Below are positions 1 through 64,000 of a stretch of DNA of 64,000 bases, one piece after another. The notes beneath the pieces are model-generated. The model worked only from the letters and a program-made list of their open reading frames with translations. It had not been told where the DNA came from and ran no database searches. This stretch comes from Pocillopora verrucosa. Lineage: Eukaryota; Cnidaria; Anthozoa; Scleractinia; Pocilloporidae. The DNA lies in contig NC_089320.1 of the NCBI RefSeq assembly GCF_036669915.1, forward strand, positions 22,303,948-22,367,947, given 5' to 3'. Positions within the stretch are counted from its first letter, which is position 1. Every line of letters begins with the position of its first letter. Both the position numbers and the translations under genes were made by a program.

Positions 1-476
1 AGAAATACGTTCAAAGGACATCATCTAATCGCTTCACTGATAATTTAGCACATTTTATGAAGACTCCTGGACAGAAGTGAAAAAAGCTTCTAAAAGGATA
101 CGGAGAAGAATCATGGCGATGTGTAAGAGGTACATTGAACGCGAGGGAAGTGGAGAGGATGAGTAGGGTACAAGAAAGGAACGAGTACTAGAGGTCCTAA
201 TCTCCTTGGCAATCTAATCTAATGCAGAACCATCTGCGTTCATCATCTCAATCCTTACACAGCCTCCTTTTCTTTATTACTCCTTTGCATTTACTTAAGA
301 GGGTTGTCCCTCTTTTTTTTTCTTTATTTATCCTTTGCATTTACTCAAGAGGGTTGTCATTTTCGTTTAATTTCAATTAGTTATCTTTCCATGTCAACAT
401 TTAGTTATTTCCCTCACGGTAATTTCCATACCGCAAAAAAAAAAAGGAGTCAAAATATCCCGCCAATGCAGATTAC

Positions 477-755
477 CTCTGCACCAGTCTCCTTTGTATA
501 AAAGCTTCCCTGTCACGGTTTTTAGGGTTCCAAATCCATGAGGAAGTTCCCGCTGACCACTCGTCCCAACTTTGACGGTTCGAGAGCTTAAGGGCCGCTC
601 ATCCTGACATACATGATGTAGGACATCGTCGCTAGTTATTGCCTTAACTTCTTGGTTGGTGTAAGGGTTTCTTGCATAGTAACACGGCATTTTGGTTTTA
701 AAAGCGATCTCTTCGAGGTCGGAACGAACTGTCAGTATGTTAACTTGACGGGATT
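477..755 (-). CDS. Exon 7 of the unrecognised gene, with a MORN-like motif
   Basis: Acceptor TTTTACAG precedes 755. The open frame continues past 477 to a stop near 394, but a CAGAG|GTAATC donor at 477/476 is the likelier end because it cuts in the middle of a MORN-type repeat (GxLxYxGDW then normally GKxHGxG). MORN repeats commonly act in membrane or cytoskeletal attachment. With a single visible repeat this assignment is an inference. Confidence 0.5.
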
Positions 756-3700
756 CTGTAAAATAACAAGGACACGAAAGCAAATTGTTGAGAATGTACA
801 TTGTTTAAAATTTTTTCATGTAGTGTTAAGTACTTCTTCACCTTGACCCTCTCTTAAAGATGCGCCATCGTTAGGCGGGTCAGCGAATTCGTCAGTTATC
901 ATCGAGTTCACGGCGACCATTCTTTGAAAAAGTCCTCTTTGAATTTCTGCAGAGCGCATTAAGGCCTCTAAGGGGCTTTTGAGCTCACACAGGAGAGTTC
1001 CTAGATCACAATCCTGATTCTTTCCGGCGCTTTTCTCATCACTCGCCTTGGGCCCCGGGAGAACATCATTTTCATCTTTAGGTTCGGCAGCTCGCTTTTC
1101 TAGTTTCAGCAACACAAGTCTGTAGAGAGAATTCTGGATTTGCATGCATTTGATAATGCTCTCAAGGAGGGAATCCATAAGTTCCTTCCCTTCTAAAACA
1201 GTCACGGTTGGCGCTAACTCTACCTCGTCAGCTGGGGGGAGAAAAACTTTGCTAGGATCTGCAGAAGTTTGCGCCGTAAAATTTATTATCGGAGAAAAGG
1301 AAAACTTGTGTGATGGTTGCGCTTGAGTGCGAACTGTGCCAGGACCTGTGGCCTCTGAAAAGAAAGTTAAAAACAGTTGAGTATTTGCCGCACTGAATTT
1401 AAATAATTAAGAAATTTCCCTGTTGTAAGGATACCTTCTCTCGTGAGCTCCCTCTACAAGTTTCCCCACTTACTGCACCCTCGCTTTTTCTGTCTGGCAG
1501 GATAGACATATCAATAAGAATAAGAGGGGAACGGGGGACTTTCCTTTTTTTTCGTGTTACGTCAACTGACTGAAAGGTGAAACGGTCTCGTTAATCATGT
1601 TAAGTGGAATTGCAGAGATCAAAATCTGATCCTGCCTGTTATTTCATCAGTTGTTGTCGGTTAAAGCTTTTAATTTGTAGCGAGATAAGGAATGTTAGGT
1701 TATCAGCTTGTTTTTAAACGTGTTTTTTTTCCTTCCCTTACCAGCCACTCCAGATACGATCACATCATCAAAGCCAGAATGACTATAGATTTTTCTGTCA
1801 AGCGTTTTCTGCCTATCAAGATATTCTTTTCAATTGTTTCATTTACACTAAAAAGTAAAACGTAAGGTGCTAGAAGAAAATTTAAGCTACACTCAATTAA
1901 GCAGGCCAGGCATAAAGGTGACGGTGTGGGGTTTCTTACTTTGGCTTGCAAAAACCCCCGCACTGGATGATTTAGACCAAATATTTGCTGTCTTCTGTTT
2001 CTCTTGATTGAAAGGACCAGATGTGGAGGATTTGATTGCTCTTCTTTGGGTATCAAACGTAGTGGAACTACGAAAGAATCATGAACAGGCTCATAAGTTC
2101 AGCGGTTAAAGTTAACTAACAAAGCGTCTCCTGTTTTCCATACCATGAAATAGCCTTTGATTACGGAGCATGAAGTATCCCTACTCTCCAAAATAAGTGG
2201 TAACACTAGCATTACCGACATGACTCTTCCCTCCCCCCTTTAAAACAAAAATCCAGGGTAGGGAGGGCACTTCTTAATCAAGAGTGAAGTGTTTTCCCAA
2301 AAACACAACCTAGCCCAATAAATCCTGACTGCACGTATACTTTTGAAAATATTTAGTACGTAATATGTTTTGCAAAGTCATGGATCTGTATTTTAATGTA
2401 ATTATGGATATTTTACATGGGACAATTTGTGTCTTGAAGTAGGACTCCTATTTTTGTTCTTGTTTTTCTTTTTGATAATTTCCCAGACTTCTCAAGGTAT
2501 TCATAGTCTTCTAAGCGCAACTCCTATAAGTTAAAAAAGTATATCAGTGAGTTTTCCTTCATCAAGCATTAAATATTAACATATTTTTCACTTGGAGAAG
2601 GAACATCATATTCAGGATTACAGCCTATTCATTCAAGTGATCTCTGACTTCTTTACTGTCCTTGAACATCCTGGAGGAGACAAACTCTTCAGTAAAACAA
2701 ATAAAATAACCGTCTTCATTGGATTGAGAGTTGTAAAACTAAACCAAAGTTAAATCACAACTGAACAAAGAAAAGGGTGAACCTATGGGAACTCATTTAA
2801 TAAATGTATTAATATATAGGTGATCAAGACCTCAAGTGACTGGTCAAGAGTGTGCTGGTAGTTTTCCAAACCAATCACAGAGCAATTGCAAATGCAATTG
2901 CGAATAACTCGCAAGAACCAAGTAAAACTTGCTCTAAATGCTTCTTACTTTTGCAAAGCAGTTTTAAAACTAAGGTACTTGAAAGATATAATTCCCTCAG
3001 GGTGTTGCACATATTATGGCAGACATTTCATTCAAGACTTGATATAGAGTCTTATTTTGATCTGAGCACTGAGACTTGTCCTTGTCGTCTTTTAGTCTCT
3101 GGGTGTTTGATCTGATGCCACCAAGAGACAACTTCAAAGGAGACTCACTAACTCCTATTATTATCAATCCTCAATGATATATATGTTTAAAGAAACAGAC
3201 ATAAAATTTAGTAGTATTAAGACTAGTAGTATCTCAAAGGCAAATAATATGAGTCACTAAATTAATGTCCTTACTTACATCAGTACTCTTCCTACAGTAA
3301 ACGTTCATTGCTGTTATGTTTTGAAGCCTTTCTTTGTATCCCAAAACATGATCACTCAATGACTCTACTGTGGCCTAAAACCACAAAATATAAAATTTAG
3401 TTGGTAAAAAGATACACGTATTTCTGAATTTCTGAACTGACAAAAGAAATATTGGTGTGCACAAAATTTTGCCAAACAATTTCTGTCAATGATAGCATAC
3501 TTTACTAGATGAAATAATTTGTGTCTCAATTAAAATGGAAATAAATAAAAAAGAGCCTGAAAAGTTGAAACATAAAAAGCTTGTAATAGTGAAATGGCTA
3601 TGACCTCTCTAAAATAAGTGTGAAATATCACCAAAAGGCACAGGTTTGACTTTAGAGCAGCTTTAGTAAAATACAAACTCCTGCATTTTTTTTACTACTT

Positions 3701-6445
3701 CAAAAGTTATATTGTAATAACAATAATTATGATAATAAACATTATTAAATCACTGGTAGTGCCTGTGGGCAATATGGGGGAATCCTGTGTTCTGGTTGGC
3801 TGTACCCAAGGGGGTGAGATGGGCCCATCTTGCCCTCCCAGGAAGTCTGCTTTTATCCTGCACAAGAAAACATAGTGTGGAGCCGGCTGACTAACAGAGT
3901 TTGTAATTTTTGGACAATGTTGGGGACGGAGTTGCAAAAAGAAACAGCAGGAGACAATAAAAACAAAGAAAACATAGCTGATTATGATGAAACAGGTACT
4001 GTTTATGAGTTAAAGTCAGCAAAGATTTGCTTTAAATCATACTAAACTGACTTCTAAAATTATCTTACACAAAATGGAATAGATGTCCCAGTTAATGTCC
4101 AGGCTGGGGGTACAATTACTGAAACAGAAGTAATATGAAAATAAGCATTTCAAAATGAAACAGCAACCTTGTCAGGAAAGAATAGATAGAGAGGGTTTTC
4201 TTGAGGACCCAACAATTTAAAGGAAATCCTTATGTCAAATTGGTCTCAAGCATTTCACCTAAGAAATAGATTCCATGCTGCAGTATATGTGTTCAGTAAT
4301 AGATCACAGAATATGTCCCAATGTAGTAACAGTGGCACAAGAAACACAACCAAGTGTGTCACTGATTTTCTCACCACATTTTTATATCTTCTGCACATGT
4401 TTACAGTAACTTTAAAAACCCGCAGCAACATGGAATCTACTTGTTTTATACATCTATTTGCTATGTGATGTATTACTATCCAATCTTGAACCCTTTACCA
4501 TTGATTTAAAGACAAAGCAGGGCAAATTAACTGAACATGTATCAAACACAAGGAAATTCAGACATAAAATTGACATAGTTTACTTAGCTTACATGGAAGC
4601 AAGGTTGTTTCTCCTGAGTAGATAAGACTCTCTTGACTATAAATGTCATCTTTATACACAACATTTATAGAAATAGCAACTTTTTTAGCTGACATTTTGG
4701 ACAACTTTAGAGATGATCATCCACTAAGCATGCCAGTACCTGAAGTACACATAAAAACAATAACTAACAACACTGATTAATCATGATATGATATTCACTT
4801 GGACTGAATTTTTTGATACCATCATGTGTTACTAATGCCTGTGCCAGAGGAAAAGGTGAAAAACACTGACTAAAAACAAATTAATGATGAGAACAATTTA
4901 ATTACAACTGAATTAGTGTAATATTGACCTATATATGATAAGTAAATTTCACTGAAGTTTCAAAGTTTTGGGTAACATTCAGTATAGAAGGAAGACAAAA
5001 ACACAACACAAGATACTTCAGGAAAGCAAGTTTGAACAGACATATCATTACAAAGTTATCTACACACACCATATGATCCAAAGCCTAACCATTCTATTTA
5101 TTCCATAAGTTCATTGTTTGCCTTGCTGATCCAAACAAAGACAAGATAAAACTAAATTAGTGTTTAGTTCACACGTTTTGTAGCAGCACAGGGTAAAACT
5201 GATATGTGTAGGTGAAAGTTTCAAAGAAAATCTTCCAATTGTGTAAAATGTCTACCTGCTGAATTCATGTTGTTCTCAGTCACTCCCTACTTCTCCAACC
5301 TTGAGAATGGATCATATTTTACAATAAGAAAGCTCCTTTCCAACAATCCATAGCAACCCCGAAACATACAAACAATTGAGGCCCAGAGGTAAACTCCTTC
5401 TTTCCATACCATCCCACCCCCCCCCCCCGCATTAAAAATGTTTATGAAATTATCAATCTTGTCTTACAAAATTTATAGCCTCCCTCAGAGAAGTTGTTTG
5501 ATCTTTATTAACACCCAACATCCTCTATCTTTTTAACAAAATGAGTTACATGACAAAAAAACATATTTTCAAACACAACCGTTTTTCAAATTGCGGTGCG
5601 AATCCTGACTGAAACTAAGTGAACAATACCTGGATGAAAGAGGTGAAACCCTTGAGAGGAAACATTGCAAAAGTCATAACCCCTATCTGTTGGATAAATT
5701 GGCAATAATTCCTGAAACGATATGCTGGCTCCATAGAAGACTGATTAGTCACCTTTCTGCAGAAGTTCGAATAGTTGATCCTATCAAGCCGATCTTTCAG
5801 GAATAACCGGCTTGATATGCAAAAATCACAGTGGGTAAAAGCTCCACCACGTTCAGCAGTACGAGGATTAGAAAACAGGTTTACGCGTTTAGAATTGAAA
5901 TTTATTACAAGAATTATTTCTTAACTCAGTATACACAGAACTGACGAGTTTTTCGGTCTTCTCGTGTTCCATTTAACGTGTGTGAAACTAGTCTAAGATG
6001 CTTCCTGAATAATCAAATATCTGGGTCACAAATGCACGGAAGTTAAAACTGCCAACTGCACTTTGTACAAGTACGGCAAACGGACTCTAACAACAAACAA
6101 ATTACGGTGGACATCGAGTTGTGCTAGTGGCTCGAAGAATCAGTTTAAACGATGGTGATATACAGTGGAAAATGTTGCTGCTATCTGCCATTCAACGTTA
6201 AAAAAACGTCAGTTGAAATTGCTTTGTTCTCAAAGAATCGAAAGTAATTTGCTTCCGGCATAAGGCATTACAATAAACTAAACCGGCTGAGGAAAATTAA
6301 AGGGCTTTGCTAATCTCCATTTAACACTGCCAGCTGAACTTCATCTTACAACCCTACATAATAAAAATGAAAAAAGAAAACATACACACCTCTCTTGAAA
6401 TGATAGTAAAGCTACAATTCCTGCGAAGTCGTTGCAAAACATCAT
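477..6445 (-). CDS. Unrecognised multi-exon gene (5' part; continues beyond the left edge)
   Basis: I do not recognise this protein. Exons read on the minus strand: 6445-6390 (start MMFCNDFAGIV), 5756-5630, 3374-3279, about 2523-2417, about 2067-1940, 1354-842 and 755-477. Exons 1 to 3 join in phase (2, 0, 0) at GTGTGT, GTATTG and GTAAGT donors. Exons 6 and 7 also join in phase (1) at GTGAAG/TACAG. Exons 4 and 5 are less certain because their phases fit only some choices of splice site. The first exons encode an amphipathic-looking stretch (RFRNYCQFIQQIGVMTF). Exon 6 looks helical (IQNSLYRLVLLKLEKR). Exon 7 ends in one MORN-like motif (HGFGTLKTVTGKLLYKGDW) just before a GTAATC donor, so more MORN repeats may follow off-window. 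The start lies only about 370 bp from the SCAF polyadenylation signal, in the same orientation. Confidence 0.55.
842..1354 (-). CDS. Internal exon (exon 6) of the unrecognised left-edge gene
   Basis: The exon opens after a TTTTCAG acceptor and stays open for about 170 codons to a CAAG|GTGAAG donor at 842/841. The N-terminal third is Pro/Ser/Thr-rich (PSHKFSFSPIINF) and the middle is predicted helical and Leu-rich. A linker with many Asp, Glu and Lys follows, then a second helical segment (SPLEALMRSAEIQRGLFQRM). No catalytic motif is visible. The in-phase junction with the exon at 755-477 is the main evidence that this is real coding sequence. Confidence 0.6.
2100..3278. other. Introns and spacer of the unrecognised gene
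   Basis: The interval is AT-rich. Apart from the possible exon at about 2523-2417 (acceptor TTATAG, start ELRLEDYEYLEKSGK) I see no supported gene. Short plus-strand ORFs here, including one at 2852-3115, have neither splice context nor recognisable composition. Confidence 0.5.
3770..3930. repeat. Dispersed GC-rich interspersed repeat (copy A)
   Basis: The segment shares its order of motifs with 28228-28375: AATCCTGTGTTCTG, then TTGGCT, then GATGGGCCCA, then CAAGAAAAC, then TTTTTGGACAATGTT. Such short repeats inside an intron look like a non-autonomous DNA transposon or SINE-like element. I cannot see terminal repeats or a target-site duplication clear enough to classify it. Confidence 0.5.
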
Positions 6446-6463
6446 GTACAATATTCCCGAAAA

Positions 6464-6501
6464 GCCTCATGGGTAGTGCCGCGAAGTTTCAATATGGCGA
6501 C
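6464..6501 (-). promoter_or_regulatory. Probable core promoter of the unrecognised gene (ZNF143-like and YY1-like sites)
   Basis: Just upstream of the first ATG at 6445 the minus strand carries GGCACTACCCATGAGGC, resembling the ZNF143/Staf SBS core. The plus strand at 6490-6501 carries CAATATGGCGAC, resembling a YY1 element. Both motif types are typical of TATA-less housekeeping promoters. The intergenic gap to the SCAF 3' end is only about 370 bp. Confidence 0.45.
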
Positions 6502-6815
6502 AGCACGTAAGAGTATAGTAAAATGTTCATTTCCTTGAAATAAAAATCCACGATCGAGTCTTCTTTAACTCTACCTAAAGAAGTTAGTTACGCGGCTTTA
6601 CTCAAGTAGGCTGTTTGATCTCTCAGTCTACTTCACTTCAATCATGAAAAATAGAGACATATCTCCGCAAACAAGATCTAAGTTGTGCAAACTCATCATC
6701 TACCTTTCTTCCTGTTATTCTCTATTTTCTTTTATAAAAGGAGACAGTTACGCCCCCTTTTTACCATTCTTACCGTTGTAAAATACTTAATTTAGGTTGA
6801 ATGGCCAGCCGTAAT

Positions 6816-6821
6816 TTTATT
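6816..6821 (-). other. Polyadenylation signal AATAAA of the SCAF4/8 gene
   Basis: Plus-strand TTTATT reads AATAAA on the minus strand about 270 nt after the SCAF4/8 stop codon at 7093-7091. Nothing between the stop and this site looks coding. Confidence 0.55.
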
Positions 6822-7090
6822 GTGAAATTAATAAGACAGAGAGACCTATGCCAAAAATTCATTGTTCAATTTCTCTCAGCGATAACATTCGCCTTCTACG
6901 GAAAATTAAATTTTTCCAGTTGAAGTCCAAGGATTTACAATTCAAACGAAAAAAGGAGTGGATGGATAGCGTGTCAAAAGATTGGTTTTCGATAAAAAAA
7001 ATGCGGTTTTGACCGGAGTACATGATAAAATCAACTATTAGGACACTTGATAAAAAGCAAAGTCCCCCAAAAAGTTTGTTTGTGAAACAG

Positions 7091-8997
7091 TCAGCTGGAA
7101 TTTGCTTGCTCGAGTTCATCGTCAGTTTTGGTATCTGAGTTCAATAAATTAACAGTTTCTTTGGAGCTATTCTGCTCGTAAAATCCTTGAGAAGTGTCTA
7201 CATTTTCCATGACTTTGGGACCGTTCTCAGGTGCAATCTCCATGTGAGTATTTATGGCGTCATCACCTTTGGGAATGCTCTCGATATCGACATCTGTGGG
7301 AATGCTCATTGCATCAATATCCTGGGGAATGTTTACATTTCCGATATCTTTGGGAATGTTTTCATCATTGTTCTGAGGAACGTTTAAAGTTTCGCAATCA
7401 TTAGGAAAGCTTCCGTCTTCATTGTCCTTGAGAGCATTTACATTCTCGAAACCTTCTTCGTCATTTCCATCTACAATTTCACCCTCCTCTCCTCTAGATT
7501 CAACTTCCAAATTTTGAGGAAGTGCTGGAGGACCATCGACGGAAGCTTCTTTTATTTCATTGCTATTCCTTTCTCCCGCTTCTAACTCGGTTGGGTCAGG
7601 TTTCTGTTCGAGTGGTTCAAACCTACTTCTTCTTCTCGAACCATTCCTAGAAGCATCCCTTTCACCGTTGACGTCCCTGTGTGATCGATGCTCGTCGCGC
7701 TCACGTCGTCGGTCATCACGATCGCGATCGCGGTCGCGATCACGCCCTCTTTCACGGTCTCGGTCACGTTCACGATCGCGGACACGATCGCGATCACGAC
7801 CGCGATCACGAAAACGGTCATCCCAGTCTCGGCCTCGACCACGATCGTCGCGTTCTCGACGATCACGATCATCTCGATCACGTCCACGATCTCGGTCCCG
7901 AGGCCGTTCACGATCTCGATCCTCATGCTCCTTTCTTGGCCTTCGGTCTCGCTCTTCATTGGGGATATCGATGGTTTTATCTTGGTTAGCTGTGTTTATC
8001 TCTTCCGTATGATCTTCACCTTCTTTCTTTTGTTGCTCATTCCATTCTTCAGGCGCCTCAGAATTATGAGCATCCTCTGGTAGTCTACCCTCTGGCCAAC
8101 CAGGTGGTGGAATACCATGAGGCGGTGGACCTCTCATAGGACCAGGCCCTGGTCCCCAAGGATTTGGACCGGATGGGCCAAAGTCTGGAGGACGCATTGG
8201 TCCTCCAGTGGGCACGAGAGAAGGTAGATCATGAGGGAACCTAGGTCCTCCTGGATGAAAATGTGGCATTCTGATGTGATGAGGTCGGTGTTGGAATGGG
8301 TGTGGTCCGTGATGCACAGGAGGGAAATGACTGTCTGGAAATCTACCAGGATGGTGAGGAAAAGGCGGCCCATCCTGAGGTCTGACTGGGTTGTGTGAGG
8401 GATGTTGTCCTCGTTCTTGAGGTCTACTAGGATGATGGGGAGGAAACTGATTAACTTCATGCGATCTGGCCTGGTGGTGACCATCCTCATCTTTGGGAGG
8501 AAACTGACTAGAATCTTGTGGAACCCCAGAAGGAGGGAATCGGCTGTTTTCTGACTGAAACTGCCCTCCTTCTTGAGGTCTGCTTACGTTTGAAGATGGA
8601 CCTGGCGGGCCCTTAAGAGCTCCTACAGTTGGTGGTCTGGTTGGATTAAACTGATGTAGTGAGGGACCACCTATATTCGGAGGTGGTACTCCTGTCATAA
8701 GTGGAGGTGGTGCTCCTGGTGGTACCATGTTGGGAGGCAGATGAGCTCCAGGGAACGGATGCTGCATCAACATCGGTGGAGGAATCAAAGGAGGATGGCC
8801 TGGGAACATGTGGGGTCCCGGTGGGCGAACGTGAGGAGGAGCCTGTCCAATTGCGTTCACAGCCTGAGGTTGCTCTGTACTCTTCTCATCAGTTGCTGCT
8901 TGAGCGGCTGCCAGCTTCATGAGCTCTTCTTGACTCATATTTCCGAGATCTTTATCATCTTTAATAGTATTTGTGTCTGCACTACCGGCCTCTGATC
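7091..8997 (-). CDS. SCAF4/8: SCAF4/8 terminal exon: Pro/His-rich and RD/RE-rich C-terminus
   Basis: One 1.9-kb exon follows a CTCTACAG acceptor. It encodes a proline-rich part (PPGAPPPLMTGVPPP), a His/Pro/Gly-rich part (SHFPPVHHGPHPF), a long Arg-Asp/Arg-Glu dipeptide tract (about 7940-7630) and an acidic tail with repeated NIPxDI/D blocks (about 7430-7220). It ends at TGA 7093-7091. The RD tract is made of near-perfect CGATCGCGA-type repeats, which opens long antisense frames that are not genes. Confidence 0.93.
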
Positions 8998-11900
8998 CTG
9001 TAGAGAAAGACCACAACAAAGAGATGAAGGAGGTCATACAAACTATCAAACGTTGTTGATCGTTTTGTTTTGGTTTTTTAAACTGATAACTTGTGGGATG
9101 GGACTCAATATGATTGTCATTCCCTGAATAAAGTGCTGATTACAGTTTCAATTGCGAGGAAATATGTACTCTTTCTTAGTAATAACATTTAAGAATAACA
9201 ACAACTTAAGCTTTTCCGACCCAGAGATATATATAAGCAAAACTACACGTACCCTCCTTCATAGTGTTCTGATGTCCCGGTGGTACAGTTTCTGGGTCAA
9301 TCCAACTTCCTTCACTCAGTGTTTGTAGATCCACATTAGTTCCCAGCTTACTCCAAGGGATGAATGTTACACCTTGCTCTGTATCGAAATATTCTTTGTA
9401 TTCTCGGCCTTTCACTCCTTTTCCAGGCGCCCAAGCCAACTGCAACAACACATCAATAATGTCATTGTAATGATGAATATTATTGCATAGGTCTCACAGG
9501 GAAGGAATTATTGAATAGTCCTTCACCCTTTGATCCCTAAGAGTGACTAGTATCTAATTTCTCCTTACAATATCACCCTTGAATCAAACATTAAGGTCAC
9601 AAGAATAAAGGAATTGATCACCGACTAAAGAATATCTTGATTGCTAAACAAATTCTCCTTGTCAGCACCTTAAGAAAAGCATAGAGAGCAGGAAATTCAA
9701 CCTCGCACTTGATGCCCCTGAGACTTCCTTACAATCAATCTGGCTCAGATGTTTTGCAACAGTACATACTTAATGCAATGACATAATTTTGGTCTTTCAA
9801 GTTACTGCAAACTTATTTAAAAGTGAGCGCATGGGGCCTCAAATTTTATGTTTTTAAAAAGTTAACTATAGCAAACATCTCTACTAAAAAAGTCCCTCGA
9901 GCCCACAAAATTTAACTGCAGATTTTGAAGAACTCCTCATATTTACACCTTAACATAACACCCTCACATTAACCACATCCCATTATGTAAAGATAAGACA
10001 AGTGGAATACAAACCTTGAGGTAATTACCATGAAGCCTTTCATTCTTTAAGGTAACCAGCACTTTTAAAGCTTCTTGTCTTTCTGCCATCACAACATAAG
10101 CACAACCTCTGGGTGGGACCATCTGTACAAATTAGACAGGTCACTTATCAAAAGATTTAATAACCACTTTACATAATACAGCATACCCGAGTAAAAGTGA
10201 TCCAAAGGAAAAGACTGTTGAGTATTTGTATCCTTAGGATCAACATCACAGTAAGAAATTCAACTTGTGAAAACAGAACCTGATAAAACTCAGGTAATTT
10301 AGTGTTGGGTTGAAAACGTAAATTAGCCACCGTAAAGGGTAAAAACTGATAAAAAACTGATAAAAAAAACTGATAAAAAAAAAAAAAAACTGATAAAACT
10401 CAGGCTTGATCAGGATTGGACCCCATACCATTTGTTAAATTAATAAAGGTTATTGAACTGCATGGGGTGCAATTTGGTTTGAAATCATATGCATGATTTC
10501 AAAACCAAACAAGTGCATTGAAAAAGTTGTCTTTCCTTTTCCTGCAATTTTTTTTGGTTACTTTAAACAAGCCTTAAAATCGGATTGGTTGTTAAGTTTT
10601 AGTTTAATTCTAATTGAGTGGAAAAAAAGGGCAATTTAAAGCCAAAAATGGTGTGATTCATTAAAAAAAAAACACACTGATGATAGCCAATCAGATTGCA
10701 AGGATCACCAGTGATTTCGAATAGATGTAATAAATCTGGTAATTAACTTTGCAAGTAAAGCAAAGTCATGGAATCAGAAAGAGACAATCAACATCAAGCC
10801 GCAGATTTGCAAACTTGTAACTGACCGCCCGTCTCTATTATATCATCATGTTCCATAGTATTGGCTCCCAGACACTGATTCTGGACTTTATTTGAAGCTA
10901 CTGATTGCTAATCAGGCTCTCACCAACTTTCAACTTACATCAATAGATGAAACTGTGAACTTCTTGGTCTCAAACGTCTCCTGTAAATTTTCCCTCATCA
11001 CTGTCTTAGCCAAATGTCCAACCCAGATTGTTGTACTACAAACTAAATAACAGCAGAACACGTATCAGTTTCGTGCCCCTGTATTATGATGCTTTTCAGA
11101 TTTTCTTTAAGGATTTCACATGCCAAATTTTTGAACCAGGTTGTTTAACAAAACACTAAGGAAAAAATGCACAAATCAAGAGTTATTTTTTTGGTCATAT
11201 CAAAGTGTTTTATAAATTTTCTTTCTTGTGAACCTTTTCAATTGTTGTGCATCAGTTTTCATTTGAATGTTCACCAACTAATGAAACCCTTTGCATGTAA
11301 ATTTAACAAATCCAAGATAACAGGTATCACCAAAGCCATGAACAAGCACACATAAAATGTCCAGGTATGATAAGAACTAAAAGGTCAGATACTTTTATCA
11401 AACTCTTATCTTATATCTACAACTGATCAACTTCACTGAGGTAAAAATTTGGACTTAATCTTCAATCTTTCATTTTGTTAAAAGTTTCTCTGTGGCTTAG
11501 ACAAATTCTTCTTTTACTACTTGCATACAAAAATAACTCTTTCAGAAAAAAAAACATACCACTAAGTGTTTCCTTCTTTGGTGCTGGAATCCAATCTTTT
11601 CTTTTCTCAACTTCTCTGTCACTGCCACGACCTCTCTCTTTATCTCTTTCCCTCTCAGAGTCGCGATCTTTGAACCAATCCCTGTCTCTTTCCCGATTCC
11701 GCCCTCTGTCCCTATCCCTTTCCCGGTCTCTTTCTCGATCTCTTCCATGAGGTGAGCGTGATCGTCGTCGAGGTGATCGATCTCTCCATCTAGGACTCCT
11801 GCTCCGTCTTCTTGGAGACCTAGATCGATGGTAATAGCCAGGAGATCTTTCTCTAGAATGCATATCAGGAGACCTTCTCCCAAATGGCCCTGGTACAGAA

Positions 11901-14900
11901 TAACAATTCCAGTGGTTAGATGTGAATACTTGCTCAGGATTGTGTACATGAATATGGCCTAGCAGCTACATGAGGCAAACTTTCCAGTTAATTTGCAACA
12001 TTCTACCCACTATCATGGTTGTTAACTCCAATTAATACATAGCCTTCAAGAAAATATATTAGACTGTAACAAGTTATACCCAGTACTGCTAACTTTTCAA
12101 CAACTTAGAAAAAAAGAACACAAACAAAACCCCTGCCTCTTAAACTCTAAGTAGGAAGCTTGCATTTTATTTGCTGTAATTCTTTAATAACACATGCATA
12201 CTGCTAACATGCATACTGCTAGGATGTGAGATAATGCAGGATACTTACACTTTCCTTGTCTTAAAGATTGCAAATTTTTGTGTTAAAATATATGTAAAAA
12301 TTAGCTGAGAGGAAAGGAATAGAAATGAGGGAATCAGGGAGGAGAGGATTGAAGCAAAGAAAAGCAACATATGTGACTTAAAATTACATTTAACATGAAA
12401 AATCTGTAGGAAAGCATTAAAAAGGTGTGTGATTTTCATCCAAAAGAAGTCTAGTACCTGCAGGATCAGGATGTCGGTCATGAGATTCCCCTACTGGTCG
12501 GAAAGTGCTCTGAAATTCACCTTGTAAGTCACCCAAGAGAGGACGAGTTCTAAGAATTATAAATATTCAATGGTATTAAAATATATACCTAACTAAATTA
12601 GAACAGAAAATTGTGCTACATTGTTACTGGTTAACATTGTTAACTGATAGATTTGCAAAAAAAAATGGAAAGACAAGGACAGGGACACTTCACAAAAAAT
12701 CTGTGACACAATTCAGGGGAAAACCTACAGGGACTGTTTACATTATTCACTATAAGCACAAGGAAAACAAAATTGCAGCAAAGAGAATATAAATGCTCCT
12801 TTAAATCTGTATAACTATTGGAACTCATGTAAGGTATTGCCACACTAAAGGCTTTCTATTCCCTGTACAGAACTGTCTTATAAATTGGCAAGTGTTGACT
12901 TACTCTTGGCTCAGACGCCTCTCTTCCTCCATCAAATGCCGTCGTTGCTCAGCAATTCTTGCAGCATCATCATCATCATCCCCATAATCAAAATCATCTA
13001 TGAGAGTCTAAGGAACATGAAGCAGATTCCTTAAGCAAGAATATGCCATTCATAAACAATGGTATTTCATAGTAAAACTGAAAAGAGACATACTGGGCTT
13101 CAAGAATGAGATGTTTGTGGCAAGGGATTCAATTAACCTTTTTTCTAGTTAGCTAGGTTCTATCTACTAGATGACTTTTGTGTACCACAATTAAATATTC
13201 CTATAATACCAAACATATTTAAAAAATTCTTAATTAACCATGCTCATCTTTCACAACCACAAAGACAAAAAAGAAAGCTGATCAACACTGTGCAGATTAC
13301 TCACCGGTCTCCTCTCCTCTCCAGACTGGGGACCAAGTTGAGTTCCAGGATCCATTTCATTAGGAACCCAGGCAGGCATGCTCCTGGAGGGTCCAAAATT
13401 AGAGCCATCTGCAAATCTTGTAATTTGATTGGGTTGTAAAGAGTCCTCACCATTCCCTTGGGGAAGAAGTGCCTGAGATGAACTTATCAATGAGTCTGGT
13501 GCAGCAGACTTGTTTGTCTGTGGCATTCGTATATTCATACCTATAACAAAATTATTATCTAAACATAAGTTCAAAGAATTTTAATTTGCACTTAATTGAG
13601 AAGACTTCAAAATTTGGCAATATAGGACCAAAATGACATGTAAAAGGGAATCTGATATTTTTAAAAGGAACTAGAAGTGGGCCATAATGTCAATCAAGCC
13701 TATAGCATAATTTCAAGGATTAGACAAGGTCATCCAGAGTCAAATATTATTATTCTTCATTGTGCCATTGTTCAAGTCCTACTTGCTTCTAAGTTAGAAC
13801 AAAGAGCCTGTGACAATTCAGAGCAAGAACTTGACCTAAAAGAAAAAAAACCTGCATGACAAAGTCATGATTGATTTGTCTGTAGTTGTTTGGTTGACAG
13901 GATTGCCAAGTTTTCTAGACAAATAACTGAGCATAGTATTACAAAAACAATACAATCCAGCACTATTATTGAATTTTTTGGAAAATTCATCAAACCATGG
14001 TAATTTTCACCTGTAAGGGCTTGGATCTGTGCATAAACCTCTGGCTGCAGTTGAAACTTAGGCTGCTGTTGTCCCACTACTGTTGGAGGTATGCTGCTTC
14101 TTTGAGATTCCGCAATTGCAGATGTGCTCCCTTCTGTTTGGTGTGGAGGCTGGGTTTCCTGCGGTACTGTGACCACCCCTGGTGGGAGAAGCTGTTGCTG
14201 CCTCAGCTGCTGTTGTTGTTGTTCATTTATGCGCTGCTGCTCTTGAAGCTTCTGCTGAAGAAGCTGAATCTGTCGTAAATGTTCCTGCTGCTGCTCCTCA
14301 AGACTGGTGGAACCTGGATTAGTCATTGCTAGGGTGGCTTGATTCTCTGGCACTTCTACAGCAGATGCATTGACTGTCTCTGTAGCAGGTAGCAATTCAC
14401 TCTCTGTATAAAAACATATCACTGTTATGAATACTGTTATGAATACTGTTATGAATACTGTTATGAATACTGTCAAGCTCACTATAAGGGACCATTGCTC
14501 CAAAATGAAGTCATGTTACTCACTAATAAAATCATCAACCACTTCCCACAAGAAGCAAAACTCTGCTCCCAATATTGACTGCACAAAGCAACATAAACTA
14601 CTGATGCACTTGCAGCAATTAATCAAAAATCAACATTTCAGGATTTTTGCACATCTCAGGCTGATTTTTCCAGGATTCCAAAGATTCACATTAACCCTTA
14701 AACTCTCAGAAAAGACCAAATTGTTCCTTCAACATCAAAATGACAAGTAATGACATTAAACAAATTCACAAGGAAAATATCAATCAAATCAATTTAGTGC
14801 TAAGTTTTAGAATTCCAGGACTTTCCACATTTATGGGGCCTCCTACAAACCCTATGTGGCTTCTCTGATCATTCTCTTGTACTGACTTTTAAGAAGGAAT

Positions 14901-17321
14901 AATATCTCTGATATTGATAATTTGGTATCAATTTCAGCCTACCCTTAGCTAACAAGAAGTTTGCTAGTTTACAGAACTAATTGTTCAGGCTGCCTGTGCA
15001 TTGGGGTAAGTGAACCTATTTCCACTTTCACTTCCTGCACGCCGCACCATTATTGTAGGAGAAAGCATTGCTTGACAAATCTCTAGACAATTGTTATTTT
15101 AGTATGCTGTCATTATGTCAAAGTTTCTTGTCAAGAAACCAACCTGTTAAATGCAAGCAAGCATCTAGCACATTGTTACTAAAGTGCTCCACTACTATAT
15201 ACATGTAAGTAACAAAAATAGTTACTTGCCCTCCACTAGTGTTGATGGTAAGTTCAGAAGAGGTTGAATTACTTCAGGTGCATATATACCATTCTTTTGC
15301 CATAAGTTCAAGACCTTAATTACTTTTCCCTGAAAATTAGAGCACAAAAATGAAGTAACAATTTTGGACTTGGACTAAAAGCACATAGAAACCCTTTCCA
15401 CTGATCATATAACTTTTATAAGTCACAAGTTTGCAAAAGACAAGCAAAATTAACAGGGAACACTACAGTTCAAGAAAAAGTATTTGTTCTCCAGTATATC
15501 AGTGATTATGATATCTTTCCCTGACCTGAAAGGGATGGGAAGGGGACAGGATGGCACAGGGTTGGCACAATGCCATGAGTGCTCGCATTACACTGCTGTG
15601 GCCTGGGTTCCAATTCCCCGACCTGGCATCACATGTTAGTTGAGTTTGTTTTTGGTTTCTGTCTTTGCTCTGAGGGTTTTTCTCTAGGTCCTCTGGTTTT
15701 CCTCCATCCACAAGACACAGGAATAGCCTTCTCGTGGAATGACCTTTGCTAGCTTATTATTATCATTATCATTATTATTATTACTATTATTATTATCATT
15801 ATTATCATCATCATCAATATTATTATTATTACCTGCTCCTCTGGAGTACATCTAAAAATATGCTGAAAGGTTGGTTTTATATTTTTTGCAAAGCGTGGTC
15901 CATACACATCTTTCTCAGCACCAAACTACATTTAATAAGAGAACAATCAATGAATGATTATAAAAAAAAAATTTGAAATAAGGTCAGAAAACTATAAAAA
16001 TAGGGAATGACAACCATTGAACTACCACGAGTGCCCAAGACAGAATTTCTCCATACCATATCAATACAATATTACACAGACAAGGGATGAGAATAAAATA
16101 TCAATTAGTTAATTGTTTGTTAAGCCCATACCACATTCTCTGAACTAACATGATAAGAATTGTAAGGCAGACAGTAAGGACAGTTACTATTAAGATCTTG
16201 GGATTTAAAGGTTTAACCATAAATTGTCACAGTATAATGCCACTTACCCTCACAGAATCAAATAGAAAAAATTAAGATTTCAGATCTGAATAACTACTAT
16301 AATTGTTTGTGGTTTGATTTCTTGACTGAATTGTGTCCAATCATTAGATTAAGTTTATATCTGGCCTAGTTAGATTAATTGGCTGTTCAATTTGTTTCTT
16401 TCAGCATTCTAGGAGATGCAGAATAGGCAATGAAATCTCCCATTTTAGTTCATTCACAAATTCAAACATTTTTTCAATAATTAGTTTAGTTCATTGGGAA
16501 ATACAAAAATCTAAATATTAGACAACTTCCATTCTCATAGAAACTTCTATATTCTTGAAATTTGTTTCATAATTCAGCTGTTTAAGTAGACTTTCAAAGC
16601 GATGATCATATTAACAGTGATATCGACTTTCCAACAAGTAAATGCAAATGAGTTACAGTATGCAAACGTCAAACATCATACAGCCCCAACACATATTAGA
16701 TCGCAAATAAATGCACATGTCATATTACAAAAAAATCAACACAAAGATTCACCTGGTGTCGCGATTGCCGTATAACAGAATCCATTACATACAGAGCTGG
16801 AACTTTATACTCCTGCCGACACTGCAACAACGGAGGAAATTTGAGAAATAAAGTTCACTTGATTCCGAAACTGTCATTAACAAAAAATTAATGATTCCAC
16901 CATATCATTGACAATTGGAAAAGGACAAGGAATCTGGACGAACCTTTTGAGCAAACTTCTCGATGCTCTGTACCACGTGTTTATAATACTGCAATGAGAT
17001 GATAGTTAAGTTACTGAGGTAAATCGCTGGAATTTCATAACGTCTCTTTTCGGTTGTTTGTATTATATATGAACACAACGCATACCTTGATGGCTTTAAC
17101 AGCAAGCCTGGTTACAGATGCAACCTTTGCTTTAGAGATAGGTGGCTTGGTTTCATAGATTGTCGACAGCTGAAAGTATAAATCGAAGCTTACAAGTTTA
17201 TCGAGGAGCGGAAGAGAACTCTCGAAGCCGCGCAGCAAAAGTGATTTTCATTGAAAACCCTCCGACATGACATCATACTTACTTCACTATTGAACTGCCT
17301 CACAATTTCCATGTCCCCCAT
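7091..17321 (-). CDS. SCAF4/8: SCAF4/SCAF8 orthologue (SR-related CTD-associated factor), complete, 15 coding exons
   Basis: The protein binds the phosphorylated C-terminal domain of RNA polymerase II and couples it to pre-mRNA processing; vertebrate SCAF4 and SCAF8 suppress premature polyadenylation (established for the family). Exons: 17312-17283, 17169-17086, 16988-16944, 16821-16753, 15925-15833, 15329-15230, 14403-14011, 13540-13305, 13007-12904, 12549-12458, 11889-11560, 11042-10939, 10122-10015, 9439-9253 and 8997-7091. They total 3882 nt, an exact multiple of three (1293 aa), close to vertebrate SCAF8. Order: CID 1-140, Gln-rich 190-240, RS/RD region 420-525, RRM about 527-605, Pro/His-rich 680-960, RD/RE region about 1010-1117, acidic tail. 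I prefer the ATG at 17312 (MEIVRQFNSE) because it lines up with the vertebrate start; an in-frame ATG at 17321 adds three residues. Confidence 0.95.
9253..11042 (-). CDS. SCAF4/8: SCAF4/8 exons 12-14: RNA recognition motif
   Basis: The RRM is split over three exons. VCSTTIWVGHLAKTVMREN contains the RNP2 strand (TIWVGHL) and PPRGCAYVVMAERQEAL the RNP1-like strand (GCAYVVM). It continues into LAWAPGKGVKGREYKEYFD and GVTFIPWSK, a conserved SCAF4/8 extension. The correct exon 12 acceptor is the upstream AG at 11043-11044. The nearer AG (TTTGTAG) would shift the frame to an early stop. Confidence 0.92.
10285..10350. mobile_element. PLE terminal fragment in SCAF4/8 intron 12
   Basis: The segment holds CAGGTAATTTAGTGTTG...GTTGAAAACGTAAATTAGCCACCGTAAAG, the same terminal sequence that flanks the hammerhead at 19163-19224. 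It stops before the ribozyme core and passes into an ACTGATAAAA-rich tract. It is therefore a truncated PLE end. Confidence 0.6.
11560..14403 (-). CDS. SCAF4/8: SCAF4/8 exons 7-11: Gln-rich linker and first RS/RD region
   Basis: Exon 7 encodes a Gln-rich helix (QEQQRINEQQQQQLRQQQ). Exon 9 carries an acidic patch, YGDDDDDAARIAEQRRHLM, recalling the FDYDDEP-type segment of vertebrate SCAF8. Exon 11 is an Arg-Ser/Arg-Asp tract (RSPRRRSRSPRWRDRSPRRR onward) typical of SR-related proteins. Exon phases are 1, 0, 2, 1 and 1 and match at every junction. Length and order agree with the region between CID and RRM in the family. Confidence 0.88.
14404..15229 (-). other. Probable GC-AG intron (SCAF4/8 intron 6)
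   Basis: Exon 6 must end in phase 1 to join exon 7 (GAG AGT GAA). The only junction giving this is GGAGG|GCAAGTAA, a near-perfect GC-type donor. The GT four bases further on (GGCAA|GTAACT) would put a stop codon two codons into exon 7. Using the GC donor makes the whole 15-exon sum divisible by three. Confidence 0.7.
14421..14472. repeat. 12-bp minisatellite (ACTGTTATGAAT)x4
   Basis: Four head-to-tail copies of ACTGTTATGAAT sit in intron 6, within 20 nt of the exon 7 acceptor, where the branch point would normally lie. Confidence 0.85.
15230..17312 (-). CDS. SCAF4/8: SCAF4/8 exons 1-6: CTD-interaction domain (CID)
   Basis: Six short exons encode the VHS/ENTH-like helical CID. Recognisable family blocks are KPPISKAKV (exon 2), YYKHVVQSIEKFAQK (exon 3), EYKVPALYVMDSVIRQSRHQ (exon 4), FGAEKDVYGPRFAKNI (exon 5) and KVIKVLNLWQKNGIY (exon 6). 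The segment VPALYVMDSVIRQ corresponds to the conserved surface that contacts the Ser2/Ser5-phosphorylated heptad in this family. All internal junctions have consensus GT-AG sites except the exon 6 donor, described separately. Confidence 0.93.
15535..15832 (+). mobile_element. tRNA-derived SINE with (ATT)n-type tail in SCAF4/8 intron 5
   Basis: The body holds an A-box-like TGGCACAATGCCATGAG and a B-box-like GGTTCCAATTCCC about 40 nt apart. A conserved T/C-rich body follows (GAGGGTTTTTCTCTAGGTCC, GGTTTTCCTCC). It ends in a long TTATTATCATTATT microsatellite that abuts the exon 5 donor at 15833/15832. This matches a common cnidarian SINE layout. Confidence 0.6.
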
Positions 17322-17398
17322 TTTTGCTTCGGTCGGTAATTTAGAAACTACACAGGAATTGCCCAATAATTTGACTCCATTGTCGGGCAGAAGTAAAC

Positions 17399-17447
17399 CA
17401 ACATGGCGGAACTTAAAGTGCGGCTATCCCATCATGCTCCCGGGCAA
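17399..17447. promoter_or_regulatory. Bidirectional promoter between SCAF4/8 and the orphan exon
   Basis: CTATCCCATCATGCTCCCGGG (17424-17444) resembles the ZNF143/Staf SBS element, and AACATGGCGGAA (17400-17411) a YY1 site. They lie about 90 nt upstream of the SCAF4/8 start and about 200 nt upstream of the plus-strand ATG at 17644. No TATA box is visible. The ATG inside the YY1-like site opens only a short frame. Confidence 0.5.
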
Positions 17448-17643
17448 AAATAACCCATGGGGTCCCTGTTAGCTCCCGTTTTTTGTCATATGCGTAATCA
17501 AGTCAGTATCAAAGTTCGTCATGGCCCAAGTAGAGTGGAGGTATTTTCAGTCGTCGCGTGAGAACTTCGCTTGGAAACTTCGCGTGGTTCTCTTAACCTA
17601 TCCTTTGGCAGTGAGAATGTAACTATAAGCGGTACTTAAACTA

Positions 17644-17826
17644 ATGGAGCTGTTAATGTCGTTTAACCGCGCCGATCTCCAGAAGGTTATTCACCGGTTA
17701 CAGTTCTTCACGATGGCCGGTATGAAGACCTCATCATCCGCATTGATGGATTCAGAATGCCCCGACAGCCCAGGCCTTTGTAAAGAGAGCTCTCTTTTAA
17801 GGAAAGCTTGGACATGGATAAAGGGG
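17644..17826 (+). CDS. Orphan first exon, unrecognised (61 codons, GTAAGT donor)
   Basis: The frame opens with ATG GAG CTG and reads MELLMSFNRADLQKVIHRLQ, then a Ser- and Cys-containing part, ending at WTWIKG just before AAGGGG|GTAAGT. GC content and codon use look coding, unlike the following repeats. I find no plus-strand exon that continues it in the window: a PLE terminus begins about 80 nt later. Either the gene has a very long first intron or it was cut by rearrangement. Confidence 0.4.
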
Positions 17827-17904
17827 GTAAGTTTCTACAGAAACTGTGATGCTGTGTTGGTTGGAGAGTATAACAGGGTAATTTAGCATTATCAGCTGAG
17901 TTGG

Positions 17905-18010
17905 TGACGTAAATTAGCCACCGTGAAGAATTTCAAAGCTGAGGTTTCGAGAGCTAGCCCTTCGTCAGAGCGAAAGGACATAGATGCCTACAGAAAAGGG
18001 CCCGAGAGCC
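17905..18010 (-). mobile_element. PLE terminus with degraded hammerhead motif
   Basis: The sequence parallels 19195-19290 (GTAAATTAGCCACCGT, AAGCTGA.GTTTCGAG, TAGCCCTTCGTCAGAGCG). The hammerhead core lies at 17938-17971. CTGACGA and GAAAC are kept, but the usual GAAACGTC reads GAAACCTC and stem II is partly mismatched, so this copy is unlikely to cleave. Confidence 0.6.
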
Positions 18011-18099
18011 CCCACACTAGACCTTTATAGACTGTGTTGGTAAAAATAGAAAATTATACTGGCATTGCTCATTGGTCGAACTGTTCAAGTGATAACATA

Positions 18100-18745
18100 A
18101 TGAGAGTCTTCAAGCTTCAAAAACGCGCTGCCCGAGTTATCTTGGAAGCTGATACAAGGTCGAACAGCGTGAAACACTTTAAGAAATTAGCGTGACTCCC
18201 TTTTTATGACGAAGTCAAGTTAAATAAGGGTATTTTAGTTTTTTTTTAACGTTTACAAGGAAGCTGTCCTGCATATATGTACGATCCACTCAAATTGAAT
18301 GCAGACCTACACACACGAACTGGTCGTTATGGTAAATTAAATTTCGCCTGCCCTCGTTTCAATCGCGAAACCGAGGGAGGGAGGAAGGACCTCTAGCGTA
18401 TCTGCGACTAGGCTGTGAAACCAAATACCCATTAAACTGAAAAAATGGGCGACAACAGTTGCTTCTTTCAGAAAGGCCTTTCACAGACATCTTCTAACGA
18501 GCTTCGATGAAGTAGAACATTTCAGTCCGAATGTGATTTAACCTGATCCAAGCGGCATATTTTATTTTATCTGTTTATTTTTAGCTTGCATCCTTATAGA
18601 TCTGTTGACCTGTTTTTATAATCCTCGAATACATTTTAATTCTACTACGGTACTTTTAAGATCGATGGCCACTAGTTCATCAGTTGAATTACAGTTGTGT
18701 GTTACCCTCCATAAATAAAGTTGTAATTATTATTATTATTCCAAA
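18100..18745 (+). mobile_element. 5'-truncated LINE (non-LTR retrotransposon) 3' end
   Basis: Conceptual translation gives an RT C-terminal tail beginning KLQKRAARVILEADTRSN and continuing LPFYDEVKLNKGILVF and RTGRYGKLNFACPRFNRE. An in-frame TGA at 18193-18195 replaces the expected Trp, and frameshifts follow. The element ends with AATAAAG and an (ATT)n tail at about 18715-18740, the usual LINE 3' microsatellite. Confidence 0.65.
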
Positions 18746-19162
18746 TTATGCTCAAGATTATAGTCGTTTTTTAAAATTATACTTCATTTTCTTAAAATAT
18801 GCTTTTCAAAAAAAAGAAATACAAAACAAGTGTAAATTACGTATTTTTAAAGCATTTTAAAACCTTCTTTATTTGAGTTACATAGATGTTTGGCGATAAG
18901 ACAACTCAATTCCGAACTAGATGCGGTGACTTAATAATTATGTCAAAATGCACGATGTTTGTGACAGGTTTCTCTTCAACGCCATTCTGGTTGCGTGTAA
19001 AAGCGGCTTTAAGCGGGAACTGCATGGGAAAGACGCAAGCTTTAATTCCGGTGTGCCCTGTCCTGTAGACGACGAACGACTCAGTATTGCGGTAACCTTC
19101 CTCCCCAAAGACATGGCAAAGTTGAACCTAGACTGAACCATGAACTAAACTTGAAAATCATC

Positions 19163-20060
19163 AGGTAATTTAGTGTTAACAACTGGGTTGAAAACGTAAA
19201 TTGGCCACCGTAAAGAGTAAAAAAGCTGACGTTTCGAGCATTAGCCCTTCGTCAGAGCGATTGGTAGGAAAGTCCACGGCCAGAGGAGTTGTGTGTGGGT
19301 TTATATGCAGAAAGAGGAGCTACGCCATTGGTGGGAATATGGTGACGAGAAAACAGGAAGAAATTAGTTGAATGAAAAGTGCTCATTGATTCCGTGGGGA
19401 TTAAGGGTGCCGATTTGGAAGATAAATTTTTGTTTTAGTGTTTTACGGCTTTCCGAACTGCCTAGATGCAAGGAAAGGCCGCAAACTGCCATATGCTGTT
19501 TAGAATGATTAGGAAGATTAAAGTGTCTAGCGACTGGTTTGGATGCGTCCTTGTCATTTCTTTCCACGTCGCGAAGGTGTTCTCGGAATCGGTCACCTAG
19601 TCGGGTGATAATAAGTGGGGGTTGTGAAAAGATTGTGCCAGTCTCTGAATCGTTTTGGAGTAATTTAAAATTTTTAAGAATGATAGATTTAACTGCGTGT
19701 TTGTGAGGGTGAAATGTTAGAGTAAATGGAATGCGGTCAGTGTTTTTCTTCTCAGCCGTTTGTAGTGCTGACTGTCGATCGATTTGTTGGGCACGGTGGT
19801 GGCCCGCCTGAACGACAGAAACAGGATAGCCACGTTTATCGAAAAACTGGCACATTGTAAACGACGAAGTCTGAGAAACTGTAAAAAAGGTATGGAGTTC
19901 TTGACTTGTGATGGATGTGAAGATGAATACAACAAGTAAATATGTGAATCTGTAGGTTTGTAGTAAACACTAGTACATAAGCCGTTGCCTTCAATTGAAA
20001 TTTTAAAAAAGAGAGGTACAGCAGTAATTGAGATAAGAGGTGCATTACCTTCAAGTCACA
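19163..20060 (-). mobile_element. Penelope-like element remnant with internal deletion and 3' hammerhead
   Basis: The minus-strand frame 19855-19364 carries the C-terminal part of a PLE polyprotein: QFFDKRGYPVSVVQAGHHRA, HAVKSIILKNFKLLQND and GTIFSQPPLI. It then jumps straight to RLGDRFREHLRDVERND and ARHFNLPNHS. The stretch that in relatives contains the Cys-rich linker and the GIY-YIG endonuclease core is missing at the PPLI/TRLG join, so endonuclease activity is lost. The frame ends at LNPHGINEHFSFN. A 100-nt 3' region, a hammerhead motif (19258-19225) and the terminal CACCGTAAAG/GTTGAAAACG sequence follow, ending near 19163. Confidence 0.75.
19225..19258 (-). ncRNA. Hammerhead ribozyme motif (minimal type, PLE-associated)
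   Basis: Minus strand: GCT (stem I), CTGACGA (core), AGGGC-TAAT-GCTC (stem II with one G.U), GAA, ACGT (palindromic stem III), C (cleavage), AGC (stem I'). All invariant core bases are present. The self-complementary ACGT stem III is the known minimal arrangement thought to act as a dimer in PLEs and retrozymes. Confidence 0.75.
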
Positions 20061-20784
20061 AGTTCACTAATATTTAACCCTGGACAAAAAGGGAATCAAT
20101 GTTGGTACAATTGAATGTAGGCTACAAATGAGGCGGGAATGGGCCACTCAAATCTAAAAATGACAGGGCTGAAAAGGACAGCGTAATTGGTAAGACACGC
20201 TCCTTGTCAAATATATATATGCGCTGTGGCCGCTCGATTATAAGTTCTTGAGTCTCTGATGGTTTGGCAAGATATGTGAGTTATTTTCCCGTTCTTGATC
20301 GTGATAAGGCTTTTCTGGCTACAAATGGAAAGTGAACGTGCAAATAAATAGGACAGTACTGATCTTAGTTGTAGAGAGGACACTTAAGCTTATCGCATCT
20401 AAATCATGCCTTTGCTGATCAGTTTTTTCAAGTTCAATTGAAGAGCATCTCACCGCAAAATCGGGAGGTCTGAGAGTTGATTACCAGTCCCCATCCGCCG
20501 ACGGAACTTTTTGATTCGATTAGCAACTATTGTGTTTATTATTCTATTATTGTGCTGCAATTAACATCTGTGACATTCAGTCATCATTTTTCAGGATCGT
20601 CTTGTCATGCTAATAAGATTTATATTGGTAAAGCACGTTATCCTGCAACCTCCGACCATCATAAAACTCGCACGGTCCGCTGGCTATAGTTCATTTTGAC
20701 ACCGTTACAAAATTTAACGCTACAGTAGACGGCAATCGCTATATATCGACAAATAAGAGTTTTATTTATTTCGAAATTCTTAGC

Positions 20785-20880
20785 TGGAATCCGACGCAGT
20801 TTTGGGAGGTAAACAGACAAACTGCTGATAGAGTTTGCATCTAGCGTTTTAATGAACTCCCCCCCCCCCCCCCCGCCTCA
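20785..20880. repeat. Dispersed repeat, copy 1 of 3
   Basis: The segment shares CCGACGCAGTTTT.GGAGG.AAACAGACAAA, ATAGAGTTT and AGCGTTTT with 32515-32620 and, more distantly, 37450-37570. This copy ends in a C16-type homopolymer near 20860. Its origin is unclear. Confidence 0.6.
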
Positions 20881-20941
20881 ACTGCTTTGTATTAGAGCTC
20901 ATGTCTCTTTTGCAAATTTATGAAGTGCTGAAATAAAACAG

Positions 20942-20966
20942 CCATTTCGTTGGCTCAACGAAATGG
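20942..20966. repeat. Perfect 11-bp hairpin (3-nt loop)
   Basis: CCATTTCGTTG-GCT-CAACGAAATGG. It lies in repeat-rich spacer with no neighbouring ORF that it could terminate. Confidence 0.85.
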
Positions 20967-21087
20967 TAAAAGAATGATGGGTGAAATTCAGCTGAACGAT
21001 TTTGATGAAAGAGCAAATATATACATATATACCTTGGTTATAGTCTATCTTTGCGGTATAGGGCTCAATGCGTTCGCAGAGTGTGGT

Positions 21088-21202
21088 GTATCTGAAGGTT
21101 GAACTAATCAATAAGATTAAAATCTGCCTGATGATCGCGTAAGCGTGAAACTTAGAGTCACAGAAAAGTTATGTCTTATTGATTAGTTCAACCTTCAGAT
21201 AC
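21088..21202. repeat. 29-bp perfect inverted repeat
   Basis: The arm at 21088-21116 (starting GTATCTGAAGGTTGAAC) is the exact reverse complement of 21174-21202, with a 57-nt spacer. This could be a small foldback/MITE or a snapback duplication. Confidence 0.85.
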
Positions 21203-21554
21203 ATATATATATCTCTTGAAAAATCTTCTTGATCGAAAGGTCTCCGTGAAATGTAATTTGAAAGTCTGAGGAGTAACGCATTTAATGGTTTGCCTTCCGC
21301 TCAAATAGGCAAGATTCAATCTTTGGTTTACCCTTATCGTCTATACAGGGAAGTGTCATACAGCTTGTCACACATCATGTCACTGTGCACCATTTGCACA
21401 ACAATCGTAGGAAAGTGTATTTTGACTGTGTTTTCACTAACAATGAAAATTAAGACCAATTAATGATTTCTTCACAAAAAAATCAACTCTCTACAATAAA
21501 GAATTATGAACAGTTCTTTGGCACATATAGAAGGGCACACATTTACATTTCTTC

Positions 21555-21650
21555 CTTACAGTTCAATACAAAGTTGCAGCTTTCAGACTGAGAACCCAAC
21601 AATTAACTTATTAAAAGTTACACTGCTTTTCAATAAAGCTCACTCACACC
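21555..21650 (+). mobile_element. Repeat shared with the PLE tail at 33965-34055
   Basis: AGTTGCAGCTTTCAGAC.GAGAA.CCAACAATTAACTTATTAAAAGTT.CACTGCTTTTCAATAAAGCT occurs in both places with few differences. Here it stands alone, without RT sequence. Confidence 0.6.
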
Positions 21651-21789
21651 GCCAAGGTAACCTCAAAGATAAATATTTTATAGAGCTCTAACTTTATGAG
21701 TGTAATAACATTTTTGAGGTGGATAAATGTCTTCCTGGGTTAAGTGAACTTCCTGCTTTTTAACAGGAACTGGGTCAGGGATTAGAAAG

Positions 21790-24679
21790 TCATAAAGTGC
21801 CTCCAATCCAGAACTGAGTCGTTGCATTTAGGCTTGAAGTACATCGAAATTTGGGATTGACCACTTTATAGAGACCAAAGTTGTCCTCCTCGTGTACGGC
21901 TTGGTTTGAAATGCTTCCACTGAAATCACAGCCATTCTGGTAGGAACTATCGATATGGAGAGGATAAGCTCCTTTTTTATACCAGGTCCTTGTTGTGCAA
22001 TTCACACACTCATTTCCCCGGATGTTCACATATTCGTAAGGTCGACAGTCATAGGTCACTATGGGTACCTGTCTAATGATGTCGAAGTCTTCAAGCGAGG
22101 CTCTCAGGTAATCTGTACGTACGGTGCCATCTGTCTCGTATCGGCAAGTAGCTCTCCAGTGAGTCGAGTGATTTCTGAGCCAAAGGAGGTAGAGTCGTTC
22201 CATGAGGTAGGCCTGCCAATTTGGAGCATCACCGCTGATGGCTCGGTAGTCATCGTAAAATACGATCGGCTGCAGACAGAAAATGTGAACTTCAGTTGGT
22301 AAATATCACTAACATATTCCTGAACTTAAGATTCTTGCAGCTTGAAACAAAAGTTAGGCTGAACTTTTTATAACGTACCCTTCTCAATTTGAAGCATTAT
22401 TGCGAATGGCACTCGAGTCTGGATAGTCATTATGTATAAACAAGATTTCTTTTGTCGACAAAATTATTCGAAGACATTATTAGTGACGAAAGCTTCTAAA
22501 AAGAGAGACGAACTTAACTTACGAAGAAAAAAAATTCAAAATGAAGGCATTTCATTTTTGAGGGAACTTAATTTTCGCATCCTCGTTATTTCTTTATGGC
22601 TTTAAAATCTGAGCAAAATTACCCTAAAAAGGTGGTTGTTGGACAAATTGAATGACTCAATCAGGTTCCATGCGAACCCAGGCTCAGAATCAAAATCACA
22701 GAATACTTGGAAAGTTTGGTTTCGGTCATCAATGACGGTGTACAATCCAGAGGCGGTGAACCTGGCTGCTTTATAATCCTGACAGCTTCTTCTCAGCTGA
22801 ATCTCGCAGTGTTTACCAACAAACGGTACAGGACAGGAACAGTTGTACCGAACATTTGTGGGCTGACAGATCTCAGAGCAGGTTCCTCCATTGAGACACG
22901 GATTGTTCCTGCAGCAGCCATTGCTACACGTGACATCATCAGTACATGGAATAACGTGGTTAGGAGCCTTATGTGCAAAAATTGGTAAAACAATAAAACA
23001 ATTTTTCATCATTATATCATTATTGTGATCCTAATTTGTGTTTGACAGAAAAGTGTTGCATTAACCTAAGCTTTTTCTTTTATCAAGTTTGCAATTTGCA
23101 AGCTTTTACGGTTGCTCCCGAAATCTCTAATGCCTCAATCTGGTAGCCTTTTTTAAATACCGACCATGCCATAATGATCCATTAAAATTACCCCTTTTTC
23201 AATATTTAAACGAGCGAGATCACACAATGCCAAATATTTCCTAAAACGTATCAATGAGTCTTTGATTTTATGTCTCTACTTTCTATAGGTCAATCTCGTT
23301 TATGAAAAAACAATGTTTTACTACGGAATCGGGAAAAAGACGAATTTTTCCATTTCGTAACAAGTTGTTTTTAATATTTTCTCTACGAAATAAATTCGAT
23401 TATATTTTTGAGCTGCGAATGATATTCAAGATATCTTCGCCGGTGGGCAGCTCTTGCACCTACCAGGAACAGTTCCTTATTTGAATGTTTCTCCGTTAGT
23501 TGTCTGATTCCATTTTTGTATTTCGAAAGATTCATCTCTTTTCATGAAAATTTAAGTAACGAGATGTGTTAACTTTCAAGATCCGAATAAAGATGGACCT
23601 TAAAATACAGACTGGGAAAAATAGTTGGTTTTTTTTCGAAGTTTTCAGTTTTGGAAAATAATTTAAATCTCCCATCTTTTTGCAGCTGTTAGCTCGAGCT
23701 CAAAACAGTCGATGTTCTCTGTTTTGAAATACTGGGGAAGACATCAGCATCCACAAGGAGAGGTAGTCATAATTTTAGTTTAGTTTTGCTTCTGATTATT
23801 TGAGAAACTAGAAAAACTCGGAACTCATAATCTTATTGTTAAATAGATTATCAAACAACTTCCATAAACAACTACTGCACTATAATACACCTACGCAATC
23901 ATTTATATCTATTCAACATACTTAACCAATAGACTTAAAGTGCAGCACAGCTGTAAGCATGTATGTACGTTTATACATTTTTTCCATTTTACACTATAGA
24001 CAGTGTGGACCTATTTTTGTAGTTTATCGTCAGCCAGAAGCTTTTTCGGTTTTAACTATAACAAATGAATAGCTAATAGCTCAAGATGAAGACCTGGAAT
24101 CATTCATGGTAAAAATACCTCATGACAGAATAAAGTTTAATATCTTAGTAAATTATTCCCTTTAGCTGTGCTCACTCCCGAGCTATGGAATTAAACACTC
24201 GAAGAGAAATTCCATATTTACGCCCACACATGTATTATTTTCTATTGAACACCTTTTATCTAATGATAAAGAGTACAAAGATGGGTCGTAAAAATACTAT
24301 ATGGCATTGAGAAATGTAGTACCTTAGTGGAGTATTCCCTCCGCAGTACGTAGTAAACGCTTCCGTGGATGTCTTTCAGAGAGTTCTTGTTTGTAAAATG
24401 GCTGCCTTCGTTTAACTCGCAGTATTTGGTGTTGTTCTTGACCTTGTAGTTTATCGACGAACATCGACAGTCGTTGATACACCACAGATAGCACTGCTGT
24501 GGGTTTGAAGTGACAGAGTTGTGGAAGACATGGTCAACAAGCTCTTTATTATGATCGGCGCCTTGTCGCTCATCAAAAGAGATCTTTTCACATTTTAGAG
24601 GGGAGCAGTAGCCCCTAACTTGAAAAGCTGACAAGAGTATACAAAAAAACTTTGCAACCATCATTTTTATCGTTTTCAC
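21790..24679 (-). CDS. Array copy 1: secreted PAN/apple + EGF + fibrinogen-like protein, intact (393 aa)
   Basis: Exons 24679-24323, 22967-22623 and 22269-21790 (357, 345 and 480 nt) are joined by phase-0 introns with AAG|GTACTA and AGG|GTAATT donors and CATAAG and CTGCAG acceptors. Exon 1: signal peptide (MMVAKFFCILLSAFQVRGYC) and a PAN/apple-type domain (CYLWCINDCRCSSINYKV, YCELNEGSH). Exon 2: an EGF-like domain (CCRNNPCLNGGTC, NCSCPVPFVGKHC), then the start of a fibrinogen-like module (SCQDYKAARFTASGLYTV, FQVFCDFDSEPGFAWNLIES). Exon 3: the remaining Cys-rich module (HWRATCRYETDGTV, YVNIRGNECVNCTTRTWY) ending FWIGGTL. It is probably secreted, and several Asn-X-Ser/Thr sites are present. The combination resembles coral proteins annotated as skeletal-organic-matrix-protein-5-like, a resemblance from memory; a lectin or adhesion role is inference. 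Confidence 0.85.
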
Positions 24680-24730
24680 ACCCCAGCCGGGGAAACGATG
24701 TTTCTCAAAATGTCCTTCTTGAGCAGATTA

Positions 24731-24786
24731 CTTATTTAAGATATCGCCCATCCCTATGTGTCAATAAACGTGTAAGAAACCAATCA
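24731..24786 (-). promoter_or_regulatory. Array-copy 1 promoter: TATA-like box and CCAAT box
   Basis: On the minus strand ATTGG (plus CCAAT at 24780-24784) lies about 45 nt upstream of CTTAAATAAG (24731-24740), which is about 50 nt before the ATG. The same pair with the same spacing precedes copy 5 (51388-51441), copy 6 and the relic at 55.6 kb. Copies 2 and 3 have a diverged AATTTAGACAT version. Confidence 0.55.
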
Positions 24787-24799
24787 AACGAGTTCACAG

Positions 24800-26060
24800 A
24801 AAATGACTTCACAATATGAATATTCAAGGCTCAGAAAAGTAATGTACTTGATATTTGCCTGGTGTGGCGCACAAATAACATGATGCAGATGTTCTACTTA
24901 GGACATAACTTCAAATTTCTTCCCTCCAAAACTGCGAATGTGTTGTTTAAAACGCATGTGGGACAACCTAGGCTAGTTTTTCTGAGTTTTTGCGGATAAA
25001 GTTTACTCTTAAATCAAGCCCATTGATGGTGACTATATAAACCTCATGTCAAATTCAGTTGTTTCTGATTTTCATCCAGTTAAACCATACTGACGACACT
25101 TTTATTCGCATCAAATTTTATATATATTTTTTGAAAATAGGAAGAAACGCGAGAGAAATTTGACTCACGAAGGAGGAAGAAACATTCGACTAGCACTCGT
25201 GTTTCTCCCTACACTTCTTTCGTGCTCAAGCCGCTTCCTACGTACTTTTCAACACAACGTGTTGAGCACAGTCAAGGCTTCTTTATTTGTATATAAATAA
25301 CACAGTCTGGTAGAACTGCATGCGTAATGCAAAACAGGGTGAGTACATTGAATGCTTAATACCTTTTATAATTTGGTTTCTCTTCAGTGCTGGCAAAACA
25401 AACAAGACAATATCTACATATGAATTTGAATTATTAATTATTGATATCCTGACGCCAAATAAATGATAGCCTCCACCGTACAAGTTCATCAGATGCAAGC
25501 TCAGTTTAAAGTGTGAGGAGAATTCAGCTGTTTTATTTATGAAGCAAACTTGTTACGCTCACTGTCTACTAGCAAGGACTTGCGAAATAATATCACACTT
25601 TTGAAATCATTGCTTTGTTCATATTAGAGATTAAAATACAGCAAGACATTAAGAATACAAAAGGATAAAATGCGGGGGAACTACTGGCAAGGAACCCCTC
25701 AGGAGAATGCTTTTATCATATCAGAGTAAGACAGTAAGACATTGAGAATACAAAAGGATAAAATGCGGTTGATTTTGATATCAATTAATGTCCAACTATG
25801 CTCCTAAATGAAAACCAGACGATAGAGTTAATTACAAACAGCATTTTGGCGAAATTTTTAGCAACGGAATATCTGTAGCAGACAACCAGTCCAAGATTTC
25901 TCGATTATGTTGTACAGAAAAGAAATATAATATTCAATCGGTTCCTAGAATTGAGATTTTCGCTGAGTGTTTGAAAAAATATAACGATATGGCAAATTAT
26001 CTCCAGTCTATTCAAGGCCAATAACTGAGGCAAAACTGATAATAATTAATGTTAGAATTT
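24800..26060. repeat. Spacer module U (copy 1), upstream of array copy 1
   Basis: The module is repeated at about 51440-52480 and 55740-57920, keeping the order of blocks: GAAACACTCG...CGTGTTTCTCC, CTCAAGCCGCTTCCTACGT, GACGCCAAATAAATGATA, GACATTGAGAATACAAA, TTTAATATTCAATCGGTTC. On the minus strand all three keep a short coding-looking stretch (K.RRKRLEHER). No gene is supported here. Confidence 0.65.
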
Positions 26061-26329
26061 CCTTCGACAATTTCGTGTTACCGTTGCACCCACCACCTTA
26101 AATAGATTTTACAGAAAATAGATATGAAGGGTTAAAAATTAAAAAGAGGAACTTATGGCTCCAGCTGTAATTTTGTGTGTAAAGTTTATGGCCGGCGTCT
26201 TCACATGAGTGGATTTTCAGGGAGAACAGAGGAGGGGTGGGGGGTCAGTCGTCGCCAACAGAGTATTGAGGGAAGACTATAGGAAATTGACTGCCAATTA
26301 AGAGGGATCATTAGAATATTACAGAGACT

Positions 26330-26930
26330 TTAGAAGATCAAGTAAATTTTATTGTGACACAACTAACAAATTGACATTGTCTCAACAGACCCCCTCGCTC
26401 TTATTTAAATTAAAAAAAAGTTGCATATTTACAAGCATAACTAAAAAATCTCGCAAATATGTTTTATACCTGCAAACTGCAGGGAATTTGCAGACAAATT
26501 TGGGGTTTGTATTTAAGTCGGTGAATATTTTTTGATCGTTCTTACAACTGTTGAAAATATCTTGTGCTAATGAGAGTTGAATACAGATCACTCGAGAGAG
26601 CTCTATTGATGTTAAATCTTTTGATATGCAAATTCACATTTCTAATTAATCAGAGTCACTTTTCAGTCATGTTTGGACTGAAAAAGACTAAAGAACGTAA
26701 GAGAAGAGTAAAATAAATTTAAAATTACAGAGATTACCGTAGAACGAAAGTGTCACGCAGAGTTTCACTATCATGTGTTTTGTTAGCTGATATTCTGGAC
26801 AATGATTTTACGACTTTATTATATTTTTATTACATATTAATAATTCAGCACTGGATCCACGAGCCTGTTTCTCGAAGGTTCTGCTAACTAAAAGTAAAGC
26901 TGTTCTGTTTTCCTTCAAGATAGGGGTTCC
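26330..26930. repeat. Spacer module V (copy 1)
   Basis: Matches 42720-43260, for example GTTGAAAATATCTTGTGCTAATGA, GATCACTCGAGAGAGCTCT, TATGTTTGGACTGAAAAAGA and TTCCTTCAAGATAGGGGTTCC. A partial copy lies at 58240-58400. It separates array copies and contains no supported gene. Confidence 0.65.
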
Positions 26931-28227
26931 AAAAGAAAATGAAAATTATGAGCCACGGATTGATACAACCAAAATCCCCAGACCCTCTCCCCCTCTCCCT
27001 TTATACGATAATAATGACCAGTCTTTTCTATTTCTTGAGTGAGTTCTATTCTAAAAATTGGTGCAAAAGGTCTACTGAAATCACAATTTATACGGTCTGC
27101 TTGTTCCACTCCACGATATGCTGCTGAACAAAAAGAGAAAAGCTGTCGGTTCGATCTGCTGTGTTGTTTGGTCAGTGAACTACTTGCCGTCGATCCAGAA
27201 CTGAGTCGTATCACTCAGGTTTGAGGTACAACGGAATTTGGGATTTGTAGAAGCGTACAACCCAAAGTTGTCCTCGTCATTTTTGGCTGGGTCTATCTTA
27301 CTTCCGTCAAATTGGCAAGATCCGCGATAGGAACTGTCCATATGCAAAGGAGTAGGTCGTTTATACCATGTCCGTGCTGTACAATTCACACACTCATTTC
27401 CCCGGATGTTCACATATTCGTAACGACGACAGTCATCGGTCACTATGGGAACGTCTCTGATGATATCAAAGTCTTCAAGCGAGGCTCTCAGGTAATCCGT
27501 ATATACTGTGCCATCTGTGTCGTATCGGCAAGTAGCTCTCCAGTAAGTCGAGTGATCTCTGAGCCAAAGGAGGTAAGGTCGTTTCATGAGGTAGGCCTGC
27601 CAATTTGGAGCATCACCGCTGATGGCTTGGTAGTCATCGTAAAATACGATCAGTTGCAGACAGAAAATGTGAACTTCAGTTGGTAAAGATCACTTTCACA
27701 TCCATGAACTTAAGATCATTGCAGCTCGAAAAAAAAAATTAGGCTGAACTTTTTATAACGTACTCTTGTCAATTTGAAGCATTACTGCTGATGGCACTCG
27801 AGTCTGGATAGTCATTATGTAGAAATCAAAGTGCTCTGTGAGCAAACTCGTGAATTGACACATGATTTTTTAGATTATGTTTAATGTTATCTGGTTTAGG
27901 GAATTTTGTGGTTGATTGTCATATCTAAAGTACGAGCAGTAGTTCAGTGTTCGCTAATGTAGCAAAGAAACAAAGTAACTTCGGGATAAGAAGGCATTAC
28001 AATTGAAATGATCATGCCATTACATTTGACAAGGGTGGATGATGTGATGTGTTTTAACGTCTATCATTTTTGTTTCTGGTTCAAAAGAAAACGTTGGAAG
28101 TAAATGTGGGTGAAAAGTAAAATTTACCGTCTATCATTGTAAATATTAGAAAATCAAGGCAATACTGTCTTAATGAAAACATTAACGATTCCCTCTTTAT
28201 CAAACGGGAACGAGTTTTGAGTGATAT

Positions 28228-28380
28228 AACTGAGCCAAGGACTCAGAATCCTGTGTTCTGATTGGCTACCTGAGCGGGCATGATGGGCCCACTCTCGCCC
28301 GCTCGGGATTCCCCGTATTGATCCCACGCAAGAAAACTTACAAGGTTCGTAACTTTTGGACAATGTTTGCATATACATAG
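28228..28380. repeat. Dispersed GC-rich interspersed repeat (copy B)
   Basis: This is the counterpart of 3770-3930. This copy keeps an internal palindrome, GAGCGGGC...GCCCGCTC (28271-28302), and inserts into intron 1 or the spacer of array copy 3's neighbourhood without disrupting an exon. Confidence 0.5.
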
Positions 28381-29149
28381 AAAAAAATAAACAACCCTCT
28401 TGGGTTTATTGTGCTGCAAACACAGTTGGCTTTCACTATCAGCTCTCGAAATAAACAGGCCTTTCTTGATTCTTATCAAAGCGAAATCTTTTGCTATACA
28501 ATGAATCCTTTAATGATTAAGCCAAGAGAATATAAACTCTATTGACCAAGCTTGTATGGTCAAGATTACTGGATATTAGCCTCGTTCTTTTTCTACTTTT
28601 TAATGGACCGTGACTTCTTCTCAGTCCATAAAAACGCAAAAAAAAAAAGAACTCGGCCAATACAGCCATTTTGACCTCACGCTCGGTCAATAACGCATGT
28701 GAATATATTTTATGCAGACCCGTACAAATCTGGCAAGGGAAGACAGTACAAAAAATGCCCTTCCGAGCCCAGCAGTTTGTCTAACGTATAAGTTGGTGGA
28801 CTTCTTTTTCCTTGTAATTCGGTTCATCAAGTGTTAACTTCAGCACTGATGACAGAAGTATTTCGTCAAAATCTGTTACACTTAAGAGTCTGAGCCAATG
28901 ATATAGAGAGAGCTATTAGTCAACGTTATCGTTGCTTTTGCGTCCGTCAATTTGATGCCAAAAGCACATCAGTATCAGTATAAGATTTTGTAGCCAATGC
29001 TTTTCAACCTACGTCTTTAACAAATAAAAAGACGCTGATTAATACAGTGAGCCCGCAATATTCCATAAATATTGGTCGGGGGATTCTTTGGTGCAACAGC
29101 TGTCACTTTAACATCTCAATGTTAGCGCAGTTAAACGATTGCATAGGAG

Positions 29150-29272
29150 GCTTATTACATTTAAGACCGAACGTTATTACATTTAGGGCTTTATTACATT
29201 TAGGACCAAATATTATTACGTTTAGGACTTTATTACATTTAGGACAGTTATTACATTTAGGACTTCAACATC
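29150..29272. repeat. Degenerate minisatellite (TTATTACATTTAGGAC)n
   Basis: About six to seven units of roughly 16-28 bp built from TTATTACATTTAGGAC. It directly replaces the 3' two thirds of exon 2 of array copy 2. Confidence 0.8.
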
Positions 29273-30769
29273 TCTGAGCAGGTTCCTCCATTAAGACACA
29301 GATTGTTCCTGCAGCAGCCGTTGCTACATGTGACGTCAGTAACACATGGAACGTTAGGAGCCTCATGAACAAAAATTCATTAAAATAAAAATTAATCTTC
29401 TATCACCAGTTTATCTTTATGGTATTATTTTAATTTAACATATTTAAAAAGTGTTGCATTAATCATCAAACGTGCGGTGAAGTGGGTGACGTTCGAATTC
29501 TCACGGAGAGCTTAACGTAATTGTTTTGATTCCTCTTTGATATGTTGTAAACCGAAAAAAATCATTACTTGTTTCAATAGAAAATTTCATCATCCTTAAG
29601 ACAAGAATAAAAGAGGTACGCATCTTGCAAGTAAGGACCAATACCAGGGTTATTCTTCAAATTTTGAGTTTTCTGCAAATTACATTAAAATTTTAACGTA
29701 TTTTTCGGCAGCCATTATTTCGGGTTTAAAATAAACAGTGTACCTAACATATAAATAATTTTGCGGATGGGTTCAGTATCCACGTAGAAGAACAATTTTG
29801 ACAACATCAAGAAGTTTATCATAGTACATTGTTTTTATTGTGGAGATTTTTTGCAATCTATCGTCAATTTCTATTTAAAACAATTTTAATAGAGCCAAGA
29901 CAATTAAAAATATATCAAAAAAAAAAAAGATATGTCTCATATCCCGGCTGGACGAAGACTGGCGATCAGGCTTCGTAAAAACAGCTTTTAAAAATATAAA
30001 ATTTAGTACCTTAGTGAAGGTTTCTCTTCGCAGTATGTAATAAATAGATCCTGGATTGTTTACTAGAGAGTTCTTTCCAGTAAAATGGTTGCCTTCATTC
30101 AACTCGCAATATTTGGTTTCGTTCTTGACTTTGTAGTTTATCGACAAACATCGACAGTTGTTTATACACCACAAGTAGCACTGAGCTGGGTTCGATATAA
30201 CAGAATTGTGGAAACATGGCCAACAAGCTCTTAGTTCTGCTTCGCATGTTGTTGCTCATTAAAAGTGATCTTTTGACATTTTCCTGTGAGGCAGTCTCCC
30301 TTAACTTGCCAAACTGAAATGAATAAAAACACATACTTCTTATCCAACATTTTACCTTTCACACCCCACTCGAGAAATCGATGTTTCTCGTGATGTCTTT
30401 CTTTAGCAGATTACTAATTTAGACATCGCCTTTCCTTTAGAAGTTAATTGAGGTGTGAGGAACCAATCAAATCAGTTTATGGAAAAGACATCACAATAGG
30501 AACAAACAATTTTCAGGAAGTTTGCCAATCATGGCATGCAATTATTTTTCCAATTGTTTTTATTAAGACCACCTCGCTTTACTGTATATATCACCCAAGG
30601 GTAGTTCAAAAGTATTTCTGCAAAATTTTTAGGACGTTAAGTCTTCCAAAGAGAATATCAACACCTGATATTCTCTTGGTTTTGTCTTACAGTAAGAGGC
30701 CCCCAAAAAAGGTTAGAAAACGTATACGCTTTTCATTATAAATGAAGAATTAAATTGGGTTTAAGGTTG

Positions 30770-31930
30770 ATTAAAATTTGATGGGAACTTAATGTATTAA
30801 TGTTGTTGAATATATATGGGTCAGTAAAACAAAAAAAGATAATAGACAAACCAAAAAACAATCGCCAATTTGCCCACAACACGATTTCCTCGGGCGCACT
30901 GATATGCAAAATTCTCTTTACCATCATCTTCTTGTCACAAATTAATTTTTCAAAGAGCTCAGCTCATAATCCGTTGAGAACAGACATGGTTTGGTGCTAC
31001 TCTGGTGATCATGTCTGATTGTCTACCTGGTTGCTATGTGAACTTCAAGTTATCCGTAGAGATATTTTTCGGGGAACACAAACACCTGGAGAAATAAAAA
31101 CATACACGACAGAAATTCATGATCATATACAGCTGCCACTGAGCAGTTTTTCCTCATGTTATAGCAAAAGTTTGCAAAGCTATCCAAAATGTAGAAAATG
31201 GACATATTTGACTACTATAAAAACTGCTGAAAAGTTTCCGCTGATTAGATGTCATAACAGATCGCTAGACGTAATGGTACGTATTCATACGTTAGATCGG
31301 CTGAAGCATATGAAATTTCATTGCAACGAAACTCACCAATCAGTTACGTTTGGACTGAAAAAAACAAAACAACGAAACGAAAAGAGTATAGAAAAAATTC
31401 AAGTCAGAGAAATTACCGCAAAAAATTAAATCACGTTGTCAGGCGGACTTTCGCCATCAAAGTTTTCGTTAGCTGATATTTAAGAAAGTGATTTTACGAC
31501 AGAATCATATTTTTATTTTCTTTTATTAATTTAACGCTGGATGCATGGTAAGTTCTTTGCTCGATCTGCTTCAGGCTTGGAGCTTTTGAGATGAACTGCA
31601 CGAAAGAGGGAAGAATGTTTATATATTCTCCAGGTTATCTGCTTATCAAATTCATTTAGCCACCTTGCTAATAGTATTACTTTTGGGGGCGCCTAGAGAA
31701 ATTCAAAGAATTTTTAACTGTCGTGAAAACTGACTATATCTGTGATGCTACTACCGGCTACTCTAAAGCAATAGATATAAGTTTTATATCTGCTCTGTCA
31801 TTTGTATTAACACAATTTATGTGCATTTGCAGTTGTGGCCCTTAATTGAAATGGGAAAGTATTGATGAGTGTGGTCAACGCTACTTTGTTGTGGCCTGTG
31901 CTTTTTCAAAACCGTTTAAAAGAGTAGTGA
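30770..31930. repeat. Spacer module W (copy 1)
   Basis: Matches 58980-59770 (AAACAAACCAAAAACAACAATCGCC-type block, TTTCCGCTGATTAGA, TATGAAATTT, CCAGGTTATCTGCTTATCAAA) and continues into sequence found at 61300-61560 and 43430-43850 (TAATAGTATTACTTTTGGGG, GTCGTGAAAACTGAC). Short plus-strand ORFs in it are not conserved between copies. No gene is supported. Confidence 0.65.
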
Positions 31931-32514
31931 AACTGCACAACTCCACGTCGTCTAGAAACAAAACAAATTACTTTAACTCCTCAGCGGTGAAATAAAGTTG
32001 GTTGAAACTAAAATAACGAACAATTACAAAAGTTACACAATATATGATATGTAGAGAATAACACATCGGCGCACGTAGATATGGAGTTTCTCTTCTAGTG
32101 TTCGACTAAGTAAATTACGTGCTACACTCTCTCAGCGACGCAGCATTACAGTTTCTTCAGAACCTTACCCCCTTTGTTCATATATTATTTTGTTTATCAT
32201 ACAAGGGTTTGGTTTCAAAATCCTGTCAGTGCATAAGTTTGACTTAAGTCCTTGATTCCATACGGAATGATCTTGTGTGACCGAGTCAGTCCACATTCCT
32301 CCTTAGAGTTGATAGCGAAGGTTTTGATCAAGTAGATCGAAATCACCTCGGCGAAAGGGAAGGAACGATTGCACAACGAAAAAGGGTGTTATTTGCTCAT
32401 GAAGTGAAATTTTTAATTTCTTTCGGGCAATGTGCCCTGAACTTTCAGGGAAATAAGCGTGAATAAGAAAACTTCAACTTACTTCGTCATTTGATAAAAA
32501 ATTAGAGCTCCATT

Positions 32515-32620
32515 GATTACGAAATTTTTAGCCGGCATCCGACGCAGTTTTAGGAGGAAACAGACAAAAACTGCCCATAGAGTTTACACCCAGCGTTTTC
32601 ATTAGAAGGTGAATGAGCAC
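32515..32620. repeat. Dispersed repeat, copy 2 of 3
   Basis: See the first copy at 20785. This one ends with AGCGTTTTCATTAGAAGGTG and is followed by about 200 nt of unassigned sequence. Confidence 0.6.
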
Positions 32621-33179
32621 GGGGGCTTATTTTATTGAACCCCCTTTGTCTCACATATCAAACTTATTTCCCTTAAGCGCGAACATTTGCCCTAATTGGC
32701 GTCCAGACTGGCGCGGACAACGCTTTCCCTACTGCGCTTGCGGATTAGAGTATTCATCGCATTAGTGACAATGCTAGGGAAAGGAGAGTCCCAAAACGAT
32801 ACTCCGACGAGGTCTTTTCAACGCAACTTTCATTCAGAAAGAAGACAAGAAAACCAACGACCTTAAACTTTCATCCTGTCGTTGTGACAGCCGTAGACAA
32901 AGTCGCAAAGCGAGGGAAAATTCACAACGTTGGAATCTTTGGAATCTTTTTTTGTGATACTTGCAGCTTCTCTCTGGGTCGTCGAGCTCTTCCTCAAGTT
33001 TCTGTCGCTTGGTAATTTCATTCTCCAAAGATTCTTCGAGCGCTCGTTTTCAATAAGGTAATTATTAATCTCGTGATAAAATAACTTGACAGAATAAGTT
33101 TGGTCGCGCCATTTGTCAGTGAGCCTCGATCTTGACACCGAAGCCTCCACTTTTCCTCTTTGCTCCCTTTAGCTTTGCA

Positions 33180-34057
33180 CACATGGTTCCAATATTTTCC
33201 AAAAGACATTTTTTATTTGGTTGTCGACGACGATGCCTCTAATACCCGTTTGTTGCATGATTTTCTCCGCAACTGCAGCGAATGTAAATTCGCCACTTCC
33301 CACTGCATTCTCTTCGGCAGTTGTGTAGAGAACGTAGTTGAAAAATTGATAAACACGACCGCTAATAACGGTCTACGCATCAACATAGAAGCTAACAAAC
33401 AAATAATCAACTTCCTAGACGTCACATTTAACCTTAACCAAAGCACTTATCAGCCATTCACAAAGCCGAATACTTCACTGCGATATGTTCACCGCGAGAG
33501 CAACCACCCGCCTATCACCATAAAGAACATTCCCGCCGGCATCAACAAACGACTGTCGTCCCTATCATCTAACAAAGCATCCTTTGACCAAGCCGCCCTT
33601 CCATATCAGAAAGCACTCGACGAAAGTGGATACCACTACACACTACAGTACGAACCAGCCAAAACAAGCAAACGGGAAAACCGAGAACGCCATAACATCC
33701 TCTGGTACAACCCTCCTTTTTAGCAAGAACACCAGCACCGACATCGGACACAAATTCCTCGCCCTAGTAGACAAAGATCACAAGCTCAGAAAAATCTTCA
33801 ACCGAAAAATCATCAAGATCAGTTACAGCTGCCTGAACAACACGAAACAAATAATTGACGACCATAACAAACGCATCCTAACCGTATCTATACAGACTGA
33901 TGATACTGCCGCCGCCGCTACCATTAATAACAAAACATGCAACTGCCGACAAAACAATTCAACACATAGTTGCAGCTTTCAGACGGAGAATCCAACAATT
34001 AACTTATTAAAAGTTGCACTGCTTTTCAATAAAGCTAACTCACAAATTCAACAGTAA
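33180..34057 (+). mobile_element. Penelope-like element RT fragment, frameshifted
   Basis: The first frame (to 33723) reads LINTTANNGLRINIEANKQ, INFLDVTFNLNQSTYQPFTK, SNHPPITIKNIPAGINKRLS and ILWYNPPF, the C-terminal RT/thumb region of PLEs. One extra T in the run at 33717-33721 creates TAG. The next frame resumes with SKNTSTDIGHKFLALVDKDH and IKISYSCLNNTKQIIDDHNK, then CNCRQN. The GIY-YIG domain expected after the Cys-rich linker is absent, replaced by the tail repeat shared with 21555-21650. Upstream of about 33320 similarity fades. The copy is dead. Confidence 0.75.
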
Positions 34058-34449
34058 CTACTAAAATTGCTTTAAATCATGAACTAACTTCCGACTGTAA
34101 TTGATGGTGCGAATTCTAATTTCGGTGACTGAACCATTGTTGTTCCCTTCTTTCATTTTAATTATAAGTTTAAATTCTTTGAAGTCTTCTCTAGCCTGAG
34201 GCATCAATAAAATCAGTCACACAGTATTTATATGATTTACCTTGCATTTATGTAACGTAACTGAAATCATTATCACCATGAAGAAACACGTGGCTTTGAT
34301 GGACACCATTTTGTTGGAGGAGCTTGTGAACTGAACGGATTCTCTTTGAAGGAAGCTGTTCTCCCAGAATGTGAAATACAATTTAATGGAGAGAAAAATT
34401 AAGAACAGCTCTTTGCAACCTACTTGATAGCTCTACTTGTCTCAATGAG

Positions 34450-34925
34450 ATACTTACTTTGCTTTGGTAAAGAAGTTATAACTGATTCCGGCTTAAGGAA
34501 TATTTTCTCATCCTTTAAAATCTCAACAATTACTTTTGGTTTGTTTACTCTAACCCAGATAAAATATAAAGTGTTCATTTTGCAAAATGATGACGTGTCA
34601 TTATTATGTCATTATTATGCACTAATTTTACACTCCCCTTCTTTCAAAAGAACCAGCTTTTTTGGTCCTTCTTTGTCCCCTTCGTTTTTCTGTTTCTGGC
34701 GATATTACTTCGCTTTAGTAAAGAAGTTAAAAGTGTCTGATTCTTAAGGAATATTTCCTCATCCTTTAAAATCTCAACAATCACTTTTGGTTTGTTTACT
34801 CTGACCTAGATAAAAAATAAAGTGTTCATTTTGCAAAATGAAGACGTGTCATTATTATGCACTAATTTTACACGCCCCTTTTTTCAAAAGAACCAGCTCT
34901 TTTTGTCCTTCTTTGTCTCTTCCGA
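34450..34925. repeat. Tandem duplication of a ~240-bp unit
   Basis: 34450-34685 and 34705-34925 share TTACTT.GCTTT.GTAAAGAAGTTA, AATATTT.CTCATCCTTTAAAATCTCAACAA, TTTTGGTTTGTTTACTCT and AAGTGTTCATTTTGCAAAATGA. No coding sequence is seen in either unit. Confidence 0.75.
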
Positions 34926-35205
34926 TATTCTGCGTTGGCTACATTCCAAATAAATATTCAATTCATACCCTTATTTCTCGAAAAAAAAACGACGACGAAT
35001 ACGCGACGCATGATAGTAGCAAGTGAGGCCAGCAGAACAAAGGAGCTCAATAAACTCGTAAATGCTTTTGTTATTTGCACCAGTTGATTTTGAATATTTT
35101 GAAAGAAAGATTTAGTGTGGCAAGTGCACTTCTGAATATTTTGTTGTAAGCGCAACGACCCCTCGCTGCTTCTTGTGAGATTGATCATAAGACCGACTCG
35201 ACGAG

Positions 35206-35491
35206 ATGAGAGGCAGGGAGGTAAGTGAATGTAGTTTCTTTTTTAAGCGGATAATTTTATATCATACCTTAGAGTTAATCGAGGAACGATCCTAACTGCT
35301 TGCAGGACTTGCGACAAACTATGCGTGAAAACGCTTTGATAAAGAGTCTTAAATCTATAATGGAACTAATCCCAACGAACAAGCGAGGAGCCAATAGGAA
35401 ATGCAGGTCATTTTATACAGACGGCCTTAAGCGTAGGACAATAGGAGTGATTAAATCTCAGTGGGTTCTGTTTTTGAGTCTGATTGGTTGA
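35206..35491 (+). CDS. Possible small two-exon gene (66 aa), unrecognised
   Basis: ATG at 35206 starts five codons (MRGRE) that end at GGAG|GTAAGT (35220). A CTTGCAG acceptor at 35305 opens a second exon in the same phase: DLRQTMRENALIKSLKSIME, then Lys/Arg-rich PTNKRGANRKCRSF, stop at 35491. Both splice sites are good, but there is no signal peptide, no recognised domain and the neighbourhood is repeat-rich. It may be a fragment of a larger or dead gene. Confidence 0.28.
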
Positions 35492-36029
35492 GAGAGAGTT
35501 TTTAACAAATTAAAATTCAAAACTCCTGTTGAACAACTAGAGACTCAAACTCTCCGGCCTAGTTTTCTAATTTCACTGCTTGCTTGAAACCATAAATAAC
35601 ATATATTTCTGGCCACGATGTATCTCTTCACCGAGGAAGGTTGAATTTTAGTTCTATGAAGATAGCGCGCACACTGAAAATTACACGTAAAACGGACGTC
35701 GGCTTACCATTGATGTCCCCAAATTAAGCAAGACTTCATCACTCCGGAAACCTTTTTTCTTACTCCTTTGCTTAGATTCTCAAAAACAATCGACGAGCGT
35801 AGTAATTTAGAGGTTTGAACGTATTATTATTCTTCAATAGCATAAACTATAGACATTATCATGTACCGTCAAGAGATCAGTGAGTCAAAGTCGAGGTCAA
35901 AGGTACCTGGCCAATATTTGCGATTGCAGGACCTTCTCGGATTGGAAAGCACTGAAAAATGTTCATCCCACAACATGCCCTGAGTAGAAATATATTTCAA
36001 TTCTATTTTGCTGTGACAACCATCATTTT

Positions 36030-36230
36030 CATTTGTGAAAATTCTCTGTTTTCTTCAGCCTAAATTATCAGTAATATCAGTGACACAGTATTTGTACCAT
36101 TTATCTTGCATTTACAATACTGAAATTATGATTGCCATGAAGAAACAAGTGGCTGTATCTTTGCCATTCCATTCTACGTTGCAAAGGTGTTCTCGAAATC
36201 GGTTGCTTAATTGTCTTCCTGTGTTTAGGA
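36030..36230. repeat. Short repeat pair with 34190-34310, plus a PLE scrap
   Basis: CAGTGACACAGTATTTGTACCATTTATCTTGCATTTA and CCATGAAGAAACAAGTGGCT correspond to 34215-34295. At about 36165-36215 GTTGCAAAGGTGTTCTCGAAATCGGT matches the PLE coding strand near 19570. No gene is supported between 35500 and 37440. Confidence 0.45.
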
Positions 36231-37449
36231 ATGATATGCGCAAAACGCTCCACTGGGTTCTGTTGTAGTATCCGATTGTTTTTTTTCGATCATTCGGAGA
36301 GCGAAGTGAAATGAAACCAAATGAGTTTAATTCTTTTTCTTGTTTGTTATCTGTTTTTGTCCTTAAGAGGAATGTAAATCGCCAGACCCAAAGGTATCAG
36401 ATGAAAAAATAAGGCAGTCCATATTCGTTAAATAATCACTTCATAACAGAAATAATTGTACCGTATCTCATAAGAAAGTAAAATTCACCTTGTTGCAGGG
36501 AATTTGTATTCAAGTCCGCATTTAGTCCAGAATGATAATGGAGCCGGCGTCCTTGAAGTTGGTAGGTTACGAATCTGATCCTGGCAACATTAGCCGTTCT
36601 TTAATACGACACGAAATGAAAATGACTAAACATCTCTGATCGTATATGAAAGCGATCCTCGCAGTTATGAATACTTCTTGAGAAACAGTGAAAATAAGGT
36701 CTAAAAAAACTCGGGAGGTCTGAGGGTGAATTACATTCCCCGCCGATCCGTCGACTGAACTTAAATTTTACCATCTCTATTTTTCTTCATATTTATTGTA
36801 TCAGGATTTACTTTTGTTGCAATTCACTTTCTTGATATTCAATCAACAATTTCTTGGAGCATTACATTATAAGCCTGTCGTAGTGGTATGACACATTATC
36901 TTAGAAGCCATGGTGAAGCTTACGGCCGTTAAATATATAATGATTTGGGTACTACTACAAAGATGTAACGCCACAGTGAAAGCCAAAGTTACTTTCGGTA
37001 AAAGTAAATAATTCTCCAATGCACCTCTCTTTAAGAAATGTTAGATCACTCATGATGCCATTGACACAGAAATTATTCTGCCAAAATAAATAAAAATCTT
37101 AAAAATATTCTTCACCCGTTGAAGTTAAATCAACCTGCCTCTGAAACCTTTTTTTAGTTGCCGTTTCTGTTCAAAGAAAGTAATAGAGTGGGGCCTAACT
37201 GATTCCTTTTGTTTAAAATGTGATTGTCCTACTCCCATCCCTCTCCCAATCAATGTTGACAGAGGAAGTTGTCATCAAAGAGATCATTTTCGAAATCACC
37301 ATGGCGAAGGGGAAGGAACGACTGTATAGCGAAAAGAAGGTCTCATAATTTGCACATCAAGTGACATATGTCTGTGACCGGGGCAATCGCCCTAAACGCG
37401 CAGAGAAATAAACGAGAATAGGAAAACTTCAACTTTGTCATTTGATAGA

Positions 37450-37570
37450 AAAATAAGAGCTTCACCGATTACGAAAATTTTGGTACCAGCATCTCACGCA
37501 GTTATGAGAGGGAAACAGAGAGTTTGCGGCCAGCGTTTTGACGAGAAAGTGGGTGAGCAAGTATTTCATT
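37450..37570. repeat. Dispersed repeat, copy 3 of 3
   Basis: The most diverged of the three copies: CAGCATCTCACGCAGTTATGAGAGGGAAACAGA...CAGCGTTTTGACGAGAAAGTGGGTGAGCA. Confidence 0.5.
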
Positions 37571-37907
37571 TTACGCCATATGAAATATTCCTCCGCTCAT
37601 TAGAACCATTAAAGACTCATACTTTTCAATTTCCTGACAACAAAATTTCAACTAAAAGATAAAGGAGTGATGGATAAAATGCAGTTGCACAATTTGGATG
37701 AAAGTGAAAATGCAATTTTGAAAGTCGGAGGAGAAATGCATAACTAGAGTAATATGTCGTCCACTTTTATAGGCGATACTCTATCTTTGAGTTACTAAAG
37801 TTGTTTATTAGTATGAAAGTGTCCTACAAGTTCTGATAAAGAAAGATACAGCGAGAGTCATGTCACGGTGCACCATTTGCAGTGAATCAGAGGAGAGTCT
37901 ATAATCA

Positions 37908-38605
37908 TAAATGAATGAATGAATGAAAAACTTTATTCATGTGTCAAACTCGATCTAGCCGAGGGTAAGAAACCCTCTACTAATAGGGGACACCTAGACT
38001 CAATACAATAAGTTAAAATGTGACTAATTTAACTATTTACAATAGATAAAATTTAAATACGTCATTGACATTAAGAACTAAAAGTTTAAACTACCTTATT
38101 TAATACTCATTATTAAATCAAGTAAACACATAGAGCGTTCCCTGAGCCAGATAATTGTTCATGTGCTACATAGAACACAGTTCTCACAATCGTATTCTAA
38201 TTTAGACGAAAGGTTAGTTAAACAGATCTGTTTTTTAAAAGATTGTAGAGAAGGTGAGGTTTTTATGTTAGTTGAAAGTCGATTCCACAGCAAAGGGCCA
38301 ATATATCTTAGGGAATGTTTTCCATAGGTAACAGTATTAAATCTAGGAATGTGGAAATCTGCGCCTCTGAGGTTGTATGTGGAACTTTTCAATGAAAACA
38401 AATTTTTGACAATCGGTGGGCACAGATTATGCCTCACTTTAAACATTAAACAAGTTATATCCTGTAGCCTTCTTTCATAAAGAGATTTTAAATTAGCCTT
38501 CTTAAGTAATTGCTCATATGTGGATTTACTATCTCTGAAGACTGCACGCAAACCCCTCTCCTGAGTGCGTTCAAGTGAAGTTTTCAAGTGCGTTCATAAT
38601 GAAGG
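37908..38605 (-). mobile_element. 5'-truncated LINE 3' end with (TTCA)n tail
   Basis: The minus-strand frame 38587-38159 reads LERTQERGLRAVFRDSK, YEQLLKKANLKSLYERRLQD, CLMFKVRHNLCPPIVKNLF and GPLLWNRLSTNIKTSPSLQS. This is the well-known C-terminal tail of non-LTR reverse-transcriptase ORFs (L2/CR1/Jockey-like). A 3' UTR follows, then AATAAAG and TTCATTCATTCATTCAT at 37912-37930. It is truncated at the 5' end, as is usual. The frame is still open, suggesting a fairly recent insertion. Confidence 0.75.
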
Positions 38606-39471
38606 CATCCAATAAACATTCCAAATATTAATTAACTATGCCAGTTAATAATTACTTCACAAAGAATCTATATTTACCAAGAAAACGATTATGGACAATT
38701 CTCTCGCAAAGAAATATAGACAAACTGACTTACTATCAGTATCATAGCTTTTCGACAAAACTCACTGATATATTCTACAGTAGTCGTTGTATAACTCTAC
38801 AAATCGTGGACCTATAGAACTTCCATTCATAGCTAACGGTGCGAAAAATTATTATCTGTGCATGCAGTTCTGCATTGAATTTCTTCAAGAGAATATCAAA
38901 CCGAGTACAAGAAGAAAAGCAGTAATTTTACCCTTCGAAAAACATAAACATTTTAGTCTTGTTATCTGCCGCCTTCTTGAATCAAATAGGATACACTTTC
39001 TCATGCAGAGTGCAGTAATTGACCCTAATGGTTTCCTGGTCTTGTTTTGAGTTCGATGAATTGCGACATTTGCTGATTTTCGAATAATATCAGTAATAAG
39101 TCAACTCATTGTGAGATGACGTTTCAAATCAATCGATTATGGTATCCCATCTGTACATATGGAAAAAAATTTTGCGTCTTCCCTACGTTTAGTTTGTAAA
39201 ACAGAGCGAAATATTTTACGGTCGTGACGAGAAAGGTTTGGGTGTATTACGCGATTCGAGCAAAGCCTCTCTCGTTTTTTTCAGTACCGCTACTATCGCG
39301 CTTTGTTTTATTTGCTAAATGTCTGGAACAGGTAAGAAAGGAAATAGGTGGAACTTCCAAGGACTTAAACTGAAAAAAAGGTAATATCTTGAGGTGGATA
39401 AAATGGTCTCTGCCTACGTCTACTAGACATCTGTATTTTAACAGGCACCAGGAACCCAACGGGCGGGAAAG

Positions 39472-41307
39472 TCACAAAGTACCTCCGATCCAGAACTGAG
39501 TCGTTGCATTTGAGCTTGAAGTACAACGAAATTTGGGATTCACCTTCGAATACAATCCAAAGTTGTCCTCGTTTTGTACGGCTGCGTTTGTCGTGTTTCC
39601 GTCGAAATCACAGTCTGCTTGTTTAGAACTGTCGGTATGCAGAGGAAAATGCCCTTTTTTATACCAGGTTTTCATTGTGCAATTCCGACACTCATTTCCC
39701 CGGATGTTCACATATTCAAACGGTCGACATTTAGGTACATCATCGGAGGGTACGTCACTGATGATGTCAAAGTGTTCAAGCGAGGCTCTCAGGTAATCTG
39801 TATATACGGTGCCATCTGTGTTGTATCGGCAAGTAGCTCTCCAGTGAGTCGAGTGATTTCTGAGCCAAAGCAGGTTAGGTCGTTTGATGAGGTAGGCCTG
39901 CCAGTTTGGATCATCACCGCTGATAGCTTGGTAGTCATCATAAAACGTGACATTTTTCTGCAGACAGATAGGGTCGACTTCAGTTGATGAAGATCATAAT
40001 TATATTTATTAATTACATTAAGATCATTGCAACTAGAAACAAAAATTAAACCGGCTAAGATAGGCCTGACAATTTGGAGCATTACCGCTGATGGCCTTGC
40101 ATCTGGATGATAATAATAAAAATACGATTCCTCCTGTTGACAGAATCGGTTGTCAATATTAGTTATCATAACTTCCAAAAGAAACCAACGTAGCTGACGA
40201 AGCAAGCAAATCAAAGGACCAATGTTAAAATGAAAAAATAATTCATTTTGGAGGTACTAAAATAATAATCACATCCTCACCACCTTCTCTGCATAAATAA
40301 CTAATGATAAATGGTCTTTTCTCAGGAGAATTACCTGGAAAAGATCTTTGCTGGATAAATTAAAGGACTCAATCAGGTTCCAAGCGAAACCAGGCTCTGA
40401 ATCAAAATCACAGAACACTCGGAAAGTTTGGTGGCTGTCATCAATGAGTGTGAACAGTCGCGACCAGCGGAACCCGGCTAATTTGTACTCCTGACAGCTT
40501 CTTCTCAGCCAACTCTCGCAGTGTTTTCCAACAAACGGCAGTGGACAGGAACAGCTGTATCGAACACTTGTGGACTCACAGACCTCAGTGCAGGTTCCTC
40601 CATTAAGACACGGACTGTTTCTGCAGCAGCCATTGCCACAATTGACGTCACCAGTACAAGGAACGATATTATTATGACCCTTATATACAAAATTGATTAA
40701 AAAAGAATATGTTTTTATCGCTATGTTATTCTTATGATTTTAATTTGAATGTGAGTTTAATATTGGCATGAACGTGTCTTTTCTCACCAATTTATAAAAG
40801 CATGTCCTCTTAATTTTCAAGAAGTCTTTTGGTTTAATGCATTCCGCGTTGGTCCATGAAAACTATCCTTTTTCAATATTATGAACCAGTGAGATCACCC
40901 AATGGCGAATAATATCTGATGTCAGTGAAGCAAAGGGCTAAGAGTTAGTTACATTCTACCTTGGTCGAGTCAATCAGTATCAGTTCAATGCTTTCCAAGT
41001 ATCTGACTGCACAATTGGAATTGGGTAACCGGAATCTCATGGAAGCTCAGATTTACCCACTCTCTATGCAATTGTTCTCTTTCTCCTTGAAATTCGTTGG
41101 AGTTTTAATTCTTTTTGATGACATTTTGATATCTTCAAAAAACGGAAAAGTTTTATTTCTTTTTTTTTTTTTTTTTATAGAAATTTAGCACTCACATGAA
41201 GAAACATTTTGAGGGGTAAAGAAAGTAATTATAATGTATTTTTTTTGCTTTAATGTAATAATCTTGCACCGATTATTTCAACAATCTATCGTCAGGTAAA
41301 AATCTTA

Positions 41308-41354
<47 letters not shown>

Positions 41355-42447
41355 GGTTTCTCTTTGGCCTCCATAGTTTAAATAAAAGAAAGGAATTTCA
41401 TTCGAAAAACAGAATTTGCTATAATTAATTTTCCATCCTATACTATTCGTTACTGATTACTCGTTCAAAGGCTCTTTTCTTGGATTTTGTCAGCCTTTTA
41501 GGTGTTGATTGGACTCAAAGGGCCCCTTCAGGGATTTTGTTGCTAATTTGCCCTTTCAGGCTCCAAAGGCCTTGTTTTGGGATTTTGGTACGGTTTACAG
41601 TAGTAGGTAAGAGTGGCTCTATCCTTTTCTAAGTTGCTCTATTCTTCAGTTGCTCTATTCGTTTAAACAAGTTAATTTTTTTAGTTTTTAGTTTGTATCT
41701 CTCGTATTTTGTCCATTATTTTATTTGTAGATTGGTTTTTTTTTCGATATTTTTCGCTTTGTTGATTTTGTTTTTTGTCATCTTTTTATTAACACCACTT
41801 TCTGCTCTTTCACGCGATTTTGTATCTTATTCATTAGTTGTCACCTGTAATTACGTAATCACTAGCACCTCGATCTTATTTAAAGCTCTTTTTTATTCAA
41901 AAGTAACAAATAACTGAAGAAGGTCTTTGACCGAAATGTTTTTAAATTTTTTACCTTTTTTACGTCAGAAGTTGTCCATCCTCGCATTTTTTTTAACTCG
42001 CTCTATATATACATATACATATATATAAACACTTTTTATCTCGATCAAGATGAAGGCTACAAAGATGCTTTGTAAAATACTATATGACAAAATAAAATTT
42101 AGTACCTTCGTGGAGTATTCTCTCAGCAGTACGTAGTAGATGCTTCCAAGGATGTTTTTCAGAGAGTTCTTGCTGTTTAAATGGCTGTATTTGTTCAACT
42201 CGCAATATTTGGTTTCGTTTTTGACTTTGTAGTTTATCGACAAACATTGACAGTCGTTTATACACCACAAGTAGCACTGTGCCGGGTTTGAAGTGACAGA
42301 CCTGTGAAAAACATGGCCGACGAGCTCTTGGTCCTGTTTGGCATGTTGTTGCACATTAAAATGGATCTTTTCACATTTTCCTGTAAGGCAGTCTCCTTTA
42401 ACTCGCAAAACTAACATTAATATAAAAAAAAACTTTACATCCAACAT
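39472..42447 (-). CDS. Array copy 3: secreted PAN + EGF + fibrinogen-like protein, intact (390 aa)
   Basis: Exons 42447-42106, 40679-40335 and 39957-39472 (342, 345 and 486 nt) all join in phase 0 at consensus sites (AAG|GTACTA, CAG|GTAATT; TATAAG, CTGCAG). The second exon reads HNNIVPCTGDVNCGNGCCRN, then SPCLNGGTCTEVC, CSCPLPFVGKHCES, SCQEYKLAGFRWSRLFTLID and FRVFCDFDSEPGFAWNLIES. Exon 3 reads YDDYQAISGDDPNWQAYLIK, CRPFEYVNIRGNECRNC and FWIGGTL. The start MLDVKFFFILMLVLRVKG gives a signal peptide; an upstream in-frame ATG at 42477 is less likely by comparison with relatives. It is the most diverged intact copy (NCGNG for CSNG; FRWSRLF for FTASGLY), which points to functional divergence rather than recent duplication. 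Confidence 0.85.
41314..41352. repeat. (TA)n microsatellite in intron/spacer of array copy 3
   Basis: About 19 uninterrupted TA dinucleotides lie within intron 1 of copy 3. Confidence 0.95.
41911..41947 (+). ncRNA. Hammerhead-like motif, weak stem I
   Basis: CTGAAGA (core), AGGTC-TTT-GACC (perfect stem II), GAAATGTT follow the hammerhead order CUGANGA/stem II/GAAA. Flanks for stem I are A/T only (AATAA/TTTAAA) and pair poorly. It probably marks the end of another PLE-type element, in intron 1 of array copy 3. Confidence 0.4.
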
Positions 42448-42719
42448 TGTTAACGTGTTAACACCCCACTCGAGCAAACAATGTTTCTCGTGATGACTTT
42501 CTCGAACAGATGGATGAATAATTTAGACATTGCCTTTCTTTTATAGATCAATCGGGATGCGAGAAACTAAGCCAATAAGGTTAGTGAAAAGATTATCATA
42601 TTTTACAACTCGAACAAACTAATTAAATTAATATCTTCTCGCTATCATGGCGACCAAATAACTCCTTTAATTGTTTTTATAAAGATCACCTCCCATGAAC
42701 CGTAACTCGATATTTCATT

Positions 42720-43860
42720 CTGCAAAACTCCGAGCGTCTACAAATCAAAACATATTTCTGAAAGCCCGTGGTTAGAGTAAAGTGGTTGTGGATTTGCAGA
42801 CAATTTTGTGGTTTCTATTCTAGCATGTGCATATTTTTTATCGTTACTACAATTGTTGAAAATATCTTGTGCTAATGAAGTTGAACACAGATCACTCGAG
42901 AGAGCTCTATTGATGTTTAGCCTTTTGATATGCAAATTCACTGAAGTATTTCTTATTAATCAGACTCGCTTTTCAGTTATGTTTGGACTGAAAAAGACGA
43001 AAGAACGTAAGAGAAAAGTAAAATAAATGAAAATTACAGAAATTACAGCAGAAACAAAATGTCAGGCAGAGTTCCACCATTATGTTTTTTGTTAGCCGAT
43101 GTAATGAACTATGATTTTACGACTGTATAATATTTTCATTGGCTATTAATAATTCAGCGGAGGATCCAAGGGCCTATTTCTCGAAGGTTGTCCTAACCAA
43201 AAATGGAGCTGTTGTGTTTTCCTTCAAGATAGGGGTTCCAAAAGTTTTGAAAATTTTACAATAAAACTATCAGCTAAAGAAACAAAATGGACTGGTTAGG
43301 GTGCCATAACCTGCTTCTCTAATCTTAAATTTTTGATTTTAAATATTGCCTTGGGTCTGTTAAGTTACCGGAACTTTCGTTAAACGTATCCTAGGCTACG
43401 TTCTTCGCTCTGTACCCTGTCAGGCCTGAAGCTTTTGCGATGAACAGTAAGAAAGAGTGAAAATAATGTTTATTCTTTTGGTCATCTGCTTAATAGACAC
43501 AAGATATATGGCTACTTCGCCATTAATATTACTTTAGGGGGACACCCGGAGAAATTTAAAGAATTTTTAGTTTTCTTGAAAACTGGCTCGATCTGCGTGA
43601 TTACGTTTCAAGACACTCGCCAACAATATTACTTTCGGGGGCAGTTGGGGAAATTGAGAGACTTATCATTTGTCTTCACATTTGGCTCCATTTGTCTGGT
43701 TACCTTCTTTCAAACTGTCGACGATAAGTTTTGTACTTTCTCTGCCATAACCATTTACAGATCGATCTTTACGTACATTTGCAATTGAGCCAACGATTCA
43801 CATTCAACGGCCTTAAATTGAAATGGGACGATGAGATGATTTTCGACTCAAACCTTATCG
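42720..43860. repeat. Spacer modules V (copy 2) and W (partial)
   Basis: 42720-43260 matches 26330-26930, and 43430-43850 matches 31560-31930. This is the spacer upstream of array copy 3. No gene is supported. The CCAAT motif at about 42571 and AATAATTTAGACAT at about 42516 are the diverged promoter of copy 3. Confidence 0.6.
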
Positions 43861-44139
43861 TGTTGTTTATATTTATTTTAACTTAGTTTGAATAAAAGAC
43901 CTTAAGTCATAGCCGTACAACCTCACCACATCTATATAGTAATCTTTATTGCACGCTACTCGTCTAGAAGGTCAATTTTTACGCCTAACGATTCAAGTTA
44001 GCCCCGTTGAGACCCTCGAATATGATGAAATGAACCCCTCCTATCAAAAAATTGCAGTTAATACAGTGGTCACATTACCTCAGTATTTTATAAATCTTCT
44101 ATAAAAATCATTCTATAAAATTCAAAGATCTTAGTTGCA

Positions 44140-44870
44140 TTTCTGAATGAGCTTTTAATCAGATTCTAGTTAATCTACTTAATCAAGCCTGCCCTCCCCC
44201 CTCCCCTCCATTTGCAAACTGAGACCTTATAGTTATTTTACAGTGGTGGTATGACTACCGCTCAGCCTTCCTGGGATGCAAAACGTATCCACAGCTTCCG
44301 CCCTTTGTCGAGATTTTTTATTCACAGCTTCCTTTTGACCCAGGTATTTTTGCATAGTCTTTCTGGGAAATTTAAAAAATATATGCGTAAGATTAATTTT
44401 GAAACAGCTGAGATTTGTATAGGAGGTAAAGTTGACGTTTCTGGCGGTGGCGCTTTTGAAAATTTCCAGTACTAAGTCTAACACGTGTAATTCAATAAGT
44501 ATTCAACGTGGAGTTTCGTTGAACACGACCACAGAATTCGCACGGATGGCACTGCTTGAATTTGAACTGTCAACACCGGCTCTAAAAAACGATGAGAATT
44601 TTCTCTTTGGACAACCTTGGAACATACCCCCTACTTACGATGACATGTATCATCTGTTGTATTGTGCGAGGCGTGTGGCATAGCTGCGCCGTAGACACTG
44701 ACATAACCGCTTGGATGAATAATATTTAATTGCACATTGTTCTGGTTCAATAGCGAGATAATGAAAGTTTTTTCATGCATTAATTTTCCCTTTGCTAAGA
44801 TGCTAGTTGCAAAGTATCTGGGCATTTATCTCACTTTAGTTTGTAATCAAATGAAAGTTAGGGGCCATGG
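44140..44870. repeat. Spacer module X (copy 1)
   Basis: Shares scattered blocks with 62130-62560: GCAAAAC..ATCCACAGC, TTTTTTC.TTGATTATTA/GCATTAATT, CTAAGAT.CTT.GTGTAAAGTAT/GCAAAGTATCTGGGCAT. Similarity is weaker than in the other modules. No gene is supported. Confidence 0.4.
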
Positions 44871-45262
44871 AGGGAGGGGATTTTGGGGAATCACATGGTT
44901 TTCAAGGGGGAACGGAGGGTGGGGGGGGGATCAGTTGTCACCAACAGGGTATAAATGAGGGGCCTATAGAAAATTTACTGTCAAATTGAGTGCCAATGAA
45001 GGGGGGAATCATAAGAATAAGAATGAGCAGAGCCTGATGGGGGATCAGGTAACCAAAATCCCCGCCTCCCCTCCCCCCCCCCACTAGACTTTAATAATGA
45101 CCAGTCGCTATTATTTCTTAAGTGAGTTTTATTCTAAAAATTGGTGCAAAAATTCTACTGAAATCATAACTCATATGGTCTGCCGGTTCTATTTCTCGAT
45201 GTGCTGCCAAATGAGGAAGGACAAACTGTCGGTTAGATCTACTGTGTTGTTTGGTCAGTGAA

Positions 45263-46492
45263 CTATTTGCCTCCGATCCAAAACTGAGTCGTATCAACCA
45301 GGTTTGAGGTACAACGGAATTTGGGATTTGTAGTAGCGTACTGTCCAAAGTTGTCCTCGCTATATTTAGCTGGGTCTACCTCGCTTCCGTGAAATTCGCA
45401 AGATCCGCGCCCGGAACTGTCCATGTGGAAAGGATAACTTCCTTTCTTATACCATGTCATTGCGGTACAATTCACGCACTTATTTCCTCGGATGTTCACA
45501 TATTCGTAAGGTCGACAGACACCTGACACCGTGGGTACGTCTCTGATGATACCAAAATCTTCAAGCGAGGCTCTCAGGTAATCTGTATAGACGGTGCCAT
45601 CTGTGTTGTACCGGCAAGTAGCTCTCCAGTGAGTCGAGTGATCTCTGAGCCAAAGGAGGTAGGGTCGTTTTATGAGATAGGCCTGCCAATTTGGGGTATC
45701 ACCGCTGATGGCCTGGTAGTCATCGTAAAATGAGATGTTCTTCTATAGACAGAAAATTTCAACTTCAGTTGGTATAGATCAATATCACATCCGAGAACTT
45801 AAGATCTTTGTAGCTTGAAACAAAAATTAAGCTGAACTATTTTGTTACGTACTCTTGTCAAATTGAAGCGTAACCGCTGATGGCGCATGAGTCTGGATAG
45901 TCATTATGTATAAAACAAGATTTATTTTGCTAACAGAATTATTCGAAGACATGGGAGTGACGAAAGCTTCTAAGAAGAGAGACGAACTTAACATACGAAA
46001 AAAAATTCAAAATTATGAAGGCATTTCCCATTTAGGAGAACACAATTTTCACATCCTCGTTATTTTCTTCAGACGAGAACGTACAGGATATAGTTCTTAT
46101 AGCTTTAAAATCTTAATAAAATTAACTGAAAAAGATGTTTGTTAGACAAATTGAACGACTCGATCAGGTTCCATGCGAACCCAGGCTCAGAATCAAAATC
46201 ACAGAATACTTAGAAAGTTTGGTTTCTGTCATCAGTGACGGTGTAAAATCCAGAGGCGGTTGACCCGGCTGCTTTATAATCCTGACAGCTTCTTCTCAAC
46301 TGAATCTCGCAGTGTTTACCAACAAACGGCACAGGACAGGAACAGTTGTACCGAACACTTTTGGGCTCACAGATCTCATTGCAGGTTCCCCCATTAAGAC
46401 ACAGATTGTTCCTACAGCAGCCATTGGTACACGTGGCGTCATCAGTACATGGAACGATGCTAACTACATCCTTCCATGTACTGATGACGCCT
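45263..46492 (-). pseudogene. Array copy 4: EGF + fibrinogen-like exons only, pseudogene
   Basis: Exon 3 (45742-45263) is fully open (YDDYQAISGDTPNWQAYLIK; YVNIRGNKCVNCTAMTWY; FWIGGK). Exon 2 (46492-46126) retains CCRNNLCLNGGTC and VPFVGKHCEIQLRRSC but has TAA at 46210-46212 (QTF*VFC). Its donor is mutated (CAG|TTAATT), and its 5' end is an inverted duplication that introduces another stop right after the acceptor. I find no exon 1 between 46.5 and 48.8 kb. Confidence 0.87.
46436..46492. repeat. Perfect 20-bp inverted repeat at the exon 2/intron 1 edge of copy 4
   Basis: The arm 46436-46455 (GGCGTCATCAGTACATGGAA) and its exact reverse complement 46473-46492 flank a 17-nt loop. One arm is the normal start of the EGF exon; the other is an inverted copy lying where the splice acceptor should be. 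Confidence 0.92.
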
Positions 46493-47639
46493 TATACCTT
46501 AACCTTATATGCAAAAATTGATAGAACAATAAAGCATTTTTTTTATTACCATATTATTATTATGATTATGATTTGTGTTTGACAGAAAAGTGTTCCTTTC
46601 ACCTAGCTTTTTATTTTCTCAAGTTTGCAAGTAATCACGGTTACTCCCGAAATCTCTAATTTATATACCGACCATAATAGTCCTTTGAAATTACCCCTTT
46701 TTCAGTATTTAAACAAGCGAGATCACCCAAATATTTGTCAAATATTTGCTAAAACTGATGAGTTAGTCTTTGATTTTCTTATGTCTCTACTTTACTTAGA
46801 TAAATTTCGTTTGGTTAAAACAGTTACATGTTTTACCACGCAATCGGGAAAAGACGGATTTTTCCATTTTCGTGACAAATTTTTTTATATATTTTCTCTA
46901 CGAAATAAATTCTATTATATTTTTGACCTGCGAATGATATTCAAGTTATCCTCGCTGGTGAGAAGCTCTTGCACCTGCCAGGAACAGTTCCTTATTTGTT
47001 CATCGGCAGAAATTTTGGACAAGATGGCGGCCGCGCTTGCGCATTTCGTCCATAATGGCGTCCAAATAATATAAGAAACTGTGCGGAATTGTGGAAAATT
47101 TCTAAAATATAACAATCAGGAGCTCATGGTCCCGTCTGCTCTCGATCGAGACATATTCAGTACTGATTCTGCTATTCATCAAACCTCACAGGGACTCGAT
47201 AAATAAAAACCACATACTTCCCGAGCCAGTTCGTTTGTCATTGATCATTGACCTAGATCGCCATACAGTTCTTCAAAATCCGTCGTTCTCCATCCCAAAC
47301 ACTCGCCTATTACAGGAATATCGCCACGCAACGCTCTCTCTCCAACAGGTACTATAGCTAGATGGCGTTGTGTGACTAGACCAAACAACGGCTGCGATTA
47401 GGAGATAACAGTAAGCGTGGCACCGATGCATTATATTTTTGCTTAGAAGTACTTAAACAATAGACCACAAAATACCTGTGTGAGTTCAGATAAATTGCTT
47501 CTTGTTTTGTTTTTCTTTTAAGGTGAAGTAATGCGATATTGTCGTTCTTTGGAAAGTTATGCTCTTAATCTGCTACAAAAATGAGAACATTTTCCGACCT
47601 CATCCCACCCAGCGGAAAAAAAAAATCTTGCATGCCACG

Positions 47640-48625
47640 TATGCCTACGCTTCAAAAACTTAATCTAGCCCCACATTTTAGATCACCCTTTACATTCAGT
47701 AATGTCATAAAAAAGAAGATTTTTTTGTGGAGAACATTATTATGTTTTTCACTCCCCACCTAAGCAGACCATGTTTTTAAAGTATCTCTAGACCAGATCA
47801 TTTCTTTAAGTTGCTTTCCTTTTATAAGTCGCCAATTCAGGTGCGAGAATCCAATCAATCAGTTCATTCTGAGCCAAACAAGCATGTAGAGCTGGGAAAC
47901 GGAATAAAATAATTATTAAGTACTGTTTGTTAATTGTCCATCATACACAAAGGATGGCGCAAAAAGTATCTTGATTACGACTTGTTTAGGTGGTTATATC
48001 CACTGAAGCTTAAAAAGTAAAAAAACAGACAAACAACACAGGTGGGGAAATGACTCTTGCAGATAGGTGTCAATTAGCGACAGGAAGTTTTTTTTTATTT
48101 TAATTTAAAGAACTGAAATGCTTTTTTCAACGAACTCACATTTCACTTTTTCAAATGAAGTTTAATAAAACTAAGCAGTTAAAATGATCACTTGATAACA
48201 TGATCATAACTATATACATTTCACGTCATCATGTTTGAATTGAAAAAATAACAACAGAATAAGAAACATTAATGGGGCATTGATGTGATTAACACGTGAA
48301 ACTGGCCGTACTATACAAGATATTGAATATTAAGTTAATAAAGGATAAATAAGCCATGAATATTAATTGGAAGGTAAAGTTGGTGCCCACCCAAAACTGG
48401 AGAGTTTTCAAATCAGGCTTTGAAAAGATCACGAAACATTTTGATTTATCATACATGCTTCGTTGTGTCTAACATCTTTTTCAATTGCAAAAACTCTTTA
48501 AGTGAAAGTTAATAATTCTTATTTGAACTTCGTAATGAGCCACGCTCATCACAGAGCAGTGGCTAAGCGGTAGAGCATCAGAGCAAGGAATCCGAAGGTC
48601 TGAGGACAAAGATGTGATTAAGGCA
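47640..48625. repeat. ~1-kb segmental duplicate of 62620-63620, with a truncated tRNA-SINE
   Basis: Collinear blocks are CACATTT.AGATCACCCTTTACATTCAG.AATGTCAT, CACCTAAGCAGA, TTTCTTTAAGTTGCTTTCCTTTTATAAG, AACACGTG/AACATGTGAAA and AATATTGAATATTAAGT.AATAAAGGAT. At 48548-48610 the segment ends in a tRNA-like A-box region (GTGGCTAAGCGGTAGAGCATC). No gene is supported. Confidence 0.7.
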
Positions 48626-48811
48626 CATCCAAAGATATCCCACATTTTAAAACGCTCTAGTCATCAAGATTTAAGCTTATTCGAATATTTTGGCGTGTTA
48701 TAAAGACAAAATTTCTTGAGGTATATTAAATAATGTCTGCACTTTGTTTTCAGGTAAAAAAAGTAAAAGTTCAAGTCAGTTCAGATTATAGTTGAAACAG
48801 TGGTCATGAGA

Positions 48812-51335
48812 TCACTCAGTCCCTCCAATCCAGAACTGCGTCGTTGCATCTGAACTTGAAGTACAACGGAATTTGGTGTTTATTATAGCGTATAACCCAA
48901 AGTTATCCTCCGATGCTATGGCCGCGTCTGTGTCGCTTCCATCAAAATCGCAAGATCCGGTAAGGTCACTGTCGATATGTAAAGGCCAAACTCCTTTAAA
49001 ATACCATGTCCGTGCGGTACAATTCATACACTTATTTTCCCGGATGTTGACGTAATCGTATGGCCGACAGGTTTCTACCACCGTGGGTACATCTCTGATG
49101 ATGTCAAAGTCTTCAAGTGAGGCTCTCAGGTAATCCGTATACACGGTGCCGTCTATGTTGTATTGACAAGTAGCTCTCCAGTGAGTCGAGTGATCTGTAA
49201 GCCAAAGAAGGGAAGGTCGTTCGATGAGGTACGCCTGCCAATTTGGGACGTCACCGCTGATGGCTTGGTAGTCATCATAAAACACGATGTGATTCTGCAG
49301 ACAAAATAGGAGAGTTTAAGCCGATAAAGAAGATCTTAGGTAATATCCACATTTTAACCGACTGCTTCCACTCCCACCCAAGCCGGTTGTTTTCATTGGA
49401 AAATAATAAACAGAAAACTCTAGTCAATGAGTGTTAGGAAGACTACCTGGAAAAGGTGTTTGTTGGACAAACTGAATGACTCAATCAGGTTCCAAGAAAA
49501 CCCAGGCTCTGAATGGAAATCACAGAATACTTGGAATTCTTTATTGCTGCCATCAATAACAGTGAACAACCCAGAAGAGTTGGATCCAGCCTCTTAGTAA
49601 TCCTGACAGCTTCTCCTCTGTTGAGTCTCGGTGTGATTTGAGTCATTTTTAGCTGTAAACAATCCAGACGAGTTGGATCCGGCTGCTGAGATGTCTCGAT
49701 TGGTTTGATTTCTTTCCACTTGAATTTCGCAATATTTCCCAGCAAACGCCACCGGACAAGAGCAGTTGAATCGAACACTTGTAGGTTCGCAGAGCTCAAT
49801 GCAGGTTCCTCCATTGAGGCACGAATTGTTCCTGCAGCAGCCATTGCTACATGTGACGTCATCAGTACACGAAGCAATGTGGTTAGGAGCCTTATATGCA
49901 AAAATTGGTAAAACAATAAAACAACTTTTCATTATTATATCATTATTATTATTATTATTATCCTAATTTGTGTTTGACAGAATTATGTTGCATAAACCTA
50001 GCTTTTTCTTTCATCAAGTTTGCAAGCAATCACGGTTGCTCCCGAAATCTCTAATGCCTCGCTCTGATAGGCTATTTTCATACCGACCGTGCCGGGGAAA
50101 AAGACGGATTTTTCCATTTTCATGACAATTTCTTTTTAATAAATTCTCTATGAAATAAATTCTATTATATTTTGACCTGAGAATGATGTTTAAGTTATCC
50201 TCGCTGTTGAGCAGCTCTTGCACCTGCAGGAACAGTTGCTTATTTGAATTGTTCTCCTTTAGTTTTCTGATTCCATTTTTGTATTTCATTTTTTTTTCAT
50301 TTCTCTTTTAAGAAAGATGTGTTTACTCTCAAGACCTGAAGGACCTTACAGTACAGACTGGGAAAATAGTATTTTTTTTTTCGAAGCCGTCAGTGTTGCA
50401 CAATAATTTAAATCTTCCAATATCTTTTGCAGCTGTTACCTCGAGCTCAAAACAATAACTGTTCTCTGTTTTGAAAAACTTCTGGGGAAGACATCAGCAT
50501 CTACAAGGATAGGTAGTCATAATTTGTTTTAGTATTGCTTCTGATTATTTGAGAAACTATTTTATGGGTCACCTTGCTTAGAAAACTCGGAAATCGTAAT
50601 CTTTTTGTCCCAAATAGAATTAAAGTGCAGCACAGCTGTAAGCATGTATATATATATTTATACATTTTTTTACATTTTGCAATCACTTTGTTCGCAGTAT
50701 GGACCTATTTTTTTAGTTTATCGCCACGCAGCAGCTTCTTCGGTTTTAAATATAACAAATGAGTGGCTGATATCTCAAGATGAAGACCTGGTATCATTCA
50801 TGGTAAAAATACCTCATGACATAATAAAGTTTAACATCTTAGTAAATTCCTCTATTCTTCTCTGTGCTCACTCGTACGCCCGCCTATGTATTATTATCTA
50901 TGAAACACCTCTTATCTCAAGATGAAGGCTACAAAGATGGGTTGTAAAAATATTCTATGACATTGAGAAATTTAGTACCTTGGTGGAATACTTTCTCCGC
51001 AGTACGTAGTAAACGCTTCTGTGGATGTTTTTCAGAGAGTTCCAGTTTATAAAATGGCTGCCTTCGTTCAACTCGCAGTATTTGGTGTTGTTCTTGACCT
51101 TGTAGTTTATCGACAAACATCGACAGTCGTTGATACACCACAGATAACACTGCTGTGGGTTTAAAGTGACAGAGTTGTGGAAGACATGGCCAACAAGCTC
51201 TTTATCATGTTCGGCGTCTTGTTGCTCATCAAAAGAGATCTTTTCACACTTTCCAGTGGAGCAGAAGCCTTTCACTTGAAAAGCTGAAATGAGTATACAA
51301 AAAAACTTTGCAACCATCATTTCTATCGTTTTCAC
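48812..51335 (-). pseudogene. Array copy 5: nearly intact PAN + EGF + fibrinogen-like gene with one premature stop
   Basis: Exons 51335-50979, 49890-49447 and 49294-48812 keep consensus splice sites and phase 0. Exon 1 reads MMVAKFFCILISAFQVKGFC and CYLWCINDCRCLSINYKV. Exon 3 ends FWIGGTE. Exon 2 is 444 nt instead of 345. The extra 99 nt (33 codons, in frame) duplicate the segment around SCQDY, giving two AGSNSSGLFT blocks. Between them CAG GAT TAC TAA GAG replaces the Lys codon found in relatives. Apart from this TAA everything is open, so it may be a very young pseudogene or a sequencing error could be involved. Confidence 0.8.
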
Positions 51336-51387
51336 ACCCCACCTGGGGAAGCGATGTTTCTCATAATGGCCTTTCTTGAGCAGATTA

Positions 51388-51441
51388 CTTATTTAAGATA
51401 TCGCTCATCCCTATGCGTCAATCAACGTGTAAGAAACCAAT
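51388..51441 (-). promoter_or_regulatory. Array-copy 5 promoter (TATA-like and CCAAT)
   Basis: CTTAAATAAG (plus 51388-51397) and ATTGG (plus CCAAT 51437-51441) have the same spacing and flanks as in copy 1, consistent with duplication of gene plus promoter. Confidence 0.5.
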
Positions 51442-52500
51442 CAAATGAGTTCACAGAAAATAACTTCCCAATATGAATTTTCAAGGTTCAGAAAAGTAAC
51501 AAAAACAAGTGATAAAATGAATGTTTCCAATTATGGCACACAAATAACATGATCCAGATGTTCTACTTAAGACATTACTTCACATTTTTTTTCCTTCCAA
51601 AACTGCGCACATGTCGTCGAAAACACATGTGGGATACCATAAGTTAGTTTTTCTGGGTTTTTGCGGATAGTGTTTACTCTTAAATCTAACACATTGATAA
51701 TGACTATATCAACCCCTTGTAAAATTCAGTTCTGTTTCTGATTTCCATCCAGTTAAACCATACTGACGGCACTTTTATTCGCATCAAATTTTAAATATTT
51801 TTTGAAAATAGAAGAAAGGAGAAACACTCGACTTGCACTCGTGTTTCTCCCTAACCTTCGTTCATGCTCAAGCCGCTTCCTACGTGCTTTACAACACAAC
51901 TTGCTGATCACAGAAAAGGCTTCTTTATTTGTTTTTAAATAACACACAGGTAGAACTGCGTGCGGAATGCAAAACAGGGTGATTACGTTGAATGCTTAAT
52001 ACCTTTTATAATTTATTTTCACTTCAATGTTGGCAAAACAAACAAGACAATATCTACATATGAATTTGAATGATTAACTATTGATATCTTGACGCCAAAT
52101 AAATGATAACCTTCACAGTATGAGGAGAATTCAGTTGTTTTATTCATGAAGCAAACTCGTTACGCTCACTGTCTGCCAGCAAGGACTTGCGGAATAATAT
52201 CACTTTTGAAATCATTGTTTTGCTCATGTCAGAGATTAAAATACAGCAAGACATTGAGAAAACAAAAGGATAAAATGCGGTTGATTTTGATATCGAGTAA
52301 TGTCCGACTACATCTACTAAATAAAAAGCAGGCGATAGAGTTAGTTACAAATAGCATTTTGACGAAATATTCAGAAACAGAATTTTTCTGTATTACACAA
52401 CCAATCCACAATTGCTCGATTTTGTTGTACAGAAAAGAAATTTAATATTCAATCGGTTCTTAGAGTTGAGATTTTCGCTAAGTGTTCGAAAAAAAGAGAA
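51440..52500. repeat. Spacer module U (copy 2)
   Basis: Counterpart of 24800-26060. The minus-strand stretch 51947-51753 encodes KARRKRLEHERRLGRNTSAS and related residues, the longest open version of the short conserved frame in the three copies. No complete gene is present. Confidence 0.6.
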
Positions 52501-52610
52501 TATGGTAAATTTTATTGTGACACATTCGACTAACAAATTGACGTTGTCTCAATAGACCCATATCATTGACCTTACACACTCGCTCTAAATCAAAACAAAA
52601 TTGCATATTT

Positions 52611-52654
<44 letters not shown>
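52611..52654. repeat. (TA)n microsatellite at the exon-3 deletion breakpoint of array copy 6
   Basis: About 22 TA units. Immediately right of it, at 52655, the sequence resumes with CATCAGTTGGCAAAGATCACTATC, which in the other copies lies just upstream of exon 3. Confidence 0.92.
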
Positions 52655-52656
<2 letters not shown>

Positions 52657-53350
52657 TCAGTTGGCAAAGATCACTATCATATTCGTGAACTTAAGATCAC
52701 TGCAGCTTGAGACAGAAATTAACCTGAGTACTATTATCAAATTGAAGCATTACTGCTATGACGCTTGAGTCTGGATAGTCATGTATAAAAACAATATTTT
52801 TTTGTTGACATAATTATTCGAAGCATTCATTAGTAACGAAAGCTTCTATGAAGAGAGACGAACTTAAAATACGAAGCAAAAATTCAAAATGATAAAGGCA
52901 TTTCCTATTTGAGGGCACTTAATTTTCACATCCTCGTTATTTTCTGTAGACGAGAAAGAACAGGACATAGTTCTTTATGGCTTTAAAATCTTAGAAACAT
53001 GACTTGAAAAAGATGTTTGTCGGACAAACTGAGAACAATTATATCAGGTTCCATGCGAACCCAGGCTCATAGTCAAAATCACAGAATACTTGGAAAGTTT
53101 GGTTTCTGTCATCAAAGACGGTGTACAATCCAGAGGCGGTGAACCTGGCTGCTTTGTAATCCTGACAGCTTCTTCTCAGCTGAATCTCGCAGTGTTTACC
53201 AACAAACGGTACAGGGTAGGAACAGTTGTGCTGAACACTTGTTGGCTCACAGATCTTATTACAGGTTCCTCCATTGAGACACGGGTTGTTCCTGCAGCAG
53301 ACATTGGTACACGCGACGTCATCAGCACATGGAACGGTGTGGTTAGGAGT

Positions 53351-53484
53351 CATGACAGGACGGATAATGCATGCACTGTAAGTACCTCCCGTTGTTCCAT
53401 ACAAAGCCTTAGAAAAGTTTTCTAAGGCTTTGTATAGGACAACGGGAGGTACTTACAGTCCACGCGTTTTTCCGTCCTGTCATG
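53351..53484. repeat. ~67-bp-arm hairpin (near-perfect palindrome) at copy 6 exon 2
   Basis: Arms begin and end CATGACAGGACGGA/TCCGTCCTGTCATG and meet at AGAAAAGTTTTCT. Arms are almost identical over about 67 bp, including ACTGTAAGTACCTCCCGTTGT. It replaces about 60 bp of the exon 2 acceptor region. It could be a foldback element or a snapback duplication. Confidence 0.88.
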
Positions 53485-54083
53485 TATAATCATGATCCTA
53501 ATTTGAGTTTAACAGAAAAGTGTTGCATTAACTTAGCTATTTCTTTTATAAGTTTGCAAGCAATCACGGTTGCTCCCGAAATCTCTAATGCCTCGCTCTG
53601 ACAGGCTATTTTTTATACCGACCATGCCATAATGGTCCATTAAAATTGCCCCTTTTTCAATATTTAAACAAGCGAGATCACCCAATGTCAAATATTTGCT
53701 AAAATTGATCAGTGAGTCTTAGATTTTCTTATATCTCTTCTTTAGTTTGATCAATTTCGTTTGGTGAAAACAATCACATGTTTTACCACGAAATCGGGAA
53801 AAGACGTTTTTTTTTTTCCATTTTCGTGACACATTTTTTATAGTGTCTCTACGAAATAAATCCTATTAGATTTCTGACCTGCGAATAATATTCAAGCTAT
53901 CCTCGTTATTGAGCAGCTCTCGCACATGCCAGGAACAGTTCTTTATTTGAATGTTTCTCAGTTAGTTGTCTGATTCTATTTTTGTATTTCATTATTCGAA
54001 AGATTCATCTCTTTTCGTAAAAATTTAAAAATCATGTAATTATCTAATAATGCATTTATTTCTCAGTTAGTTGACTCTCTCTT

Positions 54084-54126
54084 GACTCTGATGATGACTT
54101 CCGCTCAGGTTGTCGAAACGTCAGTC
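54084..54126 (+). ncRNA. Hammerhead ribozyme motif (second PLE family)
   Basis: GACT (stem I), CTGATGA (core), T, GACTTCC-GCTCA-GGTTGTC (stem II: GAC/GTC and CC/GG around a symmetric TT.TT loop), GAA, ACGT, C, AGTC (stem I'). All conserved core positions are present; the single T after CTGATGA is an extra, bulged base. The flanking TCACCACTACCGCCAACAG continues the repeat. Confidence 0.6.
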
Positions 54127-55559
54127 ACCACTACCGCCAACAGTCCTTCTCAGGACTACACTCACCCGGACGATCAAACTACACTGTTAAATGCAATTAT
54201 TTCTATTGACATGTACGCAATGCGGACCTATTTTTATAATTTATTGTCAACAACAAATAAATGACTAATATCTTAAGAAGAAGACCTGAAATCATTCATG
54301 GCAAAAATACCTTATGACATAATAAGGTTTAATACCTTAGTAAATTATTTTCTTCCAAGTTTGAAATAAATGGATCTGAATTATTTATCAAAGACATCTT
54401 GTTTGTAAAATGGCTGCCTTTGTTCAACTCGCAGTATTTGGTGTCGTTCTTGACTTTGTAGTTTATCGACAGACATCGACAGTCGTTAATACAAAGCAGA
54501 TAGCACTGCTGTGGGTTAGCAGTGACAGACTTGTGGAAGACATGGCCGACAAGCTCTTTGTCATGTTCGGCGTTTTGTTGCTCAACGAAAGAGATCTTTT
54601 CACGTTTTCCAGTGAAGCAGAACCCTTTTACTTGAAAGGCTGAAACGAGTATCCAAAAAAACCTTGCAACCATCATTTTTATCGTTTTCACACCCCGCTT
54701 GCTTCTCATAATGTCCTTCCTGAGCAGATTACCTATTTAAGACATCGCCCATCCCTATGTGTCAATCAACGCGTAAGAAACCAGGCAAATGGCTTCGCAG
54801 GAAATAACTTCTCAATATGTATATTCAAGGTTCGGAAAAGTAACAAAAACAAGGGGTAAAATCGACGTGCGTGATATTTTTCGATTATGGTGCACAAAAA
54901 ACTTGATGCAAATGTTCTACTTAAGACTAACTCCCAAACACACAGGCATAACTTCAAATTTCTTCCTTCCAAAACTGCGAACGTGTTATTTAAAACACAT
55001 GTGGGATAACCTGGGCTAGTTTTTTCTGGGTTTTTCGCAGGTAGTGTTTACGCTTAAATCTAGCATATTGATAGTTATTAAATAAACCCCATATGAAATT
55101 CAGTTTTTCAGTTGTTTGTTTCTGATTTTCATCCAGTCAAACCTGATTTAACTGAACACGCTTTGCTGGTGTGAATGGGATTTTAGCCTGATTCTCTGAC
55201 TCTGATTACTAACTCTGAAACGGATGCTTTTACCTACAGTATCGGTATATACGAAGGGGCGCGCTCAAACCTTTGTTTCCATTGCGGAAACGTAACGGCT
55301 AGCACGTGTTTCTGTAAACAGAATCATGACGTTTTACTGATGACATTTAATGATGAAAAATATAAGGTCATACAACCAAACTGGCATAACTGTTAAATTC
55401 TATTCAAATTGTAATGATGTCAGAGCGACTGCGATCATGCTGAGGTCCATCGCGGCTAGCTCATCATAGTAATATCTACTCATCGCAGTGAAACAAGCAT
55501 CAGAATTACATCGTCCGCCTTATAAGTGAACAACTACGAGCTTGCTCTGATATCCACAT

Positions 55560-55700
55560 TTTCCGGTGGAGCAGTAGCCCTTAACTTTAAAAGCTGAAAT
55601 AAGTATACAAAAAAACTTTGCAACCATCATTTTTATCGTTTTCACACCCCAGCTGGGGAAACGATGTTTCTCAAAATGTCCTTCTTGAGCAGATTACTTA
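55560..55700 (-). pseudogene. Array copy 7: orphan signal-peptide exon fragment with promoter
   Basis: The minus strand reads MKTIKMMVAKFFCILISAFK then VKGYCSTG, and is interrupted at about 55560 inside the first part of the PAN domain. The upstream CCAAT (about 55745) and CTTAAATAAG (about 55696) are kept. No PAN core, EGF or third exon follows in the next kilobase. Confidence 0.7.
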
Positions 55701-55739
55701 TTTAAGATATCGCCCATCCCTATGTGTCAATCAACGTGT

Positions 55740-57920
55740 AAGAAACCAATCAAATGAGTTTACAGAAAATAACTTCACAAGATGAATATTCAAGGTTCGG
55801 AAAAGTAACAAAAACAAGTGTTAAAATCGACGTGCGTGATATTTTCCGATTGTGGCGCGCAAAAAACTTGATGCAGATGTTCAACATAAGACCACCTCCC
55901 ACGCACACGGACATAACTTTAAATTTCTTACTTTCAAAACTGCGAACGTGTTGTCTAAAACACACGGGGGATAACCTAGGCTAGTTTTTATGGGTTTTGC
56001 AGTTAGTGCTTACGCTTAAATTTAGAACATATATAGACATCGATAAACCCCATGTAAAATTCAGTTTTTCAGGTGTCTGTTTCTGATTTTCATCCAGTTA
56101 AACCTGATTTGACGAAACACGCTTTGCTGATGGAAATGGGATTTTTGCCTGATTCTCTGACTCTGATTTTTATCCAGCTCTGAGACGCACGCTATTACCT
56201 ACAGTATTGGCAGATACGAAGGGGGCATGCTCAAACCTTTGTTTCCATTGCGGAAACACAACTGCTAACACTTGTTTCCGTAAACAGAATCATGACGTTT
56301 TAGTGATGACATTTAATGATGAAAAATATAGGGTCATATAACCAAACTGGTATAACTGTTAAATTTTATTCAAATCATGATGGTGTCGGAGTGACTGAGA
56401 TCATGTTGAGGTCCATCGCGGCTAGCTCATCATGGCGATATCTGGTCATCGTTGGGAAACAAGCATCAGAAATTACATCGTCCGCCCTTTGAGTGAACAA
56501 CTAGGAGCTTGCTCTGATATCCTTTCCGATTTGTTGAATGGAAGGCTAAATCAGTCACAACAGCTGAGTTTACCGGTGATCTCACTCTGGTAACCAGAGC
56601 AATCTTCATGTTCCTGTGAATTCAGCTGTCGCTTATTCATATAACACATGCCTTGAGCAATTTGTTTCTCTTATTGTCATCTAAAAAAAACTTGCGTGCT
56701 TTTATGAGCCACAGTTCGGTTGGATTTCACTGAATATTTCAATTTTAGATTCTCTATTAAAACTAAAAACAACTTCAAGCACAAGAGTTGAATTTGACCT
56801 GCCGAACTATTTCAGTTTGTGAGCTATTGCAGAACTTTGATTGTTTGACATTTGGCGTTGATCTTATTTAACCAATCAGATAATTAGAACCATTCTAACA
56901 ACGATTCTGATTGCCTTATTTTAGTATGTTTTATGAGAATTTAAAACATACTGACGACACCTTGTTTGCATCAAACATTGCATATTATTTTGAAAATAGA
57001 AAATTATGCGTGATGAATTTGACCCATGAAAAAGTGAGAAACACTCGAGGTCTCGTGTTTCTCCTTACATTTCTTTCGTGCTCAAGCCGCTTCCTACGTG
57101 CTTTACTAGAGAACGTACTGAGCACAGTCAAGGCTTCTTTATTCTTTTGAAAATAACACACTGGTAGATCTGCGTGCAGAAAGCAAAACAAGGTGATTTT
57201 ATTGAATGCTTAATTTGGTTTCCTTCAATATTGGCAAAGACAATATCTACATATGAGTTTGAATGATTAATTATTGATATCCTGACGCCAAATAAATGAT
57301 AACCTTTATCATACGAGTTCACACTTGCAATATCAGTTTAAAGTGTGAGGAGAATTCAGCTGTTTTATTCCAGAAGCAAACTTGCTACGCTCACTGCCTG
57401 CGAATTTGCGGAACAATATCACTCTTTTGAAATCATTGCTTTGGACTACAAGAGATCTAAAGACAGCAAGACATTGAGAATACAAAGGATAGAATGCGGG
57501 AAAGCTATTGGCAAGGAACCCCTCCGGAGAACGAACAGAAGTAAGGAAGAAAAAATGGTTCATAGAAAAAAATCTATCGTCCACAGTTTATACGATATTA
57601 ATCGAAAGGGAAAATTTGACGGGTCTTTAAAAGTAACGCCGACTCATTACGTTGCACTAAGGTGCACATAGTTACAACAAAAAAAAGTTGATTTTTGACA
57701 TCGATTTTTGTCCAACTACAGCTGCAGAAAGAAAAACAGGCGATAAAATAAATTACAAATAGCAGTTGACGAAATATTCAGTGTCGACAGTGTCTGTATG
57801 AGACAACCAATCCATGATTGCTCGATTTTGTTGAACAGAAAAAAAAATTTAATATTCAATCGGTTCCTAGAGTTGAGAATTTCTTTTTGCGTTTAGAAAA
57901 ATATTATGGTAAATAAACTC
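55740..57920. repeat. Spacer module U (copy 3), expanded
   Basis: Counterpart of 24800-26060 with an internal insertion. 55200-55560 and 56180-56525 are also duplicates of each other (CGAAGGGG.C.TGCTCAAACCTTTGTTTCCATTGCGGAAAC; GGTCCATCGCGGCTAGCTCATCAT), so a second tandem unit of about 960 bp is nested here. No gene is supported. Confidence 0.6.
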
Positions 57921-58659
57921 CAATCTAATCAAGGGTAATATCTGAGGCAAAATTGATAAAGTTACTGTTGCAATTTCCTTCGACAATTTCTTCTTACCAT
58001 GGCAGCCAGCACCTTGAAAAGATTTTACAGAAAATAGAAATTAAATGTTAAAAAGAAGAAAGAGGAACCCATGGCTACAACTGAAACTCCATGTGTAAAG
58101 TTTACGGCCGGCCTTTTCATGAGTGGATTTTCAGGGAGAACAGAGAACACTTGCCCCTAACAGAGTATTGAGGGGTGACTATAGGAAATTGACTGCCAAT
58201 GAGGCGGAATCATTAGAATATTACAGAGCCACAGGAGGATCAGATAAATCTTTACTTTGACACAACTAACAAATTGACATCGTCTCCATAGACCCTTGTT
58301 ATTGACCTTACATACTCGCTCTTATGTAAATCAAAACAAAGTTGCATATGTACAAGCATAACTAAAAAATCTGGCAAACATGTTCCAAACCTGCAAACTG
58401 CTTCTACAGCTAAGACGTTGTATAATAATACTTTTAGGAGATACGATAAAAAAAGGAATTTTCATCTTTACGCACGGTTAAAACGGACTGTTATACTTGC
58501 ATGCATCTAGTTGCACAGAAATTAAACGAGGATCTCTAACAGTCTTTTTTGAGCCTGTAAACTGCTTAGTTCCAAAACTACTCAGCTGGTGATCAAGTGT
58601 AATAAAAACAATAAATAAAAATAATAAAGTGTAATAAAACTAATCATGTTTGTAAATAC

Positions 58660-58830
58660 AGTAAGAGAGATGGTAAGTATCGAGCTCGGTAAAGAAATAG
58701 AGAAAGATGTTTTTCGTCTTGTCACGAGCGTGGGAGAAAGAAAAAAATTCTGAGTCCCTATGAGGAATCGGATTCCGCGCTCCGATGCTCCACCACTGAG
58801 CCACAGAGACCCTCGGGTGAGCGAGGTCTA
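58660..58830 (-). mobile_element. tRNA-derived SINE (minus)
   Basis: Minus strand: TCTGTGGCTCAGTGGTGGAGC (A-box), then CATCGGAGCGCGGAATCCGATT, then CCTCATAGGGACTCAGAATTTTTTTCTT and CACGCTCGTGACAAGACG...CTCTATTTCTTTACCGAGCTCG. The B-box region is partly deleted. The body is the same as the plus-strand SINE at 63535. Confidence 0.7.
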
Positions 58831-58844
58831 TTAGAAATCGAAAT

Positions 58845-58985
58845 TTCCCGGATGTTCAGATATTCGTAAGATCAACAGACATCTATCGCCGTGGGTACCT
58901 CTCTGATGATATTAAAATCTTCAAGCGAGGCTCTCAGCTTATCTGTTTATACGGTGCCATCAGTGTTGTATCGGCAAGTAAGGTT
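58845..58985 (-). pseudogene. Relic of array exon 3 (~140 bp)
   Basis: The plus sequence CGGATGTTCAGATATTCGTAAG, GTGGGTACCTCTCTGATGAT, CTTCAAGCGAGGCTCTCAG, ACGGTGCCATC.GTGTTGTATCGGCAAGTA matches the middle of exon 3 in the intact copies (YVNI...DYLRASLEDF). Both ends are lost. Confidence 0.75.
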
Positions 58986-61850
58986 GATCAAAATCTGTGG
59001 GAACATAATGTATTAATCAGTTCTTGAATATGAGTCGGTAAAACAAAAGAAGGTAGTAAACAAACCAAAAACAACAATCGCCAATATGCCCACAACACGA
59101 CGTCTTCGGGCGCACTGAAATGCAAATTTCTCTTCTCCCTCATCTTGTTGTCACGAATGAATTTTTCATGGAGCTCAGCTCATAATCCGTAGAGACATTT
59201 TCCAGGGAACACCTGGAGAATTAAAAACATACATGACAGAAATTCATGATCATGTACAGCGTCCACTGAGTTGTTTTTCCCCCACGTTATGGGAAAGATT
59301 GCAAAACTATTCAAAATGTCGAAATTGTGCATATTTTTGATTACTATAAAATCTGCTGAAAAGTTTCCGCTTATTAGAGGTTAATACAGATCGCAGAACG
59401 TATTGCTACGTATTGATACGCAATTCGGCTAACGCATATGAAATTTAATTGCAGCTAGACTCACCAATCAGTTACGTCTGGACTGAAACAGGCAAAAGAA
59501 CGAAACGAGAAGAGTAGAGGATAAACTCAAGTTAGAGAAATTACGGCAAAAAAATTAAATCACGCTGCCAGGCGGAATTTCGCCATCAAATTTTTCGTTA
59601 GGTGATATTTTAGAAAGTGCTTTTACCACTGAATCATATTTTTTATTTTCCTTGATTAATTTAACACTGGATCCAGGGTAGGTTCTTTGCTCTGTGCCTT
59701 GCTTCAGGCTTGGAGCTTTTTTGATGCATTACAAAAAAGAGGGAAGAATGTTTACATATTCTCCAGGTTATCTGCTTATCAAACTTATCCTTCGATGTGT
59801 TAACATTTCGCACTAAGAATGATAACAAAAAATGATCATATAAGAGGTGAAATTATCTTTAATCTTGGCTAATCTACGCCGCCAACAAAAAAATATTCGT
59901 TATTATTTTGCAATATGTTTTCACACTCTCTAAACAGATGTCTCGAACCGTGGCAAAAAAAATTATAAAATGCTGAGGAAAGACCAAGAGTGTTGTGAAA
60001 GATCTTTCAAGTGTAGAAGATAGCAGTGTGGATCAGCTTTGTGTGCTACATTTCCATAATTGTTTTTTCCTCATGGAGTGCAAAAATATTTACCAGTTTC
60101 TTTGCCGTTTTTATGGATGTAGAACTTGAACACCCGCTAATTCGAACCATTTTTCGTTTCTCTTGGGAATTCGAGTCAGTGGGGTTCTGTTTTCTCATTT
60201 CCCTTTCTTATGGCTGTATATTTATCAAAGTCCGTTGCAGTCATAGTGCAGCCGTCCAGGGGGAAAGAAAATTAACGAGTACCTTGCATGTTTCTTGTTA
60301 CTTGCGGATCTTTATTAACCTAGTTTCCTTTGGTAGTGTACTGTAAGTGGATACTTTTTGCAAGTCAGACTAGCTATCTCACAAATTAAGAAAATTTATA
60401 CAATTTAAGTTGATTTTATAGATCGTGATCCTGATATGAAAATAATTTTGTTATGAGAAACTTTCTCAACTACGGAGGTAGACTGATAAATTTATAGATT
60501 GAAATAAAGTGAGACCTTAACTCGCCATTTACGGCCTAATGGCCTTGAAACGAGTAATGAGCTATTTTTCGATTCCAACATCGCACGACTTCGAATGCAA
60601 AACATTTAGAGCAACCGCAATAAAATGCTTCTCAGTGTAACGGGTACCTGGGTACACGCAGTCATGCTTCTAGTTACGGGAAATGATTTTAATTAATCGT
60701 ATCCCAAGCTCGGTGTTCGAGTGAGTTAAAGTCCTAATATCAATTCCATCATCTTATCAAAATTAGCGACCTAAATTTTCAGTTTTATTCCGATTATTAG
60801 GGAGTTTTGGATCCACGTTGGCTTTTGAATACGCGTGACTGCAAACGCTTAGGAGTCACGTAACCAGACTCCAGCGGTCACGTTCGCCATTTGCCGTCCT
60901 CGCTTAAACTTCGGGCAAGGCAGTTTCAGGTACTTGAACTTCCTCGACACTTTTTTTCTACCTGTTCGAAAGTTTTCACGTATGTCCCAGAAATATATGT
61001 GAAGTCTTTTGTTTATAACCAATCCGATTGGAACATTAGGAAACCAATCTTTTAGCCGCATTTTGTGCAGACATGGACGCATAAAAAAATAATGCTTTCT
61101 GTATTTCGTCTTCACGGCCTACAGATCGACTTTCGTAACTTGAGAGACTCAAGCAACCGAGGCATCAACTTTAAAATTAAAAGCCGTCCCAATCGTTTTA
61201 TGTTTTAATAATTGCGCTAATTACTTGATTATGCAAATCGTGATGTTGACAATATGAACCAGACTGGATGGCTTCCGGGTTGAAGCCACTTCTCTAATAG
61301 TATTACTTTTGGGGACGCCAAGGGAAATTTAAGTAGCTTCTTGTTGTCGTGAAAACTGACGATATCTCTGTGGCTACTACTGGCTATTACAACAGCGATA
61401 GATAATAAGTTTTACATCTGCTGTCATTTTTTATTTATACAATTTATGTGCATTTGCAGTTGTGCTGACGATTTAAGATTGAAATGGGGAAGAATTGACG
61501 GGTGCAGTTTCAACGCTACTTTGTTTGGCCCGTGTCTTTTCAAAACGGTTTGAAAGAGTAGTATTGGATGCTTTGTACCGGAGACTTGTATGGGAGAAGG
61601 CACAATACCGTACACGCTCCTGTTCTTTGTTTCGTCGTCGTCGGTTTTCAATTAAACTTTGATTGCCAAAGTACCCTTTCATGGTATTTATTCTAGCAAG
61701 TCAACAATCGAAAGAAAAGTGACTTCTAGCGTAGTAAATAAGTTTTTAATCAGAATTTAGTTAGTCACCCTTTTCATAGCCTCCCTGAAAGACCCTTAAA
61801 TTATGAATCCTTCCAGGACAGGTGTTGGAAAAAATATAAATCTGTGAAAC
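58985..61850. repeat. Spacer module W (copy 2), split, with unassigned sequence between
   Basis: 58985-59770 and 61300-61560 are the two halves of the module that is continuous at 30770-31930. About 1.5 kb (59780-61290) lies between them and looks like an insertion of unknown type. Its ORFs (for example minus 61115-60849, plus 60026-60346) have no recognisable composition. Confidence 0.55.
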
Positions 61851-61859
61851 GTGATAATA

Positions 61860-61995
61860 CATGCGAAATTAAGAGATCCTCGCAGCTAAGAACACTACTG
61901 AAACGAGAAAAAAATTCAGGCCCGAACGGGATTTGACCCCATGACCTCTACGGTACCGGTACAACGCTCTACCAACTGAGCTAGCTTGCTGGTTA
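61860..61995 (-). mobile_element. tRNA-derived SINE (second family)
   Basis: The minus strand reads AGCTAGCTCAGTTGGTAGAGC (tRNA-like A-box) then GTTGTACCGGTACCGTAGAGG, GGGTCAAATCCCG (B-box), then TTCGGGCCTGAATTTTTTTCTCG and a body ending GCGAGGATCTCTTAATTTCGC. It lacks a proper 3' acceptor stem, so it is a SINE rather than a tRNA gene. Confidence 0.65.
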
Positions 61996-62129
61996 GCTGC
62001 AGTTTACAATGCAACACAACTTACAATAATTACCTATCAGGATTACATACAGCATCTTATGGTCGATGGCGGATGGGTAGTGTGTGATAGTGTCATAGCG
62101 AAGGATTATGTAGATATCATAATGTTATT

Positions 62130-63535
62130 GCCGGGGATTTTCAGCGATTGTATAAATCACCGACCAACCTTCCTAACAACGCAAAACAGATCCACAGCAG
62201 TTGAATTTTAGTTTACAGCAGCCCGGCCATGAAGATACTTCTACAGATCAGACGTAAGCGGCTTAAAATCTTAGCCCTGAAACTTCTGGGTCAATTGAAA
62301 AATGAAATTGTACGTACAGGATCAAAATTAGCTCAGCCGACGTTTTGTATCAGGTTTACAGTCTGCACAGTGATTTGCTTTCGATCAAGAACTGGGTCAG
62401 TGATATCACCCGGTTTTGAGACTTGTTGTCGGTTTAGCAGCAAGATAAGAAATGCTTTTTCGTTGATTATTATTTCCTTTTCTAAGATACTTTGTGTAAA
62501 GTATTTGGTCATCCATATTACTTTAATTCATAATCGAATGATATTAGCTGTCCGAGCCGTAGATAGTTTTGTCTATACCATGACGTCGGCATAAAACGTG
62601 TCGTCACGGTCCGATATTTAAAAACTTAGGCTTGCCCCACATTTCAGATCACCCTTTACATTCAGAAATGTCATGACAAAAGAAAGACACTTTTTGGAGA
62701 ACACTGTTATGTTTTTCACACCTCACCTAAGCAGATCATTTTTTTAAAGGTATCTCTCCACCAAAGTATTTCTTTAAGTTGCTTTCCTTTTATAAGCCGC
62801 CAATTCAGGTGCGAGAATTAAATCAATCAGTTCATTCCAGATGTCTGAGCCAAACAGACATGTAGAGCTCGAAAACGTAATAAAATAATTAATTATTGTT
62901 TGTTAATTATTCATTATACACAAAGGATGGCGCAAAAAAATATCTTGTTTAGGTGGTTATATCCACTGAAGCTAAAATAAAAAAAAGGAGATGAAATGAT
63001 CCTGCAGATGGGTGTTAATTAACGGCAGGAAATTCTTTTTATTTCATCTTAAAGAGCTGAAATGCTTTTTTCAACAAACTCACATTTTACTTTTTCAAAT
63101 GAAGTTTAATGGAACTAAGCAGTTACAATGATAACATTATCATAATTATACATTTTACGTTATCATGTTTGAATTAAAAAAAACAACAGCAGGATAAGAA
63201 ACATTTATGAGACAATGTGCTTAACATGTGAAATTGGTTGTACTATACAGAATATTGAATATTAAGTCAATAAAGGATGAATAACCGATGAATATTAATT
63301 GGAGGGTAAAATTGGTGTCCACCCGAAACTGGGCAGTCTATTTTTATATCATTAGTTTGAAGAAGGAAGCTTATGATCAAGAAAGTAGTAAAGTAAATCA
63401 CGCTTTGAAAGATCACGGAAAGTTTTGATTTATCATACATGCTTGGATGTGTCTAACATCTTTTTCAATTGCAAAAGCTATTTAACTAAAAGTTAATAAT
63501 TCTTAGATGAACTTCGTAATGGGCCTCGCTCATCA
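62130..63535. repeat. Spacer modules X (copy 2) and the ~1-kb duplicate of 47640-48625
   Basis: 62130-62560 resembles 44140-44870, and 62620-63535 is collinear with 47640-48540 (CACCTAAGCAGATCAT; TTTCTTTAAGTTGCTTTCC; TTCAAATGAAGTTTAAT; CCACCCGAAACTGG). No gene is supported. Confidence 0.6.
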
Positions 63536-63695
63536 TAGAGTATCTGTAGCTAAGTGGTAAAGCATCGGAGCGAGGGATCCGAAAGGTCTGAGGCTCGATT
63601 CAGTTGAATTTTTTTTTGTTCCACACTCGTGCCATGACGGAAAACATGTTTCTCTATTTCTTTACCGAGCTCAAAGATTACCATCTCTCTTAATC
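63535..63695 (+). mobile_element. tRNA-derived SINE (plus)
   Basis: TAGCTAAGTGGTAAAGCATC (A-box), CGGAGCGAGGGATCCGAAAGG, TCTGAGGCTCGATTC (B-box), then TTTTTTTTGTTCCACACTCG, ATGACGGAAAACATG and TTTCTCTATTTCTTTACCGAGCTC. Same family as 58660-58830. The duplicate at 48548 keeps only the tRNA-like head. Confidence 0.7.
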
Positions 63696-64000
63696 TATTT
63701 ATAATAATTCTTATAACAACTTCAAAAAGGATTCTTATTTATGGCATAAAATTAAGAAAAAAAAAAGGATTGTGCAAGATAAAGACAAAGCGTAAGGTAT
63801 TGGGTCAACTTAGAAGATTATTTGATTGAAACCAGTTGATGTATAGCTATAAACTAGCTCTACATCTTGCACATAGTTTATGTAAAGGAGTGGCTTTAAA
63901 CACATCCATACTCTGCGATGAGAATTACGTGTTTACTGGCGTTGAATCAATAACGGTAACTTGTCGACACTCAAAGATAGACTAAATGATATTCTAACAT

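Follow-up and report, generated by a model that had tools for sequence, protein, structure and literature searches.

A tandem array of predicted secreted PAN-EGF-fibrinogen-like genes in a coral, with probable exchange of exon blocks between copies

A 64,000-nucleotide stretch of coral DNA (the window) carries an array of three-exon genes with every exon on the minus strand, and raises the question of how its copies came to differ and what kind of protein they encode. The reading that we prefer, with a probability of roughly 0.7, is a birth-and-death array of genes for putatively secreted PAN-EGF-fibrinogen-like proteins, in which exon blocks would have been exchanged between the copies.

Gene copies inside and outside the window

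The first exon encodes a candidate PAN domain, the second EGF and the start of the fibrinogen-like domain, and the third the remainder of this domain. Seven copies or fragments were found in the window (Table 1). Copies 1 and 3 are fully open and encode proteins of 388 and 390 residues, respectively; the other five are broken. The exon mapping bore out the earlier note, which had described a three-exon array with only copies 1 and 3 open. The six copies that it counted were all found, but a seventh, fragmentary copy had been overlooked. The introns are in phase 0, as had been claimed, with GT and AG at the boundaries, and the same exon boundaries are kept in five intact units outside the window. 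The proposed exon sizes of about 119, 115 and 160 codons hold for the second exon (115) and the third (159 in copy 1, 161 in copy 3), but the first exon has 114 codons in both copies. In a sequence search within the window no exon 1 of copy 4 was found. Exon 3 of copy 6 was not found in the window either; the homology ends adjoining (AT)21 at 52613-52654.

Among the tblastn matches listed for the copies in the window, E ranged from 1.7e-124 to 1.1e-10, and a few matches to exon 2 remnants had E values of the same order. For a control, three reversed queries were used, which gave 18 matches at E<=10. Because these reached only E=0.51 at best, the family matches in the window exceed chance. Nine further reading frames in the window were scanned against Pfam and showed nothing at E<=0.01.

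The array runs past both ends of the window, five more complete units were verified outside, and a larger cluster of related genes is found on contig C7. The local duplication and loss of a birth-and-death cluster, as suggested earlier, were supported, but the extent of the family beyond the window had been overlooked. The reassortment of exons had escaped the earlier note, too.

Table 1. Exons and other features, with coordinates, for the seven window copies or fragments
Feature	Position	Strand	Description
Copy 1 exon 1	24323..24664	-	PAN with a signal-like N-terminus, 114 codons, intact
Copy 1 exon 2	22623..22967	-	EGF and fibrinogen-like start, 115 codons, intact
Copy 1 exon 3	21790..22269	-	fibrinogen-like remainder, 159 codons and stop, intact; two-source mosaic
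Copy 1 intron 2	22270..22622	-	86% to copy 4 intron 2, 75% to copy 3 intron 2
Copy 1 upstream region	24665..25675	-	common to copy 5 and outside units
Copy 2 exon 1 and some upstream sequence	29974..30410	-	frame change and TAA
Copy 2 exon 2 remnant	29260..29421	-	ends in minisatellite 29152-29265
Copy 2 exon 3	27180..27653	-	open
Copy 3 exon 1	42106..42447	-	114 codons, intact
Copy 3 exon 2	40335..40679	-	115 codons, intact
Copy 3 exon 3	39472..39957	-	161 codons and stop, intact
Copy 4 exon 2	46126..46467 (ends approximate)	-	one TAA
Copy 4 exon 3	45263..45742	-	open
Copy 5 exon 1	50979..51320	-	open
Copy 5 exon 2	49447..49893 (ends approximate)	-	partial duplication inside the exon; TAA
Copy 5 exon 3	48812..49294	-	open
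Copy 6 exon 1	54346..54676	-	loses frame close to end
Copy 6 exon 2	53015..53353	-	loses frame close to end
Copy 7 exon 1 fragment and upstream region	55556..55693	-	seventh copy
Copy 7 exon 3 fragment	58848..58979	-	contains stops

Domains of the encoded proteins

The N-termini are hydrophobic and signal-like by a hydropathy count, as distinct from a signal-peptide program, and the same count showed no later membrane-like stretch, which upholds the signal peptides proposed before. Among the domains that the earlier note had named, the single EGF was found in copies 1 and 3 with 26.9 and 26.5 bits, above the Pfam cut-off of 21.5. For the PAN or apple domain, copy 1 passed the PAN_1 cut-off (23.1 against 21.4 bits), but copy 3 failed it with 16.6 bits. 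The fibrinogen-like module stood as an N-terminal resemblance: in copies 1 and 3 the match to Fibrinogen_C spans just the first 46-47 positions and, with 20.1 and 17.3 bits, lies below the cut-off of 22. Matches at E<=0.1 were observed for 9 of 13 family members, with a best value of 3e-7. A shortened fibrinogen module was ruled out, since the domain is of full length with about 217 residues. When the six exons that make up copies 1 and 3 were scanned against Pfam, neither Collagen nor Ig domains were detected at E<=1.

A domain profile was built from 13 of 16 domain sequences, with L030, L032 and L036 left out as near-duplicates. It resembles known structures over about the first 57 of 211 positions only, and none of the PDB matches listed (60 of 63) extends past profile position 57. 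Exon 3 had no match in Pfam, and when it was compared alone with PDB sequences, 5 matches at E<=10 were obtained, which were taken as chance (best 0.08). The exon 1 profile gave 2 matches to PDB sequences, none of weight (best 0.35). The AlphaFold2 models were too poor to use, both for exon 3 alone (pLDDT 33, alignment of five window rows) and for exon 1 (pLDDT 49, four window rows). The roughly 160 residues that exon 3 encodes include conserved cysteines and have no recognised relative among the sequences in Pfam or PDB; their structure would be informative.

Relatives and possible roles

Judged from descriptions, USOMP-5 and coral egg proteins are probably the closest relatives that have a name. 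That the array belongs to this USOMP-5/EP-like family of secreted egg and skeleton proteins (yolk, egg coat, matrix) is a serious possibility, to which we give slightly less than even odds. Relatives of USOMP-5 are reported to have a fibrinogen-related subdomain that partly overlaps the conserved region (PMC6824150) and a segment in common with coral egg proteins (PMC4890752), and the ovary transcript of an egg protein carries the label USOMP-5 (PMC7579821). In a comparison by description only, the likeness to coral matrix proteins is consistent with published accounts of USOMP-5. By description, too, the window proteins are like the USOMP-5, EP-like and egg proteins (A. millepora B8VIU6, E. 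ancora AGO04749, G. fascicularis BAE94663) in being putatively secreted and in the fibrinogen-related subdomain, which amounts to one common domain at best. USOMP-5 has 256 residues (PMC4043741), whereas the window proteins have 388-390 with PAN and EGF, and relatives similar in size to USOMP-5 sit on contigs C3 and C5. Among the papers searched, none was found that carries any of five short peptide strings of the window family.

An immune or cnidocyte family akin to the fibrinogen-related proteins and diversified for recognition or venom appears rather unlikely. Consistent with it are the large tandem family exchanging exons, and the FREP family of Nematostella, which is reported to be vastly expanded with several members in mature cnidocytes (PMC12549020). 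However, no gene-wide positive selection was observed (dN/dS at most 0.52), and the fibrinogen-like resemblance is confined to the first part of the domain. The likeness to fibrinogen, angiopoietin, ficolin and intelectins covers two cysteines and a WTL-like stretch within about 57 of the 211 profile positions, but along the other 150 or so no sequence match to fibrinogen-related proteins or intelectins was found, and copies 1 and 3 are below the Fibrinogen_C cut-off. Snail FREPs and sea urchin 185/333 are tandem immune families that are said to diversify by recombination. They resemble the window family in swapping segments but differ in their domains. Cnidarian ficolin-like proteins (CniFL), another cnidarian family with a fibrinogen part, have Collagen, Ig and Fibrinogen as their defining domains (PMC5094078), and membership was rejected because copies 1 and 3 are without Collagen or Ig in the Pfam scan. 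We consider an extracellular-matrix or egg role somewhat more likely than immunity, and the proteins may work extracellularly as disulphide-rich binding proteins.

Histories of the exon blocks

On the sequence evidence, the array has undergone tandem duplication, several copies have decayed, the intact ones are constrained and exon blocks appear to have been exchanged. When the copies were compared, the exons within one gene carried different histories. The promoter and PAN exon were reassorted between copies relative to the EGF-fibrinogen part, with the junctions in the phase-0 intron. The alignment between copies is unbroken for one block only, promoter types and intron 2 types are combined differently among the copies, and the non-coding sequence switches partner as well. 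The upstream region of copy 1 has about 82% identity to that of copy 5 over a longer alignment, and its intron 2 is unlike intron 2 of the units outside the window. Silent divergence is uneven across exons in some pairs and even in the control pair; copies 1 and 3 are even (0.51, 0.51, 0.39), and for copy 1 and C9:2889985 the exon 1 and exon 3 intervals overlap. The trio tests showed an internal breakpoint in exon 3 of copy 1, and no breakpoint in 4 of the 8 trios tested on exon 3.

For the window's own cluster the tree tests were mixed, and some were not significant. They were done with 10 units carrying all three exons, leaving out the partial g22373p, and the AU tests rejected tree agreement in part of the comparisons. 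In the 10-unit set, the exon 2 data accepted the exon 1 tree (AU 0.054) and the exon 3 data the exon 2 tree (0.19). With 7 units, the exon 1 data accepted the exon 3 tree (KH 0.36), and the exon 2 data both other trees (AU 0.44; KH 0.15). The exons are short.

The same reassortment pattern was observed in the C7 cluster, where 20 of 32 PAN places were taken with both exons apparently whole. The 99% intervals lay apart in 31 of 153 pairs, in both directions, and the junctions fall in the intron. AU tests with 18 of the 20 (L061 and L065 were excluded because of a frameshift and a stop) gave 6e-46 and 5e-5.

If whole units had simply duplicated and decayed, the exon differences would reflect substitution rates or short alignments. 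Such plain birth and death would explain that the duplicated blocks are colinear across introns, that several tree tests are compatible with agreement and that copies 1 and 3 diverge evenly from exon to exon. However, it needs several-fold differences in silent rate between exons in some pairs only, running both ways in the C7 cluster, and the partner changes also occur in non-coding sequence. We therefore consider it improbable.

In the preferred reading, birth and death with exchange of exon blocks, the first block would be the promoter with the signal-peptide/PAN exon and the second the EGF-fibrinogen-like exons. The intron between them is in phase 0, and therefore an exchange with its end in this intron leaves the frame intact. 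The exchange may proceed through crossover or conversion between misaligned copies, and reassortment would yield new head-tail combinations and set a tail under a different promoter. More speculatively, the tandem arrays might be a stock of exchangeable heads (promoter, signal peptide, PAN) and tails (EGF with a cnidarian-type fibrinogen-like domain), from which recombination in the phase-0 intron would continually generate new secreted proteins and promoter-tail pairings, a germline combinatorial diversification in coral that we regard as doubtful. For two coral genomes assembled from long reads, the published conclusion was that gene conversion hardly ever occurs and that tandem copies just diverge (PMC10236652); in contrast, two tandem clusters of one superfamily have here exon blocks with conflicting histories. 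If reads and other species bear this out, coral tandem arrays would be sites where secreted proteins recombine, and trees built from single genes of such families would be misleading.

The intact genes are constrained, since dN/dS was 0.22-0.52 in all 21 intact gene pairs. A functionless relic array, as 5 of the 7 window copies or fragments being broken might suggest, was rejected as highly improbable on these values well under 1, and a 159-codon exon would be open by chance with a probability of only about 2e-5 at the base composition of the window.

Gene copies and predicted proteins

The window spans C9:22303948-22367947, and its array exons lie on the minus strand throughout. Copies 1 and 3 are open, with predicted products of 388 and 390 residues, respectively; copies 2, 4, 5 and 6 are broken and copy 7 is a fragment. 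Reversed queries used as a control (n=3) had a best match of E=0.51. The phase-0 introns described in the earlier note were seen at both exon joins of the open copies, with AAG/GTA at the first, AGG/GTA or CAG/GTA at the second, and AG acceptors. The exon 2 remnant of copy 2 ends in a minisatellite (window 29152-29265) and the homology of copy 6 stops beside (AT)21 (window 52613-52654), and simple repeats may have promoted the breakage at these two truncations. At window 54601-56266, about 965 bases are duplicated locally in tandem (84.5% identity over 716 bases); the duplication includes the upstream region and the exon 1 start, so that promoter-like sequence is doubled ahead of copy 6.

Complete three-exon units on contig C9 (copies 1 and 3 in window coordinates, units outside the window by the contig position of the exon 1 start)
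Unit	Exon 1	Exon 2	Exon 3	Strand	Remark
Copy 1	24323-24664	22623-22967	21790-22269	minus	
Copy 3	42106-42447	40335-40679	39472-39957	minus	
C9:22101312	22101312			plus	
C9:22371644	22371644			minus	
C9:22382716	22382716			minus	
C9:22393941	22393941			minus	
C9:2889985	2889985			minus	about 19 Mb from the cluster

In exon 1, PAN_1 scored over the Pfam cut-off for copy 1 and under it for copy 3. Exon 2 of both copies contained an EGF domain over the cut-off and a Fibrinogen_C match under it, spanning the first 46-47 of 221 positions, and exon 3 of both had no Pfam match at E<=1. When exons 2 and 3 were aligned to relatives that carry both parts within a single exon, they joined to a single domain, about 217 residues long, in which cysteines are conserved. 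The mean column identity of this fibrinogen-like domain was 50% (13 members), and 9 of the 13 matched Fibrinogen_C at E<=0.1. The domain profile matched the structures of fibrinogen, angiopoietin, intelectin, tenascin and ficolin, the best 60 of 63 matches being confined to positions 1-57 of 211. The module, which had been taken for a shortened one, is thus full length and mostly unrecognised.

The N-termini of the seven intact proteins examined were hydrophobic, and beyond the N-terminus none of the seven had a 19-residue stretch above 0.76 mean hydropathy. Each has 25-27 cysteines and 3-7 N-glycosylation motifs. The products would be secreted binding proteins. When the seven intact C9 genes were compared in pairs, whole-CDS dN/dS (Nei-Gojobori) was 0.22-0.52 in 21 of 21, with 0.81 as the highest upper bound. 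These genes are constrained, and no gene-wide positive selection was seen by this measure.

Extent of the family

The genome (353 Mb, 52 contigs) was searched with exon 3 of copy 3, which gave at least 89 matches; all match counts are lower bounds. Matches fell on C1 to C14, eight of which are 21-32 Mb long, and 58 of the 89 exon 3 matches were stop-free and covered at least 130 of 162 residues. On C9, exon 3 was found at no fewer than 18 separate places, at least 16 of them within 22.10-22.40 Mb, and five more complete units outside the window were confirmed through their exon boundaries. The array is real and of the kind expected for a cnidarian.

Some 19 Mb away from the cluster, the stretch L049 (C9:2884500-2891000) carries a three-exon unit that is intact. 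Because its exons are 97-99% identical to those of the broken unit L044 within the cluster, it is read from the sequence as a recently moved copy. In another unit, L042, one open frame of 332 codons takes in exon 2 together with intron 2 and exon 3 (L042:3024-4016, C9:22128923-22129915), but exon 1 contains a TAG. A larger related cluster was found at C7:7.18-7.60 Mb, where the genes consist of a PAN exon and a single EGF-fibrinogen exon. A distinct PAN array at C8:18.55-18.80 Mb (stretches L001-L004 and L006-L008) gave at least 23 matches, stronger than any others in the genome. Of the 150 PAN_1 matches scored genome-wide, not one was inside the window, where the PAN exons score lower.

Exon histories in the C9 and C7 clusters

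The exons of some C9 units have diverged unevenly. Between copy 1 and C9:22101312, dS was 0.14 (0.06-0.26) in exon 1, 0.46 (0.27-0.74) in exon 2 and 0.49 (0.33-0.72) in exon 3. Between C9:22382716 and C9:22101312, exon 1 was saturated (1.35 and up), with 0.31 in exon 2 and 0.55 in exon 3. C9:22101312 and C9:2889985 were uniform (0.12, 0.12, 0.15). Counting against exon reassortment are the uniformity of copies 1 and 3 (0.51, 0.51, 0.39) and the overlapping intervals between copy 1 and C9:2889985 (exon 1 0.17, exon 3 0.41).

The non-coding sequence agrees with the uneven divergence. Over the 170 bases upstream of exon 1, copies 1, 5 and 6 and three of the outside units were 86-100% alike, with a weaker likeness in copies 2 and 3; C9:22382716 and C9:22393941 have a different promoter in common. 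The intron 2 of these two is common with C9:22101312 and its kin (80-87%), that of copy 1 resembles those of copies 4 and 3, and copy 5 and C9:22371644 carry their own type of intron 2. The alignment of C9:22382716 to C9:22101312 was continuous from the exon 2 start to 15 bases beyond the stop, and in the first part was limited to the exon 1 coding sequence. Exon 3 of copy 1 looks like a mosaic, with 91% identity to copy 2 in its first part and 65% afterwards, where it is closer to copy 3 (77%; permutation p=0.0005). Among eight trios tested for exon 3 breakpoints by permutation, four had p<=0.003 and four p>=0.27.

Exon trees were tested in ten units and in seven nearer units. With ten units, the exon 1 data rejected the trees of exon 2 (AU 0.0004) and exon 3 (KH 0.0004), the exon 2 data rejected the exon 3 tree (KH 0.0009) and accepted the exon 1 tree (AU 0.054), and the exon 3 data rejected the exon 1 tree (AU 0.026) and accepted the exon 2 tree (0.19). 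With seven units, the exon 1 data rejected the exon 2 tree (AU 0.007) and accepted the exon 3 tree (KH 0.36), the exon 2 data accepted both other trees (AU 0.44; KH 0.15) and the exon 3 data rejected both (AU 0.045, 0.010).

In the C7 cluster, where 18 of 20 fetched units were used, the PAN and EGF-fibrinogen trees rejected each other (AU 6e-46 and 5e-5). The median dN/dS was 0.26 for the PAN exon and 0.56 for the EGF-fibrinogen exon. For the units L059 and L060, dS was 0.51 in the PAN exon and 0.05 in the other, and for L070 and L078 it was 0.08 and 0.78. Among 153 pairs, which are non-independent, the 99% intervals were apart with PAN higher in 27 and lower in 4. The L059-L060 identity was 82% until just beyond the PAN exon and 95% starting 36 bases ahead of the second exon, and that of L070-L078 dropped from 91% to 73% over the intron; the junctions therefore lie within the intron. 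Judged by these comparisons, the C7 cluster has the pattern of C9, with exon blocks reassorted.

At the sequence level, our results demonstrate duplication, decay, constraint and conflicting exon histories, and the exchange of exon blocks is the unexpected feature of the array. Misaligned copies would exchange by crossover or conversion, and a phase-0 intron would leave the frame unharmed.

Published relatives and other features

In the titles and abstract openings searched, which covered few subscription papers and no preprints, exon exchange in this gene family was not found. The Tara Pacific study calls gene conversion very rare in corals (PMC10236652). The likeness to coral matrix proteins proposed in the earlier note is backed by published accounts of USOMP-5 rather than by sequence. 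These accounts describe the A. millepora protein as 256 residues with a signal peptide (PMC4043741), A. digitifera relatives named EP-like after a segment common to coral egg proteins (PMC4890752), an E. ancora egg-protein transcript that is elevated in ovaries and annotated as USOMP-5 (PMC7579821), sponge matches whose fibrinogen-related subdomains partly overlap the conserved region (PMC6824150) and down-regulation in calcite-forming A. tenuis (PMC6637933). The FREP family is reported as vastly expanded in Nematostella, where mature cnidocytes have several of its members (PMC12549020), and the defining domains of CniFL proteins are collagen, Ig and fibrinogen (PMC5094078).

Elsewhere in the window, long Arg/Ser/Asp-rich and Pro-rich frames at 7091-14515 (minus) resemble an SR-type nuclear protein by reading, with no Pfam match at E<=0.01. 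Reading frames at 33136-34057 (plus), 19364-20055 (minus) and 38159-38593 (minus) were judged by reading to resemble pieces of retroelements, and for three stretches tested Pfam yielded nothing at E<=0.01. On contig C30, COX1 occurs three times, spaced by 17,407 and 17,411 bases and with TGA within the frame; C30 therefore contains a mitochondrial genome of about 17.4 kb, similar in size to those of pocilloporids, assembled as a concatemer.
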